Source: Streptococcus gallolyticus subsp. gallolyticus DSM 16831
GTDB lineage: Bacteria; Bacillota; Bacilli; Lactobacillales; Streptococcaceae
Assembly (NCBI RefSeq): GCF_002000985.1
Contig: NZ_CP018822.1
Span: 1,692,001-1,756,000 of the forward strand
DNA: 64,000 nt
Direction: 5' to 3'
Shown: in pieces, positions 1 to 64,000 of the stretch
Position numbering within the stretch: the first letter of the stretch is position 1
Layout: each line of letters starts with the position of its first letter
Made by a program: the position numbers and the translations under genes
Notes under the pieces: generated by a model
Told to the model about the DNA's origin: nothing
The model's input: only the letters and a program-made list of their open reading frames with translations
Database searches by the model: none

Positions 1-617
1 TGCAAGGCTACGCGTCCACTGTAATTACTGTCCAACACTTCTGTTTCTGGCAATTTAGCAACCACATGGTCAATTTGGTCAATAATTGATTCCGAACTTG
101 TAACTTCAACTTCAGAAATATTTGTCGAAACTTTTTTCAACTCATAGCCAGTAGCCAATTGACTAGAATCTACTTCACCTTGAACTTCAAATGTTTTTGT
201 TTTCTTTTTACCGATTGTTACTGAAATGCTACTTGGTGAAGCTGTCGCTGTAACCCCTGACGGCAAATCTGTCACTTGCAAAGGAACGGTCTGTGTCCCC
301 TCACCCAAGTTTGTCAAATCAGCTACTACCTTAAAACTTCTTGTATCACTATTAATCTCAGAATCCAATTTGACACGATTAATCGATGTCAGATAAACCT
401 CTGTTTCATAAGAATAACCACTAATAAAATACTTATCAGTATCATATTTAATATCAATGGGAACATTCTCCAAAGTATGGGTATAAGTTTCTGTTGCCCC
501 CGATACTTGCGAACCTGTCCGTGTGTAATTACTTGATGTGGCTGTTAAAAATAGGAGAATGGAAAAGACAATGGATACAATAACCAACCAAAATTGACTA
601 TTGAAAAATTTCTTCAT
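1..617 (-). CDS. cdaR: YbbR-domain regulator CdaR, C-terminus beyond window
   Basis: Partial CDS of about 205 codons, running off the window at base 1. The start ATG at 617 overlaps the cdaA stop (ATGA). The N-terminus (MKKFFNSQFWLVIV) is one membrane anchor of about 20 hydrophobic residues; what follows is a beta-rich extracytoplasmic region with YbbR-like repeats. In Firmicutes CdaR binds the diadenylate cyclase CdaA and modulates c-di-AMP synthesis, and cdaA-cdaR-glmM is the usual order. Identification rests on position next to cdaA plus the anchor and repeat architecture; glmM would lie outside the window. Confidence 0.88.
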   Translation of the reverse strand, partial: MKKFFNSQFWLVIVSIVFSILLFLTATSSNYTRTGSQVSGATETYTHTLENVPIDIKYDTDKYFISGYSYETEVYLTSINRVKLDSEINSDTRSFKVVADLTNLGEGTQTVPLQVTDLPSGVTATASPSSISVTIGKKKTKTFEVQGEVDSSQLATGYELKKVSTNISEVEVTSSESIIDQIDHVVAKLPETEVLDSNYSGRVAL

Positions 618-1462
618 TGTTTCTTCCTCCAAATCTTATGATACCAGTGTTCTTCTTCCTCTACTTCTGTGATTAATTGTGTTCGAAGAATAGCTTCAAA
701 GTTTTCTTTGGTCAAATCGTGTAAAAATTCACCTTTTGACGTAATTGAAATACCACCTGTTTCTTCTGAAACAACAATTGTTAAGGCATCCGAATTCTCT
801 GACAGACCAATCGCTGCGCGGTGACGTGTCCCAAATTCTTTTGAAATCGCCATTGATTCTGACAAAGGAAGATAAGAACAAGCCGTCGCAATTTTATTGC
901 CTCTGATAATGACAGCACCGTCATGCAAAGGCGTATTTGGAATGAAAATATTAATCAATAACTGACTTGAAATATCCGCGTCCAAAGGAATTCCTGTTGA
1001 AATATATTCCTGCAAAGTTTGCGTGCGCTCAATTGAGATTAAAGCCCCAATCTTACGCGGACTCATGTAAGCCACCGATTTCACCAGTGCTTCAACCAAT
1101 TTTTCCTCGTCACTCACTTGCTGTGTTTGTAGGAAAACTTGTGTTGAACGACCAAATTTCTCAAGACCAGAACGAATTTCAGGAGCAAAGATAACCACAC
1201 CCGCAATAACACCGTAGGTGATGACTTGATTCATCAAGTAAGTAATCGTCGTAAAGCCAATCCATTCAGCTACAAACTTTAGTAAAATGAAGAACACGAC
1301 CCCTTGAATCAAGGACATGATTTTCGTACCCGCAAGGGCTTTGATTAAACGATAAATAAAATACGCAACAATTAAAATATCCAAAATGTGAACGACAATT
1401 GTCCATGGGTTTTCAACTAAAGTTGCCCAAAATTTAGCATCAATAGCCGTAAAATTACTCAT
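614..1462 (-). CDS. cdaA: Diadenylate cyclase CdaA
   Basis: A 282-residue membrane-bound diadenylate cyclase that makes c-di-AMP from two ATP. Three hydrophobic segments occupy roughly residues 20-100, followed by the DAC (DisA_N) domain. The catalytic DGA motif (TPLHDGAVII) is near residue 181 and the RHR motif (GTRHRAAIG) lies about 30 residues later. Length fits the CdaA/DacA family. It is translationally coupled to cdaR by a 4-base overlap. An extended -10 (TGG TATAAT on the minus strand, 1504-1509) lies upstream and is divergent from the murT promoter. Confidence 0.96.
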   Translation of the reverse strand: MSNFTAIDAKFWATLVENPWTIVVHILDILIVAYFIYRLIKALAGTKIMSLIQGVVFFILLKFVAEWIGFTTITYLMNQVITYGVIAGVVIFAPEIRSGLEKFGRSTQVFLQTQQVSDEEKLVEALVKSVAYMSPRKIGALISIERTQTLQEYISTGIPLDADISSQLLINIFIPNTPLHDGAVIIRGNKIATACSYLPLSESMAISKEFGTRHRAAIGLSENSDALTIVVSEETGGISITSKGEFLHDLTKENFEAILRTQLITEVEEEEHWYHKIWRKKQ

Positions 1463-1503
1463 ACATGCATCTCTTTTCTCTAACTAATTAAAACTACCTT
1501 TCT

Positions 1504-1509
1504 ATTATA
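1504..1509 (-). promoter_or_regulatory. Extended -10 promoter of cdaA
   Basis: TATAAT on the minus strand preceded by TGG (extended -10), 41 bases upstream of the cdaA ATG. No good -35 is visible at 17 bases, as is common for extended -10 promoters. Confidence 0.65.
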
Positions 1510-1555
1510 CCACGTTTAAAACAGATTTTCTTTATTAGAATATATCTTTTTGTGG

Positions 1556-1561
1556 TACAAT
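1556..1561 (+). promoter_or_regulatory. Extended -10 promoter directly upstream of murT
   Basis: TACAAT preceded by TGG forms an extended -10. Its expected transcription start falls at about 1568, which is the A of the murT start codon. No -35 box of quality is visible. Confidence 0.55.
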
Positions 1562-1567
1562 ATTTCT

Positions 1568-2911
1568 ATGAAAGTAAACACACTTATGGGAATCACGGCT
1601 GGGAAGTCAGCTCACTTTGTCCTTTCAAAAATGGGACGTGGCTCAACCTTGCCTGGAAAAATCGCCCTCAAATTCGACAAAGATATTTTAGACACTATCG
1701 CTAAAGATTATGAAATCGTTGTGGTAACAGGAACAAACGGTAAAACTTTGACCACTGCTCTTACAGTTGGGATTTTACGTGAAACTTTTGGTGAAATCGT
1801 CACAAATCCAAGCGGTGCCAATATGATTACTGGGATTACTTCAACTTTCTTGACAGCCAAAAAAGCCAAATCTGGTAAAAAAATTGCCGTGCTTGAAATC
1901 GACGAAGCTAGTCTGCCAAAAATCACAGAATACATCACACCAAGTCTCTTTGTATTCACCAATATTTTCCGTGACCAAATGGACCGTTACGGTGAAATTT
2001 ATACCACTTACCAAATGATTTTAGACGGTGCTGCCAAAGCTCCAACAGCAACAATCTTAGCCAACGGAGACAGCCCACTTTTCAATTCTACAAACGTGGT
2101 AAATCCTGTTAAATATTATGGCTTTGATACTGAAAAACACACTCCAGAACTCGCACACTATAATACCGAAGGCATTTTGTGCCCACAATGTCAGCAAATT
2201 CTAAAATACAAATTGAACACCTATGCAAACCTTGGTGATTATGTCTGTGAAAATTGTGGTTTCCACCGTCCAAAACTCGATTATGCCTTGACAGAATTGA
2301 CGAAAATCACCAATACAACTTCTGAATTTGTCATTGACGGTCAAGATTACAAAATCAACGTCGGTGGCCTCTATAACATTTATAACGCTCTTGCTGCGGT
2401 GTCTGTTGCTGAATTTTTCGAAGTTGCTCCTGAAAAAATTAAAGCTGGTTTTGATAAGAGTCGCGCCGTCTTTGGACGCCAAGAAACCTTTAAAATCGGT
2501 GATAAATCTTGTACCTTGGTTCTCATTAAAAACCCAGTTGGCGCTAGTCAAGCACTTGATATGATAAAATTAGCCCCTTATCCATTTACACTTTCTGTCC
2601 TACTCAATGCCAATTACGCTGACGGAATTGATACCAGTTGGATTTGGGATGCTAACTTCGAGGCTGTTTTAGATATGGATATTCCTCAAGCATTTGCAGG
2701 CGGTGTTCGTCATTCTGAAATTGCTCGTCGTTTGCGTGTGACAGGCTACGATGAAAACAACATCACCGAAGCCGAAAGTCTCGAGGAGATTATGGCATTA
2801 ATTGAATCACAAACAACTGAGCACGCCTATATCCTTGCAACTTATACCGCTATGTTGCAATTCCGAGAAATTCTAGCTAGTCGCCATGCCGTTGGAAAGG
2901 AGATGAATTAA
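1568..2911 (+). CDS. murT: Lipid II isoglutaminyl synthase, Mur ligase-like subunit MurT
   Basis: A 447-residue ATP-dependent Mur-ligase-like subunit that works with GatD to amidate the D-Glu of lipid II stem peptides to D-isoglutamine. The P-loop TGTNGKT is at residues 54-60. A four-cysteine zinc ribbon is visible as CPQC (205-208) and CENC (227-230), a MurT hallmark. The C-terminal part is the MurT-type ligase domain. The ATG at 1568 is chosen because [17 protein letters not shown] fits the family N-terminus; a TTG at 1550 would add six residues. No Shine-Dalgarno precedes either start, and the predicted promoter places the mRNA 5' end at the ATG. gatD follows after one base. Confidence 0.95.
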
Positions 2912-2912
2912 A

Positions 2913-3701
2913 ATGACTTACACTTCGCTACAATCTCCTAACACAAAAGATTACAACTATGAGTTAAACGTTGCCCACCTTTACGGCAATCTGATGAATA
3001 CCTACGGTGACAATGGTAATATCCTCATGATGAAATATGTCGGTGAAAAGCTTGGAGCTAAAATGACCTTTGACATTGTTTCATTAGGAGATACCTTTGA
3101 CGCTGATTACTACGATATGGTTTTCTTTGGTGGTGGTCAAGACTATGAACAAACTATTGTCGCCAAAGACCTTCCAAGTAAGAAAGAAGCCATTGCTGAC
3201 TTCATCAACAAAGACAAAGTCATTCTAGCTATCTGTGGTGGTTTCCAACTCCTTGGTCAATACTATGTTCAAGCCAATGGTGAAAAAATCAATGGTATTG
3301 GTGTTATGGGACATTACACCCTCAACCAAGAAAATAATCGTTTCATCGGAGATATCAAAATTCATAACGATGAATTTAACGAAACTTACTATGGTTTTGA
3401 AAATCACCAAGGTCGAACATTCTTGTCTGATGACGAAAAACCACTTGGTATCTGCGTTTACGGAAATGGTAACAACAAAGAGGACGGCACTGAAGGTGTT
3501 CATTATAAAAATGTCTATGGCAGCTACTTCCACGGACCTATCCTCTCACGTAATGCCAACCTTGCTTACCGCCTAGTGACAACAGCTCTAAAAAATAAAT
3601 ACGGTTCTAGTATTACACTACCAAGTTACGATGACATTCTTTCAAAAGAAGTTGCCGAAGAGTATGCCGATACTAAAAGTAAAGCCGAATTTGAAAAATA
3701 A
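2913..3701 (+). CDS. gatD: Lipid II isoglutaminyl synthase, glutaminase subunit GatD
   Basis: A 262-residue class I (CobB/CobQ-type) glutamine amidotransferase that supplies ammonia to MurT for lipid II amidation. The nucleophile Cys108 sits in the motif [11 protein letters not shown], and the catalytic His is in SYFHGPIL near the C-terminus. It starts one base after the murT stop, with the Shine-Dalgarno GGAAAGGAG inside the murT end, so the two are co-transcribed and probably translationally coupled. A strong terminator follows. Confidence 0.95.
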
Positions 3702-3705
3702 CCTT

Positions 3706-3738
3706 AAAAGGATTGCAGTTTATCGCAGTCCTTTTTGT
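3706..3738 (+). terminator. Terminator of murT-gatD
   Basis: Inverted repeat AAAAGGATTGC / GCAGTCCTTTT (one G-T wobble) with an 8-base loop, followed by a T-rich tract, just after the gatD stop. Confidence 0.85.
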
Positions 3739-3879
3739 TTGTAGTCAAGCTTCCTAATTACCATAACAAAGTCACCTTAATCAAAAATTAAGCACTTTTA
3801 AAGCAGAGATGATTAGGTATTAAACAACCTCTAGCCATATTTAAATTTAAATCACAGAATTCAGCTACCCTTTATACAC

Positions 3880-3912
3880 AAAAAAGAGCCTATCCGAAAT
3901 AGATAGGCTCTT
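3880..3912 (-). terminator. Terminator of eno
   Basis: On the minus strand, stem AAGAGCCTATC / GATAGGCTCTT followed by a run of T, 21 bases after the eno stop. The roughly 140 bases between this and the gatD terminator show no gene. Confidence 0.88.
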
Positions 3913-3933
3913 AAAACGTTGATATATCAACGA

Positions 3934-5303
<1,370 letters not shown>

Positions 5304-5441
5304 ATAAAAACGAGAAATTTTGAAAAACCAATTTAACTTTCATGCCCTTTTTTCAAAATACTTTATGCGCTTACGGCTGAGAAATGACAGTTTAGTAAAT
5401 TTAACTTATAATGAAGTTAAGAAATAATCGAGGTTAATAGT

Positions 5442-5891
5442 ATGAGTGATTTAGAAAGTAAAGTTTTACATGCTGCTGCAGGGGAAAATCGACTTAATCC
5501 TGATGAACAACGACGCTATTTTGGAACATTTGCCGAACGTGTGGTCTTGTCAATACCGCTTGATGACAGTCGTTTGGAAGATACTAAAGAACGTTTCGAG
5601 GATATTTTAAAACATCTAGCGAGTGATTATGACACGCTATTTGTCAAAATTTCGCCAAAATTAGCGGTTGCCGACCAATGTTACTATATGAAAATAGCGC
5701 AAAATCTTGAAATTCAAGCAACAATCGTTGATGAAAAAAATGCGCATTCACCTTATGGGATTATCGTTCATTCGAATCAAGCTGAAAATGTTGATAATCC
5801 ACTGTTAGCAGTGCGTTTTCCACAAGCACATGACAAACCAAAAGAAGCCCCTAAAAAGGGCTTCTGGTCAAAATTATTCAATAAAGATTAA
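5442..5891 (+). CDS. DUF1694 / YueI-family protein
   Basis: A 149-residue soluble protein of the YueI (DUF1694) family, function unknown. The first 125 residues form the conserved domain (LSIPLDDSRLEDTKERFEDI; YYMKIAQNLEIQATIVDEKN), and the tail is basic (KEAPKKGFWSKLFNKD). There is no signal peptide or membrane segment. It is divergent from eno and convergent with glycerate kinase; the two stop codons overlap on the palindrome TTAA at 5888-5891. The end of the gene contains a hairpin that may serve as terminator for the opposing gene. Confidence 0.75.
   Translation: MSDLESKVLHAAAGENRLNPDEQRRYFGTFAERVVLSIPLDDSRLEDTKERFEDILKHLASDYDTLFVKISPKLAVADQCYYMKIAQNLEIQATIVDEKNAHSPYGIIVHSNQAENVDNPLLAVRFPQAHDKPKEAPKKGFWSKLFNKD
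5843..5865 (-). terminator. Possible terminator of glycerate kinase inside the opposing gene
   Basis: AGAAGCCC / GGGCTTCT stem with a 7-base loop, followed on the minus strand by TTTTGG. It lies inside the 3' end of the DUF1694 gene, about 23 bases past the glycerate kinase stop. Confidence 0.5.
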
Positions 5892-7003
5892 CGTTTGGTA
5901 AAGGCTAGTAGATTGCCAATATTTTGGGCGGTGCGTTCTAGATTTTGAGGTGCCTGCGCTAGCGTATTTTCCAAAGAATCGACGCCTGAGATAATCGGAA
6001 AAGCTGCTTGAATATTAGCAACTGGAAAGTCTGGCAAATCATCTTTTAAGCTACCGCAAATGGCAATAACTAATTTGCCTCTTGGCGTACGACTAGCAAC
6101 GCCAACAGGGGCTTTCCCAGACAAACTTTGCTTATCCATGCGTCCCTCACCAACAATGACGACATCCGCAACTTGGACTCGACGGTCAAAGTTAAGCATA
6201 TCAAGGACTGCGTCGATACCAGAGATAATTCGTCCGCCAGTAAACGCAGCTAGCCCTGCTGCCATTCCGCCGCCTGCTCCTGCTCCCGCTAAATCAAGGA
6301 TTACTGGGAAGAAGCTTTGGTAAAATTGCTCCATATCCTTATCTACACTTGCAAATTTTTCGTTTGCAAGCCCTTTTTGTCCACCAAAAACGTAGGTTGC
6401 GCCATTAGGACCGCATAGTGGATTGGTAACGTCAGTAATAATTGTTAGCTCAACTTGTGATAAATCCCAATGGTAATCTTCATAGGAAATCGTTGTGATG
6501 TTTCCAAGATTATCACCAACTGCAGCAACTTCTTGACCAGACTCGTCAAAGAAACGATAGCCTAATCCTGCTGCCATTCCAATACCACCATCATTAGTGG
6601 AACTGCCGCCAACGCCAATCATGATTTCTTTGATACCAAGGTCAACAAGGTGTCCAATCATTTCACCGACACCTTTTGTCGTTAATGTTAACGGATTGCG
6701 CTTATCAAGTGGAACTTTTTCCAAGCCACATATATCAGCCATTTCAAAAACAGCTAATTGACCATTGGTCGCATAGTGAGCTTCCACAGGCTGACCTAAT
6801 GCTCCCGTAACAATATGGCTATCACGCCTTAGGTGCAAGCCATCAGTTAAGGTCTCCAAGGTTCCTTCGCCACCGTCGCCAATCGGCATTAAGTCAAAAG
6901 TCGCATTTGGCAGTGCTTTTTTAAATCCCCTTTGAATGGTTTTTGCCGCATCGAGGGCAGATAAACTTTCCTTAAATGAATCGGGTGCTATCAATATGTG
7001 CAT
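5888..7003 (-). CDS. Glycerate kinase (GlxK/GarK family)
   Basis: A 371-residue glycerate kinase that phosphorylates D-glycerate with ATP. Family features: N-terminus MHILIAPDSFKESLSALDAA, PIGDGGEGT near residue 45, the glycine-rich IMIGVGGSSTNDGGIGMAAG, GAGAGGGMAAGL in the middle, and VIVGEGRMDKQSLSGKAPVG. Whether the product is 2- or 3-phosphoglycerate cannot be decided here. It stands alone, divergent from the Nudix gene with AT-rich promoter sequence between (7020-7065). No other glyoxylate or glycerate pathway gene is nearby. Confidence 0.92.
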   Translation of the reverse strand: MHILIAPDSFKESLSALDAAKTIQRGFKKALPNATFDLMPIGDGGEGTLETLTDGLHLRRDSHIVTGALGQPVEAHYATNGQLAVFEMADICGLEKVPLDKRNPLTLTTKGVGEMIGHLVDLGIKEIMIGVGGSSTNDGGIGMAAGLGYRFFDESGQEVAAVGDNLGNITTISYEDYHWDLSQVELTIITDVTNPLCGPNGATYVFGGQKGLANEKFASVDKDMEQFYQSFFPVILDLAGAGAGGGMAAGLAAFTGGRIISGIDAVLDMLNFDRRVQVADVVIVGEGRMDKQSLSGKAPVGVASRTPRGKLVIAICGSLKDDLPDFPVANIQAAFPIISGVDSLENTLAQAPQNLERTAQNIGNLLAFTKR

Positions 7004-7079
7004 GGTACCAACTCCCCTTCATATGTTACTATATATAATACTATTATATAATTTTTTGAACGAAAGAGGTTAGAAAAAC

Positions 7080-7574
7080 ATGGAAAAATGGGATGCTTAT
7101 TTAGCAAATGGGCAAAAAACAGGTTGTATCTTAACGCGTGGTCAGTCAATTCCTGATGATTTGTACCACTTGGCAGTAGATTGTTTGGTGCAACATGTTG
7201 ACAATGATATTTTGTTTGTGCAAAGACATTTAGAAAAAGAGGCTTTTCCAGGATTTTTTGAAGCTAGTGCAGGCGGATCTGCTCTTTATGGTGAGGATTC
7301 TAAACAAGCTGTTCGACGTGAGTTACTGGAAGAAACTGGGCTTGTACCAGTTGAATTAACATTTTCAAAAAGGACTGTTTACAAAGATGACAACTGTATC
7401 ATGGATAGCTACCTTGCTCTGGTAAATTCTCCCAAAGATACCATAACTCTCCAAAATAGCGAAACCATTTCGTACCAATGGGTGGCAAAAGAAAAGTTAA
7501 AAGCATTTTTAGAAACACACCCAGTCGTTCCACGACACCGCTTACTGATAGAAACATTATTTTTAGATGATTAA
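7080..7574 (+). CDS. Nudix hydrolase
   Basis: A 164-residue Nudix (MutT-like) hydrolase. The Nudix box is intact: GSALYGE followed after seven residues by RELLEETGL, about residues 66-89. The N-terminal arrangement (HLAVDCLVQHVDNDILFVQRH) resembles housecleaning or isopentenyl-diphosphate-isomerase-like Nudix proteins, but the substrate cannot be read from sequence. A weak Shine-Dalgarno (AAGAGG) precedes the ATG. It is monocistronic and ends in a terminator shared by position with the convergent amylopullulanase gene. Confidence 0.85.
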   Translation: MEKWDAYLANGQKTGCILTRGQSIPDDLYHLAVDCLVQHVDNDILFVQRHLEKEAFPGFFEASAGGSALYGEDSKQAVRRELLEETGLVPVELTFSKRTVYKDDNCIMDSYLALVNSPKDTITLQNSETISYQWVAKEKLKAFLETHPVVPRHRLLIETLFLDD

Positions 7575-7607
7575 GAGGCTAGGATTTTATCCCTAACCTC
7601 TCTTTTT
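7574..7607 (+). terminator. Terminator after the Nudix gene
   Basis: Stem AGAGGCTAGG / CCTAACCTCT (one C-A mismatch), then CTTTTTG. It lies between the convergent Nudix and amylopullulanase genes. Confidence 0.75.
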
Positions 7608-7621
7608 GTGCCTACTGTAAG

Positions 7622-10600
7622 TTATTCTGATTTTTTGCGGCGTTTGAGTTCGAGCAAAGCTATGCTTGCTAGGCTTAAAACACCTGCAAAGGTAAGAAGT
7701 GTGCCATCTTTTTCACCTGTCGCTGGTAAAGTATCAGCAGCATCAGTACTTGATAGTGTTTCAAGATTGGCATCTACTGTGATAGGTGTAGTTGTCGTTT
7801 CCACGACAGAAGCTTGCGCTTGGTCATCAGGTGTCACGCCATTTTCAGCTGAGGTTTGTGTTGCCATAGCTGATGATGATTGAGCAGCTTCTTGAGCATA
7901 AATAATGCCGTATTGACTAAAATGTTCCGTATCAAAGATGACAAATTTCAATGTTTGTCCTGCCACAGTACGGCTGATTTCTTCAAATGCTAGTGACTGT
8001 GGTTGTCCATTTTCTGGGAGATAAAAGACTTGAGCAACAGTCTTGCCAGCATCAATTGGTAAAATAACTCGCGCTGTTTTTGTAATAGCTAAGACATTTC
8101 CAAAATCGTCAGTTGGCTGAATATCAAACAAATCGTAATCTGTTCCTTTTAGAACTTCTGGTGTTTTGACATCATTTGTTTCTTGGTGACTTACCTTAAT
8201 TTTCTTGATGTCATCACGTTCACCTGCTCCTAAAATAACGCTAACACCACTTGCTTCATCATAAAGTGTACGTTCCGTTTCAGCGCTAGCTTTTTTCAAA
8301 CGTAAAATGGTAGCTGTTAGTGGCTCGATGGTTAATCCTGTTTCAGTCATTGTGACACCGCTTGGATTTTCTATCGCTTCTACTCCTGCTTGCTTACCAT
8401 CCGCAATGATTTCAGCTGATAGGAGATTTCGGTAATCATCTGTCAATACAAAATCACGCGCCACGGTATCTGCATTGATAAAAACAGCGTAAATATCGCC
8501 ATTGCTAGCAATTGTTTGATAAGCAATAATCAAATCTTCTTGCCCAACACCATTTTCATTTGGAATGGTTATCAAGCTCACATTGCGGTCAACTTCTTCT
8601 TTGGTTTTAAGCGTAAAAGCATCTGTTGAGCGGCGAATGGCAATCAAACCTTTTGTATAAGCTTGGCTTTGCGTATTTTCTGGGTAAGCTTCGCTATCTG
8701 TGGCTTTAGCCCAATCAAAATGATTAATCGCATCTGTCGAATCATAAGAATCACTGATGAAATATGGGTATTCAAACGGTGTGCCGTCAGCATTGGTCAA
8801 CAAATCAGATTTTGCTGGCACTTTATCTGCTGAAACTGGTGTCTTGTAATCCTCGTCAAGGAATTGTTTCGTACGACCGTACTCTTGACCAGAATGAATA
8901 AAGGCAGTTCCTTGTGATGTCAAGACAATAAGGTTTCCTAAACGCAAACGACGTTGGATTTCTGCCTCATTTTCAGCAACAGCTGGGTCTTTTTGAATGG
9001 ATTTTGCAATCACATCATGAAGCGTTAAATTGTCATGAGCAGCAATGTATTGAATCACATCACCTGGGTCATCTGCGGTGAAATTGCTTGGCTGAGCTTT
9101 AATATTATTAAAGAGTGTTTGCAAATCTTTTGCGCCACCTGTAATAAATGCTGCCGCTCCTTCACTTGGATAACCTGATTTGAGGAGGTTACGAATGTCA
9201 TCAGAGAAAGAAGCGACGCTATCAGTTTGTGACATCCAAGTCTGGTCTGCTGGTTGTCGGCTATCATTAGCATCTCCAACATAAGAAATCCAGCCCTCGC
9301 CAAGCATGATAATATTCGGATTCAGTGCTTTAGCCGTATCATATGCCATTTGCACCGTTTCGGCATCCAAATCTCCCATCATATCAAAACGGAAACCGTC
9401 AACTTTGAACTCATCAACCCAATAAGCAATTGAATCAAGCACCAAACGTCTTGTCATATAATGCGTTGTTCCTGGGCGACCGCCACCAAAGCTTGTTTTA
9501 GCTGTTCCATCAGCTTCCATGAAATGATAATAATTTGGCTCCAAATCTTCAAGAATAGCAAGGTCAGCTGTGTGATTGTAAACCACATCAAGAATAACAC
9601 CCATCCCACGTTTATGGATTTCAGCAATCAAATTCTTGAATTCCTCAATGCGTTTTGCTGGGTCAGTTGGGTCTTCTGAATACATTCCTGTCAAAGCAAA
9701 GTAGCTCTGTGGGTCATATCCCCAGTTATAATTCGTATTGCTAGAAGCATAGTCCGTCAAACGCTCAGCATTCGCCAATTCATTGACATAATAATAGCTC
9801 ATCACTGGCAAAAGTTGAATATGCGTCACGCCAAGCTCTTGAAGGTAATCTAATTTTTCAACAAAGGCTGCAAAAGTCCCAAATTGATGTTGGAGTTCAT
9901 CTGAAATAGCGGTATCTGATGTGAAATCACGAACGTGTGCTTCGTAAATAATAGCATCTTCACGGTCTGTGTATCCGCTAATATCAGCATAGGTCAATTC
10001 TTGATTGCCAATTGTACTAGTATCTACAATCGCAGCTTTTGCTACCTTGTATGACGGGTCAGTTCCAATCAAATCACTATTCCATTCCGCTAATGATTTG
10101 GCATAAGGGTCAAGTGCGAGAACCGTTTCATCTCCACGTGTGATTTCATAATGATAATAATAACCACGATAATCAGAAACACCAAGACCTGATTCTTGCG
10201 TCAAAGCTGCTGACCATTCGCCCTTATCACCTTTAACCATAGCAATCTTTCCAACAACCTTAGTTTGGTCATCTTTATCATAAAGAACCACCGAAACACT
10301 ATCTGCACTTGGTGACCAAACGGTCAAATCAACACGCGCTCCTTCTTCTGATACGCGCGCGCCTAACTCACCATCATAGGCATAAAGAGAATCTGTATAT
10401 TGCCAATTGGTCTTAGCTTGATAGTCATCACCAGCATAACTAACCGTGTATGGTGCTAAAAGTTGTGAAAAATCACCAACAATCGTTAACTGATTAGCTT
10501 CAGGATTCAATACAAGGTCAGAAATAGTCATCAGATTACCATCTTTATCAGTTACCTTAACATTTTCAAACAAGTCATCCTTATCAGCGTCAGCTAAATT

Positions 10601-13600
10601 GCTAACGATAGCAACAATCTCTGTCGGACTTGTTTGCTGAGCTGATGTCAAACGAACAGTGCTTACAAAATATGGATTCGTGTAAATTGTCTTATCCTCG
10701 TCTTTCAAGAAAATTTGTGTGTGATTAGCTAAATCTTTAAAGCTATAATTGTCTGGCTGAATTTTGGCATCATCGCCCTCCTTAGACTCATCTAGTAAGA
10801 GAAATCCAAGTTCATTGAAATCTGATAGAGCAATATCCATATAAACGCCGTATTTACCTACATTTTCAAAATCAATGCCGTCTGGCCATGACCCCAAACG
10901 GTCTGTAACGGAAGAATCAACACTTCCCCAAAGCCAAAGCGCTAAATTGTCATAATTACCATCACTGCGATAGTAATTAATTCGAATCATTCCTTCTTCA
11001 AGTGGTTCGTAATAATTGATCGCGTAGTTCTCATCAAACCAAACTTCATTCATCTCTTGACTGATTAAATTGACAACTTTATCGCCTGTCAAATTATCAC
11101 CATTGGTATTATTGATGAGCAACCCTACTTTCTGACGATTTCCGTCCACCAATTTCACATCAATATAATAGCCATAGCTATCTTGTTTTAGATTGGATAA
11201 ATTGATAGCGCCATTTGGCCAAGATTCTGACGGTGTTTCAACGTCTTCCCAAGTCCACAATCCCAAACTAGACAAATCATCTGTCGGCAAGGTTTTAAAA
11301 TGAATGCGAATGGTATTTTCGGCAATTGGTTCTTCTTCAGTTTGTGCAATAAAAGCAGACGTAATTGCCCCTGTTGACACTTTAAGAAGCATGGTACCGC
11401 CAGCTGAAATGGCTGGTGTTTCAAGGTCAAGATAATAAGCGCCATCTTCGCCAAGCACCGCTTGGTAAGTTTGACCGCTATAATAATCTGTCACCACGGC
11501 ATCATCAGACAATAACAAACGAAGAGTCTGGCTTTCATCTTTAAGATTATACAAAATGTACGCAGCATCCGTATCATTTTCACGTTTAGCCAGTAGCCAT
11601 TGTTGACTATCATTAACCGCTACCGTGCTATGGCTACCACGTGCTAACAATTCGCTGTTGTCACGACGAAAGGCTAATAATTTTTGGTAATGTTCCAAAA
11701 CATCATTGCCCTCAACATCATCCCAGTCAAACTCGTAACGATTATCGTAATAAGGCCAGTTATTGGCACCAGATTGACCAAGTTCCTCACCATAATAAAT
11801 CACAGGCTGACCTTTGGCGGTCAATAAGAGCGTTGCAGCAACTTTTAATTTGGAAAGGTCACCACCAATGCTATAAAGGAAACCATCTTCGTCATGACTG
11901 CCAAGGAATTGTGCCAAAGTGTAAGAACTTGTCAACACATCATTACGCGCGATTAATTCTTCATTGGCTTGTTTCAGATTGCCATTAACAAGCAACTTCG
12001 CAATATCTTTAAAGCCAAAGTCCAGTAAGCTATCCATACTGCCAGTACCCAAGTCGCCTTTGGTGTCCTTATAGCTCGCTCCCCAACTTTCACCTACCAG
12101 ATGAAAATCCGCATCTTTCAGCGCTAGCTCATTTTTAAAATATTGCCAAGTAGTGTCATCAACGTGCTTGACAGTATCTACACGAAAGGCATAGATACTA
12201 TTGCCTTTGGCAGTTGTTGACTTTTCAAGCCAAGCTGTTTGCCATGCTACCAACTGCTCACGGACAGTTTCTTCTTCAGTTTTGAAATCAGGCAGACCAG
12301 ATTGTGAACCTTGAATGTCGTCGCCCTTGTCCTCCTCTGCTGTCCGAACCATACCTGCAAATGTTTCTTCCGTACCATAACCAGAATGGTTCAAAACCAC
12401 ATCTACAATAATATTGATACCACGCTCTGCCGCTTCGTCAATTAATTCATGGAAATCATCAAGTGTTCCAAGATGTGGATTGAGCGCTTCAAAATCACTT
12501 GCCCAATAACCATGATAAGCATAGTATTCCATGCCTTCTTCGGTACCCACATTTTGTGGAATATTCTCCACGATTGGTGTTACCCAAATGCTCGTTACGC
12601 CTAGTTCCTTGAGATAATCTAATTTTGCTGTTACGCCTTTGAAATCCCCACCTTTATAAGTACCAGCTTGGTTAATTGCTCCAGCATAATCTTGATTGTA
12701 AGGATTGTCATTGCTAGTATCACCATTATAAAAACGATCTGTCAGCATGAAGTAAATCACTTGTTCATCCCAATCAAGTTCACCTTCTTGCTTAACACGT
12801 TCTGTAATGGTTACCGTAACAGTTGTATCATAATAGCCGTTGTCACTATCATAAACACGGACAGGTAAGTCATAGTCTCCAGGCGTTGTGTCAGAAGTTG
12901 CTGTGATTGTCACACGATTAAGCTCAGGCGAAATTTCAATAATGCCTCCACCAATTGCTGTTGTATCCACTTGCATACGTGTAATGTCAACATTTTCAGG
13001 ATTCGTAACAACAACATCAATCAAGTCGGTTTCGTTATAATTAAACGAACGATAACTGCTGGCTGATACAGTCACTTGATGAACACCAGGCGTGGCTTTT
13101 GAAAAATCTTGCCCAGTAACTGTCGCAATATAATATGGGTTGGTGTAAACTGTCGTATCATCATTGTGCAAGAAGATTTGGCTATGACTATCGCGTTCTG
13201 AGAAGCTCAAATCAATCGTTTTATTGCCGACACCGTCTGGGTCATTTTGATTAACCAATAAAAAGCCAATGTTAGAATCTAATAATTTTGATAGCGGAAC
13301 ATCAACATAACGTCCGTATGCTCCCTCTTGCGTGAAATCAAGGGCATCAGTTGGCCAAGTTGAAACTTCACCTGCCACATCTCCCCATACCCAAACGCCC
13401 CAACCATCATAATCGCCGTCATCACGTTGGTAATTTATTCGAATAATACTATCATCAGCTAGAGGTTTGTAGGTATATGTCTTAAAATCAGAGGTCACCC
13501 AAACTTCGTTAACATCTTGAGATAAAGGCGTTATATTCTGGTCAGAATCGCTGATTTTCTCACCATTTTTTAAGAGAAGGTAGCCAATCTCACCATGGCT

Positions 13601-14314
13601 AGCAGTCTGTTTGACATCAATGTAGTAGCCAAAATCATCTTTTTGGTTTTCTGAAAAAGCCATTGCGGCTGCTGGCCAATTATTCCCGTCAGACGGTTCA
13701 GCAACAGCACCCCAAGTCCATAAACTATACTGACTAAAATTGTCATCAGTCACTTCTTGAAAATGCACTCGAATGGTATCTTCTGCAATGGCAGGTGCCG
13801 TATTCTCAGCAGTTTCTGGTGTGGCGTTAAGAAGTGTAACCTCACTAGTTTGTGTAGTGTTTTCAGCAGTTGCATCCGTTGCTAACTGGTCAAGGCTAGT
13901 AGTGTCATTACTCGCCTCTTGAACATTAACTTCTGCTACGTTTTCAATTGTGACTACTTCCTCAACAGCTTGGTCAACATCAGTTTCAGCCGTAGCAATT
14001 TGAGTATTATCTTCGCTAACTATTGATTCAACATTTTCAACTTCAATTTGCGTATCAGCCTCAACTTGTGTGTCAGCCAAGGTATCAGTCTCACTTTGTG
14101 CGACATCAATAGCTTGCTCTGCTATTTCCGATTGATTTGCTACCAATTCCGTTGCTGTTTCAGCGCTGATTTGGTCAGCAGAGACGCTATTTGCTAAACT
14201 GGCACTCCAAAAAAGAGCCGTCGCAATAGCAACAGAAGCAACGCCAACTTTTAGTTTACGAATTCCAAAAAACTGCCGTTTTTCAAGAAAAGAAAGCCGA
14301 CTTACCTTTTTCAT
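7622..14314 (-). CDS. Cell-wall-anchored amylopullulanase (GH13 alpha-amylase plus pullulanase)
   Basis: A 2230-residue surface enzyme with two GH13 catalytic units for alpha-glucans such as starch, glycogen and pullulan. Order: YSIRK-like signal peptide (FGIRKLKVGVASVAI, about 1-46); acidic Ser/Thr-rich linker to about 180; two CBM41/PUD starch-binding modules (about 183-400); alpha-amylase unit (TDRFYNG ~522, nucleophile FRVDTVKH ~710, acid LVGESWG ~740, SHDEDG ~803); a second pair of CBM41 modules (about 1000-1220); pullulanase unit with N-terminal beta domain (~1311), the type I signature YNWGYDPQ (~1528), FRFDMMGD (~1640), GEGW (~1670) and HDNLTLHD (~1758); sortase signal LPATG (~2194), hydrophobic segment and KRRKK tail. 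It resembles the known streptococcal ApuA-type enzymes. GGAGG precedes the ATG. The promoter overlaps a LacI/CcpA-type operator. Confidence 0.95.
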   Translation of the reverse strand: MKKVSRLSFLEKRQFFGIRKLKVGVASVAIATALFWSASLANSVSADQISAETATELVANQSEIAEQAIDVAQSETDTLADTQVEADTQIEVENVESIVSEDNTQIATAETDVDQAVEEVVTIENVAEVNVQEASNDTTSLDQLATDATAENTTQTSEVTLLNATPETAENTAPAIAEDTIRVHFQEVTDDNFSQYSLWTWGAVAEPSDGNNWPAAAMAFSENQKDDFGYYIDVKQTASHGEIGYLLLKNGEKISDSDQNITPLSQDVNEVWVTSDFKTYTYKPLADDSIIRINYQRDDGDYDGWGVWVWGDVAGEVSTWPTDALDFTQEGAYGRYVDVPLSKLLDSNIGFLLVNQNDPDGVGNKTIDLSFSERDSHSQIFLHNDDTTVYTNPYYIATVTGQDFSKATPGVHQVTVSASSYRSFNYNETDLIDVVVTNPENVDITRMQVDTTAIGGGIIEISPELNRVTITATSDTTPGDYDLPVRVYDSDNGYYDTTVTVTITERVKQEGELDWDEQVIYFMLTDRFYNGDTSNDNPYNQDYAGAINQAGTYKGGDFKGVTAKLDYLKELGVTSIWVTPIVENIPQNVGTEEGMEYYAYHGYWASDFEALNPHLGTLDDFHELIDEAAERGINIIVDVVLNHSGYGTEETFAGMVRTAEEDKGDDIQGSQSGLPDFKTEEETVREQLVAWQTAWLEKSTTAKGNSIYAFRVDTVKHVDDTTWQYFKNELALKDADFHLVGESWGASYKDTKGDLGTGSMDSLLDFGFKDIAKLLVNGNLKQANEELIARNDVLTSSYTLAQFLGSHDEDGFLYSIGGDLSKLKVAATLLLTAKGQPVIYYGEELGQSGANNWPYYDNRYEFDWDDVEGNDVLEHYQKLLAFRRDNSELLARGSHSTVAVNDSQQWLLAKRENDTDAAYILYNLKDESQTLRLLLSDDAVVTDYYSGQTYQAVLGEDGAYYLDLETPAISAGGTMLLKVSTGAITSAFIAQTEEEPIAENTIRIHFKTLPTDDLSSLGLWTWEDVETPSESWPNGAINLSNLKQDSYGYYIDVKLVDGNRQKVGLLINNTNGDNLTGDKVVNLISQEMNEVWFDENYAINYYEPLEEGMIRINYYRSDGNYDNLALWLWGSVDSSVTDRLGSWPDGIDFENVGKYGVYMDIALSDFNELGFLLLDESKEGDDAKIQPDNYSFKDLANHTQIFLKDEDKTIYTNPYFVSTVRLTSAQQTSPTEIVAIVSNLADADKDDLFENVKVTDKDGNLMTISDLVLNPEANQLTIVGDFSQLLAPYTVSYAGDDYQAKTNWQYTDSLYAYDGELGARVSEEGARVDLTVWSPSADSVSVVLYDKDDQTKVVGKIAMVKGDKGEWSAALTQESGLGVSDYRGYYYHYEITRGDETVLALDPYAKSLAEWNSDLIGTDPSYKVAKAAIVDTSTIGNQELTYADISGYTDREDAIIYEAHVRDFTSDTAISDELQHQFGTFAAFVEKLDYLQELGVTHIQLLPVMSYYYVNELANAERLTDYASSNTNYNWGYDPQSYFALTGMYSEDPTDPAKRIEEFKNLIAEIHKRGMGVILDVVYNHTADLAILEDLEPNYYHFMEADGTAKTSFGGGRPGTTHYMTRRLVLDSIAYWVDEFKVDGFRFDMMGDLDAETVQMAYDTAKALNPNIIMLGEGWISYVGDANDSRQPADQTWMSQTDSVASFSDDIRNLLKSGYPSEGAAAFITGGAKDLQTLFNNIKAQPSNFTADDPGDVIQYIAAHDNLTLHDVIAKSIQKDPAVAENEAEIQRRLRLGNLIVLTSQGTAFIHSGQEYGRTKQFLDEDYKTPVSADKVPAKSDLLTNADGTPFEYPYFISDSYDSTDAINHFDWAKATDSEAYPENTQSQAYTKGLIAIRRSTDAFTLKTKEEVDRNVSLITIPNENGVGQEDLIIAYQTIASNGDIYAVFINADTVARDFVLTDDYRNLLSAEIIADGKQAGVEAIENPSGVTMTETGLTIEPLTATILRLKKASAETERTLYDEASGVSVILGAGERDDIKKIKVSHQETNDVKTPEVLKGTDYDLFDIQPTDDFGNVLAITKTARVILPIDAGKTVAQVFYLPENGQPQSLAFEEISRTVAGQTLKFVIFDTEHFSQYGIIYAQEAAQSSSAMATQTSAENGVTPDDQAQASVVETTTTPITVDANLETLSSTDAADTLPATGEKDGTLLTFAGVLSLASIALLELKRRKKSE

Positions 14315-14358
14315 ATAGAACCTCCGTATCTTTCAACATAATGATTTTTTATGCTTTC

Positions 14359-14387
14359 AGTATATAAAATGTTTTAAAATTACGCAA
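14359..14387 (-). promoter_or_regulatory. Promoter of the amylopullulanase gene
   Basis: Minus-strand -35 TTGCGT (14382-14387), 17-base spacer, -10 TATACT (14359-14364). The -35 lies inside the cre/MalR-like operator. Confidence 0.7.
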
Positions 14388-14396
14388 GCGTTTTCG
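14383..14396. promoter_or_regulatory. cre- or MalR-like operator over the amylopullulanase -35
   Basis: CGAAAACGCTTGCG on the minus strand departs from the CcpA consensus TGAAANCGNTTNCA only at the outermost bases. With its flanks it is also close to the streptococcal MalR-type ACGCAAACGTTTGCGT. Binding by either LacI-family protein would block the -35 box. Confidence 0.65.
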
Positions 14397-14462
14397 TAAA
14401 TATTTTTTATAGTTATTCAGAAGTTCAAAAATAAATATTATATAATTTGCGTTGTCTTAAGT

Positions 14463-14474
14463 GCAATCGATTGC
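14463..14474. promoter_or_regulatory. Perfect 12-base palindrome, candidate LacI-family (MalR-like) operator
   Basis: GCAATCGATTGC is a perfect palindrome with a central CG and fits the GCAANCGNTTGC pattern of MalR-type operators. It lies about 110 bases upstream of the predicted amylopullulanase transcription start and 79 bases (centre to centre) from the promoter operator. Confidence 0.4.
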
Positions 14475-14484
14475 CTCAAAATAC

Positions 14485-14507
14485 AAAAAAAACCGAGCAT
14501 GGCTCAG
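14485..14507 (-). terminator. Terminator of the his operon
   Basis: Minus strand CTGAGC CAT GCTCGG hairpin (six pairs, one wobble) followed by eight T. It lies about 40 bases past the hisE stop. Confidence 0.7.
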
Positions 14508-14545
14508 CTTCTTTGGTTATATCGTTAAACATGCAAATGCAGTGC

Positions 14546-14860
14546 TTAATAATTAGTAATTTCTGGTCGGTCGTGGACATTACTTTTCTTACCTTGGCGT
14601 GCTTTTAAAACAGCATCAACATCTTCAATACTAACGCCAGTTTCGACCAACATTACTGCCAAATGGTACAGAACATCTGCTGTTTCATTGGCGATTTCAT
14701 CTTTGTCTGCATTTTTGGCTGCAATAACAACTTCTGTCGCTTCTTCCCCAACCTTTTTAAGAATTTTATCCAATCCTTTATCAAAAAGGTAATTGGTATA
14801 AGAACCTTCCTTTGGATTTTCTTTACGGTCTATTGCTTCTTTATATAATGTTTCTAGCAT
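14546..14860 (-). CDS. hisE: Phosphoribosyl-ATP pyrophosphatase HisE
   Basis: A 104-residue enzyme of the second step of histidine synthesis, hydrolysing PR-ATP to PR-AMP and pyrophosphate. The alpha-helical MazG-like signature GEEATEVVIAAKNADKDEI and ETADVLYHLAVML is intact. HisE is a separate gene here rather than fused to HisI. The start at 14860 (MLETLYKEAID) has AAAGGA upstream; the open frame upstream overlaps hisI and is not real. Last gene of the operon, followed by a terminator. Confidence 0.95.
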   Translation of the reverse strand: MLETLYKEAIDRKENPKEGSYTNYLFDKGLDKILKKVGEEATEVVIAAKNADKDEIANETADVLYHLAVMLVETGVSIEDVDAVLKARQGKKSNVHDRPEITNY

Positions 14861-14879
14861 GTCTTTATCCTTTCTATCA

Positions 14880-15200
14880 TCACAAAATATCATTGAAAAA
14901 ACAGCTGTAAGCGCCTGTATGACAAGCAGCACCTTCTTGCTTAACAGCGACCAATAAGGTATCACAGTCGCAATCCGTTTTGATTGATTTGACGTATTGA
15001 TAATGACCGCTGGTTGCCCCTTTATGCCAGATTTCTTGACGTGAGCGGCTCCAGTAGTGCATTTGCTTGGTTTCCAATGTTAAGTGATACGCTTCTTCGT
15101 TCATATAGGCTAACATCAGTACTTGTCCTGTTTGGTAATCCGTCACAATCACAGGAACAAGACCATCTTGTTTCGCAAAATCAAGTTTTATTTCACTCAT
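14880..15200 (-). CDS. hisI: Phosphoribosyl-AMP cyclohydrolase HisI
   Basis: A 106-residue zinc enzyme that opens the purine ring of PR-AMP (third step of histidine synthesis). Visible motifs are [16 protein letters not shown] and the metal-binding cysteines in [13 protein letters not shown] and [12 protein letters not shown]. The start overlaps the hisF stop by four bases (ATGA). hisE follows after 19 bases. Confidence 0.96.
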
Positions 15201-15955
15201 TGTCTCACCTCAATTCCTGCAGCAGCCATGGCAGCTTTGGTGTCAGTAATTGAAACTTCGCCAAAGTGGAAAATGGAAGCGGCAAGCGCACCTGTTGCAG
15301 TTGTTTTTCCAAAGACGTCAACCATATGGTCAATATTTCCTGCACCACCAGACGCAATAATTGGGACATTAACCACATCAGCGACAGCATTTAGCATATC
15401 CAAATCAAATCCTGACTTCGTGCCGTCTTTATCCATGCTGGTTAGTAAAATCTCACCTGCACCAAGGCTGACAACAGTCTTTGCCCATTCAATCAAATCA
15501 ATGCCAGTATCCTTGCGCCCACCTGCCACATAAACATGCCAAGTGCCATCAGCTTCTTTACGAGCATCAATAGCTGATACCACACATTGATTGCCAAATT
15601 TTTCAGCACAATCTTTGATGAGTTGAGGATTGGCTACCGCAGAAGAATTAACTGCGACCTTGTCCGCACCAGCTTTAAGCATTTTATTCATGTCCTCAAC
15701 CGAGCGGATGCCACCGCCAACTGTAAAAGGAATGAATACTTGGTCAGCCACACGCTTCACCATTTCCACAGTTGTGTCACGTTTTTCATGTGTTGCGGTA
15801 ATGTCCAAGAACACCAATTCATCACACCCAGCTTCATAATAAGCACGCGCCGCATCAACAGGGTCACCAACATCTGTTAAATTAACAAAATTAACCCCCT
15901 TAACCACGCGCCCATCTTTAACATCAAGACAAGGAATAATGCGTTTTTTCAGCAT
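15197..15955 (-). CDS. hisF: Imidazole glycerol phosphate synthase cyclase subunit HisF
   Basis: A 252-residue TIM-barrel subunit that, with ammonia from HisH, converts PRFAR to imidazole glycerol phosphate and AICAR. The N-terminus [18 protein letters not shown] is diagnostic; the catalytic Asp is in this LDVKDG motif and the second in [13 protein letters not shown]. It starts three bases after hisA ends and overlaps hisI. Confidence 0.97.
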
Positions 15956-15958
15956 AAG

Positions 15959-16678
15959 CTATCCTCCAAAAGCTTTCAATTCGTCAAGGCTAATATTGCC
16001 GTTGTAATAAGCTTTACCAACGATTGTCCCAGCAACACCAATTTCTTGCAATTTCACCAAATCATTCTTCTCAGCAATGCCGCCAGAAGCAATAACTTTA
16101 GCTGTCGTTAACTCAGCCACCAAACGTTCATAATGTTCAAAATTTGGTCCTGTTAGCGTGCCATCACGGTCAACATCTGTATAGACAAATAGGGTCACCC
16201 CCATTTTCTCCATGGCTTTAGCTAAGCTGATGTAGTCAACGTTACTCGTTTCTAACCAACCTTCAGTTGCCACAAAACCATTTTTAGCATCAATACCAAC
16301 CACAATTTTATCACTACCAAATTTATCTAAAGCTGCCTTGACAAAATCTGGATTTTTCACTGCCATAGACCCGATAATCACACGGTCAATGCCAACCGCT
16401 AGGTAATCTTCAATTTGCTCAAGGGTACGAATACCGCCACCAACTTCGACACCAAGCCCTGATTCTTGCTTCAACTTGGCAATTAAATCGCGATTCGTTG
16501 CTCGCCCATCAAGCGCTCCGTCCAAATCAACAACGTGAATAAATTCAATACCAGCTTGCGCAAAGATTTTTGCTTGTCCAAGCACATCTGGATTAACAAC
16601 CGTTTTTTGGTTGAAATCACCTTTAAAAAGACGAACTGCCTGTCCTTCTTTAATATCAATCGCTGGAAGAATCTGCAT
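15959..16678 (-). CDS. hisA: ProFAR isomerase HisA
   Basis: A 239-residue TIM-barrel isomerase converting ProFAR to PRFAR (fourth step). N-terminus [20 protein letters not shown], the phosphate-binding [14 protein letters not shown], and the C-terminal catalytic region [15 protein letters not shown] all match the family. It lies between hisH (51-base gap) and hisF (3-base gap) in the operon. Confidence 0.97.
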
Positions 16679-16729
16679 ATAAACTCCTTTTCTTTATAAA
16701 ACGCTACTCTAAGCAACTTAAAATCATTC

Positions 16730-17338
16730 TTAGTCACCACAAAGGGCAATAAATTTTTCAAGAATTCCTAAACCGACGTCACCTGATTTTTCAGGGTGGA
16801 ATTGCGCTCCGTAAACATTATCCTTGTGAATCATGGCTGGTACTTCAATACCATAATCAGCAGTCACATCAATGTATTCTTTCGGAACATCTGTAAAATA
16901 GCTATGCACAAAATAAACGGATTTGCCAGCAAGCCCTGCTGTTAACGGACTATCTTGTTTCACTGTCAAATCATTCCATCCCATATGCGGAACAGGCATA
17001 GTCTTAGTTGCTTGAATTTCACGACAAACACCTGGGATAAAGCCAAGTCCTTGTGTTTCTTGGTGTTCCAAGCCAATCTCTGTCAAGACCTGCATTCCTA
17101 AACAAATACCCAGTAACGGCGTTCCCTTAGCTACTGCTTCCTTGATAGCAGAAACCAAGCCACGCTGTTGTAACTCAGCCATGGCAGCAGGATAAGCACC
17201 AACCCCTGGCAAAATCAGACCGTCCGCAGCTAAAATCTTGTCTCGATTACTAGACAATTCAGCCTGAACACCGATTTTCTGTAAAGCTCTTAACACATTA
17301 GCAGTATTACCTGCATCATAATCAATCACAATTATCAT
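16730..17338 (-). CDS. hisH: Imidazole glycerol phosphate synthase amidotransferase subunit HisH
   Basis: A 202-residue class I glutaminase that supplies ammonia to HisF. The triad is visible: Cys in LLGICLGMQVL near residue 79, His and Glu in GAQFHPEKSGDVG near residue 183. The N-terminus MIIVIDYDAGNTANVLRAL is typical. A 70-base gap separates it from hisB. Confidence 0.97.
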   Translation of the reverse strand: MIIVIDYDAGNTANVLRALQKIGVQAELSSNRDKILAADGLILPGVGAYPAAMAELQQRGLVSAIKEAVAKGTPLLGICLGMQVLTEIGLEHQETQGLGFIPGVCREIQATKTMPVPHMGWNDLTVKQDSPLTAGLAGKSVYFVHSYFTDVPKEYIDVTADYGIEVPAMIHKDNVYGAQFHPEKSGDVGLGILEKFIALCGD

Positions 17339-17408
17339 ATCTCAGCTCTCAAGCCTTCCACACACTACTAAATGAGACGTGTCACGGCTGATTTCCTTTC
17401 TCTGTATT

Positions 17409-17993
17409 TTAAAGCAATCCTTTTGTTGAATTAACACCATGGATTTCAGGGTTAATGGTAATCGCTTCGCGAAGAGCACGACCAGTTGCCTTAAAAAGAC
17501 TTTCTGATTTATGGTGATTATTTTTTCCGTGTAAAATCTTCAAATGCAAATTCATTTGAACATTAAATGCCAAGGCTTGGAAAAATTCTTCAACCAATTC
17601 TGTATCAAAATTGCCAAGTTTTGGATTATCAAACTCACAATCAAAAACAAGGTAGCTACGCCCTGATAAATCAAGACTTGCCATACCAAGCGTTTCATCC
17701 ATGGGAACAAAAGCTGTACCATAACGATTGATGCCAGCCTTATCGCCAAGGGCTTCTTTCAAAGCTTGTCCTAAAACAATTCCCACATCTTCAACCGTAT
17801 GGTGACTATCAACATGCAAATCACCATCTGCTTTTACTACAAGGGAAATACGGCTATGTCTTGCAAAAAGGGTCAACATATGGTCAAAAAAACCAACACC
17901 AGTATCAATCTCTACTGGTTCTTGAGCATCTAAATTAAGGCTCAACTTAATCTTTGTTTCAAAGGTATTACGTTCAATCTCTGCTTGTCTCAT
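17409..17993 (-). CDS. hisB: Imidazoleglycerol-phosphate dehydratase HisB
   Basis: A 194-residue monofunctional IGP dehydratase (sixth step, giving imidazole acetol phosphate). Metal-binding motifs are present: [22 protein letters not shown] and [14 protein letters not shown]. There is no fused histidinol-phosphatase domain, unlike the enterobacterial bifunctional HisB. The start [11 protein letters not shown] at 17993 has AAAGGA upstream; an upstream in-frame Met would overlap serB. Confidence 0.96.
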
Positions 17994-18027
17994 AAAATAT
18001 CCTTTTCTTTCTGTGCAAGTAACGTCA

Positions 18028-18672
18028 CTAGTTTTTACCATCTAAAATATCAATGACTTTGTACAAATCTGCTTCGTTGATTTGGTAAGGCGCTTCTTTT
18101 CGTACAACTGGCTTAGCACAAAAAGCGATACCAATACCAGCTGTTTTAATCATTGGTAAATCATTAGCACCATCTCCCATAGCAATGGTTTGACTTAATT
18201 CTAAGCCATTTTCAGCTGCCCACTCAATCAAGCTAGCTTTCTTGACGTCTTTAGTGACGACCTCGCCAAGAACCTTGCCTGTCAAAACACCGTCTTTAAC
18301 TTCTAAACGGTTAGCCTTGACATAATCAAGTCCGATACGTTTTGCCAACACATCAACCGTTTCATGGAAACCGCCTGACACAACAGCCACTTTATAACCA
18401 CGACGATGCAATTCTGCCACTAATTTTTCAGCACCATTTGTAAAATGCATGCGCGCAAGCACCTTATCAAAAATGCTTTCTGGCAAGCCCTTCAACAAAC
18501 CGACACGTTCATCTAACGCTTGTTTAAAATCAAGTTCACCATTCATGGCACGCGCAGTAATGTCAGCAATCTTCTCACCAACACCCGCTTCTTCACCCAA
18601 TAAATCAATTCCTTCTTCTTGAATGAGGGTAGAGTCCACATCCATTACCAATAATCCATTTACCTTAGTCAT
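18028..18672 (-). CDS. HAD-family phosphatase, SerB-like, inside the his operon
   Basis: A 214-residue HAD phosphatase resembling phosphoserine phosphatase. Motif [13 protein letters not shown] starts near residue 10, motif II is [11 protein letters not shown], and motif III/IV is [16 protein letters not shown]. The cap region [20 protein letters not shown] is SerB-like. It starts inside hisD (8-base overlap), so it is translationally coupled. No HisK-type or HisN histidinol-phosphate phosphatase is present in this operon, so it may dephosphorylate histidinol phosphate instead of, or besides, phosphoserine; this is inference from context. The ATG at 18672 is chosen for the conserved N-terminus. 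Confidence 0.85.
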
Positions 18673-19942
18673 GACGCACCTCAATAGCTCTAGCATGAGC
18701 TTGTAATCCTTCAGCATAAGCAAGTGTTGTAATATCGTGACTAGCTGCATTCACAGCAATTTTTGAATATTGCATATACTGGATACGTTTGACAAAATCA
18801 TGCACACCTAGCGCTGATGAGAAACGGCTTGTGCTAGTTGTTGGCAAAATATGATTTGCCCCTGCGTAATAATCACCGATTGGTTCACTCGTAAAATGCC
18901 CAAGGAAAACAGAACCCGCATTTTCAATCGCATCAAGATAATCATAAGCATTATCCATAGCAATTTCCAAATGTTCTGGCGCCACTTGGTTCATCAATTC
19001 AAACATTGCCTCAACAGAATCTGCAATGATGATACGACCATTATTTTCAACAGAAGCACGCGCAATTTCTTCACGTGGCAAGGTTTTAAGTTGTTCTTCG
19101 ATTTCCTTTTCAACCGCATCCGCTAACGCTGCTGAATTTGTCACCAAAATCGCACGCGCACGCACATCATGCTCAGCTTGTGAGAGCAAATCTGCTGCAA
19201 CGTATTTTGGATTGGCTGTGTCATCTGCGATCACACCAATTTCAGACGGACCTGCAATCATATCAATACCAACAATACCGTAAACAAGTTTTTTAGCTGT
19301 CGCAACAAAAATATTTCCTGGTCCAGTAATCTTATCAACACGAGGAATCGTTTCTGTACCATATGCCAAAGCAGCAACACCTTGAGCCCCACCAACTTGA
19401 TAAATCTTATCAACACCAGCTAACGAAGCAGCCACCAAAATCGCAGGTTCGAAATGCGCTTGTGGCGGTGTAATCATGATAATTTCTTTAACACCAGCAA
19501 TCTTAGCTGGAATGACATTCATCAAAACAGATGACGGATAAGCAGCAGTTCCACCTGGGACATAAACCCCAACACGCTCAATCGGACGAATCAATTGCCC
19601 ACGAACAACGCCTTCAGTTGGTTGGTCCTCAAATCCTTTTTCCAACTGTTGCTTGTGATAACTTTCAATATTCGCTTTGGCATTTTTGAGAGCTTCCAAA
19701 ACCTCGGCATCAATTTCCTCAAACGCTTGGTCAACCAACTCCTTGCCAACTTCAAAATTATCAAGCGTAATCTTGTCAAATTTTTCTGAATAGGCTTTAA
19801 GTGCTTTATCACCATTTTCTTTGACATCTTCTAAAATTTGACGAACCGCATCATCAACATCAAGATTTTCTTTGCTTAATTCTAATTGTTCTTGGTAGAG
19901 AATTTTTGAAATTTCTTCTGTCGTTCCTGTTAAACGTTTCAT
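18665..19942 (-). CDS. hisD: Histidinol dehydrogenase HisD
   Basis: A 425-residue zinc enzyme for the last two oxidations from histidinol to histidine with NAD. Visible family motifs: [57 protein letters not shown] and the C-terminal [20 protein letters not shown]. The start overlaps the hisG stop by four bases. The 3' end overlaps the SerB-like gene. Confidence 0.98.
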
Positions 19943-20586
19943 TTAAAAGCTACCTCCTCATTTCCAACGATACTTTCCAATTTTTGGATAAATGGCATGA
20001 TTTCAGGATTATTTTTCAAAGCCGCTTTGTTCACAATCAATCGCGCTGAAATGCGGCAAATATCTTCATAAACTTTAAGACCGTTAGCAACTAGCGTATT
20101 TCCAGTCTCAACAATATCAACAATAGCGTCCGCTAAACCAATAACAGGAGCAATCTCAACACTTCCTTGAATTGAAATGATTTCGACATCTTCTCCTTTT
20201 TTATTAAAATAATCGGTCGCAATGGTTGGGTATTTTGTGGCAATTCGTTTTCGTTTATGGTCATGTGGGTCATAAGAATCCGTTGAAGCTACTGAGAATT
20301 TACATAAACCAAAATTCAAATCAAGCATTTCAAGATAGCCTGTTGGGTGCTCAATCAACAAGTCCTTTCCAACCACACCAAGGTCAGCCACACCATGGCG
20401 CACATACGTTGTCACATCAGGTGCCTTGACGAGCAAAAAACGGAATTTTTTATCTGGGCTTTCAAAAATAAGATTACGTCCCTTATTTTCCATAAACGTC
20501 ATGTCAAAACCCGCTTTTTCCAGAAGTTTCACCGTATCTTTTTCAATACGTCCCTTGGTTAAAGCAATCGTAATTTGATTTTCCAT
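19939..20586 (-). CDS. hisG: ATP phosphoribosyltransferase catalytic subunit, short form HisG
   Basis: A 215-residue short-form HisG, condensing ATP and PRPP in the first, feedback-regulated step. The C-terminal regulatory domain of long HisG is absent; this form needs HisZ, which is encoded immediately upstream. Motifs include [15 protein letters not shown] and the PRPP-binding [16 protein letters not shown]. Its ATG shares a base with the hisZ stop (TAATG). Confidence 0.97.
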
Positions 20587-21554
20587 TAGGCACCTCCTTC
20601 TAAATTATCATGTACAGCTTGGTAAACGGCATCAATATCTACTGCCCAACCGACCGCAGTCAATTTTTTAGCCCCAAAACGTTCAAAAAGTTTATCGTAA
20701 CGCCCACCTGAGGCAAAAGCGTCTGGCACCTTATCTCCAAAGACTTTGAACATCACGCCAGTATAATACGGCATTGTCGGAATTTGTGCCAAATCAATGT
20801 TGCTCTTTGGTAAAATTTCAGATACTTGATTAAGCAAGTTTTCCAAATCTGTCAAAGCAGCCAAAATCGCTTGATTCTTGACAAGTTCACGCGCACTCTC
20901 TAAAACTTGATGACTTTCTCCAAAAAGATAAGGCAAATTTTTCAAAAACTCATCAAATTCACTCGGATATTTTTTGGTAAATTCATTTAACTGAGTGATA
21001 TTTTTATCTTTAATCGCTTGTGCCAAAGTTTCTTCAACTGCTTGTGGCAAAGCCAAAGTCTCAAAAATGGTTTGTAAAATCGCAGCATGTGAAAATTCAA
21101 ATTGATAAGACGGAATATCCGCTCTATCAAGAGCTTCCTTGGCTGATTGGATTGCCTCAAAAACAGCTTCCTTAGCTGGAAAACCAACAATCTCAACACC
21201 AGCTTGCGTGTGCTCATTCATCAAACCACGCATTTCTTCGTTGTATTTGAAGACCTTGCCCGAATAGGAGAATTTAATCGGCGTTTCAACTTGCGTCGAA
21301 GCAATGACACGTCCAATCTGACTGGTAATATCAGGACGAAGCGTCAGCAATTCACCACTTTTATCAAAGAAATTGTAATTATTTTTCGTAATCGTATCAC
21401 TAAAGACTTCAAAATGTTCCAAGGTCGGTGTTTCAATTCGATTGAATCCCTGACTCATCAAGAAATCACTGATATCACGTTCTATTTTGTAGGTAACACG
21501 CGCACGTTTAAATAACTTATCATGCATTCCCACAGGTAATGTTGTTTTTTTCAT
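20586..21554 (-). CDS. hisZ: ATP phosphoribosyltransferase regulatory subunit HisZ
   Basis: A 322-residue paralogue of histidyl-tRNA synthetase that forms the hetero-octamer with short HisG and confers histidine feedback. It has the class II synthetase core ([35 protein letters not shown]) but lacks the anticodon-binding domain. The start [15 protein letters not shown] at 21554 has GGAG 9 bases upstream. Confidence 0.95.
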
Positions 21555-21580
21555 CTTGTCAACTCCTAACATCATTAAAA

Positions 21581-22639
21581 TTAGGCTTTCTGATATTCTT
21601 TAATCGCTTCAATCACTTGTTCCATTTCAGCCTGCGTTCCGATTGAAATTCGCAAATGATTTTTGATACGTTCAACTTTCGGGAAATAACGAACATAGAT
21701 ATTCTTAGCTTGCAAATAATCAAATAAGTTTGCTGCATCATTTTGAGGACATTCCACTAAGACAAAGTTGGTCTTTGATTCTAAAACTGAGAAGTCAAGG
21801 TCTCGTAATTCCTTAGTAAACCAATCTCTTGTCGCTATAATTTTTTGACACGTATCTTCGTAATAATCCCATGATTCAACAGCCGCCACAGCTAATTTCT
21901 CAGCAATTAAATCAACATTGTAAGGATTGACCGAATTTTTAACGGCATTAATAACCGACATTAATTTTGGACTTCCCATACCATAGCCAACTCGCAAACC
22001 AGCAAGCGAAGCATCTTTTGAAAATGTTCGTGTAATAAAGACATTGTCATATTTTTTGAGCAATGGCAGAGCTGTTTCACCACCAAAGTTAATATATGCT
22101 TCGTCAATAATAACCACCACATCTTGATTAGCCTTGATAATCGCCTCAATAGCCTCTAAAGATTTGTAAATGCCCGTCGGTGCATTTGGATTCGTCAGAA
22201 CAACACCACCATTATCAACAATATAATCATTACCATCAATCTCAAAATCGCTAGTTAACGGCACTTCATGGTAATTAATGCGGTACAAATCAGCCCAGAC
22301 TTTGTAAAAACCATAAGTCAAATCAGGAAATAGAACAGGCTCATCACTATTAAAAAATGCAAGAAATGCCATAGACAAAACATCATCTGATCCATTACCA
22401 ACAATGATTTGACTTGGATCAAGACCATGTTGCTTAGCAAGCACAACACGTAGTGATTCTTGGTCCAAAGTTGAATACTTCCGCAATTGATGAACGTCAA
22501 AATTTGAAAACACTTCTGCTACTTTTGGACTTGGTCCATAAGCATTTTCATTTGTATTCAATTTTATTAAATTTTCACCGCTTGGCTGGCTACCAGCTAC
22601 ATAAGATTCAATATCTCTCAATCCTTTAATAGTTGTCAT
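21581..22639 (-). CDS. hisC: Histidinol-phosphate aminotransferase HisC
   Basis: A 352-residue class II PLP aminotransferase converting imidazole acetol phosphate to histidinol phosphate. Motifs: [36 protein letters not shown], the Asp/Tyr pair [11 protein letters not shown], and the PLP lysine in [19 protein letters not shown]. First gene of the operon, directly behind the T-box leader. The start [11 protein letters not shown] at 22639 fits the family length; the upstream open frame is leader RNA. Confidence 0.96.
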
Positions 22640-22933
22640 AATAACGCCCTTTCTATTTCTGATATTCAAAAAACGCCCTCGCAAAAAAATTGCAAGGACG
22701 TTAAAAACGTGGTTCCACCTCTGATTCAACAGCCAGTCGCCTAGACTGTTCTCATGAAGTACATGACTTCTGCTCCGTAACGTGGAACCACCCGTCGTGC
22801 ACTACTGTCAGCTCTATCAGCTGAGTTCGCACACGCGCTCAAGAATGTGTCGCCCAAGGATTGCACGCTTTTCTCACCACCAAGCACTCTCTGTCTGTTG
22901 TCTCAGGCTTTTTCTATCAACACTTTTATATTT
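22640..22933 (-). ncRNA. T-box leader riboswitch of the his operon (histidine type)
   Basis: A roughly 290-base transcribed leader. Reading the minus strand: a Stem I region with GAGAGTGCTTGGTGGTGAG (AG-bulge and loop motifs), a candidate His specifier CAC at 22847-22849, hairpins GAAGT/ACTTC and AACAGTC/GACTG.CTGTT, then the T-box bulge TGGAACC inside an antiterminator (AGG/CCT lower helix; ACGTT/AACGT upper helix). This competes with the terminator at 22662-22704. Uncharged tRNA-His would stabilise antitermination, so the operon is induced by histidine starvation. Assignment to His comes from the operon and the CAC triplet; the specifier position is less sure than the T-box itself. Confidence 0.92.
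22668..22704 (-). terminator. Attenuator of the his T-box
   Basis: Minus-strand stem AACGTCCTTGCAA / TTGCGAGGGCGTT with an oligo-T loop, followed by a T run. It overlaps the 3' half of the antiterminator. Confidence 0.85.
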
Positions 22934-22939
22934 AAAAAT

Positions 22940-22968
22940 ATTCTACAAGAAAATTCTGAAAATAGCAA
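22940..22968 (-). promoter_or_regulatory. Promoter of the his operon
   Basis: Minus-strand -35 TTGCTA (22963-22968), 17-base spacer, -10 TAGAAT (22940-22945), placing the transcript start at about 22933. Confidence 0.65.
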
Positions 22969-23001
22969 GCTTAAAATCAAGATTTTTATATTTATACAAA
23001 A

Positions 23002-23025
23002 AAATCAGCAAAATTTAGCTGATTT
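23002..23025 (-). terminator. Terminator downstream of the MTAN-like gene
   Basis: AAATCAGC / GCTGATTT hairpin with an 8-base loop. On the minus strand it is followed by a T run (TTTTTTTG), about 107 bases past the stop of the MTAN-like gene. Confidence 0.75.
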
Positions 23026-23131
23026 AGGTTAAAAAAGTCTTTTTTGATGCTTCTTTTAAGTTCCTCAATTTGCATTTTTAAGTTCAAACTTGCTTTATGC
23101 CGTCGGCTAATTTCAAAGAATCTCTGATTAA

Positions 23132-23809
23132 TTATAGTTCTTTCAGAATATCGTCTAAAATTTCTAGACAAATATCTGCAGCTTTTTCAATAGATGAACG
23201 AAATTCTGCCGCACCACCCGTTATACTGTCCGAAACCGTTTTAAGGATAAGATTTGGAATGTTATTCTGGTCACAAATCAAGACAATTGCTGCACTTTCC
23301 ATATCACAAATATCAGCCTTAAAGTCATGATTTAAGGCACGTTTCTTTGTCTCATCAGCAATAAATTTATCACCAGAAGCACAAATAACTGGACGAATAA
23401 AAGGATGATGATTTTTCACCAACTGCACATACTTCGTCGTTGTTGGCAAATAGATATCTTGATATTCCAAATAACGTCCAACTTCGCAATGGTCAGCAGC
23501 TGAGGTATCCATATCATAATGAACCACCTTTTCAACCAAACAAATATTGGTTACCTTTAATTCTTCCGTAAGAGCGCCGACCACACCATAATTAACAATT
23601 AAATCGACATCAAAAAAGCTAATTAATAATTGCGTACAAGCAGCAGCTCTGATTTCTCCTGCACTTGACTGTGTAATATATAAAATTTTATCATCAAATG
23701 TAACCGAATAAACTTTAAATCCTCTGACATCTTCTCTTTTGAGATTATCAGCGTATTTTCTCATGACTGACTGTATTTCAACAGCCACTACCATACCAAT
23801 CTTTTTCAT
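23132..23809 (-). CDS. MTA/SAH nucleosidase-like protein (PNP/UDP phosphorylase superfamily)
   Basis: A 225-residue member of the purine nucleoside phosphorylase superfamily, most like 5'-methylthioadenosine/S-adenosylhomocysteine nucleosidase. The N-terminus MKKIGMVVAVEIQSV aligns with the MTAN start, CDMESAA is the substrate-binding Glu motif, and KTVSDS carries the catalytic Asp. By eye, the position of the MTAN catalytic Glu in AMEEE is Gln here (AVEIQ), so activity may differ. The ATG at 23809 has GAGGAG 5 bases upstream; a GTG two codons earlier overlaps the ribosome site. Monocistronic; function uncertain. Confidence 0.7.
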   Translation of the reverse strand: MKKIGMVVAVEIQSVMRKYADNLKREDVRGFKVYSVTFDDKILYITQSSAGEIRAAACTQLLISFFDVDLIVNYGVVGALTEELKVTNICLVEKVVHYDMDTSAADHCEVGRYLEYQDIYLPTTTKYVQLVKNHHPFIRPVICASGDKFIADETKKRALNHDFKADICDMESAAIVLICDQNNIPNLILKTVSDSITGGAAEFRSSIEKAADICLEILDDILKEL

Positions 23810-23835
23810 TATCACTCCTCATTTTAGTTATCAAA

Positions 23836-23863
23836 AAAGGTTTGGCAATTTTTCCAAACCTTT
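23836..23863 (-). terminator. Terminator of ezrA
   Basis: AAAGGTTTGG / CCAAACCTTT perfect 10-base stem with an 8-base loop. Minus-strand T run follows, 26 bases past the ezrA stop. Confidence 0.85.
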
Positions 23864-23889
23864 ATATTGTATCAGTCAACACAGTCGTT

Positions 23890-25614
23890 TTAAAAACGAA
23901 TTTGTTCACGTGTTTTTTCGTACGATGATACGAAACGATCTGTTACACCTGGTTCAACCGTTTCAAGTGCATATGAAATTTCATCAAATGATGCTTGATA
24001 GTCATTATCAACTTCAAATAATTTCAAAGCGTGTTCAAAACTACTTTGTACACTTGGTTCAAAACTACGATAACGATTTGAGTATTGCAACAATTGTTCT
24101 GTCAATGTCGCATTTTGAACCACTTGATAAGTTGCATTTTCAAGATTTGCAATAGCTGATGTCGCAACATCTGTTAAACGAGACACAGCTTCAATATCGA
24201 TACGCCCACGACTAAGTTCATCAATTAACACTTCCAATTGTGAACTTGTTGTGAAAAATGCGCTCAAGAAATCTTGTGGAATACCTGGCAAATTACGTTT
24301 TTCCATATAACGTTTAATCATATGCAAACGATTAATATATTGTTCCAAGCTTTGACGAGCAACCGTCTCAATTTCTTCGATATTCTTAACTTGTTCAAAG
24401 ACTTCCATTTGCCCTTCTTCGACAGCAGCCAATGTTTTTAAGGTTCTGTCAAAAGTCACTTGTAATTCAGAGAATGGCTTGTCTTGTGTCTCAAAAGCAA
24501 CAACGATTGGCAATACTTCTGTTTCAATCTCTTCCAAGTTTTTAGTAAATGAACGAAGGCTAAGACTTTCACTATCATTCAAGATGTACTTGTGAGATAG
24601 ACGCTTAATTTCATGAGCAAGTTGTTCATTATTTGCCTTAGCATGAGCCAAATAGTCAGGAATAATCTTGCTATCTTTAAGCGCAGCCTTATGAGCAGCA
24701 ATTTCGCGTTCAAACAATTCATACAATGAATCGATTTTCTCTTGAATGTGCTCATTTTCATCACGAGCACGGTCCAAATCCAATGTAACAAGTTCAGAAG
24801 AATTGGCACGAATAGAATCACGAACTTCTTGGAAACGTGTTTCAATATTCTTTTCAGCAAAATGATAATTTTGTTCAAGCAAACGGCGATAACCTTGCTC
24901 TAAATCATCAAGTTGGTCTGGGAAATCATCTTCTAATTTTGCAACAATCGCTGGAATTTGTTCTGAAATTTGACCAAGTGCGATAGTGTGTTCTTCTGCA
25001 CGGTCAAGCACTTCAGACGCTTCAACAGGGTCACCAGTTGAGTTAAGCGTTACAAATTGAGAAAATTCAGCTTCAATGTTTTTCAATTGTTTTTCAATCT
25101 CAGACATTGTAGAGCCAAAATTGTCCTCTTTTTCTGAGATAGAAGCTTGTAATGTTTCATACAAATCCAAAGCGTGTTTAACACGAGCACTATTTTTTTC
25201 TTCTTGTTCTTTCAAGACAGAAAGTGCCTCACGAATCGAATTAATGTCCTCTTCAACTAAATTTAATTGGCTTTCGACATTATCAATTTCGTGTTTTGCT
25301 CTGATGAATTTAAAACTATCATTTAGATTTTCAGCTTCAAAAATATGATTTTCAATATCCGAAAAAGAATTTAAAGAAAGGTCAACCCATTTTTGATTCC
25401 ATTCACGAAATGTTGTCTGACTTTGCCCGATAAGATGAAGATTTTTAACAGCCTCGACTTCTTCATTAACAGGTAAACCAAATAATGATTGTTTTCTTTC
25501 TTCTAAGCTTGCAATCAATGAATCATTTCGCTTGCGTACAATAACGCCAACTAGGTAAGCAACAATTACTAATAAAACTATTGCTACAAGCAGTAATATA
25601 ATTCCGCTCGACAT
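23890..25614 (-). CDS. ezrA: Septation ring formation regulator EzrA
   Basis: A 574-residue membrane-anchored cytoplasmic coiled-coil protein of the division ring that binds FtsZ and modulates its assembly. One N-terminal transmembrane segment (about residues 3-27, [21 protein letters not shown]), then spectrin-like helical repeats to the C-terminus with high Glu/Lys/Gln content. Length and the conserved C-terminal stretch ([21 protein letters not shown]) match the family. Downstream of gyrB on the same strand with a 105-base gap. Confidence 0.95.
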
Positions 25615-25719
25615 TTAAAACTCCTTATAAATTGTCTTTTTATCGTAAAAAATAGCTATAACATTACGATTATAACATACTTAGAGATTGTATGCAGTAA
25701 TTTTTCGTCAATATTCTTA

Positions 25720-27672
<1,953 letters not shown>

Positions 27673-28233
27673 TTACTTCACTATCTCCATTAAGGATTTT
27701 TTTCCATCAACTAATAACGTGTCAAAGCCAGCAGCTTGACCTGCCTTCCTATCAATCTCACGATCTCCAATTACCAGTGCTTCTTTAATGTCATATTTTT
27801 CCTTCAAATACAACATCGATTCTGGGCTCGGTTTACGAGAAAAGCCATTTTCTGAAGTGACTACTTCCGTAAAATAAGACAACAAATTAGTTTTTTCTAA
27901 AATATCAAGGACTTGTTTGTTACGATGCGATACTAAAAAATTTCGCCCGCCACTTGCAACAATTGCCTGCAAAACGTCATGCGCTCCTGCAAATAAAACT
28001 GGCGTTTTCAAATATTCGGCTTCCAATTTTTTGTACGCCTTTAAAAATTGAGGTTCGTTTGGGATAAATTGTGCAATAGCAGCATCCGTGGACTCTTTTA
28101 GCTTGTTATAAACCTCATCATGCGAGGCAGATTGTCCAAATTCCGCTAAAGTTTTCACGAAAGCTTGAGCAGACATTTCATAATTATCAAGCAACGTTCC
28201 ACCCAAATCCCAGATATAATCATGGTAATTCAT
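27673..28233 (-). CDS. HAD-superfamily (subclass IA) protein with atypical motif I
   Basis: A 186-residue HAD-IA protein with an alpha-helical cap. Motif II is LVSHRNKQV, the motif III lysine is in SRKPSPESMLYL, and motif IV is VIGDREIDRKAGQAAG. Motif I reads YIWDLGGTLLDNYE, so the second Asp of DxDGT, the usual acid/base, is Gly. The first Asp and Thr remain. I recall streptococcal neighbours of gyrB with the same motif. It abuts gyrB with no spacing. Substrate unknown; activity may be reduced or altered. Confidence 0.8.
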   Translation of the reverse strand: MNYHDYIWDLGGTLLDNYEMSAQAFVKTLAEFGQSASHDEVYNKLKESTDAAIAQFIPNEPQFLKAYKKLEAEYLKTPVLFAGAHDVLQAIVASGGRNFLVSHRNKQVLDILEKTNLLSYFTEVVTSENGFSRKPSPESMLYLKEKYDIKEALVIGDREIDRKAGQAAGFDTLLVDGKKSLMEIVK

Positions 28234-28304
28234 ACGCCCTATTATATCATATTTTTAAGTTTTTTTATAGTCTATACTGTATCAATTTACATGTTAGTAT
28301 ATAA

Positions 28305-28335
28305 GAAAAAAGTCGAGCTAACGCTCAACTTTTAT
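28305..28335 (-). terminator. Terminator of rodA
   Basis: Minus-strand AAAAGTTGAGC / GCTCGACTTTT stem (one wobble) with loop GTTA and trailing T. It begins at the rodA stop codon. Confidence 0.8.
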
Positions 28336-29546
28336 TAATAACGGTCACTTCTTTTAAAATGTTCTGTAATTTCTTGTTCACGGTGTAGGTTGTTTTGATA
28401 ACTCATTGATAAAATCAGACCGACACAAATCAAATTGGTAATCAACGATGAGCCACCTTGTGAGATAAATGGTAAAGGAATACCCGTTAACGGCAAAATA
28501 CCAATTGCTGCTCCGATATTTTCAAAAATATGGAACAAAATCATCATGATGAAACCAGTTGAAATGTAAGTATAGAAACGGTTATTTGATTCAAAAGTTA
28601 CACGAATCATACGATAAATCAACAAAAGATACAATCCCATGACAACAGCACTACCAATAAAACCAAAATCTTCAGCAATAACGGTGAAAATCATATCACT
28701 CTCACGAACTGGCACTGATAAATCAACAACATTGAACCCTTTACCAGTAAGACCACCACTACCAATAGAAATCATTCCTTGTGTTTGTTGGTAGGCAATC
28801 GTTTTAGCATATGAAAACGGGTCTAGCCAAGCTGAAATACGATTAATTTGGTAAGTATCCATTCCCAAACCATAAAGGAATTCTTTCCCATTTGGCAAAA
28901 GGAAAATTAACATGAAACCACCAAATGCAAGAGCAACGATAATAACAACTGGAAGGATAATCCACCACGAAATCCCTGATAATAAAATCAAACCAGCTAA
29001 AATCGCTGAGAAAACCATTGCTGTTCCTAAGTCTTTTTGAAGCCCTAGTAGCACCATCACAGGTAAGGTAATAAGCGCAAAAATTCCAAGGAGTTTCCAG
29101 TCATTTTTCAAAGAATCTTCCTTGAACTTTTGGCGAAACCAAATGGAACATCTGGCAAGCATCAAAATATAGGACACTTTCATAAATTCCGAGGGCTGAA
29201 ATAACGTTACCGAACCGATTGTAACCCAGTTTTTCGCCCCTGTTGACTCAACCAACTCTGGACTATAAAAGATGAGCGGCAGCACCATTAATATCAATCC
29301 AAGACCGTATAGGAACGGCGTTATTTTCCATAAAAATTCGGTGCTAAATAGCATGACAACAAACGCCACACCGCACCCTAAAAGTATCCAAATCACTTGT
29401 TGTGTCATCACTTTTGCAATTGTGCTTGGGTAATCATTTATGGTTGCGATATAGATTGCCACCAAGCCAATTAACAAAAGGAAAAAGACAGGTAAAATTA
29501 CAGAATAATCAATCCGACTATCAATAGAATATTTTTTTCTCGCCAT
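28335..29546 (-). CDS. rodA: SEDS peptidoglycan glycosyltransferase RodA
   Basis: A 403-residue SEDS-family polytopic membrane protein that polymerises lipid II for elongation (RodA) rather than septation. About ten hydrophobic segments are visible; the family signature SVPVRESDMIFTVIAEDFGF contains the essential Asp loop, and FISQGGSSLITNLICVGLIL is the C-terminal SEDS motif. Start MARKKYSIDSR at 29546 has GAAGGAAG upstream. RodA over FtsW is judged from the gyrB neighbourhood and is not proven by the sequence. Confidence 0.9.
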   Translation of the reverse strand: MARKKYSIDSRIDYSVILPVFFLLLIGLVAIYIATINDYPSTIAKVMTQQVIWILLGCGVAFVVMLFSTEFLWKITPFLYGLGLILMVLPLIFYSPELVESTGAKNWVTIGSVTLFQPSEFMKVSYILMLARCSIWFRQKFKEDSLKNDWKLLGIFALITLPVMVLLGLQKDLGTAMVFSAILAGLILLSGISWWIILPVVIIVALAFGGFMLIFLLPNGKEFLYGLGMDTYQINRISAWLDPFSYAKTIAYQQTQGMISIGSGGLTGKGFNVVDLSVPVRESDMIFTVIAEDFGFIGSAVVMGLYLLLIYRMIRVTFESNNRFYTYISTGFIMMILFHIFENIGAAIGILPLTGIPLPFISQGGSSLITNLICVGLILSMSYQNNLHREQEITEHFKRSDRY

Positions 29547-29747
29547 TGTACTTCCTTCGTTTCTGATCAAAAATAATTATATCATTTTTTAATCAAAATT
29601 GAGGAAAAAAGCTTGTGAAAATAAAATAAATTTTCAGCAAAAACTAAAAAGCTATACTTTCTATTTTCAATAAATTACCAACTGATTCTTGTAAGAAAGA
29701 TTTGAAAAAAAGACGAAATAATTCAAGGGTTATCTGCTCTGTAAATC

Positions 29748-29776
29748 AAAAAAGCCCCTAAAATCAAGGCTTTTTT
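29748..29776 (-). terminator. Terminator downstream of tRNA-Arg
   Basis: AAAAAAGCC / GGCTTTTTT stem; on the minus strand the T run follows, 13 bases past the tRNA 3' end. The bases from here to the rodA start (about 200) hold no gene I can see. Confidence 0.7.
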
Positions 29777-29788
29777 AATATAGTTCTA

Positions 29789-29860
29789 TCTCCCCTGCCG
29801 GAATCGAACCAGCAACTACTCCTTAGGAGGGAGTTGTTATATCCATTGAACTAAGGGGAG
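29789..29860 (-). tRNA. tRNA-Arg (anticodon CCT)
   Basis: A 72-base cloverleaf: acceptor CTCCCCT / AGGGGAG, D-arm GTT..AAC, anticodon stem ACTCC / GGAGT with loop CTCCTAA (anticodon CCT, codon AGG), T-arm GCTGG TTCGATT CCGGC, discriminator A. CCA is not encoded. It lies 57 bases downstream of rplS on the same strand. Confidence 0.96.
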
Positions 29861-29866
29861 CTATGA

Positions 29867-29893
29867 AAAAATCTGTCACAAGGACAGATTTTT
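29867..29893 (-). terminator. Terminator of rplS
   Basis: AAAAATCTGTC / GACAGATTTTT perfect 11-base stem with a 5-base loop between rplS and tRNA-Arg. Confidence 0.85.
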
Positions 29894-29917
29894 ATCGTCG
29901 AATAGTTATCGTCAAAA

Positions 29918-30265
29918 TTAACGACGGATTTCTTTAATACGAGCAGCTTTACCTTGTAATGCACGCAAGTAGTAAAGTTTAGCACGACGTACTTTACCAT
30001 GACGAACAACTTCGATTTTTTCTACACGTGGAGTGTGAAGTGGGAATGTACGTTCAACACCGATACCACTTGAAATTTTACGAACTGTGTACATTTCTGA
30101 GATCCCTTGACCTTTACGTGAAATAACCACACCTTCGAAAACTTGGACACGTTCGCGGCTTCCTTCAACAACTTTTGCGTGAACACGAACAGTATCACCA
30201 GGGTGGAATGTAGGGATGTCAGTACGTAATTGACTTTCAGTCAAACTTTGGATTAATGGATTCAT
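29918..30265 (-). CDS. rplS: 50S ribosomal protein L19
   Basis: A 115-residue ribosomal protein of the 30S-50S interface. The sequence from [20 protein letters not shown] through [24 protein letters not shown] motifs to the basic C-terminus [19 protein letters not shown] is the L19 pattern. Start at 30265 has GGAGAAA upstream; the longer open frame is leader sequence. Monocistronic, with its own promoter, a leader of about 80 bases and a terminator. Confidence 0.98.
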
Positions 30266-30344
30266 TATTTTTTCTCCTATCTTACTAATCATTAGGTGCT
30301 TGTCCCAGCGGATTAGCCGTATTTTTGTGTGTCCATTACACACT
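30266..30344 (-). promoter_or_regulatory. rplS 5' leader, possible L19 autoregulatory element
   Basis: About 80 bases between the predicted start of transcription and rplS. It contains a TGTGT/ACACA hairpin and a GC-rich segment (CGGCTAATCCGCTGGGACAAG). Some Firmicutes have an L19-binding leader here; I could not confirm the consensus by eye. Confidence 0.35.
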
Positions 30345-30350
30345 CTTCAT

Positions 30351-30379
30351 ATTTTAACAAAAAACATTGGTGGTGTAAA
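30351..30379 (-). promoter_or_regulatory. Promoter of rplS
   Basis: Minus-strand -35 TTTACA (30374-30379), 17-base spacer, -10 TAAAAT (30351-30356) preceded by TGT (extended -10). Confidence 0.7.
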
Positions 30380-30435
30380 GCCATATCTCGCAACTTTTTT
30401 GATGAATTTTTAATAAAAAATACTTAATTTTAAAA

Positions 30436-30464
30436 GCAGAGTTTAGTCATTACCCAAACTCTGC
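30436..30464 (-). terminator. Terminator of the CLC transporter operon
   Basis: GCAGAGTTT / AAACTCTGC stem with an 11-base loop, then TTTTAAAATT on the minus strand, 12 bases past the stop. Confidence 0.8.
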
Positions 30465-30475
30465 TGATAAATCAT

Positions 30476-31696
30476 TTAAAATGTCAGAACTTCTTGTCCG
30501 CCGTAGATAGAATGTTTTCGATTAACGCTGTAAGCAAAAATCATAACCACAACAAAATATGGTAAATTAGCAAAGCCAAATACTTCACCACCAATAAAAA
30601 TAGGGGCTATAAGTGTATTGGTTGCACTACCAAATACGCTGATATAACCAGCTGCAGCGACAAATTCAACAGGCAAGCCAAAAAGATTTGCCAAAACAAC
30701 TCCAAGAGATGCACCAATCGCAAAGAGTGGTGTCACTTCGCCACCTTGAAAACCGATAGCCAAAGTCGCTACCGTTAAAAGCAATTTGAGTAACCAATCG
30801 TAGAGATAAATTTCTTTGCCTGCAAAGCTTGCTTCAATCAAATTTGTTCCCAAACCTGAATAACGTCCATGATAGCATATCAAAAAAATCAGACTTAATA
30901 AGATACCACCAAATAGAATACGGTAATAAGGATTATCCATGACATCTTTAGCTTTTTCTTTAGCAATAGCCAACAATTTTGCAAAAAGATTTCCAACCAA
31001 GCCAAAGATAATGCCTAGTACAGCTAATTTGCAAAAAGTCATCACATCAAGTGTCAAATCTGCACTCACTAGGTGAGAAAATTTTTCCAATCCCAATGAG
31101 TGTGAAGTCGCACTTGCTACAAAAGAAGCGACAGTCATCGGAAGCAAAGCTTGTAATTGCAATTTGCCAAGCACCAAAATCTCTAATGCAAAGAACACGG
31201 CTGCTATGGGCGTTTGGAAAAGCCCTGCAAAACCAGCTGCCATACCTGTAACCAGAAAAAGGCGCGAGTTATTTTCAAAATCAAAGAAACGGCTAAAACC
31301 ATGAGCAATCGCCGCCCCTAGTTGAACCGCTACGCCTTCTCGTCCAGCACTACCTCCAAAAAGGTGTGTCAACCATGTTGCCAAAGTGACTAGAGGAACC
31401 AAAATAAGCGGAATTTCCTTTTCTTGGCTTTGACCAACCGCAAAAACTAAGCCCATTCCTTTGCTTGCTCGCTCATCTGCCTTTTGATAAAGAAAAACAA
31501 TTAAAAGCCCAACAATTCCTAAAAATGGGATAAGATAGTTGAAATGCTCTGTTCGAAAATCGCTAAGAAAAAGTAACACGCGACCAAATACGGTATCAAC
31601 AAAACCAACCAAAAGCCCGATAACAATGCTAACTAGCACTAATTTTAGCAAGAGCAGATAAGAATAATCTTCATTGTCTTTCAGTTTCTTTATCAT
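30476..31696 (-). CDS. CLC-family transporter, probable fluoride/proton antiporter (CLC-F type)
   Basis: A 406-residue polytopic CLC protein. Instead of the chloride-type GREGP motif it has GSAGREGVAVQLG near residue 118, and in place of the GGIF.P element it has GFQGGEVTPLFAIG near residue 313; both are features I associate with the fluoride-specific CLC-F clade. A Met occurs in the KGMGLV segment near the first ion-binding loop. Homologues beside rplS and chorismate mutase give fluoride resistance in S. mutans. It follows chorismate mutase after 13 bases. No fluoride riboswitch is evident upstream. A plain chloride transporter remains possible. Confidence 0.75.
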   Translation of the reverse strand: MIKKLKDNEDYSYLLLLKLVLVSIVIGLLVGFVDTVFGRVLLFLSDFRTEHFNYLIPFLGIVGLLIVFLYQKADERASKGMGLVFAVGQSQEKEIPLILVPLVTLATWLTHLFGGSAGREGVAVQLGAAIAHGFSRFFDFENNSRLFLVTGMAAGFAGLFQTPIAAVFFALEILVLGKLQLQALLPMTVASFVASATSHSLGLEKFSHLVSADLTLDVMTFCKLAVLGIIFGLVGNLFAKLLAIAKEKAKDVMDNPYYRILFGGILLSLIFLICYHGRYSGLGTNLIEASFAGKEIYLYDWLLKLLLTVATLAIGFQGGEVTPLFAIGASLGVVLANLFGLPVEFVAAAGYISVFGSATNTLIAPIFIGGEVFGFANLPYFVVVMIFAYSVNRKHSIYGGQEVLTF

Positions 31697-31709
31697 CTTC
31701 TCGCACCTC

Positions 31710-31988
31710 TCAAGCTAAATCATTATCGAGTTGTTTTGCTTGGTAGTCACGTGAATTTTTCATGATATCTGCAAATGTGTTAACAATCGTTTGTTCAAAC
31801 GCTTTATCTTCGACACGACTTGCCGCCTTTTGAAGCACTGCGTCTTCACGGCTAGTATCTAAAATAGGTTTTCCTGTAGCCTTCTTATAAGCAACAACTT
31901 GATTAACCAACTGCATGCGTTTTTCCAATAAAGCGACCAACTCCTGATCAACGTGATCAATTTCCTGACGGATAGTATCTAAATTCAT
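31710..31988 (-). CDS. Chorismate mutase, AroQ type
   Basis: A 92-residue all-helical chorismate mutase, converting chorismate to prephenate for Phe and Tyr. Active-site pattern: N-terminal IRQEIDHVDQELVALLEKRM with Arg and Lys, VVAYKKATGKPILDTSRE, and a C-terminal helix with NTFADIMKNSRDYQAKQ. Single-domain, without fused prephenate dehydratase or dehydrogenase. The ATG at 31988 has AAAGGG upstream; a TTG one codon before is also open. It lies between a VTT membrane protein (40 bases) and the CLC gene (13 bases). Confidence 0.9.
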   Translation of the reverse strand: MNLDTIRQEIDHVDQELVALLEKRMQLVNQVVAYKKATGKPILDTSREDAVLQKAASRVEDKAFEQTIVNTFADIMKNSRDYQAKQLDNDLA

Positions 31989-32028
31989 CAATAAGATGCC
32001 CTTTCTAAACTAATAGCTCACTTTTATA

Positions 32029-32721
32029 TTATGCTTTCTTTTTACCTCTTCGCTTCAAATAAGTAACGACTAAATAAACAACAGCAACAATAACCAAAAG
32101 CACTACGATACGTTTAAAATTACCTGCAACAACCGCATCACCACCAAGCGCGTAAACGAAACTGCTCGGAGTCACTCCAATGGTTATATAGAGAAGCCAT
32201 TTACGCCAAGAAAGCTTGGTTTCAGCGACATGATAATTGACAAGAATCGTTGGCATAATCGGTATCATATAGCCTAAAATAATTCCAAAATCTGTATTTT
32301 CAAGTGCGTCAATACCAGCAAATCGATTTTTCAATTTTTTCTCACTATCTGTGATGTCAATCATTTTAAGAATCTTGATAAAAACAAAATTTCCCAAAAT
32401 ATTGCTAAAAACGTTCATCAAAAATCCGATACCAGGACCATAAACAACACCGTTAAATATCGCAAAGATAGCATTAGACATAAATGGAATGGCAGCCGTA
32501 ACCGCCGTTAACAAAATTAAAATAACAAAATTGAGGATTGTTTTTGAGCGCAATTGCGACAGAATAGCTTTCATTTCAGCTTGAGAGCGTGATTGCAAAA
32601 AAGTGACAATAATGTCCCAATGCCCGATCACATAAATCACAAAATAGCTAACTACCGCAATAACACCAATCGTTATTAAAATCTTGCGTAGGTCATCGTA
32701 CCCGTACTTAAATTTTTTCAT
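32029..32721 (-). CDS. TVP38/TMEM64 (VTT-domain) membrane protein
   Basis: A 230-residue integral membrane protein of the DedA/VTT superfamily. Hydrophobic segments at about residues 12-32, 58-110 (AAIPFMSNAIFAIFNGVVYGPGIGF), 140-165 and 195-220. The family is linked to lipid flipping or export in other organisms, but the role here is unknown. Basic C-terminus LKRRGKKKA. It is the probable first gene of a set with chorismate mutase and the CLC transporter. Confidence 0.8.
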   Translation of the reverse strand: MKKFKYGYDDLRKILITIGVIAVVSYFVIYVIGHWDIIVTFLQSRSQAEMKAILSQLRSKTILNFVILILLTAVTAAIPFMSNAIFAIFNGVVYGPGIGFLMNVFSNILGNFVFIKILKMIDITDSEKKLKNRFAGIDALENTDFGIILGYMIPIMPTILVNYHVAETKLSWRKWLLYITIGVTPSSFVYALGGDAVVAGNFKRIVVLLVIVAVVYLVVTYLKRRGKKKA

Positions 32722-32818
32722 ACCGCTACCATTATAAAGAAAACTTTTTCACTTGACAAGATGAGTGTAGAAGGCTTTTTGAACATGTTAGCTAAAATGA
32801 TTAAGGCATCTTATTTGA

Positions 32819-34204
32819 TTAACCAACTGAACCTTCCATGCTCATGGTAATCAGACTGTTTAATTCAACAGCGTATTCCATTGGTAATTCTTTCGTAATT
32901 GGCTCCATAAAGCCGTTGACAATCATTGCTGTTGCTTCTTCTTCTGAAATACCTCGGCTCATCATGTAGTACAACTGATCCTCAGATACTTTGGAAACTT
33001 TAGCTTCATGTTCCAAAGCCACATTTGAATTGTGAATTTCATTGAATGGAATTGTATCTGAACTTGATAAATCATCCATGAGAATCGTATCACATTCAAT
33101 GTGGGATTTTGAGCCACCGCTATTTTTGCCAAAATAAACAGAACCACGATAATCTGTCTTACCACCGTCTTTGGCAACTGATTTAGAAATCAAGGTTGAA
33201 GAGGTGTGTGGAGCATTGTGATATACCTTACAACCCGCATCCAGATGTTGTCCATAATTTGCAAATGCCATAGACAGAACTGATGTTCGGGCGTGTGGTC
33301 CGTTTAAGATAGAACATGGGTATTTCATGTTAACCTTACTTCCAAGGTTACCGTCAATCCATTCTAACATACCATTTTCTTCAACTGTTCCACGTTCGGT
33401 AACAAGATTATAGACATTGTCAGACCAGTTTTGAATGGTTGTGTAGCGGAAACTTGCATCACGTTTAACGATAATTTCAACCGTTGCCGCATGCAGACTA
33501 TTGGTTGTGTAATTTGGCGCAGTACAGCCTTCGATGTATTGAATAGAAGCACCCTCATCTACGATAATCAAACTACGTTCGAATTGCCCAGCGTTTTCAC
33601 CATTAATGCGGAAATAGGTTTGAACAGGAATTTCACATTGCACGCCCTTAGGAACGTAAATAAAGGTTCCACCTGACCAAACAGCACCGTTTAAAGCAGC
33701 GAATTTATGCTCGCTATTAGAGACGATTTTCCCAAAATATTTTTTGAAAAGGTCAGGGTATTCTTGCAAGGCTGTGTCTGTATCTGTAAAGATAATGCCT
33801 TGCTTCTTGAATTCATCTTTCATATTGTGGTAAACCACTTCAGATTCATACTGTGCTACTGCACCTGACAAAAATTGGCGTTCCGCTTCTGGAATTCCAA
33901 GACGTTCAAAGGTTTGCTTGATTTTGTCAGGAACATCATCCCAGTTATTGGCACGACGGTCGGATAACTTTTGAAAATAAATGACATCATCAAAATCAAT
34001 TCCAGAAAGGTCCGGACCCCAATCAGGCATTGGGAGTTTATGGAACAGCTCCAAACTTTTTAAGCGATACTCAAGCATCCAATCAGGCTCATTTTTCACC
34101 TTTGATATATTGCGTACGATTTCCTCTGTCAACCCCTTACCTGTGGAATAGGTCGGATTGACATCATCGTGAAAACCGTAATCGTATTCTCTATTTTTTG
34201 CCAT
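32819..34204 (-). CDS. sufB: Fe-S cluster scaffold protein SufB
   Basis: A 461-residue SufB. The C-terminal core matches the SufBD family: [39 protein letters not shown]-like region, [14 protein letters not shown] and [16 protein letters not shown], ending in MEGSVG. The start [15 protein letters not shown] at 34204 has GAGG six bases upstream. Unlike the usual streptococcal sufCDSUB cluster, no sufC, sufD, sufS or sufU lies next to it. A TATAAT at 34353-34358 suggests its own promoter and a leader of about 140 bases. Monocistronic by layout. Confidence 0.92.
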
Positions 34205-34445
34205 ATAAAACCTCATTTCTAAACAAGACTTCGTCCTTATATGACCAACTAAAACTTTCTTTATCAGTCAAACTCTGCAAAGAGAGAAAATTACTTAAAT
34301 TGCTGCAAAACGCTTCAAAATTCAGTAATATCAAAGCCTTGCTATTTTAATTATTATACCTTCTTTGGCAAAGATTTTCACATAAAAAGTATTAAAATAC
34401 AGCTTTTTAACATAAAAATAACTTTTATCAGCATTTAGGCAACAA

Positions 34446-34468
34446 AAAAAGAGGTTGAACCTCTTTTT
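34446..34468 (-). terminator. Terminator of flavodoxin
   Basis: AAAAAGAGGTT / AACCTCTTTTT stem with a minimal loop, directly before the flavodoxin stop on the minus strand downstream side. Confidence 0.8.
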
Positions 34469-34470
34469 GA

Positions 34471-34914
34471 TTAATTTACTTTTTCAGAAATTGTTTCTGC
34501 AAAAGCTTCCAATTTTTGAATATCTTCATCATCAGCTGACAAATCAACCTTGATAGAATCAGCACCTTTTGTAGCACCAGTTAATGCAAATTGAGCTTCA
34601 AATTCATCAACTGCTTTACAGAAATAATCGTAGAAAGTATCACCAGAACCAACAACACCAAAGATTTTATCTGACAAATCAACGTCGGCAAGATCTTCGT
34701 AGAAATCAACGATTTCGTCTGGCAATTCACCGTCGCCATAAGTGTATGATGCTACGATAGCAACATCAGCATCTTCAAAATCAGCTGCATCAACAGTTGT
34801 GCATTCGTCAACTTCGACAGTGTGTCCAAGTTCTTCAAATTTATTTCCTACAATGTCAGCAATTTCTTCAGTGTTTCCTGTCATGCTGGCATAGACAATC
34901 TTAACTAAAGCCAT
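34471..34914 (-). CDS. Flavodoxin
   Basis: A 147-residue acidic FMN-binding electron carrier. The phosphate loop is VYASMTGNTEEIAD (residues 8-21), and the flavin-flanking loops are ASYTYGDGELPDE and VGSGDTFYDYFCKA. Long-chain versus short-chain type: the length fits short-chain flavodoxin. Start at 34914 with GGAGG upstream. An extended -10 (TGC TACAAT, 34942-34947) lies at the end of adenosine deaminase, so it may be transcribed separately as well as with add. Confidence 0.94.
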   Translation of the reverse strand: MALVKIVYASMTGNTEEIADIVGNKFEELGHTVEVDECTTVDAADFEDADVAIVASYTYGDGELPDEIVDFYEDLADVDLSDKIFGVVGSGDTFYDYFCKAVDEFEAQFALTGATKGADSIKVDLSADDEDIQKLEAFAETISEKVN

Positions 34915-34955
34915 AGTTTCCTCCAAACATAAATTACCACTATTGTAGCATATTT

Positions 34956-35975
34956 TTACAGAAATGTTTCATATAAATTGTCTATTTTTGATAATAATTC
35001 AGCTTTTTGGGCTTCATTTGTGAAAGAAGCTTGGATAGCATTTTTATTAAAGGCTAGAAAATCAGCTACGCTTACCCCAAAGTGTTTGACAAAAAGAGCA
35101 TATTCTTTGGTTAAATTGGTATCAGAAACTGTTCGGTTATCCGTATTAATCGTAATTTTAGCGCCAGCATTTTTTAAAGCTAGAAATGGAAATTCATCCA
35201 ATGATTTAGCGGCTTTTGTCTGTAAATTACTTGTTAAACATAGCTCTGCTGTAACACCCTTTTCGATGAACTCTTGAATTAATTCAGGCTGATTGTAAAT
35301 AGCTGTACTATGCCCGATGCGCTTAATATCAAGGGCGATAGAGTCTGCAATATAATGCGCACAGCCACATTCTCCAGCATGAAAAGTCATTGGAAGTCCT
35401 AGCGCTTGTGTTTCTTTAATCAAATCGGCCAATTGAGCAGGTGGAAAGTCCAATTCATTTCCCGCGAAATCAAAACCAACCAAACCTTTTTCAGCTAACT
35501 CAACAACATGTTCAAAAATATCTCGCGTCACTTCTTTTGGCGACTGCTTCATGCCACAGACGAGCACTTTAGCGACAATGCCAAATTCTTCTTCAGCTTG
35601 CTTGAGCCCAGCAAGCACTGCTTCTACCGTCTCAGAAGCACTCAAGCCCTCATCCATTGACAATTCAGGCGCAAAACGAATTTCAGTATAAATTACGTTT
35701 TCTTGCGCTGCTTGTCTTGCAACGTCATAAGCTGCCAAATGTAGCGCTTCTTTGGTCTGTAAAAGTGGACGAACAAAATCAAAAGTTTTGAGATAATCCA
35801 TTAAAGATTCTGCATTTTCTGGCGCAACCACCAATTGTTTCAGCTCTTTATCTGACACTGGCACCACTATATTTGCCATTTCTGCCAATTGACGAATGAC
35901 CTCCAGCGAGATAGAACCATCCAAATGACAATGTAATTCTGCTTTTGCTAAATCCTTTAATGTTGTTTTATCCAA
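34956..35975 (-). CDS. add: Adenosine deaminase
   Basis: A 339-residue zinc-dependent deaminase of adenosine and deoxyadenosine to inosine forms. Metal ligands in [11 protein letters not shown] (HxH, residues 14-16), TFHAGECG, the His of [10 protein letters not shown], and the Asp in [11 protein letters not shown]. Length is standard. A good Shine-Dalgarno (AAGGAGG) precedes the ATG. Flavodoxin follows after 41 bases. Confidence 0.95.
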
Positions 35976-36050
35976 GTTAGCCTCCTTAATAAATTTTTTA
36001 GCTACTATCTTAACACATTATTGCATTTTTGCAAAGATATTTTAGGTAAA

Positions 36051-36082
36051 AAATAAGCCACAGGAGATTATGTGGCTTATTT
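36051..36082 (-). terminator. Terminator of the fucO-like gene
   Basis: AAATAAGCCACA / TGTGGCTTATTT perfect 12-base stem with an 8-base loop and trailing T on the minus strand, 18 bases past the stop. Confidence 0.88.
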
Positions 36083-36099
36083 CTTTTCATATTTAACTA

Positions 36100-37251
36100 T
36101 TAAAAGAGTTGCTTATAGAGCGCAATTGTTTCTTCCAAAGTTGGCATAAATGGATTACCTGGTGCACAGGCATCAAGGAGTGCATTTTTAGAGAGAAATT
36201 CAAAATCGAATTCTTCTTCCTTAATATCAAGTTCTGTTAACTTTTTAGGAATGCCAACAGCAGCTGATAATTTTTCGATTTCAAAAATAGCATAGTCGGC
36301 ACACTCTTGGTCGGATTTATTTTCAATATGAAGTCCCAGTCCTTTAGCAACGTCACGAAAAGCTTCTGGGACATGTTTAGCATTTTCACGTTCTACAATT
36401 GGTAAAATCATGGCACAGCAAACGCCGTGTGGCAGATGGTAAACAGCACCTAGTTGATGTGCCATGGCATGCACGTAACCAAGACCAGCATTGTTAAAAG
36501 CCATGCCACCAAGAAAAATCGCATTAACCATGGCTTCACGCGCTTCCATGTCATCACCTTTTTCAACAGCTCGAGGCAAAAATTCTTTGATAAGCTCGAT
36601 TGCTCCAATAGAAAGTTTTTTAGTTACTCCGTACGCACCTGGTGTAACCAAGGCTTCAATAGCATGTGTCAAAGCATCCATACCAGTTGCTGCAGTGAGA
36701 GATTTTGGCATTGAAACCATTAACTCTGGATCATTGACTGACATCAAAGCTAGGCTGTTCTTATCAACCATTACCATTTTAACCTTACGTTCTTCATCAG
36801 TAATGACATAATTAATCGTAATTTCAGCTGACGTTCCCGCTGTTGTATTAATAGCTACAACTGGAAGACCTTTTTCTTTTGACTTATGAACACCTTCATA
36901 ATCCTGTGGGCGACCACCATTAGTTGCTAAGATTGAAATGCTGCTAGCAGCATCTTGTGGCGAGCCTCCTCCCAGTGAGATAATGAAATCACAGCCATTT
37001 TCTTTTAGGATAGCTAGACCTTCTTCAACATTCTTCACTGTTGGATTTGGATCAACCTCACTATAGATGACATATTCAACCTTTTCACTCTCTAATGGTG
37101 CAGTCACTTTGGATAAAATATCACTTCCAGCAATATAATGGTCAGTAACCAAAAGTGCTTTGTTATATCCTAATTCCCTAATATGACTTCCAATTTCATT
37201 AACAACACCACAACCAATTAAATTAACTGACGGAACATAAAAGTCTGACAT
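36100..37251 (-). CDS. fucO: Iron-containing alcohol dehydrogenase, probable lactaldehyde reductase
   Basis: A 383-residue group III (Fe-ADH) dehydrogenase, the length of FucO. NAD-binding IISLGGGSPQDAASSI; metal motif GMDALTHAIEALVTPGA, HAMAHQLGAVYHLPHGVCCA (His ligands). FucO reduces L-lactaldehyde, formed by rhamnulose-1-phosphate aldolase, to 1,2-propanediol and regenerates NAD; rhaD lies in the same island. The start at 37251 is chosen because AGGAGG lies 8 bases upstream; the Met two codons earlier would be only 2 bases away. Promoter and cre site upstream. Other alcohol substrates cannot be excluded. Confidence 0.82.
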   Translation of the reverse strand: MSDFYVPSVNLIGCGVVNEIGSHIRELGYNKALLVTDHYIAGSDILSKVTAPLESEKVEYVIYSEVDPNPTVKNVEEGLAILKENGCDFIISLGGGSPQDAASSISILATNGGRPQDYEGVHKSKEKGLPVVAINTTAGTSAEITINYVITDEERKVKMVMVDKNSLALMSVNDPELMVSMPKSLTAATGMDALTHAIEALVTPGAYGVTKKLSIGAIELIKEFLPRAVEKGDDMEAREAMVNAIFLGGMAFNNAGLGYVHAMAHQLGAVYHLPHGVCCAMILPIVERENAKHVPEAFRDVAKGLGLHIENKSDQECADYAIFEIEKLSAAVGIPKKLTELDIKEEEFDFEFLSKNALLDACAPGNPFMPTLEETIALYKQLF

Positions 37252-37286
37252 GAACATATCCTCCTAAAATTTATTTTTTATCTTTT

Positions 37287-37300
37287 AGAAAACGTTTACA
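37287..37300. promoter_or_regulatory. cre (CcpA) site upstream of fucO
   Basis: TGTAAACGTTTTCT on the minus strand, one mismatch to TGWNANCGNTNWCA. It covers the start of the transcript just downstream of the fucO -10. Confidence 0.75.
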
Positions 37301-37305
37301 TTTTT

Positions 37306-37333
37306 ATTTTAGCACCTCTTGCAGTTTTGACAA
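37306..37333 (-). promoter_or_regulatory. Promoter of fucO
   Basis: Minus-strand -35 TTGTCA (37328-37333), 16-base spacer, -10 TAAAAT (37306-37311) preceded by TGC (extended -10). Confidence 0.7.
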
Positions 37334-37392
37334 GAACTAGGAATTAGATTATTCGTATCAAATTTACAGAAAAAAACATGAACTAAGAATTG

Positions 37393-38403
37393 TTATTTTT
37401 CCTCAAATAAATGATTTAACCATGTTACGAATAAATCTTTCCATTGTCTGACCAAACTTCTATCATGATAAAATTGTGGGATTTGTTCACCTAAACATGC
37501 TCCAAAACCATGACCACCATACGGAAAAAGATGTAACTCAACTGGAATTTTTCTATCTTGAGCAATTTGAGTTAATCGTAACAAGTGGTGTGCAGGAACC
37601 ACCTCGTCATCCATAGCTGCACACAAGAATAAGGGCGCATCACCTTTCTGAATATGGCTAAAAACATCGTAATTTTCAGCGAATTTTTGACGTTTCGTTG
37701 GATCGTTATAAATGTCCTTCCCACCTATTGCTGCAATAATCTTATCTTCTGCTATGGCAACTGCTGGATAAATTCCTGCTAAACCAGCAACCGAGGCATC
37801 CATTTTATCAATCTCATCTGGTTGATAATCATCAATAATAATTGTTTGATTACGCATGATAAAGTTGGTCACTGATACCAAGTTTCCTCCAGCAGAAAAG
37901 CCAACTATTGCAATTTTATTAGGATTTATTCCAAAATTTTTAGCATAATAACGCACGTATCTAATGGCACGTTGACAATCTAAAAACATCAGTGGCGCAC
38001 GATAAGGATATGTGCGGTACCAAAGAACCAGAGCAGAGATTCCAGCCTGATTAAGAAATTCAGCAACATCTTTTCCTTCTTCAATCATTGATTTCGTTAA
38101 ATAGGCCCCACCAGGGCAAATGATGACACATTTGTCACTCCCCTCAACCAGATAAGGGATAAGAAAAGGTTTATCCTCATAAGTTAGTTGAGCTGGCCCA
38201 TTTTCAATTTCTTGACGATAGACCATTGTATCATTTCCAGACATATCATCAATTTTTGATGTAGATTTATCCCAAATACCTGGGTATTTTTCAAATAAAT
38301 CCTGAGTAGTGTAGTTTTTGTGAATGTCTAAAATATCCATTTTACTTTTTGGACTATTTCCAGGGATTTTTTCTCCCCAAATATATATTTTTTCATCAGT
38401 CAT
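37393..38403 (-). CDS. Alpha/beta hydrolase, esterase-like
   Basis: A 336-residue alpha/beta-hydrolase of the acetyl-esterase/BD-FAE type. The oxyanion region is VIICPGGAYLTKSM, the nucleophile is Ser in GFSAGGN near residue 175, the acid Asp in AAMDDEVVPAHH, and the His in PYGGHGFGACL. No signal peptide is visible, so it is cytoplasmic. It follows the MFS gene after 16 bases and probably deacylates an imported plant sugar, for example an acetylated oligosaccharide; that substrate is inference. Shine-Dalgarno AAGGAG 8 bases upstream. Confidence 0.8.
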   Translation of the reverse strand: MTDEKIYIWGEKIPGNSPKSKMDILDIHKNYTTQDLFEKYPGIWDKSTSKIDDMSGNDTMVYRQEIENGPAQLTYEDKPFLIPYLVEGSDKCVIICPGGAYLTKSMIEEGKDVAEFLNQAGISALVLWYRTYPYRAPLMFLDCQRAIRYVRYYAKNFGINPNKIAIVGFSAGGNLVSVTNFIMRNQTIIIDDYQPDEIDKMDASVAGLAGIYPAVAIAEDKIIAAIGGKDIYNDPTKRQKFAENYDVFSHIQKGDAPLFLCAAMDDEVVPAHHLLRLTQIAQDRKIPVELHLFPYGGHGFGACLGEQIPQFYHDRSLVRQWKDLFVTWLNHLFEEK

Positions 38404-38419
38404 CTACTTGTCTCCTTAA

Positions 38420-39643
38420 TTAATCAGCTAAAGCTTCTTCTGCTGTGCCGCGTCCATCAGGGATGAGTGAGCCACTTTCAACTTTTTCACCAAAACGAGT
38501 TATCATTAAAACAATAGCAACGATAAGCGAAACAACACCTGCAAAGATAAATGATGGCACCCCTGCTGGCACTTGAAGCCAACTAATTAATTTAGGAGCA
38601 ATAGCTGAGCTAAGAGCATTTACAAAAGCATAAACTGACATAACCACTGGAATTTGAACTGGTTTGGAAACCATTGAAAGTAAAAATGGACAAGTCGCCA
38701 TTACCATAACCATTGCCATTGCTGCAAATACAGCTGCAATCATCAAGACAAATGGATTAGCAAAAAAGTAAGTCAAAAGCAAAGTAATCAATAAGAAGAT
38801 AAATCCAAAAGCAAGAGTATTTGGTTTAGTTACTTTACGGATATACTTTAGACCAAATCCTGCAAAAATACCACCAAAAGTACCTACTGCGTTAATAATA
38901 CCAGTCATTGCAGTACCACCAACACCACGCTCAGCTACTACAATTGAAAGGTTTGCTGCATATGCTGTGTAGGCAATTCCTAGAAGGAATGCAATAAAAA
39001 TAATGATATAAACTGGGGCTTTTAACTCTTTTAAAACTGCGACTGTTGATACTTTTTCTTTTTTACCATCTGCTGTTACCATTTCTTTTTCGGGCTCATC
39101 TTTTGGTAAACAAAAAAGTACTAAAAGAAAAACTAAAATACCAATCGCAAATACCCAATAAAGATTACGCCAATTTTGTCCACCAAGTATACCACCAACA
39201 CCAGTTAAAATCATCGCTCCAAGTGATGTCATACCAGTATTGACTCCCATCATACCAGAACGTTCTTCGCCATCAAAGTATTGTGATAAAAGCATTGGGT
39301 TTATTGTTGAAATGAATCCAACTCCCATACCTAGAATAACTGAACAAGTAAGTAATCCAACCATTGAACTATTCCAAACAGCCGGAATAAGACCACCAAT
39401 CGTCACTAGTGCTACTCCAAGAAGAACAAGATTCTTTTTAGAAATGCGCATAGCCATTTGACCAGCAATTAGCGTGATAATTAGTGACCCGAGTCCTGGT
39501 AAAGTCGAAAGAAGTTGAACCGTTGAAATAGGAGTGTTGGGAAAGTCAGCTGAAATTGCTGCGATAGCTGATCCTGCTACAGAACCTGACATGGCTAGTG
39601 TTGCCATGCTAACGACACCGATTTTTGTTTTTGCAGTACTCAT
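38420..39643 (-). CDS. MFS transporter
   Basis: A 407-residue major facilitator with about 12 hydrophobic segments, first MSTAKTKIGVVSMATLAMSG and a central cytoplasmic loop EPEKEMVTADGKKEK. Motif A-like positively charged loop GQMAMRISKKNLVLLG lies between segments 2 and 3. It is grouped with an esterase downstream and a GH2 enzyme upstream, which suggests sugar or glycoside uptake. The substrate is unknown. A cre site lies just upstream. Confidence 0.82.
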   Translation of the reverse strand: MSTAKTKIGVVSMATLAMSGSVAGSAIAAISADFPNTPISTVQLLSTLPGLGSLIITLIAGQMAMRISKKNLVLLGVALVTIGGLIPAVWNSSMVGLLTCSVILGMGVGFISTINPMLLSQYFDGEERSGMMGVNTGMTSLGAMILTGVGGILGGQNWRNLYWVFAIGILVFLLVLFCLPKDEPEKEMVTADGKKEKVSTVAVLKELKAPVYIIIFIAFLLGIAYTAYAANLSIVVAERGVGGTAMTGIINAVGTFGGIFAGFGLKYIRKVTKPNTLAFGFIFLLITLLLTYFFANPFVLMIAAVFAAMAMVMVMATCPFLLSMVSKPVQIPVVMSVYAFVNALSSAIAPKLISWLQVPAGVPSFIFAGVVSLIVAIVLMITRFGEKVESGSLIPDGRGTAEEALAD

Positions 39644-39692
39644 AGTAAGTATTACCTTTCTGAAATTATTTTACGACTCTAGTATATTTATT

Positions 39693-39706
39693 TGTAAACG
39701 TTTTCT
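39693..39706. promoter_or_regulatory. cre site upstream of the MFS gene
   Basis: TGTAAACGTTTTCT (plus strand), the same sequence as at fucO. It lies in the 91-base gap between the GH2 and MFS genes. Confidence 0.75.
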
Positions 39707-39734
39707 CTATATTCATATTAAAGGTCTTATATGT

Positions 39735-42140
39735 CTATTTCACAGATTTTAATTTAACCGAGATTTCTGCTTTGCCGTTTTCATCTAATGCAACAATTAC
39801 CATTGCTTTCCCAGAAAATAGGCTAATTTCTTGTAAATTGTAATCTGAGGTATCACTTGGATTGCCATTTCCTAGACCCACAACTGTTCCTTTTTCACCT
39901 TTAATAGACATAGAATTATCAGCCATTGGAACAAAATGGTCATATTGGTCTAATGCGGAGATGGCAAACAAAGCAAAACGATTACCTGAATAAATTTTTT
40001 CGACGGAAAGTTTGCTTACTTTTTCTGAAGTCACGTGATAATCTGTGGCAACGACTTTTCCATCTTGATAAGCTAAAACTTTAATATCTCCTTCTTGATA
40101 AAGAACCTTATAATTAGATTGACAATCATTAAGTGGAAGTTTTCCTTGACTAATGCCGTTGATAAACAACTCTACTTCTTCAGCATTTGAAAAGACGCGA
40201 ATAGGAGTGTAGCCACGTTCATCAATTTCAAGACCCTCTTTATTCCAGTGAGGCATCAAATGAACCATTGGGGCATCGGTCCAATGAGCTTGGTAATAGT
40301 AATAATAATCTTTTGGAAATCCATTTAAATCACAAATACCAAATTGTGAACTAATCGCAGGGTACACAAATGGAGATGGCTCACCAAAGTAATCAAATGC
40401 AGTCCAAAGAAAGACACCGCCCATATAAGGATGAGTTGAGAGATAATTAAGCACCTCTTCTGGATGAGCTGTCCCTCCAACACCTGGGTCCCCTGGTTGG
40501 CGTTTTCCAGGCAAAACCATTGAATACATTGAACCAAAATTATTACAATGGCACTTGTCTCCATTATCTTTATAGATTCCTCTTGTAGAAAAATACGAAG
40601 CATTTTCAGTAGACATCATTGAAAGCTTAGCATACTTTTGGTGAATTAATTCAGCTCCTGCTCCCATAACACCAGCTTCTGGATAATTCACACCTAAAAT
40701 ATCGAAATATTGAAGATAATCCTCATTAACAAAGCCTTCAGGACTTAATAATTCCGCGGATAACAAGAGGTGTTCCTTATCAAATTTTCTAATGATTTGT
40801 GCTAAACGTTTAATATTGCGTCCACCAAAAGTAGTGTTTCCTGTTAATTCCTCATTTCCAATTGACCAGAAAGCAAGAGAGGCATTCATCCGCGATTGTT
40901 TAACTGCCTTTCCTAAATCAGCTAATCGCCAAGGACTACTTTCTGGTATACGATTTTCGTTCATCACAAGAATTCCATATTCATCACAGATCTCTAACAA
41001 GTCTTTTGATGCAAAATGATGAGCACTACGATAAGCGTTCACTCCCATTTCTTTCATTATTTTAATTTTATAATGAATGATATCCTTATTTAGTGCTACT
41101 CCTACTCCTGTAAAATCTTGGTGCTCACAAATACCGTGTAACTCATATGGCTTTCCATTAAGGTAAAAACCTTTTTCATCATAATCAAACGTACGAATTC
41201 CAAAATTTTTGACAATTTTATCGTTTTCAAGAACCGCAGTTGCTTGGTAGAGGTATGGATTTTCTGGAGACCATAGTGTCGGATTATCAAAAACTACTTC
41301 TTTTGTAAAAATTTCTGTTGTTAGTGGAGCAACTATTTTTTCAGATAACTTGATAACTGTGCCTGCAATATTAATCTTTGGTGAAATTAAAACAGTGTCA
41401 TCACCATCATTAGTAACGGAGACTTCAACTCCTAACTGAGCATTGCCATCTTCAAATGATTTAGTATAAACATAGAAATCTTCTTCATTGAGGTGAAGGT
41501 TAGGAATAATTTTCAGTGATACTTCTTTATAAATCCCTGCTCCTTCATACCACCATCCTTCTGAACCTGATGTTGTATCTACTTTAACTAATAATATATT
41601 ATCTCCTTCATCTCCATAATAAAGCATTTCAGTAATATCAAATTCAAACATCGTATAACCACTATTATTATGCCCAAGATAGGAGCCATTAAGCCAAATA
41701 TCAGCCATCCGCATAACACCATCAAACTGTAGAATAATACGATTTTCTTGTTTAATATCATCATCTATCTTAAATCGCTTACGATAATAAGCAATACCAT
41801 CAGCCTTTGAGCCTGCCATTAAATTAGCAGGATTATCTTCATAAGGAAGAGTCACCTTCCAATCATGTGGTAACTCAACAGTTTTCCAAGAGTCATCTAA
41901 TTGACTCTCTAAGTCTGTTGCACATAGGTTTCGTAATCCCTCTTCCATATTTCCTTGTGCAATTAATTTTAAAAAGTTTTCTCCACCAGAGCTTACTGGT
42001 AACCGTTGTTGGTTCTCTTCTGGGAGACTTGCAGTAAAACCACCAAAGGCATAAGCTTTCTTGGCTACTTTTTTGGGAGGCTGTGGAAATTCTCCTAAAT
42101 GAAAGCGCCAATTATGATTCAAAGAAATTTTCTGTCTCAT
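39735..42140 (-). CDS. Glycoside hydrolase family 2 (beta-galactosidase-like)
   Basis: An 801-residue GH2 enzyme. Order: N-terminal sugar-binding jelly roll (about 5-230, with LPHDWKVTLPYED and DGIAYYRKRF), immunoglobulin-like domain (235-330), catalytic TIM barrel (330-600) with acid/base Glu in FWSIGNEEL near residue 426 and probable nucleophile Glu in MSTENASY near 508, then a C-terminal beta region (DUF4982-like). No signal peptide. Family members act as beta-galactosidase or beta-glucuronidase; the substrate here is unsettled. GGAG precedes the ATG. It is divergent from an AraC regulator that probably controls it. Confidence 0.85.
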   Translation of the reverse strand: MRQKISLNHNWRFHLGEFPQPPKKVAKKAYAFGGFTASLPEENQQRLPVSSGGENFLKLIAQGNMEEGLRNLCATDLESQLDDSWKTVELPHDWKVTLPYEDNPANLMAGSKADGIAYYRKRFKIDDDIKQENRIILQFDGVMRMADIWLNGSYLGHNNSGYTMFEFDITEMLYYGDEGDNILLVKVDTTSGSEGWWYEGAGIYKEVSLKIIPNLHLNEEDFYVYTKSFEDGNAQLGVEVSVTNDGDDTVLISPKINIAGTVIKLSEKIVAPLTTEIFTKEVVFDNPTLWSPENPYLYQATAVLENDKIVKNFGIRTFDYDEKGFYLNGKPYELHGICEHQDFTGVGVALNKDIIHYKIKIMKEMGVNAYRSAHHFASKDLLEICDEYGILVMNENRIPESSPWRLADLGKAVKQSRMNASLAFWSIGNEELTGNTTFGGRNIKRLAQIIRKFDKEHLLLSAELLSPEGFVNEDYLQYFDILGVNYPEAGVMGAGAELIHQKYAKLSMMSTENASYFSTRGIYKDNGDKCHCNNFGSMYSMVLPGKRQPGDPGVGGTAHPEEVLNYLSTHPYMGGVFLWTAFDYFGEPSPFVYPAISSQFGICDLNGFPKDYYYYYQAHWTDAPMVHLMPHWNKEGLEIDERGYTPIRVFSNAEEVELFINGISQGKLPLNDCQSNYKVLYQEGDIKVLAYQDGKVVATDYHVTSEKVSKLSVEKIYSGNRFALFAISALDQYDHFVPMADNSMSIKGEKGTVVGLGNGNPSDTSDYNLQEISLFSGKAMVIVALDENGKAEISVKLKSVK

Positions 42141-42197
42141 CCTGTTCTCCTTCTTCTTTTAGTTTCTGACTGTATTTTATCCCAAATAAAATTGTGT

Positions 42198-42234
42198 TAT
42201 AATGCAAATATCCAATCATTAGAAAGCGTTTACT
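42198..42234 (+). promoter_or_regulatory. Extended -10 and cre site between GH2 and araC genes
   Basis: TGT TATAAT (TATAAT 42198-42203) forms an extended -10 for the AraC gene at 42265. AGAAAGCGTTTACT (42221-42234) is a cre-like site with mismatches only at the two end bases, just downstream of the expected transcription start. Confidence 0.65.
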
Positions 42235-42264
42235 ATAAAAAATCAACTTAGAAAGGAGTTTTTC

Positions 42265-43257
42265 ATGTTAGAATCTGCTAAAAAAGAATTCCAAAAACTC
42301 GAAGGAACTATTATGACTAATAATGTCCCTAGACTTGAAAATACGGCTTCTTTAGCCCTTTTTTATAAAAAAGGAGTTAAAGATAAAGTCCTTTACACTA
42401 ATGTTCAGGAAGAAAAAATTCAATATTTTATCGCTGAAAATTATGATCAAATGCATCAAAACACTGCATTTGAACTTCTCTATGTTTTATCTGGAACAGT
42501 GATTAACAAGATTGAAGATAAAGAATTTATTTACCATGCTGGTCAAGGATGCTTACTAAATCGGCGGATTACTCATAGTGACATTTTAAAAAATGGTCAT
42601 CTTCTAGTTTTAAATATCTCGGAAGATATTTTAAAAGAAGTGCTTCTCCCTCTTAAAAGTACCCCAGAGATCCAAGGAAAGATTTTCCAATTCTTATTAT
42701 CCAATCTGCAGGGAGAAGATGACTGGATGCGCAGCTATATTGAATTTTCTCCATGTGCTCCGGTTGATAATCCAATTTTTAGAACACTTTTAGATGCTAT
42801 ACAACTAGAACTAGCCACTTTTAAAATTGGAGCTGAGTATTTTCAAAAAGGCTTATTACTTCGTCTATTAACAGAGCTTGAAAATCCTAATATCTTTCAA
42901 CTAAATAGAGTCGATATTGACCTTAACAAAGAGGAGTTTTTAGTTAGTCGATTAATTAGTCTAATTGAATCACATTATGGAAATATTTCACGAAAGGATA
43001 TTGAAAAACAACTTCACTATAATTCTGAATATCTTAACCGCCTCCTCAAAAAACAGAGCGGGATGACTATCATTAAATATGCCAAATCTATCCGTATTAG
43101 TAAGGCAAAGCAGCTGCTTCATACTACAAATATGAAAATTACGGATATTGCTAATGGGCTTGGCTTCTCATCTGAAAATTATTTTTACCATTATTTCAAA
43201 GAAGAAACTGGACTATCACCTAATCAATACCGCACACAAAAAGCGCAGGAAAACTAA
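42265..43257 (+). CDS. AraC-family transcriptional regulator
   Basis: A 330-residue regulator: N-terminal AraC cupin (about 55-130, MHQNTAFELLYVLSGT) and C-terminal double helix-turn-helix (230-325, NGLGFSSENYFYHYFKEETG and LSPNQYRTQKA). Such proteins sense sugars or sugar phosphates and usually activate neighbouring operons. Divergent from the GH2 gene and convergent with a second AraC gene. Shine-Dalgarno GAAAGGAG 7 bases from the ATG. Confidence 0.92.
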   Translation: MLESAKKEFQKLEGTIMTNNVPRLENTASLALFYKKGVKDKVLYTNVQEEKIQYFIAENYDQMHQNTAFELLYVLSGTVINKIEDKEFIYHAGQGCLLNRRITHSDILKNGHLLVLNISEDILKEVLLPLKSTPEIQGKIFQFLLSNLQGEDDWMRSYIEFSPCAPVDNPIFRTLLDAIQLELATFKIGAEYFQKGLLLRLLTELENPNIFQLNRVDIDLNKEEFLVSRLISLIESHYGNISRKDIEKQLHYNSEYLNRLLKKQSGMTIIKYAKSIRISKAKQLLHTTNMKITDIANGLGFSSENYFYHYFKEETGLSPNQYRTQKAQEN

Positions 43258-43268
43258 TCCTGTGCTTT
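43240..43268. terminator. Bidirectional terminator overlapping two AraC gene ends
   Basis: AAAGCGCAGGA / TCCTGTGCTTT stem (one wobble or mismatch). It contains the stop region of both convergent AraC genes and is followed by T-rich sequence, stronger on the minus strand. Confidence 0.7.
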
Positions 43269-44265
43269 AACTATTTTCTATCCGATACTCTTTGGGCGAG
43301 ACACCTAAAATTTTTCGAAACATTTTATAAAAATAAGAAGGATTTTCATAGCCGACCTTTACAGAAATCTGCTCAATAGGTGCTTTTGTATACTGAAGAT
43401 ACTCCGCAGCTACATTCACACGCTGTAAATGAACTAACTTAATAAATGTCATCCCTGTATTCTTTTTAAGATATGAAGAAAGATAATTAGGATTAAAACC
43501 AAAATAATCCGCCATCTTTTCTAAGGTAATATCAGCATAATGTTCTTCAATGTATAATAACATAGGCATTAATGTATTCTGATGATTTTTTGATTGCTCT
43601 ACAGAATAGTCCGTATGATAAAAGTGACGAATTAAACGTGAAAAAAGTGTTAAAACATTAAAATGAATGATTTGATTAGCTTGAATATCATTCTGATAAT
43701 ATTCATCAATAATGTCATAAATCAGGGAAACTATCTTTTTGTCATGCTGAATCCTAAAAAGATTATACTGGCTATCTCCGTAATTTTCATCATTCAAAAT
43801 AGTAAACAATATATTAGAAATACTTTGTCCACCTCCTGGATGTAGCATAAAGTTTAAATCATTAAATGAAAATGCTGAAGGTTGTAAAGCAATATTAACA
43901 ACGATAGTAGTTGGATCAATTTCATGAACACGATGAACAGTACCTCGTCCTACAATCATAATATCTTCCTGTCCTATTTCAATAATACCATTACGTGATT
44001 CAAATCGGCAATTTCCTAAAAGAGGAACAATGATTTCAACATAATTATGAACATGAAAGGGAATATAAGAGCGGATGGGTTGAACTGAAACTGAAATAGC
44101 ATTGGCAGTAATTTCAAGATTATCCGTTAGTGTTTGAAAAAAATTATAAATTGGTTCATTATCAATATGACCTGTAATATCCGCTTTAAAACCGTACTTG
44201 ACTTTTTCCCAATCAACAGGATTTTGATTATTATGACGCAATCTTTCAAGAACATTAGTATCCAT
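43267..44265 (-). CDS. AraC-family transcriptional regulator with cupin sensor
   Basis: A 332-residue regulator. Cupin-like region with IPFHVHNYVEIIVPLLGN (about 65-85) and HTH pair at the C-terminus (ADYFGFNPNYLSSYLKKNTG; VGYENPSYFYKMFRKILG; SPKEYRIE). Start at 44265 has AAGGAG six bases upstream; in-frame TTG/ATG further upstream lack a ribosome site. Divergent from the GH3 gene with 225 bases between, so GH3 and perhaps the following operon are likely targets. Confidence 0.92.
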   Translation of the reverse strand: MDTNVLERLRHNNQNPVDWEKVKYGFKADITGHIDNEPIYNFFQTLTDNLEITANAISVSVQPIRSYIPFHVHNYVEIIVPLLGNCRFESRNGIIEIGQEDIMIVGRGTVHRVHEIDPTTIVVNIALQPSAFSFNDLNFMLHPGGGQSISNILFTILNDENYGDSQYNLFRIQHDKKIVSLIYDIIDEYYQNDIQANQIIHFNVLTLFSRLIRHFYHTDYSVEQSKNHQNTLMPMLLYIEEHYADITLEKMADYFGFNPNYLSSYLKKNTGMTFIKLVHLQRVNVAAEYLQYTKAPIEQISVKVGYENPSYFYKMFRKILGVSPKEYRIENS

Positions 44266-44455
44266 TTTTAACTCCTTCATCAACTTATTGTATTTTCATA
44301 GTTATTTTCTAAAAAGTGTCGCTTTATTATATTCAATTTAGTTTTTATTTTACGTAAAATAAAATCAAAGTACAAGTTCATTTTTATAAATCTGTGAAAT
44401 CGACACAAAAGTACTTTAATTTGGCAATAGTATCGCTTCTTTTTTTAAGATACAC

Positions 44456-44469
44456 TGTAAGCGTAAACA
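44456..44469. promoter_or_regulatory. cre site upstream of GH3
   Basis: TGTAAGCGTAAACA differs from TGWNANCGNTNWCA at one base. It is 21 bases upstream of the GH3 start, next to a weak promoter (TTGGCA, TAAGAT). Confidence 0.7.
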
Positions 44470-44490
44470 TTTTAGAATCGGAGAAAAATT

Positions 44491-46185
44491 ATGATTGATT
44501 TGACTACAAATCCATATTATTTAACAAAAGATGAGATTGACTATGTTTACCAACAAGTTAATCAAATGACAGTTGATGAAAAAATCGGGCAATTATTTTT
44601 TGTCATTGGTCAAGATGAAAACACCGTTAACCTTGATGAATTTATCGATAAATACAAACCAGGCGGCATGATGTTTCGACCTGGCCCAGCAAAAGATATC
44701 AAACGCCAAATCAAACAGATTCAAAGCCGCAGCAAATACCCTCTCTTTTTTGCAGCTAACCTAGAATCTGGTGGAAATGGTATCGTAAATGAAGGAACTT
44801 GGCTTGGAATGCCAATGCAAATGGCAGCCACTGACAACACCGATGCCGCTTTTCAATTAGGTAGTATAGCAGGATATGAAGCCAATCAAGTTGGTTGCAA
44901 CATGTCTTTTGCTCCTATCGTTGATATCGACAATAACTTCCGTAACCCGATTACAAACACACGAACATTCGGTTCTGATCCTAAGCGTGTTCTCCGTATG
45001 GCACAAGCACAACGAAAAGGTTTAGAAGAAAACCAAGTCATTCCTGTTATCAAGCATTTCCCCGGTGATGGTGTTGATGAGCGTGACCAGCATTTACTTT
45101 CAAGTATTAATAGTTTATCAGCTGATGACTGGTCAAATACATACGGGCACATTTATAAAACCTTTATCGACCAAGGCATTTCAACTGTTATGATTGGGCA
45201 TATCTATCAACCAGCTTGGGAGCGCAAATTGCAAACAGGCATCAAAGACCAAGATCTTCGTCCAGCTTCTGCATCAAAATTACTCATCAACGGCTTATTA
45301 CGCCAAGAACTTGGCTTCAATGGACTTGCAATGACTGATGCAACTGCTATGGTTGGCTACAATGTTATCCTTTCCCGTGAAGAACTGCTCCCAGCTACCA
45401 TCAACGCTGGTGTTGATATGATTCTCTTTAATAAAAATATCGATGAAGACTATAAAGCCATCACAACTGCAGTCAAAACTGGCGTCGTTTCTCTAGAACG
45501 ACTTGATGAGGCGGTAACTCGCATCCTTGCAACAAAAGTTTCTCAAAAAGTACTAACGACGGATGGTGAACTTGGAATTACAATCCCTGAAACATTAACT
45601 CTTAAAACTAACGAACACCAAGCAATCACGAAAAGAATCGCTAAACAATCTGTCACACTTGTTAAAGACCGTGACCATCTTCTTCCTATCTCACCTGCTA
45701 AAACACCACGTGTTCGTTTAATTGTCCTTGGAGACTCTGACGATGGTGGTTTTAAAGAAGGTGGAAAAGTTACAGATTTGTTTAAAGAAGAACTCGAAAA
45801 AGTTGGTTTTGACGTTTCGCTTTATCAAATGGACTTCCACGAAATGTTTGAAGAAGGTGTCGCTGATTTAAAAGAAAAATTCGACCTTGCTTTTTACGTT
45901 GCTAATGTCGAAACTGCTTCTAACCAAACCACAACACGACTTGATTGGATTCATCTCATGGCTGCCAATGCACCATGGTTTGCTAAAGCCATTCCAACAG
46001 TTTTTGTTTCAACCGCAAATCCTTATCACTTATTCGATGTTCCTTACCTTTCAACCTATATCAACGCTTATACTGGAAACCCAGCCAACGTTAAAGCAAT
46101 TATTCGTAAAATGACTGGACAAGAAAATTTTGAAGGTATTAACCCTATTGACCCTACTTGCGGTGATTTCAATGCAGCACTTTAA
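44491..46185 (+). CDS. Glycoside hydrolase family 3, NagZ-like
   Basis: A 564-residue GH3 enzyme. The KHFPGDGVDERDQH motif (Lys near 188) is the signature of NagZ-type beta-N-acetylglucosaminidases, where the Asp-His pair acts as acid/base; the nucleophile is Asp in LAMTDATAM (D283). A C-terminal (alpha/beta) domain follows from about 390 (VRLIVLGDSDDGGFKEGG). No signal peptide. NagZ acts on cell-wall fragments, but here it lies in a plant-glycan island, so substrate is uncertain. GGAG upstream of the ATG. Confidence 0.88.
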   Translation: MIDLTTNPYYLTKDEIDYVYQQVNQMTVDEKIGQLFFVIGQDENTVNLDEFIDKYKPGGMMFRPGPAKDIKRQIKQIQSRSKYPLFFAANLESGGNGIVNEGTWLGMPMQMAATDNTDAAFQLGSIAGYEANQVGCNMSFAPIVDIDNNFRNPITNTRTFGSDPKRVLRMAQAQRKGLEENQVIPVIKHFPGDGVDERDQHLLSSINSLSADDWSNTYGHIYKTFIDQGISTVMIGHIYQPAWERKLQTGIKDQDLRPASASKLLINGLLRQELGFNGLAMTDATAMVGYNVILSREELLPATINAGVDMILFNKNIDEDYKAITTAVKTGVVSLERLDEAVTRILATKVSQKVLTTDGELGITIPETLTLKTNEHQAITKRIAKQSVTLVKDRDHLLPISPAKTPRVRLIVLGDSDDGGFKEGGKVTDLFKEELEKVGFDVSLYQMDFHEMFEEGVADLKEKFDLAFYVANVETASNQTTTRLDWIHLMAANAPWFAKAIPTVFVSTANPYHLFDVPYLSTYINAYTGNPANVKAIIRKMTGQENFEGINPIDPTCGDFNAAL

Positions 46186-46281
46186 GTCTAGTGGTAAAAA
46201 GTCAATAGAAAGTTGATTAATTTTTAGTTGATTTTCTAGAAAAAAGGGTGCACTAAAAATACCTAGCAAAAAACGCTTTTT

Positions 46282-47830
46282 TCACTAGCTTAACCAAGGA
46301 CTTGTGCCGATAATCACTTATCTTCCATAGGCCTCCTTGGTGGCGTATAGAGTTGGCGGTTACGTAGTAGCGCATCCACCAGACGCACAAATTTTCTAGC
46401 GGTTAAGACGATGGCTCGTTTGTGTTGATGTTTAGGAACTTCTTGATACTTCTTCTTGTAAAAGGCTTGATACTCGCTATCATGTCGTCTGACAGAGTTG
46501 GCGGCTTCAACTAAGTAATAACGGAGATAGCGATTGCCACGTTTGACAAGGTCAGTATTTTGAGAATTAGCGTTCCCAGATTGATTCTGTTTCCAATTCA
46601 ATCCCGCATATTTAGCGACTTGAGGATGGTCTTTAAAGCGTTCAATCTGCCCAATCTCAGCGATAATCCCTGCAGCGTAAACTTTACCAACACCAGGAAC
46701 AGAAGTTAAGCACTGGTATTCAGGGATGACTTCTACCATGTCTTCAATAGCTTTATCAATATCTTTAATCATTTGTTCCAGATTTCTGATTTCTCGAGCT
46801 AATAGCCCGAGAACAACATTGACGGAATCTTGTTGGAGTTTAGAGAGACGATAAGAGCCATTGATAGCTGCTTGAATAGCTTTAGCTAGCTTTTCAGGAG
46901 CTTTGAATCGTCCTCTCCCTAATTTTTGGATAAAGTCCGCTAGGTCTTTGAGAGGAACAGTCGCTAATTCGTCTAGAGTATAGTCTTCGGTCATTAGGGA
47001 AATGATAGCGCTAGACCAAAGAGAGGTCGTTAGATTCTCATTCTTGATTTCAGTTGATAAGGTATTGCACTTATAATAAATATTTTCGATAAAGTGTTGT
47101 TTTGTTCTTGTCAACTGTTCAATGAGTTGAAGCCTTGTTCTCGTTAGGTGTTGGAGAGCCATATACTTTTCTTCTTTGAGAAAAGCAGGTGAAAATCGCT
47201 CAATACGGAAATAATCGGCTATGTAGAAGGCATCAATGGTATCATTTTTACTTTCTTCAAAGGCATCTCGATATTTCTTAATCTTATTGGGTTGTTCCAC
47301 CATGACTTCAACGTTTAAAGCTTTTAAGTTACTATCTTCATGAAAGAACATAGCAGGATGAAAACTATAGAGGCTAGTGGCTTCCATGCCAATGACGATA
47401 CGTTCAAATGAATAGGTGTCATTGAGTTCAAGAATTTGGTTCTTGATTGCTTGAGCACCGATTAAGTTATTAGGAAGAGAAGATACAAAGGGAGTTGTTG
47501 TATCACTAAGCATGATACAGACATCTAATTTGGTAGAGCTAACGTCTAAACCGACAAAACATTTCATTTGGAAGGTCTCCTTTCATTTGTATTTGGAAAG
47601 TTTCTTGACTACTGTAAGGTTCCCCAGAAACACGTTGAACCAACAGCCTCGCCTAAGAGAATTCTAATCACTAGCTCACCTGCCGCCTGTACGCTACTAC
47701 GCACAGAAGTGAGCGTAGTGGAAACAGCTAGTGTGTTGGAAGTAGGAACAACGCTTGGGTAACAGACTTAAAAATGAAGTCTAAGCAACAAGGAGAAAAA
47801 GAAACAACCATGAGTCCATTCCATGACTCT
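46282..47830 (-). mobile_element. IS110-family insertion element (ends not resolved)
   Basis: One transposase gene with about 120 bases of non-coding sequence on its 3' side and over 300 on its 5' side. IS110 elements lack clear terminal inverted repeats, so exact ends could not be read; the coordinates given span the sequence I think belongs to it. The 9-mer TCACTAGCT occurs at 46282-46290 and again at 47668-47676. It sits between the GH3 and GH78 genes and may cut one operon in two. Confidence 0.75.
46314..47567 (-). CDS. IS110-family transposase
   Basis: A 417-residue DEDD recombinase. N-terminal RuvC-like domain: Asp in FVGLDVSSTKLDV, Glu in IGMEATSLYSF, and Asp residues in KNDTIDAFYIADYF. 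A coiled middle region is followed by the Tnp (Transposase_20) domain with VPGVGKVYAAGIIAEIG and KYAGLNWKQNQSGN, including the Ser typical of the family. Shine-Dalgarno GAAAGGAG upstream. Full length and apparently intact. Confidence 0.95.
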   Translation of the reverse strand: MKCFVGLDVSSTKLDVCIMLSDTTTPFVSSLPNNLIGAQAIKNQILELNDTYSFERIVIGMEATSLYSFHPAMFFHEDSNLKALNVEVMVEQPNKIKKYRDAFEESKNDTIDAFYIADYFRIERFSPAFLKEEKYMALQHLTRTRLQLIEQLTRTKQHFIENIYYKCNTLSTEIKNENLTTSLWSSAIISLMTEDYTLDELATVPLKDLADFIQKLGRGRFKAPEKLAKAIQAAINGSYRLSKLQQDSVNVVLGLLAREIRNLEQMIKDIDKAIEDMVEVIPEYQCLTSVPGVGKVYAAGIIAEIGQIERFKDHPQVAKYAGLNWKQNQSGNANSQNTDLVKRGNRYLRYYLVEAANSVRRHDSEYQAFYKKKYQEVPKHQHKRAIVLTARKFVRLVDALLRNRQLYTPPRRPMEDK

Positions 47831-47890
47831 ATTGTTCTGGAAAACCTTGCAATAGTCAAGTTATAAAAAATTGTTAACACTTGGGATTGA
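47568..47890 (-). ncRNA. Structured 5' flank of the IS110 transposase, candidate bridge RNA
   Basis: A stretch of over 300 bases without a gene. On the strand of the transposase, upstream to downstream: hairpins GAGTC/GACTC (47812-47829), AGACTT/AAGTCT (47764-47782) and a composite stem CACTAGCT/AGCTAGTG (47726-47733 with 47669-47676) enclosing ACTACGC/GCGTAGT (47696-47719). IS110 elements encode a bridge RNA in this position that pairs with donor and target DNA. No guide loops were assigned, so this is a candidate. The 3' part up to 47927 is the GH78 upstream region. Confidence 0.45.
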
Positions 47891-47927
47891 AAAATCCCCA
47901 TAAACTTATTTTACGAGGAGATAACTT

Positions 47928-50729
47928 ATGAAAATAACAGCTATTAGTATTAACCATATGACAGAACCCCTAGGATTTCTGTTAGAAAAACTTCACATCA
48001 GTTTTAAAATTAACTCTGAAACAAGTGAAACCATTCAAAAACAGCTCATTATCAAACATCAAGAACAAATAGATTATCAAACAGATTTTCTGATTTATGA
48101 TAATAATATTTTTGAACCAGATTTTCCATTAACCCCTCGCACAAGATACGACGTTACAATTAACCTCAAACGTGAATCTGGCGAGATTGTTAGTTCCACT
48201 TCTCATTTTGAAACAGGAAAAATGACTGAAGCTTTTGAAGCAAAATGGATTACTAATAATGACAAAACAATTCAAAATACACTTTTTCGTAAAAATATAA
48301 GTATTACTAAAAAAGTAATCAAAGCTCGCCTCTATATGACAGCTCTTGGAGTCTATGAAACTTTTATTGACGGCCAAAAAGTGGGAAATGAATTTTTAGC
48401 TCCTGGTGTTGACGACTACACACAATGGATTCAAGTGCAGACTTATGATATTACAAAAGCTCTCCAAAAAGGAGAACATGAATGTCTTATCTCAACAGCT
48501 GACGGTTGGTTTAAGGGACCTTATGGTTTTATTGAAGGTGTAGACTGCATTTATGGGGACCAACACCGCGCTATTGCAGAATACCATATTGATTATGAAG
48601 ACGGTAGCCATGAAGTAATTACTACTGATTCAAGTTGGGAAACTACAGCTGGCAATATCACAAAATCTTCTATTTATTACGGTGAAGACCGTGATGATAC
48701 GATTGAATTAACTGAGTGGCAACCCGTTGCTATCACCAATGCAGACAAAAGTATTTTATCTGACCGACTTAGTCTTCCACTAGTCGTCAAAGAAACGCTC
48801 GATGTCAAAGAAGTGATTCAAACACCTGCTGGGGAAAACATGCTTGATTTTGGGCAAAACCATGCTGGACTTTTCCGTTTTTACAACCGTGCTCCAAAAG
48901 GCACTAAAATTTATCTTCAAGTTGGTGAAATTTTGCAAGAAGGTAATTTCTACCGCGATAATCTCCGCACAGCACGCGCAGCATTTGAATACATTTCAGA
49001 TGGTATTGAAAAATGGGTACAACCTAGCTTTACTTACTACGGCTATCGTTACATGAAAGTTGAAGGAATTGATAACCTTAACCCAGATGATTTTAAAGCT
49101 GACGTGATTTATTCTGATATGGAAAGCACTGGTAACATTACCACTCAAAATAGCAAAGTCAATCGTTTATTCCAAAATGTTATTTGGGGCCAAAAGAGTA
49201 ATTTTGTTGATTCTCCAACAGACTGCCCACAGCGTGATGAACGCCTAGGATGGACTGGAGATGCCAATGTCTTTTCAAATACAGCCATTCTAAACATGAA
49301 CGCTTATGCTTTCTATCGTAAATTTTTAAAAGATGTTGCCATTGAACAAAAACTAAATGATGGTCGTGCACCAATGTACGCTCCTGCATTCGGTAACGAA
49401 GATGGTGGAGGAGCTATCTGGGGCGATGCAACAACATTTGTTCCATGGAATGCTTATCAAGCAACAGGTGACGCTAGTATCTTAGTAGAACATTATGATG
49501 CCATGCGTGACTGGGTAGACTGGATTACCCGACATACAGCAACTCCAAATCTTTGGACTGATTGTTTCCAATTTGGCGATTGGTTAGCTTTAGATGGCGA
49601 AAATCCAGCTATGCCAACAGGAAAAACCGATGAAGATTTTATTGCATCTATTTATTACTATTATTCAGCTTATATCGTCTCTGAAACTGCAAAATTGATT
49701 GGAAATACTGCAGATGAAATGAAATACGCTAAACTTTCTCAAGGCATCAAAACAGCCATTCACGATGAGTACATTTCAAAAAATGGTCGTTTGACAATTG
49801 ATACTCAGACAGCTTATGCTCTTGCCCTTCAATTTAAATTGATTCCAAATGAACAAACTAGTCGAGTTGTTAGCGACCTTGTCAATCGTATTGGTAAAGA
49901 TGATAATCACCTTAAAACTGGTTTTGTCGGTACTCCATACACCAACCAAATGCTCTCAAAATATGGTTACCACAAATTAGCAACAACTATCTTTTTGCAT
50001 GAAGATTACCCATCATGGCTTTATGCTGTTAATCTCGGTGCCACTACAGTTTGGGAACGCTGGAATTCTGTAATGCCAGATGGTTCCATGAACCCTGAAG
50101 GGATGAATTCACTAAACCACTATTCAATTGGTGCTATCATGGAATGGGCTTATAAATACGTTTTAGGTATCAGAAACTCTAAAAAAGGTTATCAAAAATT
50201 TGATTTAGCACCAGAATTTGATGCTCGCTTAAACAAAGTAAGTGGTTACTATGAATCATCATATGGAAAAATTGCTGTCGCCTACGAAATTGAAACAGAC
50301 GACAATCATACAATTAAGATGACTCTTAGCATTCCTTTCGGTGCAACTGCTCATGTGAAACTACCACGTTCTGAGAATGTTACTATAATGATTAACAATC
50401 ACGAAATTATCGGTGGACAATTTGATTTAACTGCTGGTACTTATACTATCAGCTACCAACCAAATCAAGATTACATCGAACGTTATTCCGCTGAAACTCC
50501 AGCCGCAGAAATTATGTCAGATGCTTATCTAGTTGAAAAAATTGATAAAATTGATCCAATTCTTGACTTCTTCCGCAATGACCCAGATGCTCTTAATGGC
50601 GGTCTTGGTAAATTGTCCCTTAAGAAATTAAATGAAATTTTACCGTTTATCACTATTTCACAAGAAAACCTTGACAAAATTGTCGAACTTCTTGAAGCAA
50701 CACCCGTCATTTCTCAAAGAAAGGATTAA
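47928..50729 (+). CDS. Alpha-L-rhamnosidase, GH78
   Basis: A 933-residue GH78 enzyme releasing terminal alpha-L-rhamnose. N-terminal beta domains (about 1-330, with ALGVYETFIDGQKVGNEF); (alpha/alpha)6 barrel with DCPQRDERLGWTGD at 432-445 carrying the acid residues, and TVWERW plus NHYSIGAIMEWAYK near 705-745; C-terminal beta domain to about 845; then about 85 extra helical residues not typical of the family. No signal peptide, so it acts inside the cell. Shine-Dalgarno GAGGAG upstream. pgmB follows after three bases. Upstream sequence is altered by the IS110 insertion. Confidence 0.93.
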   Translation: MKITAISINHMTEPLGFLLEKLHISFKINSETSETIQKQLIIKHQEQIDYQTDFLIYDNNIFEPDFPLTPRTRYDVTINLKRESGEIVSSTSHFETGKMTEAFEAKWITNNDKTIQNTLFRKNISITKKVIKARLYMTALGVYETFIDGQKVGNEFLAPGVDDYTQWIQVQTYDITKALQKGEHECLISTADGWFKGPYGFIEGVDCIYGDQHRAIAEYHIDYEDGSHEVITTDSSWETTAGNITKSSIYYGEDRDDTIELTEWQPVAITNADKSILSDRLSLPLVVKETLDVKEVIQTPAGENMLDFGQNHAGLFRFYNRAPKGTKIYLQVGEILQEGNFYRDNLRTARAAFEYISDGIEKWVQPSFTYYGYRYMKVEGIDNLNPDDFKADVIYSDMESTGNITTQNSKVNRLFQNVIWGQKSNFVDSPTDCPQRDERLGWTGDANVFSNTAILNMNAYAFYRKFLKDVAIEQKLNDGRAPMYAPAFGNEDGGGAIWGDATTFVPWNAYQATGDASILVEHYDAMRDWVDWITRHTATPNLWTDCFQFGDWLALDGENPAMPTGKTDEDFIASIYYYYSAYIVSETAKLIGNTADEMKYAKLSQGIKTAIHDEYISKNGRLTIDTQTAYALALQFKLIPNEQTSRVVSDLVNRIGKDDNHLKTGFVGTPYTNQMLSKYGYHKLATTIFLHEDYPSWLYAVNLGATTVWERWNSVMPDGSMNPEGMNSLNHYSIGAIMEWAYKYVLGIRNSKKGYQKFDLAPEFDARLNKVSGYYESSYGKIAVAYEIETDDNHTIKMTLSIPFGATAHVKLPRSENVTIMINNHEIIGGQFDLTAGTYTISYQPNQDYIERYSAETPAAEIMSDAYLVEKIDKIDPILDFFRNDPDALNGGLGKLSLKKLNEILPFITISQENLDKIVELLEATPVISQRKD

Positions 50730-50732
50730 CTC

Positions 50733-51395
50733 ATGAAAGGTGCTTTATTTGATCTTGACGGTGTTATTACTGACACAGCCATTTACCATTTTGCAGCTTG
50801 GTGTCAATTAGTAAAAACACATTTTGACGCTGACTTACCAGATGAACTAGAAGAAAAAACAAAAGGTGTTAGCCGTGAAGATTCTTTACAAATCATCCTT
50901 GATTACCTCGATATTAAGGTTTCTAAGGAAGAGTTTGCTGCTTTAGCTGCTGAAAAAAATCAACTTTACGTTCATACCTTGGAAAATTTATCACAAAATG
51001 ATATTCTCCCAGGAATATCTGAACTTCTTATTGATTTAAAACAACACGGTATAAAAATCGCTCTTGCCTCTGCTAGTAAAAACGGACCATTCATTCTTAA
51101 AAAACTTGGTTTAACAAACTCTTTTGATGCTATCGCAAACCCTGCTAAGATTACCAGTGGCAAACCTGCTCCAGATATTTTTCTAGCAGCAGCCTTTGCT
51201 CTAGCTATCTCTCCTTATGATTGCGTAGGCATCGAGGACTCAATCGCTGGTGTTACAGCTATTAACAAAGCAGGAAGCGTCTCCATCGGTGTAGGTGAAG
51301 ATGAGCTTAACCATGCCAATAAACGCTTTAAAACAACCTCTGACCTAAACTATCAGGACATCAAAAAGGCTTGGCAAGCCTATCATCGTAACTAA
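50733..51395 (+). CDS. pgmB: Beta-phosphoglucomutase
   Basis: A 220-residue HAD enzyme converting beta-glucose 1-phosphate to glucose 6-phosphate. Motif I FDLDGVITDTAIYHF has both Asp; the cap holds KGVSREDSL; motif II ALASASKNG; Lys in SGKPAPDIFL; motif IV VGIEDSIAGV. It is coupled to the GH78 gene (3-base gap). PgmB usually partners with a disaccharide phosphorylase, and none is visible in this window. Confidence 0.9.
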   Translation: MKGALFDLDGVITDTAIYHFAAWCQLVKTHFDADLPDELEEKTKGVSREDSLQIILDYLDIKVSKEEFAALAAEKNQLYVHTLENLSQNDILPGISELLIDLKQHGIKIALASASKNGPFILKKLGLTNSFDAIANPAKITSGKPAPDIFLAAAFALAISPYDCVGIEDSIAGVTAINKAGSVSIGVGEDELNHANKRFKTTSDLNYQDIKKAWQAYHRN

Positions 51396-51401
51396 AGAAT
51401 A

Positions 51402-51430
51402 AAGCTGGGCATCCTGCTCAACTTTTACAC
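51402..51430 (+). terminator. Weak hairpin between pgmB and GH43
   Basis: AAAGCTGGGC / GCTCAACTTT with one mismatch and one wobble, then TTTACAC. It may attenuate rather than end transcription. Confidence 0.4.
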
Positions 51431-51447
51431 AACGAAAGGAATTTCTT

Positions 51448-52989
51448 ATGATAGTGACTGCATATCAAAATCCAATATTACGAGGTATGTATCCTGACCC
51501 ATCCATTGTACGAGTCGATGATACTTTTTACCTTGTTAACTCAACATTCGAATATTATCCAGGAATCGCTCTATCAAAATCAAAAGACCTTCTTAACTGG
51601 ACAAAATTGCCTAGTATTGCTAAAAATCATAACCAAGCTGATTTGCGCAAAGCTAAATCTAATGAAGGCATTTTTGCCGTTTGCATTCAATACCACGAAG
51701 GTTACTTCTACGTTATCACCACAAATTTTGCTGAATGGAAAAACTTTATTATTCGTGGAAAATTAAGTCCTGATAAAGAAAGCGTTATTTGGGAAAATAA
51801 TCGAATTGAAGTTGAATTTCCAGGTATAGACCCTGACTTATACTTTGAAGGTGATAAAACTTATATCCAATTCACTGGTTACCTCGAAAACGATCAAAAA
51901 GCCATTCGTCAAATCGAAATAGATATCACAACTGGTCAGACACTTAGACAAGCTGAGATTCTTTCTTATGGCTCTGGTGGACGTGATGTTGAAGGACCTC
52001 ACATTATCAAAAAAGGTGATTACTACTACCTTCTACTTGCTGAAGGGGGAACTGGACTTAGTCATATGATTACCATGTTTCGAAGCAAAAATCTTTGGGG
52101 ACCTTACGATGAAGCTGCACCAAATAATCCACTCTTTACCAATCGTGATCGTGCCGAGCAAGCTCTTCAAAACATTGGACACGCTGACCTTTTTCAAGAT
52201 CAACTTGGTAATTGGTGGCTAACTTGCCTTGGCACACGACCAGCTACAGTTGGCTTCGTCCAGTATACCAATATTGGTCGTGAAACACTTTTGTACCCCG
52301 TGGATTGGTCAGGAGAATGGCCTCTTATCAACAATGGAATTCCAACTGACACTGTCAATATGACGAATTTCCCAGAACATGCTCAAACACTTTCACCGCA
52401 AAAATTCACTGATTTTGTCGATACCTTTGAAACTTCTGAACTTAATCCTGAATGGCTCAGTTTGCGTGATAGCTTAGCTAATCGAATCACTATCAAAAAT
52501 AATGCCCTAAGCCTCACTGGCTCATCTGAAAAACTTGAAACCCTCGGAGTACCAAGCTTTCTTGCAGTACGCCAGACAGAACACGCAGAAATTTTCCAAG
52601 TTGACATTAGCTCAGAAAGTCACCCCAATAATGGTGCTTTTGGTTTAGCAATTATGATTAATAATGATCACTATGCCACACTCACGCTTGAGAAAACTCA
52701 AAATAATAAGTTTTCGATTTACAAACACATTAAAGTCCTTGATTTAGAAGTCAACGAAAAAATCGGTGAACTTTCTGACTTACCACAAACACTTAGTATT
52801 ACAAATACCAAGGACAGCAAGATTTTCAAAGCAACAAGCAATAACCAAGAAATCAGCTTCACTATTAATGCCATGCATTTTTCAAACGAAGTAATCGCTG
52901 CTCTAAACACGGGTGATGTCCAAGGTATCTATGCTACTAATAATGCCGTAATAACCATTACTCAAGCTAGCCGTAGAAAAATTAAGTAA
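51448..52989 (+). CDS. Glycoside hydrolase family 43 (beta-xylosidase / arabinofuranosidase)
   Basis: A 513-residue GH43 enzyme. Five-bladed propeller with catalytic Asp in GMYPDPSIVRVDD (D17), the pKa-tuning Asp in PGIDPDLYFEG (about 127), and the general acid Glu in GRDVEGPHIIKKGDYYY (about 180). The C-terminal half (about 320-510) is the beta-sandwich found in beta-xylosidases. No signal peptide. It is the last gene of the GH78-pgmB-GH43 group. Xylosidase versus arabinofuranosidase cannot be decided. Confidence 0.92.
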   Translation: MIVTAYQNPILRGMYPDPSIVRVDDTFYLVNSTFEYYPGIALSKSKDLLNWTKLPSIAKNHNQADLRKAKSNEGIFAVCIQYHEGYFYVITTNFAEWKNFIIRGKLSPDKESVIWENNRIEVEFPGIDPDLYFEGDKTYIQFTGYLENDQKAIRQIEIDITTGQTLRQAEILSYGSGGRDVEGPHIIKKGDYYYLLLAEGGTGLSHMITMFRSKNLWGPYDEAAPNNPLFTNRDRAEQALQNIGHADLFQDQLGNWWLTCLGTRPATVGFVQYTNIGRETLLYPVDWSGEWPLINNGIPTDTVNMTNFPEHAQTLSPQKFTDFVDTFETSELNPEWLSLRDSLANRITIKNNALSLTGSSEKLETLGVPSFLAVRQTEHAEIFQVDISSESHPNNGAFGLAIMINNDHYATLTLEKTQNNKFSIYKHIKVLDLEVNEKIGELSDLPQTLSITNTKDSKIFKATSNNQEISFTINAMHFSNEVIAALNTGDVQGIYATNNAVITITQASRRKIK

Positions 52990-52996
52990 AAAATAA

Positions 52997-53032
52997 ACTG
53001 GGGAAGCTGTTCAGTTCCTCAGCTTGTTTTTT
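52997..53032 (+). terminator. Terminator after GH43
   Basis: Stem AACTGGGGAA / TTCCTCAGCTT with one bulge, 9-base loop, then TGTTTTTT. Confidence 0.75.
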
Positions 53033-53061
53033 ATGTAAAAATTAAACAGATAAAAATTGAA

Positions 53062-53093
53062 AAAGTAGAGCCACACTCTTATGACTCTACTTT
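53062..53093 (-). terminator. Terminator of the PTS-GH106 operon
   Basis: AAAGTAGAG / CTCTACTTT stem; the minus strand continues TTC. It lies about 120 bases past the GH106-like stop. Confidence 0.6.
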
Positions 53094-53215
53094 GTTGGAG
53101 ATTATGAAAAAGAAAAGTTTTAGGATTGTTTATAATATAATCGTTTAAACTTAATAAATTCTTAACCATATTTAAAATTCCCCAGAAGTGGTTTCTCAGA
53201 TAATCTTGATATTTC

Positions 53216-55744
53216 CTATTTTCTTCTTGCAATTTTTACAGTTTCAGTCAAACCAAATGGTTCAACCAAAAGGTATTGGTTTAATCCACCTCTAAACTGT
53301 GTTCCAAGTGTATTTGTAACTTCGATTCTAATCGTATTTTCTCCCTCATGGAATAGATTAGTGACATCAAAAATGTATGGTGGTGCAATTCTAACACCCG
53401 CCGATTTACCATTAATAAGGACTTGAGCGACTTCGTAAGCGGCACCTAAATCAATTTTGCAAATTTGCTCCACGTTATCTAGATTTACTGTTGCTGTATA
53501 GGCTACTGTGCCAGTAATACGGTCATATGATGGTAAAGTATTAATTGGTTTTAGCTTTGCCATTTTCCCAATGACGTTAAATTTTGGGTATTCTTTTGCT
53601 GAAGCTAATTCAACTTCCCAATTTGGAGTTAATGCTTCATCCAAGTTTGATTTTTCTTCTTGAGAAATTTCAGTATGATTTTCGTTATCAAAAACCCATA
53701 CAATGGTTTGATAAGGCGCCAATATGAGTTGATTGTTAACAATCTCTTTTTTGACATCATCATAGGCTTCATAAGCATAGCTTGGCTTTTCTGAAGATGA
53801 GAAATAAACTTGCGCATCAATAGTTTGGCTTAAACTTTCATTGAAAAACATCCAATAGTCTTTGTCATTTTTTTGATAATGGTAATAGACCAATTCAGGA
53901 TAATATTTGCTCAAACGTATTTCAGTAGACTCTTCTAAAATATCAGGAAGTTCACTTAAGTTAGCAAGCTGTGGATTTTTAACAAGTTCAGCAATATTTT
54001 CAGGATATTCTTTCAAAAAAATCACTTCAGTTCCTGATAAAAGAACATTATTCAATGCATTTACCACAACTTTTGGAAGATACTCAGCATATGGAATTAC
54101 AAGAACATCAAATTCATGTTGGTTAATTACTAATTTTTTATTTTGAAAGCTTGCCGTTTGAAGCAAATCGTTACTGATAATATCAAAATCAATTTGATGT
54201 TGCGTCAACACACGAGCTGGAACTTCAACTGGCATATAATCGCCAACCCATTCAAATTCTGCTGGATAAAAGAGTGCTACTGGCGCTTTATGACTTCCAT
54301 CACTAAACATAGACATCAAACGATTGACATAATCTGAGAAATAAGTCATATAGCGATATTGTGGATTATTTCCTCTAGCGTAAAAATGAGGTGGACAATC
54401 AAAATCAGGATATTCTTTAGGATTAAAGGCATGAGGCACTAGATAATTGATACCACGTACAATTAAATGATCAGCAATCCATTTCATTGTTTTTAAACCT
54501 TCATTCCAACCATAAGCACCAAAGGCTTCGCACATAGCACGTCCCTTTTTATGAGGGTATAAATCAGCCGCAGAAGCCCCCAACTTGGCTAGGGCATAAT
54601 GATAAAATTCTCCATTTGAACCACCAGTCTGATAAGCATCATGATGATAATTCATTCCTGGAACTACTTGACCACCAATGACATCAATCCCAGAAAAATG
54701 TTGTGCCTCTTGGCCACGGAAAAAATGTCCTGTGCCGTAACCAAGTCTAGCATGGGCACCGTTATCTTCAATATTGTGACCTAGATAAGCAACGCCGTGC
54801 AATTCACACCAATCAGCCAAAACTTTGGTGAAATTTTTATTATACTCACGTGTAACTAAATCCATATAAGCGTAACGAACTTCACGTTCAGCTTTATTAT
54901 CTGTTGGTATCCACAAAAGTGGTAAGAATTTATTATCAAACTCTAATTCTTTTTCCAGTTTAGGACGCCAAGGTAAAACCATGTTCTTTTTTCCAATTGT
55001 TGCATCTGTTCCCTTGACATTTCCAAAACGAGGTTCATCTGAGAAGAATGCCGTAATGGTATCACCAAAATATTGTCCTACATGTTTAAAATGCTTTTCA
55101 TAAACTTCATCAATTAAAATTTGTGTCGCTTCAGAAACCAACGGATTAAGATAATCTTTGGTACTTTCTTCACCGCCTTCATGTGTTGAAAAAACAACAA
55201 AGACACTCCAATCTCCTGTTGGAATATCAAGATAAATCGTATCACCTTGAAAATTTTCCGTAATATCAACTAAAGTTTCTGTTTTAATTGGATCTCCAGC
55301 CCGGTTGCCTGTAGAGCGTTCTGCCAAATAAACACCAATGATATCAATCATTTCAGCTTGTCCAATTTCCCATGGACGTCCTTTCAATTGTGAAGCATCA
55401 ATTCGTGCTCCTTTCATTGGCCCTACAATATCAAAGCGCCTCATTGCCAAATACTGCTTCAAATAATCAGGATAATTTTCCTTAATTTTGCCATTAGCAA
55501 AACCAGTTGGAAAATGAGAGTCATCCAGCACCCAAATTTTCATATCACGCTTCTGACATTCACGAATAATGATTCCTAAATCTTTCCACCACTTTTCTCC
55601 TACAAAATTTGGGTGAGGACGAGACTCCACACAAAGTCCCCTCATACCAGATTGATAAATTTTTTCAACATATTCAATCAATACTTCTTCTTCCTCACCA
55701 TGTTGCCAGAAGAATGGATAAAGATGATTTTTTACTAATTCCAT
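53216..55744 (-). CDS. Probable alpha-L-rhamnosidase, GH106-like
   Basis: An 842-residue glycosidase that I place with GH106 by overall pattern: N-terminal barrel region with GMRGLCVESRPHPNF and KIWVLDDSHFPTGFANG, Asp/Glu-rich ITAFFSDEPRFG near 230, GVAYLGHNIEDNGAHA near 325, and a C-terminal galactose-binding-like jelly roll ending GENTIRIEVTNTLGTQFRGG. No signal peptide. It follows a PTS EIIBC after 27 bases in one operon. Assignment is by motif impression and by the rhamnose context, so the family could be a neighbour of GH106. Confidence 0.6.
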   Translation of the reverse strand: MELVKNHLYPFFWQHGEEEEVLIEYVEKIYQSGMRGLCVESRPHPNFVGEKWWKDLGIIIRECQKRDMKIWVLDDSHFPTGFANGKIKENYPDYLKQYLAMRRFDIVGPMKGARIDASQLKGRPWEIGQAEMIDIIGVYLAERSTGNRAGDPIKTETLVDITENFQGDTIYLDIPTGDWSVFVVFSTHEGGEESTKDYLNPLVSEATQILIDEVYEKHFKHVGQYFGDTITAFFSDEPRFGNVKGTDATIGKKNMVLPWRPKLEKELEFDNKFLPLLWIPTDNKAEREVRYAYMDLVTREYNKNFTKVLADWCELHGVAYLGHNIEDNGAHARLGYGTGHFFRGQEAQHFSGIDVIGGQVVPGMNYHHDAYQTGGSNGEFYHYALAKLGASAADLYPHKKGRAMCEAFGAYGWNEGLKTMKWIADHLIVRGINYLVPHAFNPKEYPDFDCPPHFYARGNNPQYRYMTYFSDYVNRLMSMFSDGSHKAPVALFYPAEFEWVGDYMPVEVPARVLTQHQIDFDIISNDLLQTASFQNKKLVINQHEFDVLVIPYAEYLPKVVVNALNNVLLSGTEVIFLKEYPENIAELVKNPQLANLSELPDILEESTEIRLSKYYPELVYYHYQKNDKDYWMFFNESLSQTIDAQVYFSSSEKPSYAYEAYDDVKKEIVNNQLILAPYQTIVWVFDNENHTEISQEEKSNLDEALTPNWEVELASAKEYPKFNVIGKMAKLKPINTLPSYDRITGTVAYTATVNLDNVEQICKIDLGAAYEVAQVLINGKSAGVRIAPPYIFDVTNLFHEGENTIRIEVTNTLGTQFRGGLNQYLLVEPFGLTETVKIARRK

Positions 55745-55771
55745 AAACTAAAACTCCGTTCTAATACTGTA

Positions 55772-57160
55772 TCATCCTTCTTTTTGTTGAGGAGTAACAA
55801 CAAAAAATGTCACAATCGTTGAAATGATGAGAGCTAATACTGCACAAGCAATAAAACCATAAAAGCTAATATCTAATCCTGCTGGGTTAATCATAGCAGG
55901 TATGCGGAACAGACCATCCCCTCCGATAGCATACATTTTCCCACCAAGGCTTGCAAAAATAGCTCCAGAAACTCCTCCTCCAACAGCAGCACCTATAAAT
56001 AATTTAAAATTGGGTACAATCAATGAATAAATTGTTGGTTCAGTAACACCACATAGACAAGATACTAAATTTGCTGTTCCTAATGACTTCTCCTCTTTAC
56101 TTTTAACTTTCAAAGCATATCCTAGAGCAACACCAGCAAGAGCCCAAACCGTCAATCCTAAAACACCATTAATTGGATCACTTCCATTTTCGAAATAGAT
56201 GTTCATTAAAACAGGAATAAAAGCAGAATGTAGACCAAGTAAAACCATTAACTGCCACAAAGCACCAAATAATAAACCACCTAAAAGAGGGCTAAAATTA
56301 AAGATAGCTAAAGCAACGGTAGATAACGCTTGAGATACTATTGTCATAATCGGTCCAACCACCAATAATGTTAGAGGAACAGCTATAGCCAAAGTTAAAG
56401 CAGGAACAAACATCAAGTGAACAATTTGTGGTAAAATGCGTTTTAAAAATCTCTCTAAATAAGATGCTAACCACACTGCTACAATAATTGGAAGCAAGCT
56501 TTGAGAATAATCTACTAATTGAACTGGTAGTTTCAAAAATGTTAACGTTGTTCCTTCATTAACAGCCGTTAGAATCGTTGGATACATAATAGAAGCACCA
56601 ATGACTGCAGCAACGAATTGATTCATTTTAAAAACTTTTCCAGCATTAAAACCTACAAAAATCGGTAAGAAATACAATACTGCATTTGACGCCGCATATA
56701 AGATAATATAGGTTCCGTCTGTATCAGATAGCCAACCTAACGTTGTACAAATAACCAAACATCCCTTGATTAACCCCGAACCAACCAACACACCTAAAAG
56801 TGGCATGATACAACCGGATATAATTTTAAAAATACGGTTGAACAGCTTATCTTTTTGAACGCCATCTTCTTTTGTATCTTCAATAATTTCTTTCTCGTCA
56901 TTTATTCCTAGTTCTGAACGAACTAGGGGAGCAATTTCTGAGACCTCAGTTCCTACAATGACTTGATATTGTCCACCTTGTCGAACAACACCTTTAACCA
57001 ATTTTTGACTTTTAATTGCCTTTTCATCAGCTAATGATTCATCTTTCAGTTCAAACCGCAAACGTGTCATACAATTTAAAACATTTTTGACGTTACTCTT
57101 TCCACCAACTAACTTAACAATCTCTTTTGCAAAAAGACTATAATTCTCTTTTTTTGCCAT
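55772..57160 (-). CDS. PTS transporter EIIBC, beta-glucoside type
   Basis: A 462-residue PTS permease. EIIB with phospho-Cys30 in VLNCMTRLRFEL (residues 1-85), linker, then EIIC with about ten hydrophobic segments (VGFNAGKVFKMNQFVAAVIG is the BglP/ScrA-type loop). There is no EIIA domain, so it must use EIIA from elsewhere. It imports and phosphorylates a sugar; being in an operon with a rhamnosidase, the substrate may be a rhamnosyl glycoside. Divergent from an AraC regulator; cre site between. Confidence 0.9.
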   Translation of the reverse strand: MAKKENYSLFAKEIVKLVGGKSNVKNVLNCMTRLRFELKDESLADEKAIKSQKLVKGVVRQGGQYQVIVGTEVSEIAPLVRSELGINDEKEIIEDTKEDGVQKDKLFNRIFKIISGCIMPLLGVLVGSGLIKGCLVICTTLGWLSDTDGTYIILYAASNAVLYFLPIFVGFNAGKVFKMNQFVAAVIGASIMYPTILTAVNEGTTLTFLKLPVQLVDYSQSLLPIIVAVWLASYLERFLKRILPQIVHLMFVPALTLAIAVPLTLLVVGPIMTIVSQALSTVALAIFNFSPLLGGLLFGALWQLMVLLGLHSAFIPVLMNIYFENGSDPINGVLGLTVWALAGVALGYALKVKSKEEKSLGTANLVSCLCGVTEPTIYSLIVPNFKLFIGAAVGGGVSGAIFASLGGKMYAIGGDGLFRIPAMINPAGLDISFYGFIACAVLALIISTIVTFFVVTPQQKEG

Positions 57161-57184
57161 TTGACTTCTCCTTTATTTTTATAT

Positions 57185-57212
57185 TTGAATTATAGCGCTT
57201 TCATAGTATAAT
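57185..57212 (+). promoter_or_regulatory. araC promoter with embedded cre site
   Basis: Plus-strand -35 TTGAAT (57185-57190), 16-base spacer, -10 TATAAT (57207-57212). TTATAGCGCTTTCA (57190-57203), on the minus strand TGAAAGCGCTATAA, is a cre-like site inside the spacer that could also repress the divergent PTS operon. Confidence 0.7.
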
Positions 57213-57261
57213 AGAAATAGCAGATTTGTAGACAAACACTATCATTTTTTTAGGTATTATT

Positions 57262-58251
57262 ATGGACATAAAACAATTAGATAACTTTCTATTTGAACTA
57301 ACACAACACGAAAAAAATTATCAACAGAACCCTTTTATACAAGCTTTTTCAGATAGAATGCCACGCTTCAACTATCAAGGAAAAGATATTTTTTATTTGA
57401 ATACGTCTCTAGCTAACAATTTTAGACAGCTACCATTTTTTATTCGAAAACAAAGCCGTTTTGTTCCTGTCCCTGAACACATTCATGACACCATTGAAAT
57501 TAACTATGTTTACCATGGGAGCTATACGCAAGTAATTAATGGACAGCAACTCACTTTAAAACAAGGAGATTTAATTATTATTGACACAGGTATACCACAT
57601 CAAACCGATGCCCTTGGGACAGATGACATTATTATTAGTATGTTGATAAAACAAGATTTTTTTACAAAGTACTTTTATACTGAACTAGCTCCAGATACGC
57701 TACTATCTAAATTTATCCTTCGAGCCATTTCAGAAAGTAACAATCATAATCAGTATCTCTTTTTTAGGAGTAATCATTTTCAAAAATTACATTATTTTTT
57801 CCAAGAACTATTATGTGAATACTATTCATCAGAGCCTCTCCCTTTTTCCGAAAACTATCTGACAAACTACTTAAAACTAATTTTCTTAGAACTTATTCGT
57901 TATTATTCTGTTGAAGACAATGGAACGACAAATGCTAATCAGCAATTTATGTTTGATGTTATGAATTACATTGACCAAAATTATAAAAATTGTCATTTAA
58001 ATCAGTGTGCTAACCAGTTAAATTACAATAGTAGCTACCTTAGCCAACACATTAAGGAAAGTACAGGTAAAAACTTTAAGACACTCGTTCAAGAAAAACG
58101 CCTATCTATCAGTCTTGTCTTACTCCAACAGACTCAAAAATCTATACGAGACATTACTCTTGACGTCGGCTTTTCAAACCTCAACCAATTTTATAAAGTA
58201 TTTAAAAAACAATACCATATGACTCCAGCTGAATATCGAATAAAAAAATGA
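57262..58251 (+). CDS. AraC-family transcriptional regulator
   Basis: A 329-residue regulator with an N-terminal cupin (VPVPEHIHDTIEINYVYHGS, about 70-90) and a C-terminal HTH pair (CANQLNYNSSYLSQHIKESTG; VGFSNLNQFYKVFKKQYH; TPAEYRIKK). It is divergent from the PTS-GH106 operon, its likely target. No Shine-Dalgarno of quality is seen before the ATG. Its stop codon lies in the stem of a terminator shared with the convergent GH78 gene. Confidence 0.92.
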   Translation: MDIKQLDNFLFELTQHEKNYQQNPFIQAFSDRMPRFNYQGKDIFYLNTSLANNFRQLPFFIRKQSRFVPVPEHIHDTIEINYVYHGSYTQVINGQQLTLKQGDLIIIDTGIPHQTDALGTDDIIISMLIKQDFFTKYFYTELAPDTLLSKFILRAISESNNHNQYLFFRSNHFQKLHYFFQELLCEYYSSEPLPFSENYLTNYLKLIFLELIRYYSVEDNGTTNANQQFMFDVMNYIDQNYKNCHLNQCANQLNYNSSYLSQHIKESTGKNFKTLVQEKRLSISLVLLQQTQKSIRDITLDVGFSNLNQFYKVFKKQYHMTPAEYRIKK

Positions 58252-58270
58252 GCTTACAGGCTCATTTTTT
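58243..58270. terminator. Bidirectional terminator between AraC and GH78 genes
   Basis: AAAAAATGAGC / GCTCATTTTTT perfect 11-base stem with a 6-base loop; A and T runs allow function on both strands. It contains the AraC stop codon and abuts the GH78 stop. Confidence 0.88.
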
Positions 58271-60559
58271 CTAATCACTAACTCTCCCACCAACCTTACT
58301 TAAGTCAACTATCATATCAATTGCTTTAGGAACTGTTATTTTCCAATCTTTTCCTACTTTGATAATAGAAATAGAGCCTTGTGGTGATTTAAAATTAAAG
58401 TTAAAGTTCTCAACAATTTCTACACTTGGTTTAATGGTAATAGCTCGGTAACCTGATTTTCTAATATGTAACCCAACAGTTTCTCGTATCATCCAATCCA
58501 AGACACAGCCAAAAGCATAGTGATTAAACGAAAAAGCCCCTACTTTTCCATCCGGATGAATACCAGCCCATGATTCCCAAATAGTTGTTGCTCCTTGCTT
58601 CACTTCGTAAAACCAAGATGGGCAGGCATCTTGGAAGAAAATTGTTTTTGCCAATTCTTGATAACCGTTCTCACAAAGAACATCTAAAAGGTAAGGAATT
58701 GATAAAAAGCCAGTATCCAAGCGATCACCATTTTCGTGAATTTTTTCTACCAACCGTGTTACAAAATCAGATTTTATATGTTCAGGAATCATATGAAAGG
58801 CTAAAGCTAAAACATAACACCCTTGAAAGTCACTGCACAACTGGTTTTTAGTTGTAATAAAATAGTGGCTAAAAGCTGTTTTTACCTTTTGACAATAGTC
58901 TTTAAAAGGTTTAACATCCTTACCAATAATTTCTGAGATGTTCGCTAAGAGTTCTGCTGAATGTGCTAAAAACATAGTGGCAACAATATCTTTTGTCACT
59001 TCAGCCGTTTTCATCGGATTTGGATTATCCATCATAAAACTTGGAAACATCCAATCGCCGTAATGAAACTTTGTATCCCAGATATAACATGCCTCACCTT
59101 TCTTACCTCTTGCAGCACTTTTTCGTTCAAAATCAAACCATTTAAGCATGGCATCGTAGTTTTCTTCAAGAACAGTAATATCTCCATAACGCTCATATAG
59201 TGTCCAGGGAACCATGATTATTGCATCTCCCCACCCTGCTGAGGAATAAGATCCTGTAAAAGCAACACTCTTTTGAGCATCAGCTGGTGCTGGTGAATAA
59301 TCCAAAATTTCACCATTGCGACGTTGATTAATACGAAGACTTCTTAACCAACGACGAATAAAAGCATTAGTATCCATATAAAATGTCGATGAGGGTGCAA
59401 AAACTTGCATATCACCTGTCCACCCAACGCGTTCACGTTGTGGACAATCTGTTGGAATAGATAACATATTACCACGTTGACTCCAAAGAATATTTGATAA
59501 TAGTTGATTAACCAACGAATCATTTGTTAAGAAATACCCAGTCTCCGGTAAGTCCGAATAAATAGCTACCGCTTGAATTGCATTAGTTGGAATTTCTTTG
59601 AGTCCTGTAATTTTTACATAACGAAAACCGTGAAAAGTAAAATCAGGTTCCATAATCTCTTTTTTACCATTTCCAACGAAAATATCAGTAGCATCTTTAT
59701 TACGACCAATGATATTTTTGAAAAACTTTCCCTCTTCATTAAGCACTTCAGCATGTTCTAAAATGACTTCTTGATCTTTTTCTAGAGCTAATTCCAAACG
59801 AACACGTCCCGCAATAACTTGTCCAAAATCAACAATAATATCCTCTGATTCATGCCAGATTTTCTTAGGAGCTAAAAACTGTTTTCGATAAACTTGTGGC
59901 CCTTCTTGAGGAGCCAAACGAGCATAATCTGCTTCAATTTCAAAGACCTTTCCAGATAGGTTTTCATAACTTGTTTTCCAGTTTGAATCCAGTCTGAAAT
60001 CCTGTTTTTCACCAATCTGTATATCAGCATAACAGTGCTTTCCAGTACCCGACGTAAAACTTTCATCTGTTCCGATAACCTCTTTCTCACCGTCAACTAA
60101 ATCGATTTCTAAATCAGCTAACAAAGCCAATTGATTCCCAAATTGAATGCTACCTCCCTGAACACTAATTCGTCCAGCAAACCAGCCATCTGCAACTTCA
60201 ATTGCTAAGGTATTCATACCTTCCACTAGCAAACCCGTAACATCATAAGTTTGATACATCAAAAAATCATTATAGTCGGTATAATCAGGAGTAAAAATAG
60301 CCTCTGTTACTTTTTTTCCATTTAAATAAGCCTGATAAATTCCTTGACAAGTTATAATTAAACGTGCCTTACGAACCAATTTAGAGACTTCAAAAATTTT
60401 TTTAAAATAAATACTAGGATTAAGGCGTTCTTCAATTGGCTCTTGTAGTTTAATTTTTCCAGAGAACATTTCTTCTAATGTAAATTCAGGCTCTTGAGAT
60501 ACCGTAGCAAAATCTGTTGAAATCCATTTCCCATGCCAACTTTCTCGTGTATTTCTCAT
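58271..60559 (-). CDS. Alpha-L-rhamnosidase, GH78 (second copy)
   Basis: A 762-residue GH78 enzyme, shorter than the other copy. N-terminal domain with CQGIYQAYLNGKKVTEAIF and YQTYDVTGLL (about 75-115); (alpha/alpha)6 barrel with DCPQRERVGWTGD near 370-382, where Glu follows the Arg, and TIWESW plus NHYAFGCVLDW toward the C-terminus. No C-terminal extension and no signal peptide. The two GH78 proteins are clearly diverged. ATG at 60559 has AGGAGG 9 bases upstream; a TTG one codon earlier is not favoured. Own promoter likely (TAAAAT with TGT before). Confidence 0.92.
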   Translation of the reverse strand: MRNTRESWHGKWISTDFATVSQEPEFTLEEMFSGKIKLQEPIEERLNPSIYFKKIFEVSKLVRKARLIITCQGIYQAYLNGKKVTEAIFTPDYTDYNDFLMYQTYDVTGLLVEGMNTLAIEVADGWFAGRISVQGGSIQFGNQLALLADLEIDLVDGEKEVIGTDESFTSGTGKHCYADIQIGEKQDFRLDSNWKTSYENLSGKVFEIEADYARLAPQEGPQVYRKQFLAPKKIWHESEDIIVDFGQVIAGRVRLELALEKDQEVILEHAEVLNEEGKFFKNIIGRNKDATDIFVGNGKKEIMEPDFTFHGFRYVKITGLKEIPTNAIQAVAIYSDLPETGYFLTNDSLVNQLLSNILWSQRGNMLSIPTDCPQRERVGWTGDMQVFAPSSTFYMDTNAFIRRWLRSLRINQRRNGEILDYSPAPADAQKSVAFTGSYSSAGWGDAIIMVPWTLYERYGDITVLEENYDAMLKWFDFERKSAARGKKGEACYIWDTKFHYGDWMFPSFMMDNPNPMKTAEVTKDIVATMFLAHSAELLANISEIIGKDVKPFKDYCQKVKTAFSHYFITTKNQLCSDFQGCYVLALAFHMIPEHIKSDFVTRLVEKIHENGDRLDTGFLSIPYLLDVLCENGYQELAKTIFFQDACPSWFYEVKQGATTIWESWAGIHPDGKVGAFSFNHYAFGCVLDWMIRETVGLHIRKSGYRAITIKPSVEIVENFNFNFKSPQGSISIIKVGKDWKITVPKAIDMIVDLSKVGGRVSD

Positions 60560-60679
60560 CAAAATTTTCCTCCTACTGACTTGTTAATTCATTTTAACAA
60601 AAATAAGTTATCTTTTTTATGCTAAAAACCAACTCCCTTTCTCCTAATACCCATTAAAATACCAAACAATTAAAAATAA

Positions 60680-60706
60680 AAGCCAAACTTTTCCTAAGTT
60701 TGACTT
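60680..60706 (-). terminator. Terminator of rhaBAD
   Basis: Minus-strand AAGTCAAACTT / AAGTTTGGCTT stem (one wobble), then TTATTTTT, 30 bases past rhaD. Confidence 0.8.
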
Positions 60707-60735
60707 ATTTTTTGAGGAGACCATATTCGTAAGTT

Positions 60736-61554
60736 TTAATTTAGGAAACCTTCGTGTGGCGTTACGTGGAAGTAGTCAGCAATTTCTTGTAACTGTTTAT
60801 CTGTAATGGCTTGTTTAATATTTCCACCTTGAACGCCAATTTGTGAGAAAATCATGGCAGCTTTTTCCAGCACTTCAACTAAACCATAAGTGTCGTCTAA
60901 TGATATTCCTGAGGCAAAGAGACCATGATGTGGCCAAAGAACAGCTTGATAATCTGCCATTTTAGTAGCTGTAGCTTCACCAATTTCATTTGTTCCTGGC
61001 GTCATATAAGGAATCACACCGACTCCTTCTGGAAAGACAACAATTGATTCTGCTTGCATTTTCCATAGTAGACGTGATAAGTGACGTTCTGATAATTCTT
61101 GTGTAAATGATAAAGCAATCAAATTTGTTGGATGACAATGGAAAACAACACGCTGTTCTGGATTAACTTTCAATCGTTCAATATGACTCATCAAATGACT
61201 TGGAAATTCTGATGTTGGACGTCCACCTGCTTCAAATCCCCAAACAATATCATAAGATTTACCATCTTCAGAGATTTTTACCAAACCAAGATCACGTTCT
61301 GGATTGCCATAGACATTTCTAAAATGACAACCGGTCCCCGTAACAAGGTAATAGTAACCTGCTAAAGCTGAAGCGTCAAAACCAAGCTCATAAGTTCGTT
61401 TAACGTCTGCTACATCTTCAAAATCTTCCACTTCCTCAGCTGTCAAACGATAAGAAACATTACCACCATTGCGTTCATCCCAATATCGAAGATAAGATTC
61501 TCGTGTGACATCGCGCATGTCTTTTACAAATGATGATTCTACAAATTTTGTCAT
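60736..61554 (-). CDS. rhaD: Rhamnulose-1-phosphate aldolase
   Basis: A 272-residue zinc class II aldolase that splits L-rhamnulose 1-phosphate into DHAP and L-lactaldehyde. Zinc histidines appear in [13 protein letters not shown] and [12 protein letters not shown]; the N-terminal [14 protein letters not shown] is the phosphate-binding region. The ATG at 61554 has GGGAG upstream; a GTG five codons earlier is part of that ribosome site. Last gene of rhaB-rhaA-rhaD, 24 bases after rhaA. Confidence 0.96.
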
Positions 61555-61578
61555 TTTTCTCCCTTTCACTGCTAGCTA

Positions 61579-62844
61579 TTAATGGCGTTCTGCTAAAATT
61601 TTTGCTTCATAATCTTTGACTTCTTTAAACCAATCAAATCCAACTGGCACATTATTTTTAAAGCAGAAGTAATTCCAAACGTCGCTATATGGAAAATCTT
61701 TTAATTCTTCTGTCAGAACTAAACGTGATGTGAAATCAAATTGATTTTCCATATCCTTTAAATCTTGTGTTGGTTCAAGCATGGCTTTTAAAAGTGCTTT
61801 TTGGGTATTACGAGTTCCAACCACCCAAGCAGCAATACGGTTAATTGTACCATCAAAGAAATCAAGACCAATCGCTGTACGATCAAGCAAATCATTACGA
61901 ACAATTTCCTTAGTGATTTCTTGTAACTCATCATCCATAATCACAACATGGTCAGAATCCCAACGAACTGGACGAGACACATGAAGCATTAGACGTTTGC
62001 TAAATAAGGCAAGAGAAGAAATCTTATTAGAAATAACTTCTGTTGGATGAAAATGCCCTGCATCAAGCAAAATTGTCTTCTGACGTGTCAAACCATATCC
62101 CATATAGAATTCATGAGAACCCACAGTATAAGCTTCAGCACCCAGTCCAAATAATTTACTTTCAACGGTGTCAACATTGTATTCTTCATCAATTTCCTCA
62201 GAGAAGATTTCATCTAGTGATTCCATAAGACGCTTACGTGGTGCCAAGCGATCAATCGGATTATCTTTAAAGCCATCTGGCACCCAGAAATTAGTATAAC
62301 AAGTTTCACCTAACTCTTTACCAAAATATTCTGCAATACGACGGCTACGTTTCCCATGCTCAATCCAATAATCACGAACTTCTTTGTCGGGATGAGAAAG
62401 GGTAAACCCATCTCTCATCATTGGATGTGAGAAAAATGTTGGATTAAAATCAAGACCAATTTCTTGCTCTTTAGCCCACCTAACCCATTTTTCAAAATGT
62501 TTTGGTTCAATTTCATTCAAATCCACAGCTTCATCCGTATCAAGGTAAATCGCATGGAGATTAAGTTTGTGTTTCCCTGGAATAAGTGAATAAGCTTTCT
62601 CAAGATCAGCACGCAATTCTTCCGGCGTATGGGAAGCACCTGGATAATTACCAGTTGACATAATGCCGCCTGTCAATTCACCATCTGGTGTTAAGAAACC
62701 TCTTACATCATCGCCTTGCCAGCAGTGCATTGAAATTTTAACATTTTGTAATTTTTCAAGAACAGCATCCGTATCAACACCTACTTCTGCGTAGCGTGCT
62801 TTTGCTGCTTCATATGCTTTTTCAATTGTTTCTTTACTTACCAT
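61579..62844 (-). CDS. rhaA: L-rhamnose isomerase
   Basis: A 421-residue Mn-dependent isomerase of L-rhamnose to L-rhamnulose. Visible family stretches: [68 protein letters not shown] (metal ligands), and [14 protein letters not shown]. Full length. It starts 14 bases after rhaB ends. Confidence 0.97.
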
Positions 62845-62858
62845 AATATTACCCTCTA

Positions 62859-64000
62859 TTAATTAAATACTGTTTTTTTATAAATTTCTAAATGGTCACG
62901 GTCAGCAATTGGACGTGGTTCGTAGCATTCCAATGATTGATGTTCACTCAACCATAATCGTGCTTCTTTCAAGTCTTGCAATTCTCCTGAAGTTATCATC
63001 TGAACCATGATATTTCCAAATGCTGTAGCTTCGCCAGGTCCTGCAATAACAGGCTTTCCAATAACATCTGCGGTTAATTGATTGAGCAATTTCACGTTGC
63101 TACCACCACCGACGATATGAAGTACATCCAATTTATGTCCAATCAAGTTTTCAAGAATTGTCCATTCGTGTGCATAAGCAAGTGCTAGATTTGAATACAC
63201 ACACATGACTAGTTCACCAACTGTTTCAGGAACAATTTGTCCACTTTCACGACAATAATCTTGAATTTCTGTAATCATATTATTCGGATTAATGAAACGG
63301 TCATCGTTTAAATTCACATATTGTAAAAATGGCTCAACTTGATATGCTTGCTCTGCCATTTCTGCAAAAGTGTATCGATAATCAAGCATACGCGCAATTT
63401 CTTGCACTGTCCACATGCCAGTAATATTTTTTAAGAAACGGTAAGTCTTATAGGCTCCCCACTCATTTGTGTAATTTTCTTCAAATGCCTTCTGACTTAA
63501 TATTGGCTCTTGATTTTCAACACCAATCAAAGACCATGTTCCACTTGAAAGATATGCCCAGTTCTCACTGGTAGCTGGCACTCCAACCACTGCTGAAGCT
63601 GTATCATGCGTTGCAACAGCAACTACCTTAGCTTCTGGTAAATCATAAGTTGCGTAAAGTTCAGAAGATAGATTTCCAATAATTTCACCTGTTTCTATCA
63701 AATCTGGAAATTTATCTAAATCAACTCCAGCAACATCAAGTAGTTCCTTATCATAATCACGGCTATGAATATTCAAATACTGAGTGGTTGATCCATTTGT
63801 AACTTCTCCAACTTTTTTCCCAGTTAAACGATAGGCAATATAATCTGGTACCATAAGAATTGTTTGGGCTTTAGCAAGTAAGTCGCTATCCTCGGCACAC
63901 AATTGATACAAAGTGTTAAAATTCAAAAATTGGATACCCGTTTTTTGATAGACGTTATTTTTAGAAATTTTTTCAAAAACTTTTTGCATCATTCCTTGTG
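62859..64000 (-). CDS. rhaB: Rhamnulokinase, N-terminus beyond window
   Basis: About 380 C-terminal codons of a FGGY-family kinase that phosphorylates L-rhamnulose with ATP. Reading frame stays open to the window end (…[11 protein letters not shown]). Motifs: [42 protein letters not shown], and the ATP-binding [18 protein letters not shown] with [10 protein letters not shown]. Roughly 100 N-terminal residues are missing. First visible gene of rhaBAD; its regulator and promoter are outside the window. Confidence 0.96.

Follow-up and report, generated by a model that had tools for sequence, protein, structure and literature searches.

Organization of the rhamnoside island

The window, meaning the whole stretch of 64,000 nucleotides of Streptococcus gallolyticus subsp. 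gallolyticus DSM 16831 analysed here, carries from position 36,100 to its end the following genes, assigned by computation.

36100..37257, minus strand: probable lactaldehyde reductase, an iron alcohol dehydrogenase (TIGR02638 450 bits, under the cut-off of 523; Pfam Fe-ADH)
37393..38403, minus strand: esterase (BD-FAE), carbohydrate esterase-like alpha/beta hydrolase (PF20434 67.5 bits)
38420..39643, minus strand: MFS transporter (PF07690 137 bits)
39735..42140, minus strand: GH2 enzyme, GalA-like (Pfam GH2 domains; NF041462 621 bits, under the cut-off of 900)
42265..43257, plus strand: AraC regulator 1 (PF12833)
43267..44283, minus strand: AraC regulator 2, divergent from GH3 (PF12833)
44491..46185, plus strand: GH3, probable beta-glucoside phosphorylase (5vqd match, 475 bits)
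46314..47567, minus strand: IS110-family transposase (PF01548, PF02371)
47928..50729, plus strand: GH78 alpha-L-rhamnosidase a, GH78a (PF17389 378 bits; 3w5m 420 bits)
50733..51395, plus strand: beta-phosphoglucomutase (TIGR01990 230.4 bits, over the cut-off of 189.4; 5olw 210 bits)
51448..52989, plus strand: GH43 enzyme (PF04616 205 bits)
53216..55744, minus strand: GH106L, GH106-like probable alpha-L-rhamnosidase of a PTS-linked clade (PF17132 28.6 bits; fold match)
55772..57160, minus strand: PTS EIIBC, Glc superfamily, beta-glucoside type, without EIIA (PF00367, PF02378)
57262..58251, plus strand: AraC regulator 3, divergent from EIIBC-GH106L (PF12833)
58271..60562, minus strand: GH78 alpha-L-rhamnosidase b (PF17389 328 bits; 3w5m 425 bits)
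60736..61569, minus strand: RhaD, rhamnulose-1-phosphate aldolase, class II aldolase (PF00596; function from operon position)
61579..62844, minus strand: RhaA, L-rhamnose isomerase (PF06134 759 bits)
62859..64000, minus strand: RhaB, rhamnulokinase (PF00370, PF02782; named from its position beside rhaA and rhaD); rhaB extends beyond the window end, and its remainder lies at positions 1-816 of L033

The genes named in a first-pass annotation of this DNA (two GH78, a GH106-like gene, GH2, GH3, GH43, an esterase, an MFS protein and EIIBC) are all present as long open frames, and the operon that it proposed for EIIBC and the GH106-like gene was confirmed, both lying on the same strand with 27 bp from the end of EIIBC to the start of GH106L. 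The absence of signal peptides was likewise borne out by a crude measure other than SignalP, the highest Kyte-Doolittle 11-residue stretch within the first 45 residues, which gave maxima of -0.18 to 1.03 in seven carbohydrate-cleaving enzymes vs 2.29 in a pullulanase-like protein of the same window. The beta-phosphoglucomutase, the probable lactaldehyde reductase, the three AraC regulators and the IS110 element had been absent from that annotation.

Linkage of GH106L to the PTS

Both PTS domains, EIIB and EIIC, are present in EIIBC, as is the conserved EIIB cysteine; this residue, Cys30, which we take to be the phosphorylation site, occurs in 25 of the 26 EIIBC rows that were aligned. Against TIGR01995 (PTS beta-glucoside EII), a model that spans IIABC, the IIA-less protein scored 430.8 bits, under the cut-off of 614.7; among the families listed, none with a named PTS substrate reached its NCBIfam cut-off. 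Neither GH1 nor EIIA was found among the genes of the island; the genome encodes seven EIIA domains and 11 GH1 genes, all 11 of which fit the phospho-tail pattern described below.

The specific tie of the GH106-like gene to the PTS, claimed in the first-pass annotation, extends across a whole clade. In 77 GH106L loci, a PTS EII gene was found within 5 kb of GH106L in 35 of 37 close-clade loci (within 1 kb in 32) vs 0 of 40 others, the close-clade boundary having been set after the PTS pattern was seen. Contig ends interrupt both close-clade loci without an EII gene, and flanks exceeded 4 kb on both sides in 24/37 close and 22/40 other loci. Three loci with no GH106L frame (L090, L092, and L104) were left out of the counts and gave no match to the PTS queries; G016, G026, and G139, whose genomes are apparently those of L045, L043, and L041, respectively, were each counted once. 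In a 79-row tree the PTS-linked rows form one side of a single branch (SH-aLRT 100). Alignment A2 was also made without L064, L067, L086, L088, L091, and L120, 71 of 80 loci being in the tree, and L066, which was grouped with the PTS-linked rows although its contig is interrupted, was omitted from the single count of label changes.

The kinds of EII beside GH106L vary, including EIIBC, EIIC, and EIIA with a LicT-like gene and EIIBC. For other PTS types, queries of mannose-type components and of a Lac-type EIIB matched in seven close-clade loci and in 0/40 others. A relative of AraC regulator 3 occurs in 29/37 close-clade loci, and rhaBAD lies downstream of GH106L in the same gene row in L069, L073, and L075. 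GH106L has a GH1 neighbour in 15/37 close loci vs 3/40 others. The Ser...Lys-x-Tyr tail is the phosphate-binding motif of 6-phospho-beta-glucosidases; by this tail, for which no supporting paper was found in the open-licence PMC literature, we class the GH1 neighbours as phospho-type in 11 of the 15 close loci (four interrupted or unclassified) and in none of the three others. Distances in EIIBC and GH106L trees correlated (r 0.78, 26 pairs, 0/2000 shuffles as high), which was not counted as evidence because shared descent alone yields such a correlation.

Fold and conserved residues of GH106L

The GH106 identity put forward in the first-pass annotation is weak in sequence and clear in fold. 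GH106L scored 28.6 bits against PF17132, whose cut-off is 29 (its relative in L038 reaches 52.4 bits), and its catalytic-domain sequence is barely alignable with those of solved GH106 enzymes. Its model has the overall fold of these enzymes and matches BT_0986 and RHA-P, both GH106 alpha-L-rhamnosidases, over the whole length; by fold, the two solved enzymes closest to it are GH106 rhamnosidases. On this model, GH106L is probably a GH106-like alpha-L-rhamnosidase of the PTS-linked clade.

Residues D236, E237, H323, D354, and E406 are invariant, E406 in 79/79 aligned rows, and they fit the D-E, His, Asp, base-Glu pattern of Ram106B (PMC6828813, in excerpt). E406 sits in a barrel strand of the model and may correspond to E593 of BT_0986, judging by a weak alignment together with the excerpted text of PMC6828813. 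According to the same excerpt, GH106_dist/Ram106B enzymes have no predicted signal peptide, a trait shared by GH106L as judged by crude hydrophobicity. PTS-linked gene rows are a feature of GH106L, unlike BT_0986, RHA-P, and the Ram106B group.

Four clade-specific basic residues, R239, K244, H367, and H368, lie in catalytic-face loops; this is the largest number among 34 tree splits, those not nested with the PTS-linked split having at most one. If D236-E237 correspond to D458-S459 of BT_0986, R239 would occupy the position of its catalytic acid E461 (PMC6828813, in excerpt). The H367-H368 loop was modelled at only 69-74 pLDDT, L038 keeps R239 and K244 and lacks the histidines, and the outlier lineage L039/L136 is PTS-linked but lacks all four residues; RhaA was not found in G013 and G289 (74% complete), genomes of this lineage. 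The clade-specific residues may reflect descent alone.

Rhamnose utilization and a probable GH3 phosphorylase route

The intracellular breakdown of rhamnosides, as first proposed for the island, is supported. RhaA is encoded in 5/5 Streptococcus genomes with a close GH106L (window genome included) vs 15/284 overall (hypergeometric 2.0e-7, kinship uncorrected), and is absent from 11 of 37 close-clade genomes, two Blautia isolates included. From its sequence, the lactaldehyde reductase probably catalyzes the last step of L-rhamnose breakdown.

The GH3 enzyme noted in the first-pass annotation is present; the protein is probably a beta-glucoside phosphorylase and not a hydrolase. It matched 5vqd ("Beta-glucoside phosphorylase BglX") over its full length with 475 bits, the next match reaching 159 bits, and both share the Asp-His dyad KHFPGDGVDxRDQH. 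Such a dyad also occurs in NagZ-type GH3 enzymes and is therefore necessary, not sufficient, for a phosphorylase. According to a review seen in excerpt (PMC8950772), the dyad is the acid/base of GH3 beta-glucoside phosphorylases and GH3 phosphorylases yield beta-sugar phosphates; the window enzyme resembles BglP/BglX (5VQD) over the full length, dyad included, and unlike them it is encoded in one gene row with GH78 and beta-phosphoglucomutase. No GH65 was found in the genome as a source of beta-glucose-1-phosphate for the mutase, and GH3 was therefore considered as this source.

In 18 of the 23 best places besides the window's own (G640, G562, G523, G613, and G619, at 53-54% identity, were omitted), GH3 directly adjoins GH78 in 13, a relative of AraC regulator 2 divergently adjoins GH3 in 11, and MFS and GH2 relatives lie within five genes of GH3 in five (L175-L179). 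The IS110 element probably came in later, separating GH3 from GH78a. In its GH78a part, the island appears to hold a second route that runs apart from the PTS and uses the GH3 phosphorylase, with the MFS protein as a candidate importer; this counts against the part of the first-pass annotation that links the whole system to the PTS.

Proposed mechanism and alternative explanations

PTS transporters of the Glc superfamily phosphorylate a free 6-OH; rhamnose has none and O6 of the glucose in rutinose is occupied, therefore the substrate would be neohesperidose-type or have its rhamnose linked to O3 or O4. Of the small rhamnosides whose uptake had been proposed, neohesperidose-type glycosides fit this chemistry, rutinose as a PTS substrate would be at odds with it, and pectin (RG-I) oligomers are unlikely as the main substrate because no GH88/105 match was found in the genome.

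The island probably serves to break down rhamnosyl-glucosides inside the cell by two routes, both leading to glucose-6-phosphate and free rhamnose. Computation supplied the gene content, the fold, the link to the PTS across the clade and the families of GH3 and the mutase; from these we infer the substrate, its linkage, phosphorylation before cleavage, every enzyme activity and the pairing of carriers with routes. In route A, EIIBC, with EIIA from another cellular PTS, would import a plant glycoside with rhamnose on O2, O3, or O4 of glucose and phosphorylate that glucose on O6 during import; GH106L would then cut rhamnose off this phosphorylated glycoside, and glucose-6-phosphate would be produced by a 6-phospho-beta-glucosidase whose gene lies outside the island. 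In route B, glycosides would enter via a non-PTS carrier, GH78 would remove rhamnose, GH3 would phosphorolyse the beta-glucoside to beta-glucose-1-phosphate, and beta-phosphoglucomutase would convert this to glucose-6-phosphate. Rhamnose from both routes would be used by RhaA, RhaB, RhaD, and the lactaldehyde reductase.

The PTS linkage, the type of the GH1 partners and the clade-specific basic residues suggest indirectly that GH106L may cleave a phosphorylated substrate. The wider proposal, an even call in our judgment, is that one Firmicutes GH106-like clade is specific for PTS-made 6-phosphorylated rhamnosyl-glucosides, with a phosphate site next to the leaving-group subsite, made up of R239, K244, and the H367-H368/TGGS loop, and works with several EII systems and 6-phospho-beta-glucosidases, opening neohesperidose-type glycosides to the PTS. 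Among the matches listed from the open-licence PMC literature, no report of PTS-phosphorylated rhamnosides was found.

Alternatively, EIIBC could import ordinary beta-glucosides and GH106L, merely co-regulated, could cut unphosphorylated rhamnosides supplied by the MFS protein or another carrier, as would agree with the proximity of EIIBC to the beta-glucoside EII family and with route B having its own candidate carrier and rhamnosidase. This seems unlikely, given that EIIBC stays under every listed cut-off for a named substrate and that GH106L accompanies PTS genes of several kinds in 35/37 close loci vs 0/40, therefore mere co-regulation would have had to track the PTS every time. An EII that serves in transport or sensing but does not phosphorylate the rhamnoside, GH106L thus receiving an unphosphorylated substrate despite the PTS role, is quite improbable: the EIIB cysteine is conserved and the GH1 partners are mostly phospho-type, against which stand the lack of an own EIIA for the window EIIBC and the L043 EIIBC reading frame, which begins downstream of the EIIB part.

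It is likewise doubtful that GH106L, while acting on phospho-glycosides imported by the PTS, frees a sugar different from L-rhamnose, e.g., apiose or another deoxysugar. An apiosidase-like gene adjoins EIIBC-GH106L in L041, L042, L043, and L045, the last three of which have a candidate isomerase and kinase for apiose use, and the close-clade genomes devoid of RhaA point the same way; conversely, the window genome gave no match to an apiosidase, and the RhaA distribution in Streptococcus, the three loci with rhaBAD in the GH106L gene row and the rhamnosidase identity of the nearest solved enzymes argue for rhamnose.

Comparison with known systems and implications

Cleavage of a PTS-phosphorylated rhamnoside by GH106L would have parallels. 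According to excerpts of the respective articles, Lactobacillus acidophilus likewise takes up plant glycosides by PTS and cleaves the phosphorylated sugar with an intracellular glycosidase, but these are mono- and diglucosides processed by phospho-beta-glucosidases (PMC5698550), whereas here the sugar removed would be a capping rhamnose and the enzyme GH106-like. Similarly, MurP-MupG of Staphylococcus aureus combines a PTS-made phosphorylated disaccharide with an internal glycosidase outside GH1 and GH4, although enzyme family and substrate are unrelated and MupG releases the phosphorylated residue as glycon (PMC6262408, in excerpt), while the phosphate would be on the leaving-group side in GH106L.

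If true, many Firmicutes would use rhamnose-capped plant glycosides, bitter citrus flavonoids among them, by a route that saves energy; cleavage of phosphorylated sugars would be a new use for GH106, in that a family whose known substrates are polysaccharide and flavonoid rhamnosides would acquire a phospho-specific branch, and proteins often labelled hypothetical would gain a class of substrates open to testing. A further suggestion from the island is that a GH78 route may be completed by a GH3 phosphorylase and beta-phosphoglucomutase with no ATP spent on glucose.

Cre-like sites

With at most one mismatch to the cre consensus, 10 cre-like sites for catabolite repression were detected vs 5.4 expected, an excess that is not significant because 6/100 shuffles reach 10 matches. 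Five of the 10 lie in four places, the gaps 5' of the lactaldehyde reductase, MFS, GH3, and EIIBC genes.

Organization of the island and overall reading

Profile matches on open frames delimit a carbohydrate island from 36100 to the window end, within a host genome of 2.49 Mb assembled as one contig. The island most likely constitutes a dual intracellular rhamnosyl-glucoside system, in which one route would combine PTS uptake with the GH106-like probable alpha-L-rhamnosidase (GH106L) and the other would rely on GH78 together with GH3 as a phosphorylase. In gene order, it comprises a lactaldehyde reductase-like protein, an esterase, an MFS protein, GH2, two AraC regulators, GH3 and an IS110 element, followed by GH78, a beta-phosphoglucomutase (mutase), GH43, GH106L, a PTS EIIBC, a third AraC, a second GH78 and rhaD-rhaA-rhaB. 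The features discussed below are:

44491-46185 (+), GH3
46314-47567, IS110 element
50733-51395 (+), beta-phosphoglucomutase
53216-55744 (-), GH106L
55772-57160 (-), PTS EIIBC
57262-58251 (+), third AraC regulator

The first-pass annotation held that the island enzymes lack signal peptides, and a simple hydropathy test agrees: the N-termini of all seven carbohydrate-cleaving enzymes look unlike secretion signals, whereas that of the pullulanase-like protein of the window (positive control) resembles one. The latter (7622-14314) is a secreted, apparently wall-anchored, two-domain pullulanase/amylase-like protein of 2230 residues, as assigned by eye.

In the PTS route the rhamnoside would be phosphorylated first and then cleaved by GH106L. 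PTS phosphorylation chemistry favours a glucose bearing its rhamnose at O2, O3 or O4, which disfavours rutinose as the PTS substrate. Pectin oligomers, also proposed in the first-pass annotation, are unlikely because the genome has no GH88/105 match.

PTS linkage of the GH106L clade

Searching genome contigs with an alignment of 16 relatives gave 101 places, the best 80 of which were taken as loci; 77 were counted, three being dropped for want of a readable GH106L frame. In the close clade (37 loci, L041-L076 and L081), whose limits were set with the PTS pattern already in view, GH106L has a PTS EII gene no more than 5 kb away in 35 loci and no more than 1 kb away in 32; the remaining two (L064 and L066) are loci whose GH106L starts at contig bases 3 and 521, respectively. 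With the same queries and flanks of up to 8 kb per side, no PTS EII was found in any of the 40 other loci. Flanks exceeded 4 kb on both sides in 24/37 close and 22/40 other loci, and the queries were six EII proteins, later supplemented by five mannose-type PTS genes and one Lac-type EIIB, so that a dissimilar PTS would escape. In the tree, where Streptococcus suis and S. moroccensis are among the genus-mates with related loci, one branch (SH-aLRT 100) separates all PTS-group rows from the others.

The EII type varies: some loci have an EIIBC, either like that of the window or of another type, some an EIIC (L059, L073, L075, L076), and some an EIIA accompanied by a LicT-like gene and an EIIBC (L058, L063, L065). 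Since one enzyme clade adjoins several PTS kinds, this suggests that PTS uptake itself is what matters. The EIIBC of apiosidase-bearing streptococci (L041, L042, L043, L045) matches that of the window at 311-400 bits and is thus more remote from it than the Trichococcus EIIBC (655 bits); these streptococci seem to have exchanged the EII but retained GH106L. Outside the close clade, two Streptococcus genomes (G013 and G289) carry a distant GH106L adjoining EIIBC; therefore, the PTS link arose more than once or predates the clade. In G013 (L039, 9683-12229) this frame is interrupted by TAA, with two EIIBC genes and a GH1 nearby, and its G289 relative is open up to the contig limit.

Several loci show further peculiarities. 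In S. moroccensis (L043 and L036) the EIIBC frame starts past the EIIB part, the EIIB cysteine not being encoded within it. Six loci (L046, L048, L049, L071, L072, L074) share, by query matches, a mannose-type PTS-like gene row (gene names assigned by eye) with NagA-like and YdjC-like genes, upstream of AraC-EIIBC-GH106L. A 201-residue piece between GH2 and an AraC gene in G026 (L040, 9374-9979) matches only the C-terminal part of GH106L and is likely a remnant of a second copy.

Among the open-licence literature matches listed, no description of PTS-phosphorylated rhamnosides was found. In known biology the nearest parallels are L. acidophilus, which takes up plant glucosides by a PTS (PMC5698550), and S. 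aureus, which does so with a cell-wall disaccharide (PMC6262408).

Partner genes and rhamnose use

Relatives of the third AraC occur in 29/37 close loci and GH1 genes in 15/37, 11 of them with a SASTGEMxKRYG-like tail, which we take to be the phosphate-binding signature of 6-phospho-beta-glucosidases, and four cut or unclassified. The GH1 genes of 3/40 other loci are all of the plain NFEW or NWEW type, and L059 of the close clade has one GH1 of each tail type. The window island has no GH1; all 11 GH1 genes found in the genome fit the phospho-tail pattern, some of them in an SWxNGYxKRYG form that may belong to phospho-beta-galactosidases. Seven EIIA domains encoded elsewhere in the genome could serve the island EIIBC.

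In three close loci (L069, L073, L075) rhaB, rhaA and rhaD stand in line behind GH106L. Among 284 Streptococcus genomes, seven have a GH106L match, five of them (counting the host genome of the window) with an identity of at least 62%, and RhaA occurs in all five vs 15/284 overall (hypergeometric probability 2.0e-7, uncorrected for kinship). It is absent from both Streptococcus genomes with a distant GH106L, of which G289 is 74% complete. RhaA was detected in 26 of the 37 close-clade genomes and not found in 11, which include metagenome bins and also titled isolates. In S. henryi (G139, L041) a single contig stretch holds EIIBC-GH106L, an apiosidase-like gene, the mutase, GH78, GH3, a GPH carrier and rhaDAB.

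A probable phosphorylase route

Whole-length comparison of GH3 gave 475 bits with a solved beta-glucoside phosphorylase, the runner-up scoring 159. According to an excerpt of PMC8950772, GH3 phosphorylases convert beta-glycosides to beta-sugar phosphates and employ a His/Asp dyad, which is present in the window GH3. As GH65 was not found in the genome, GH3 phosphorolysis would account for the beta-phosphoglucomutase. In 18 stretches (18 of the 23 best places around close GH3 relatives) GH78 is the direct neighbour of GH3 in 13, none of which has a transposase between the two; within five genes of GH3 lie GH43 (7/18) and the mutase (6/18, one a weaker match). In the window the IS110 element separates GH3 from GH78 and may split their operon in this strain.

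A candidate phosphate site in GH106L

Thirty alignment columns are conserved in 90% or more of the 35 close-clade rows and in no more than 10% of the 36 other rows. Four are basic residues that a predicted model places on catalytic-face barrel loops, R239 and K244 behind the strand ending in a D-E pair and H367 and H368 behind strand 351-355, and they form a possible phosphate site. If D236-E237 corresponds to D458-S459 of the solved GH106 rhamnosidase BT_0986, R239 would occupy the place of its catalytic acid, adjoining the leaving group, where glucose-6-phosphate would sit. With loop limits chosen by the author from the model, four basic loop residues were counted, over 34 tree splits, in the close-clade split and the split nested just outside, two in two further nested splits and at most one in every other. 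Against such a site, R239 and K244 are retained in L038 without the two histidines, L039 and L136 lack all four residues despite their PTS linkage, and the H367-H368 loop is among the least certain regions of the model.

Apiose-like genes in related loci

An apiosidase-like gene (PF13204) adjoins EIIBC-GH106L in L036 (S. moroccensis, 630-5295), L139 (2437-7104) and L045, together with a D-apiose-catabolism-like isomerase and an FGGY kinase. According to PMC13001218, aptA, aptB and a kinase serve as markers of the D-apiose pathway. Two transketolase halves are also present in L036 and L139.
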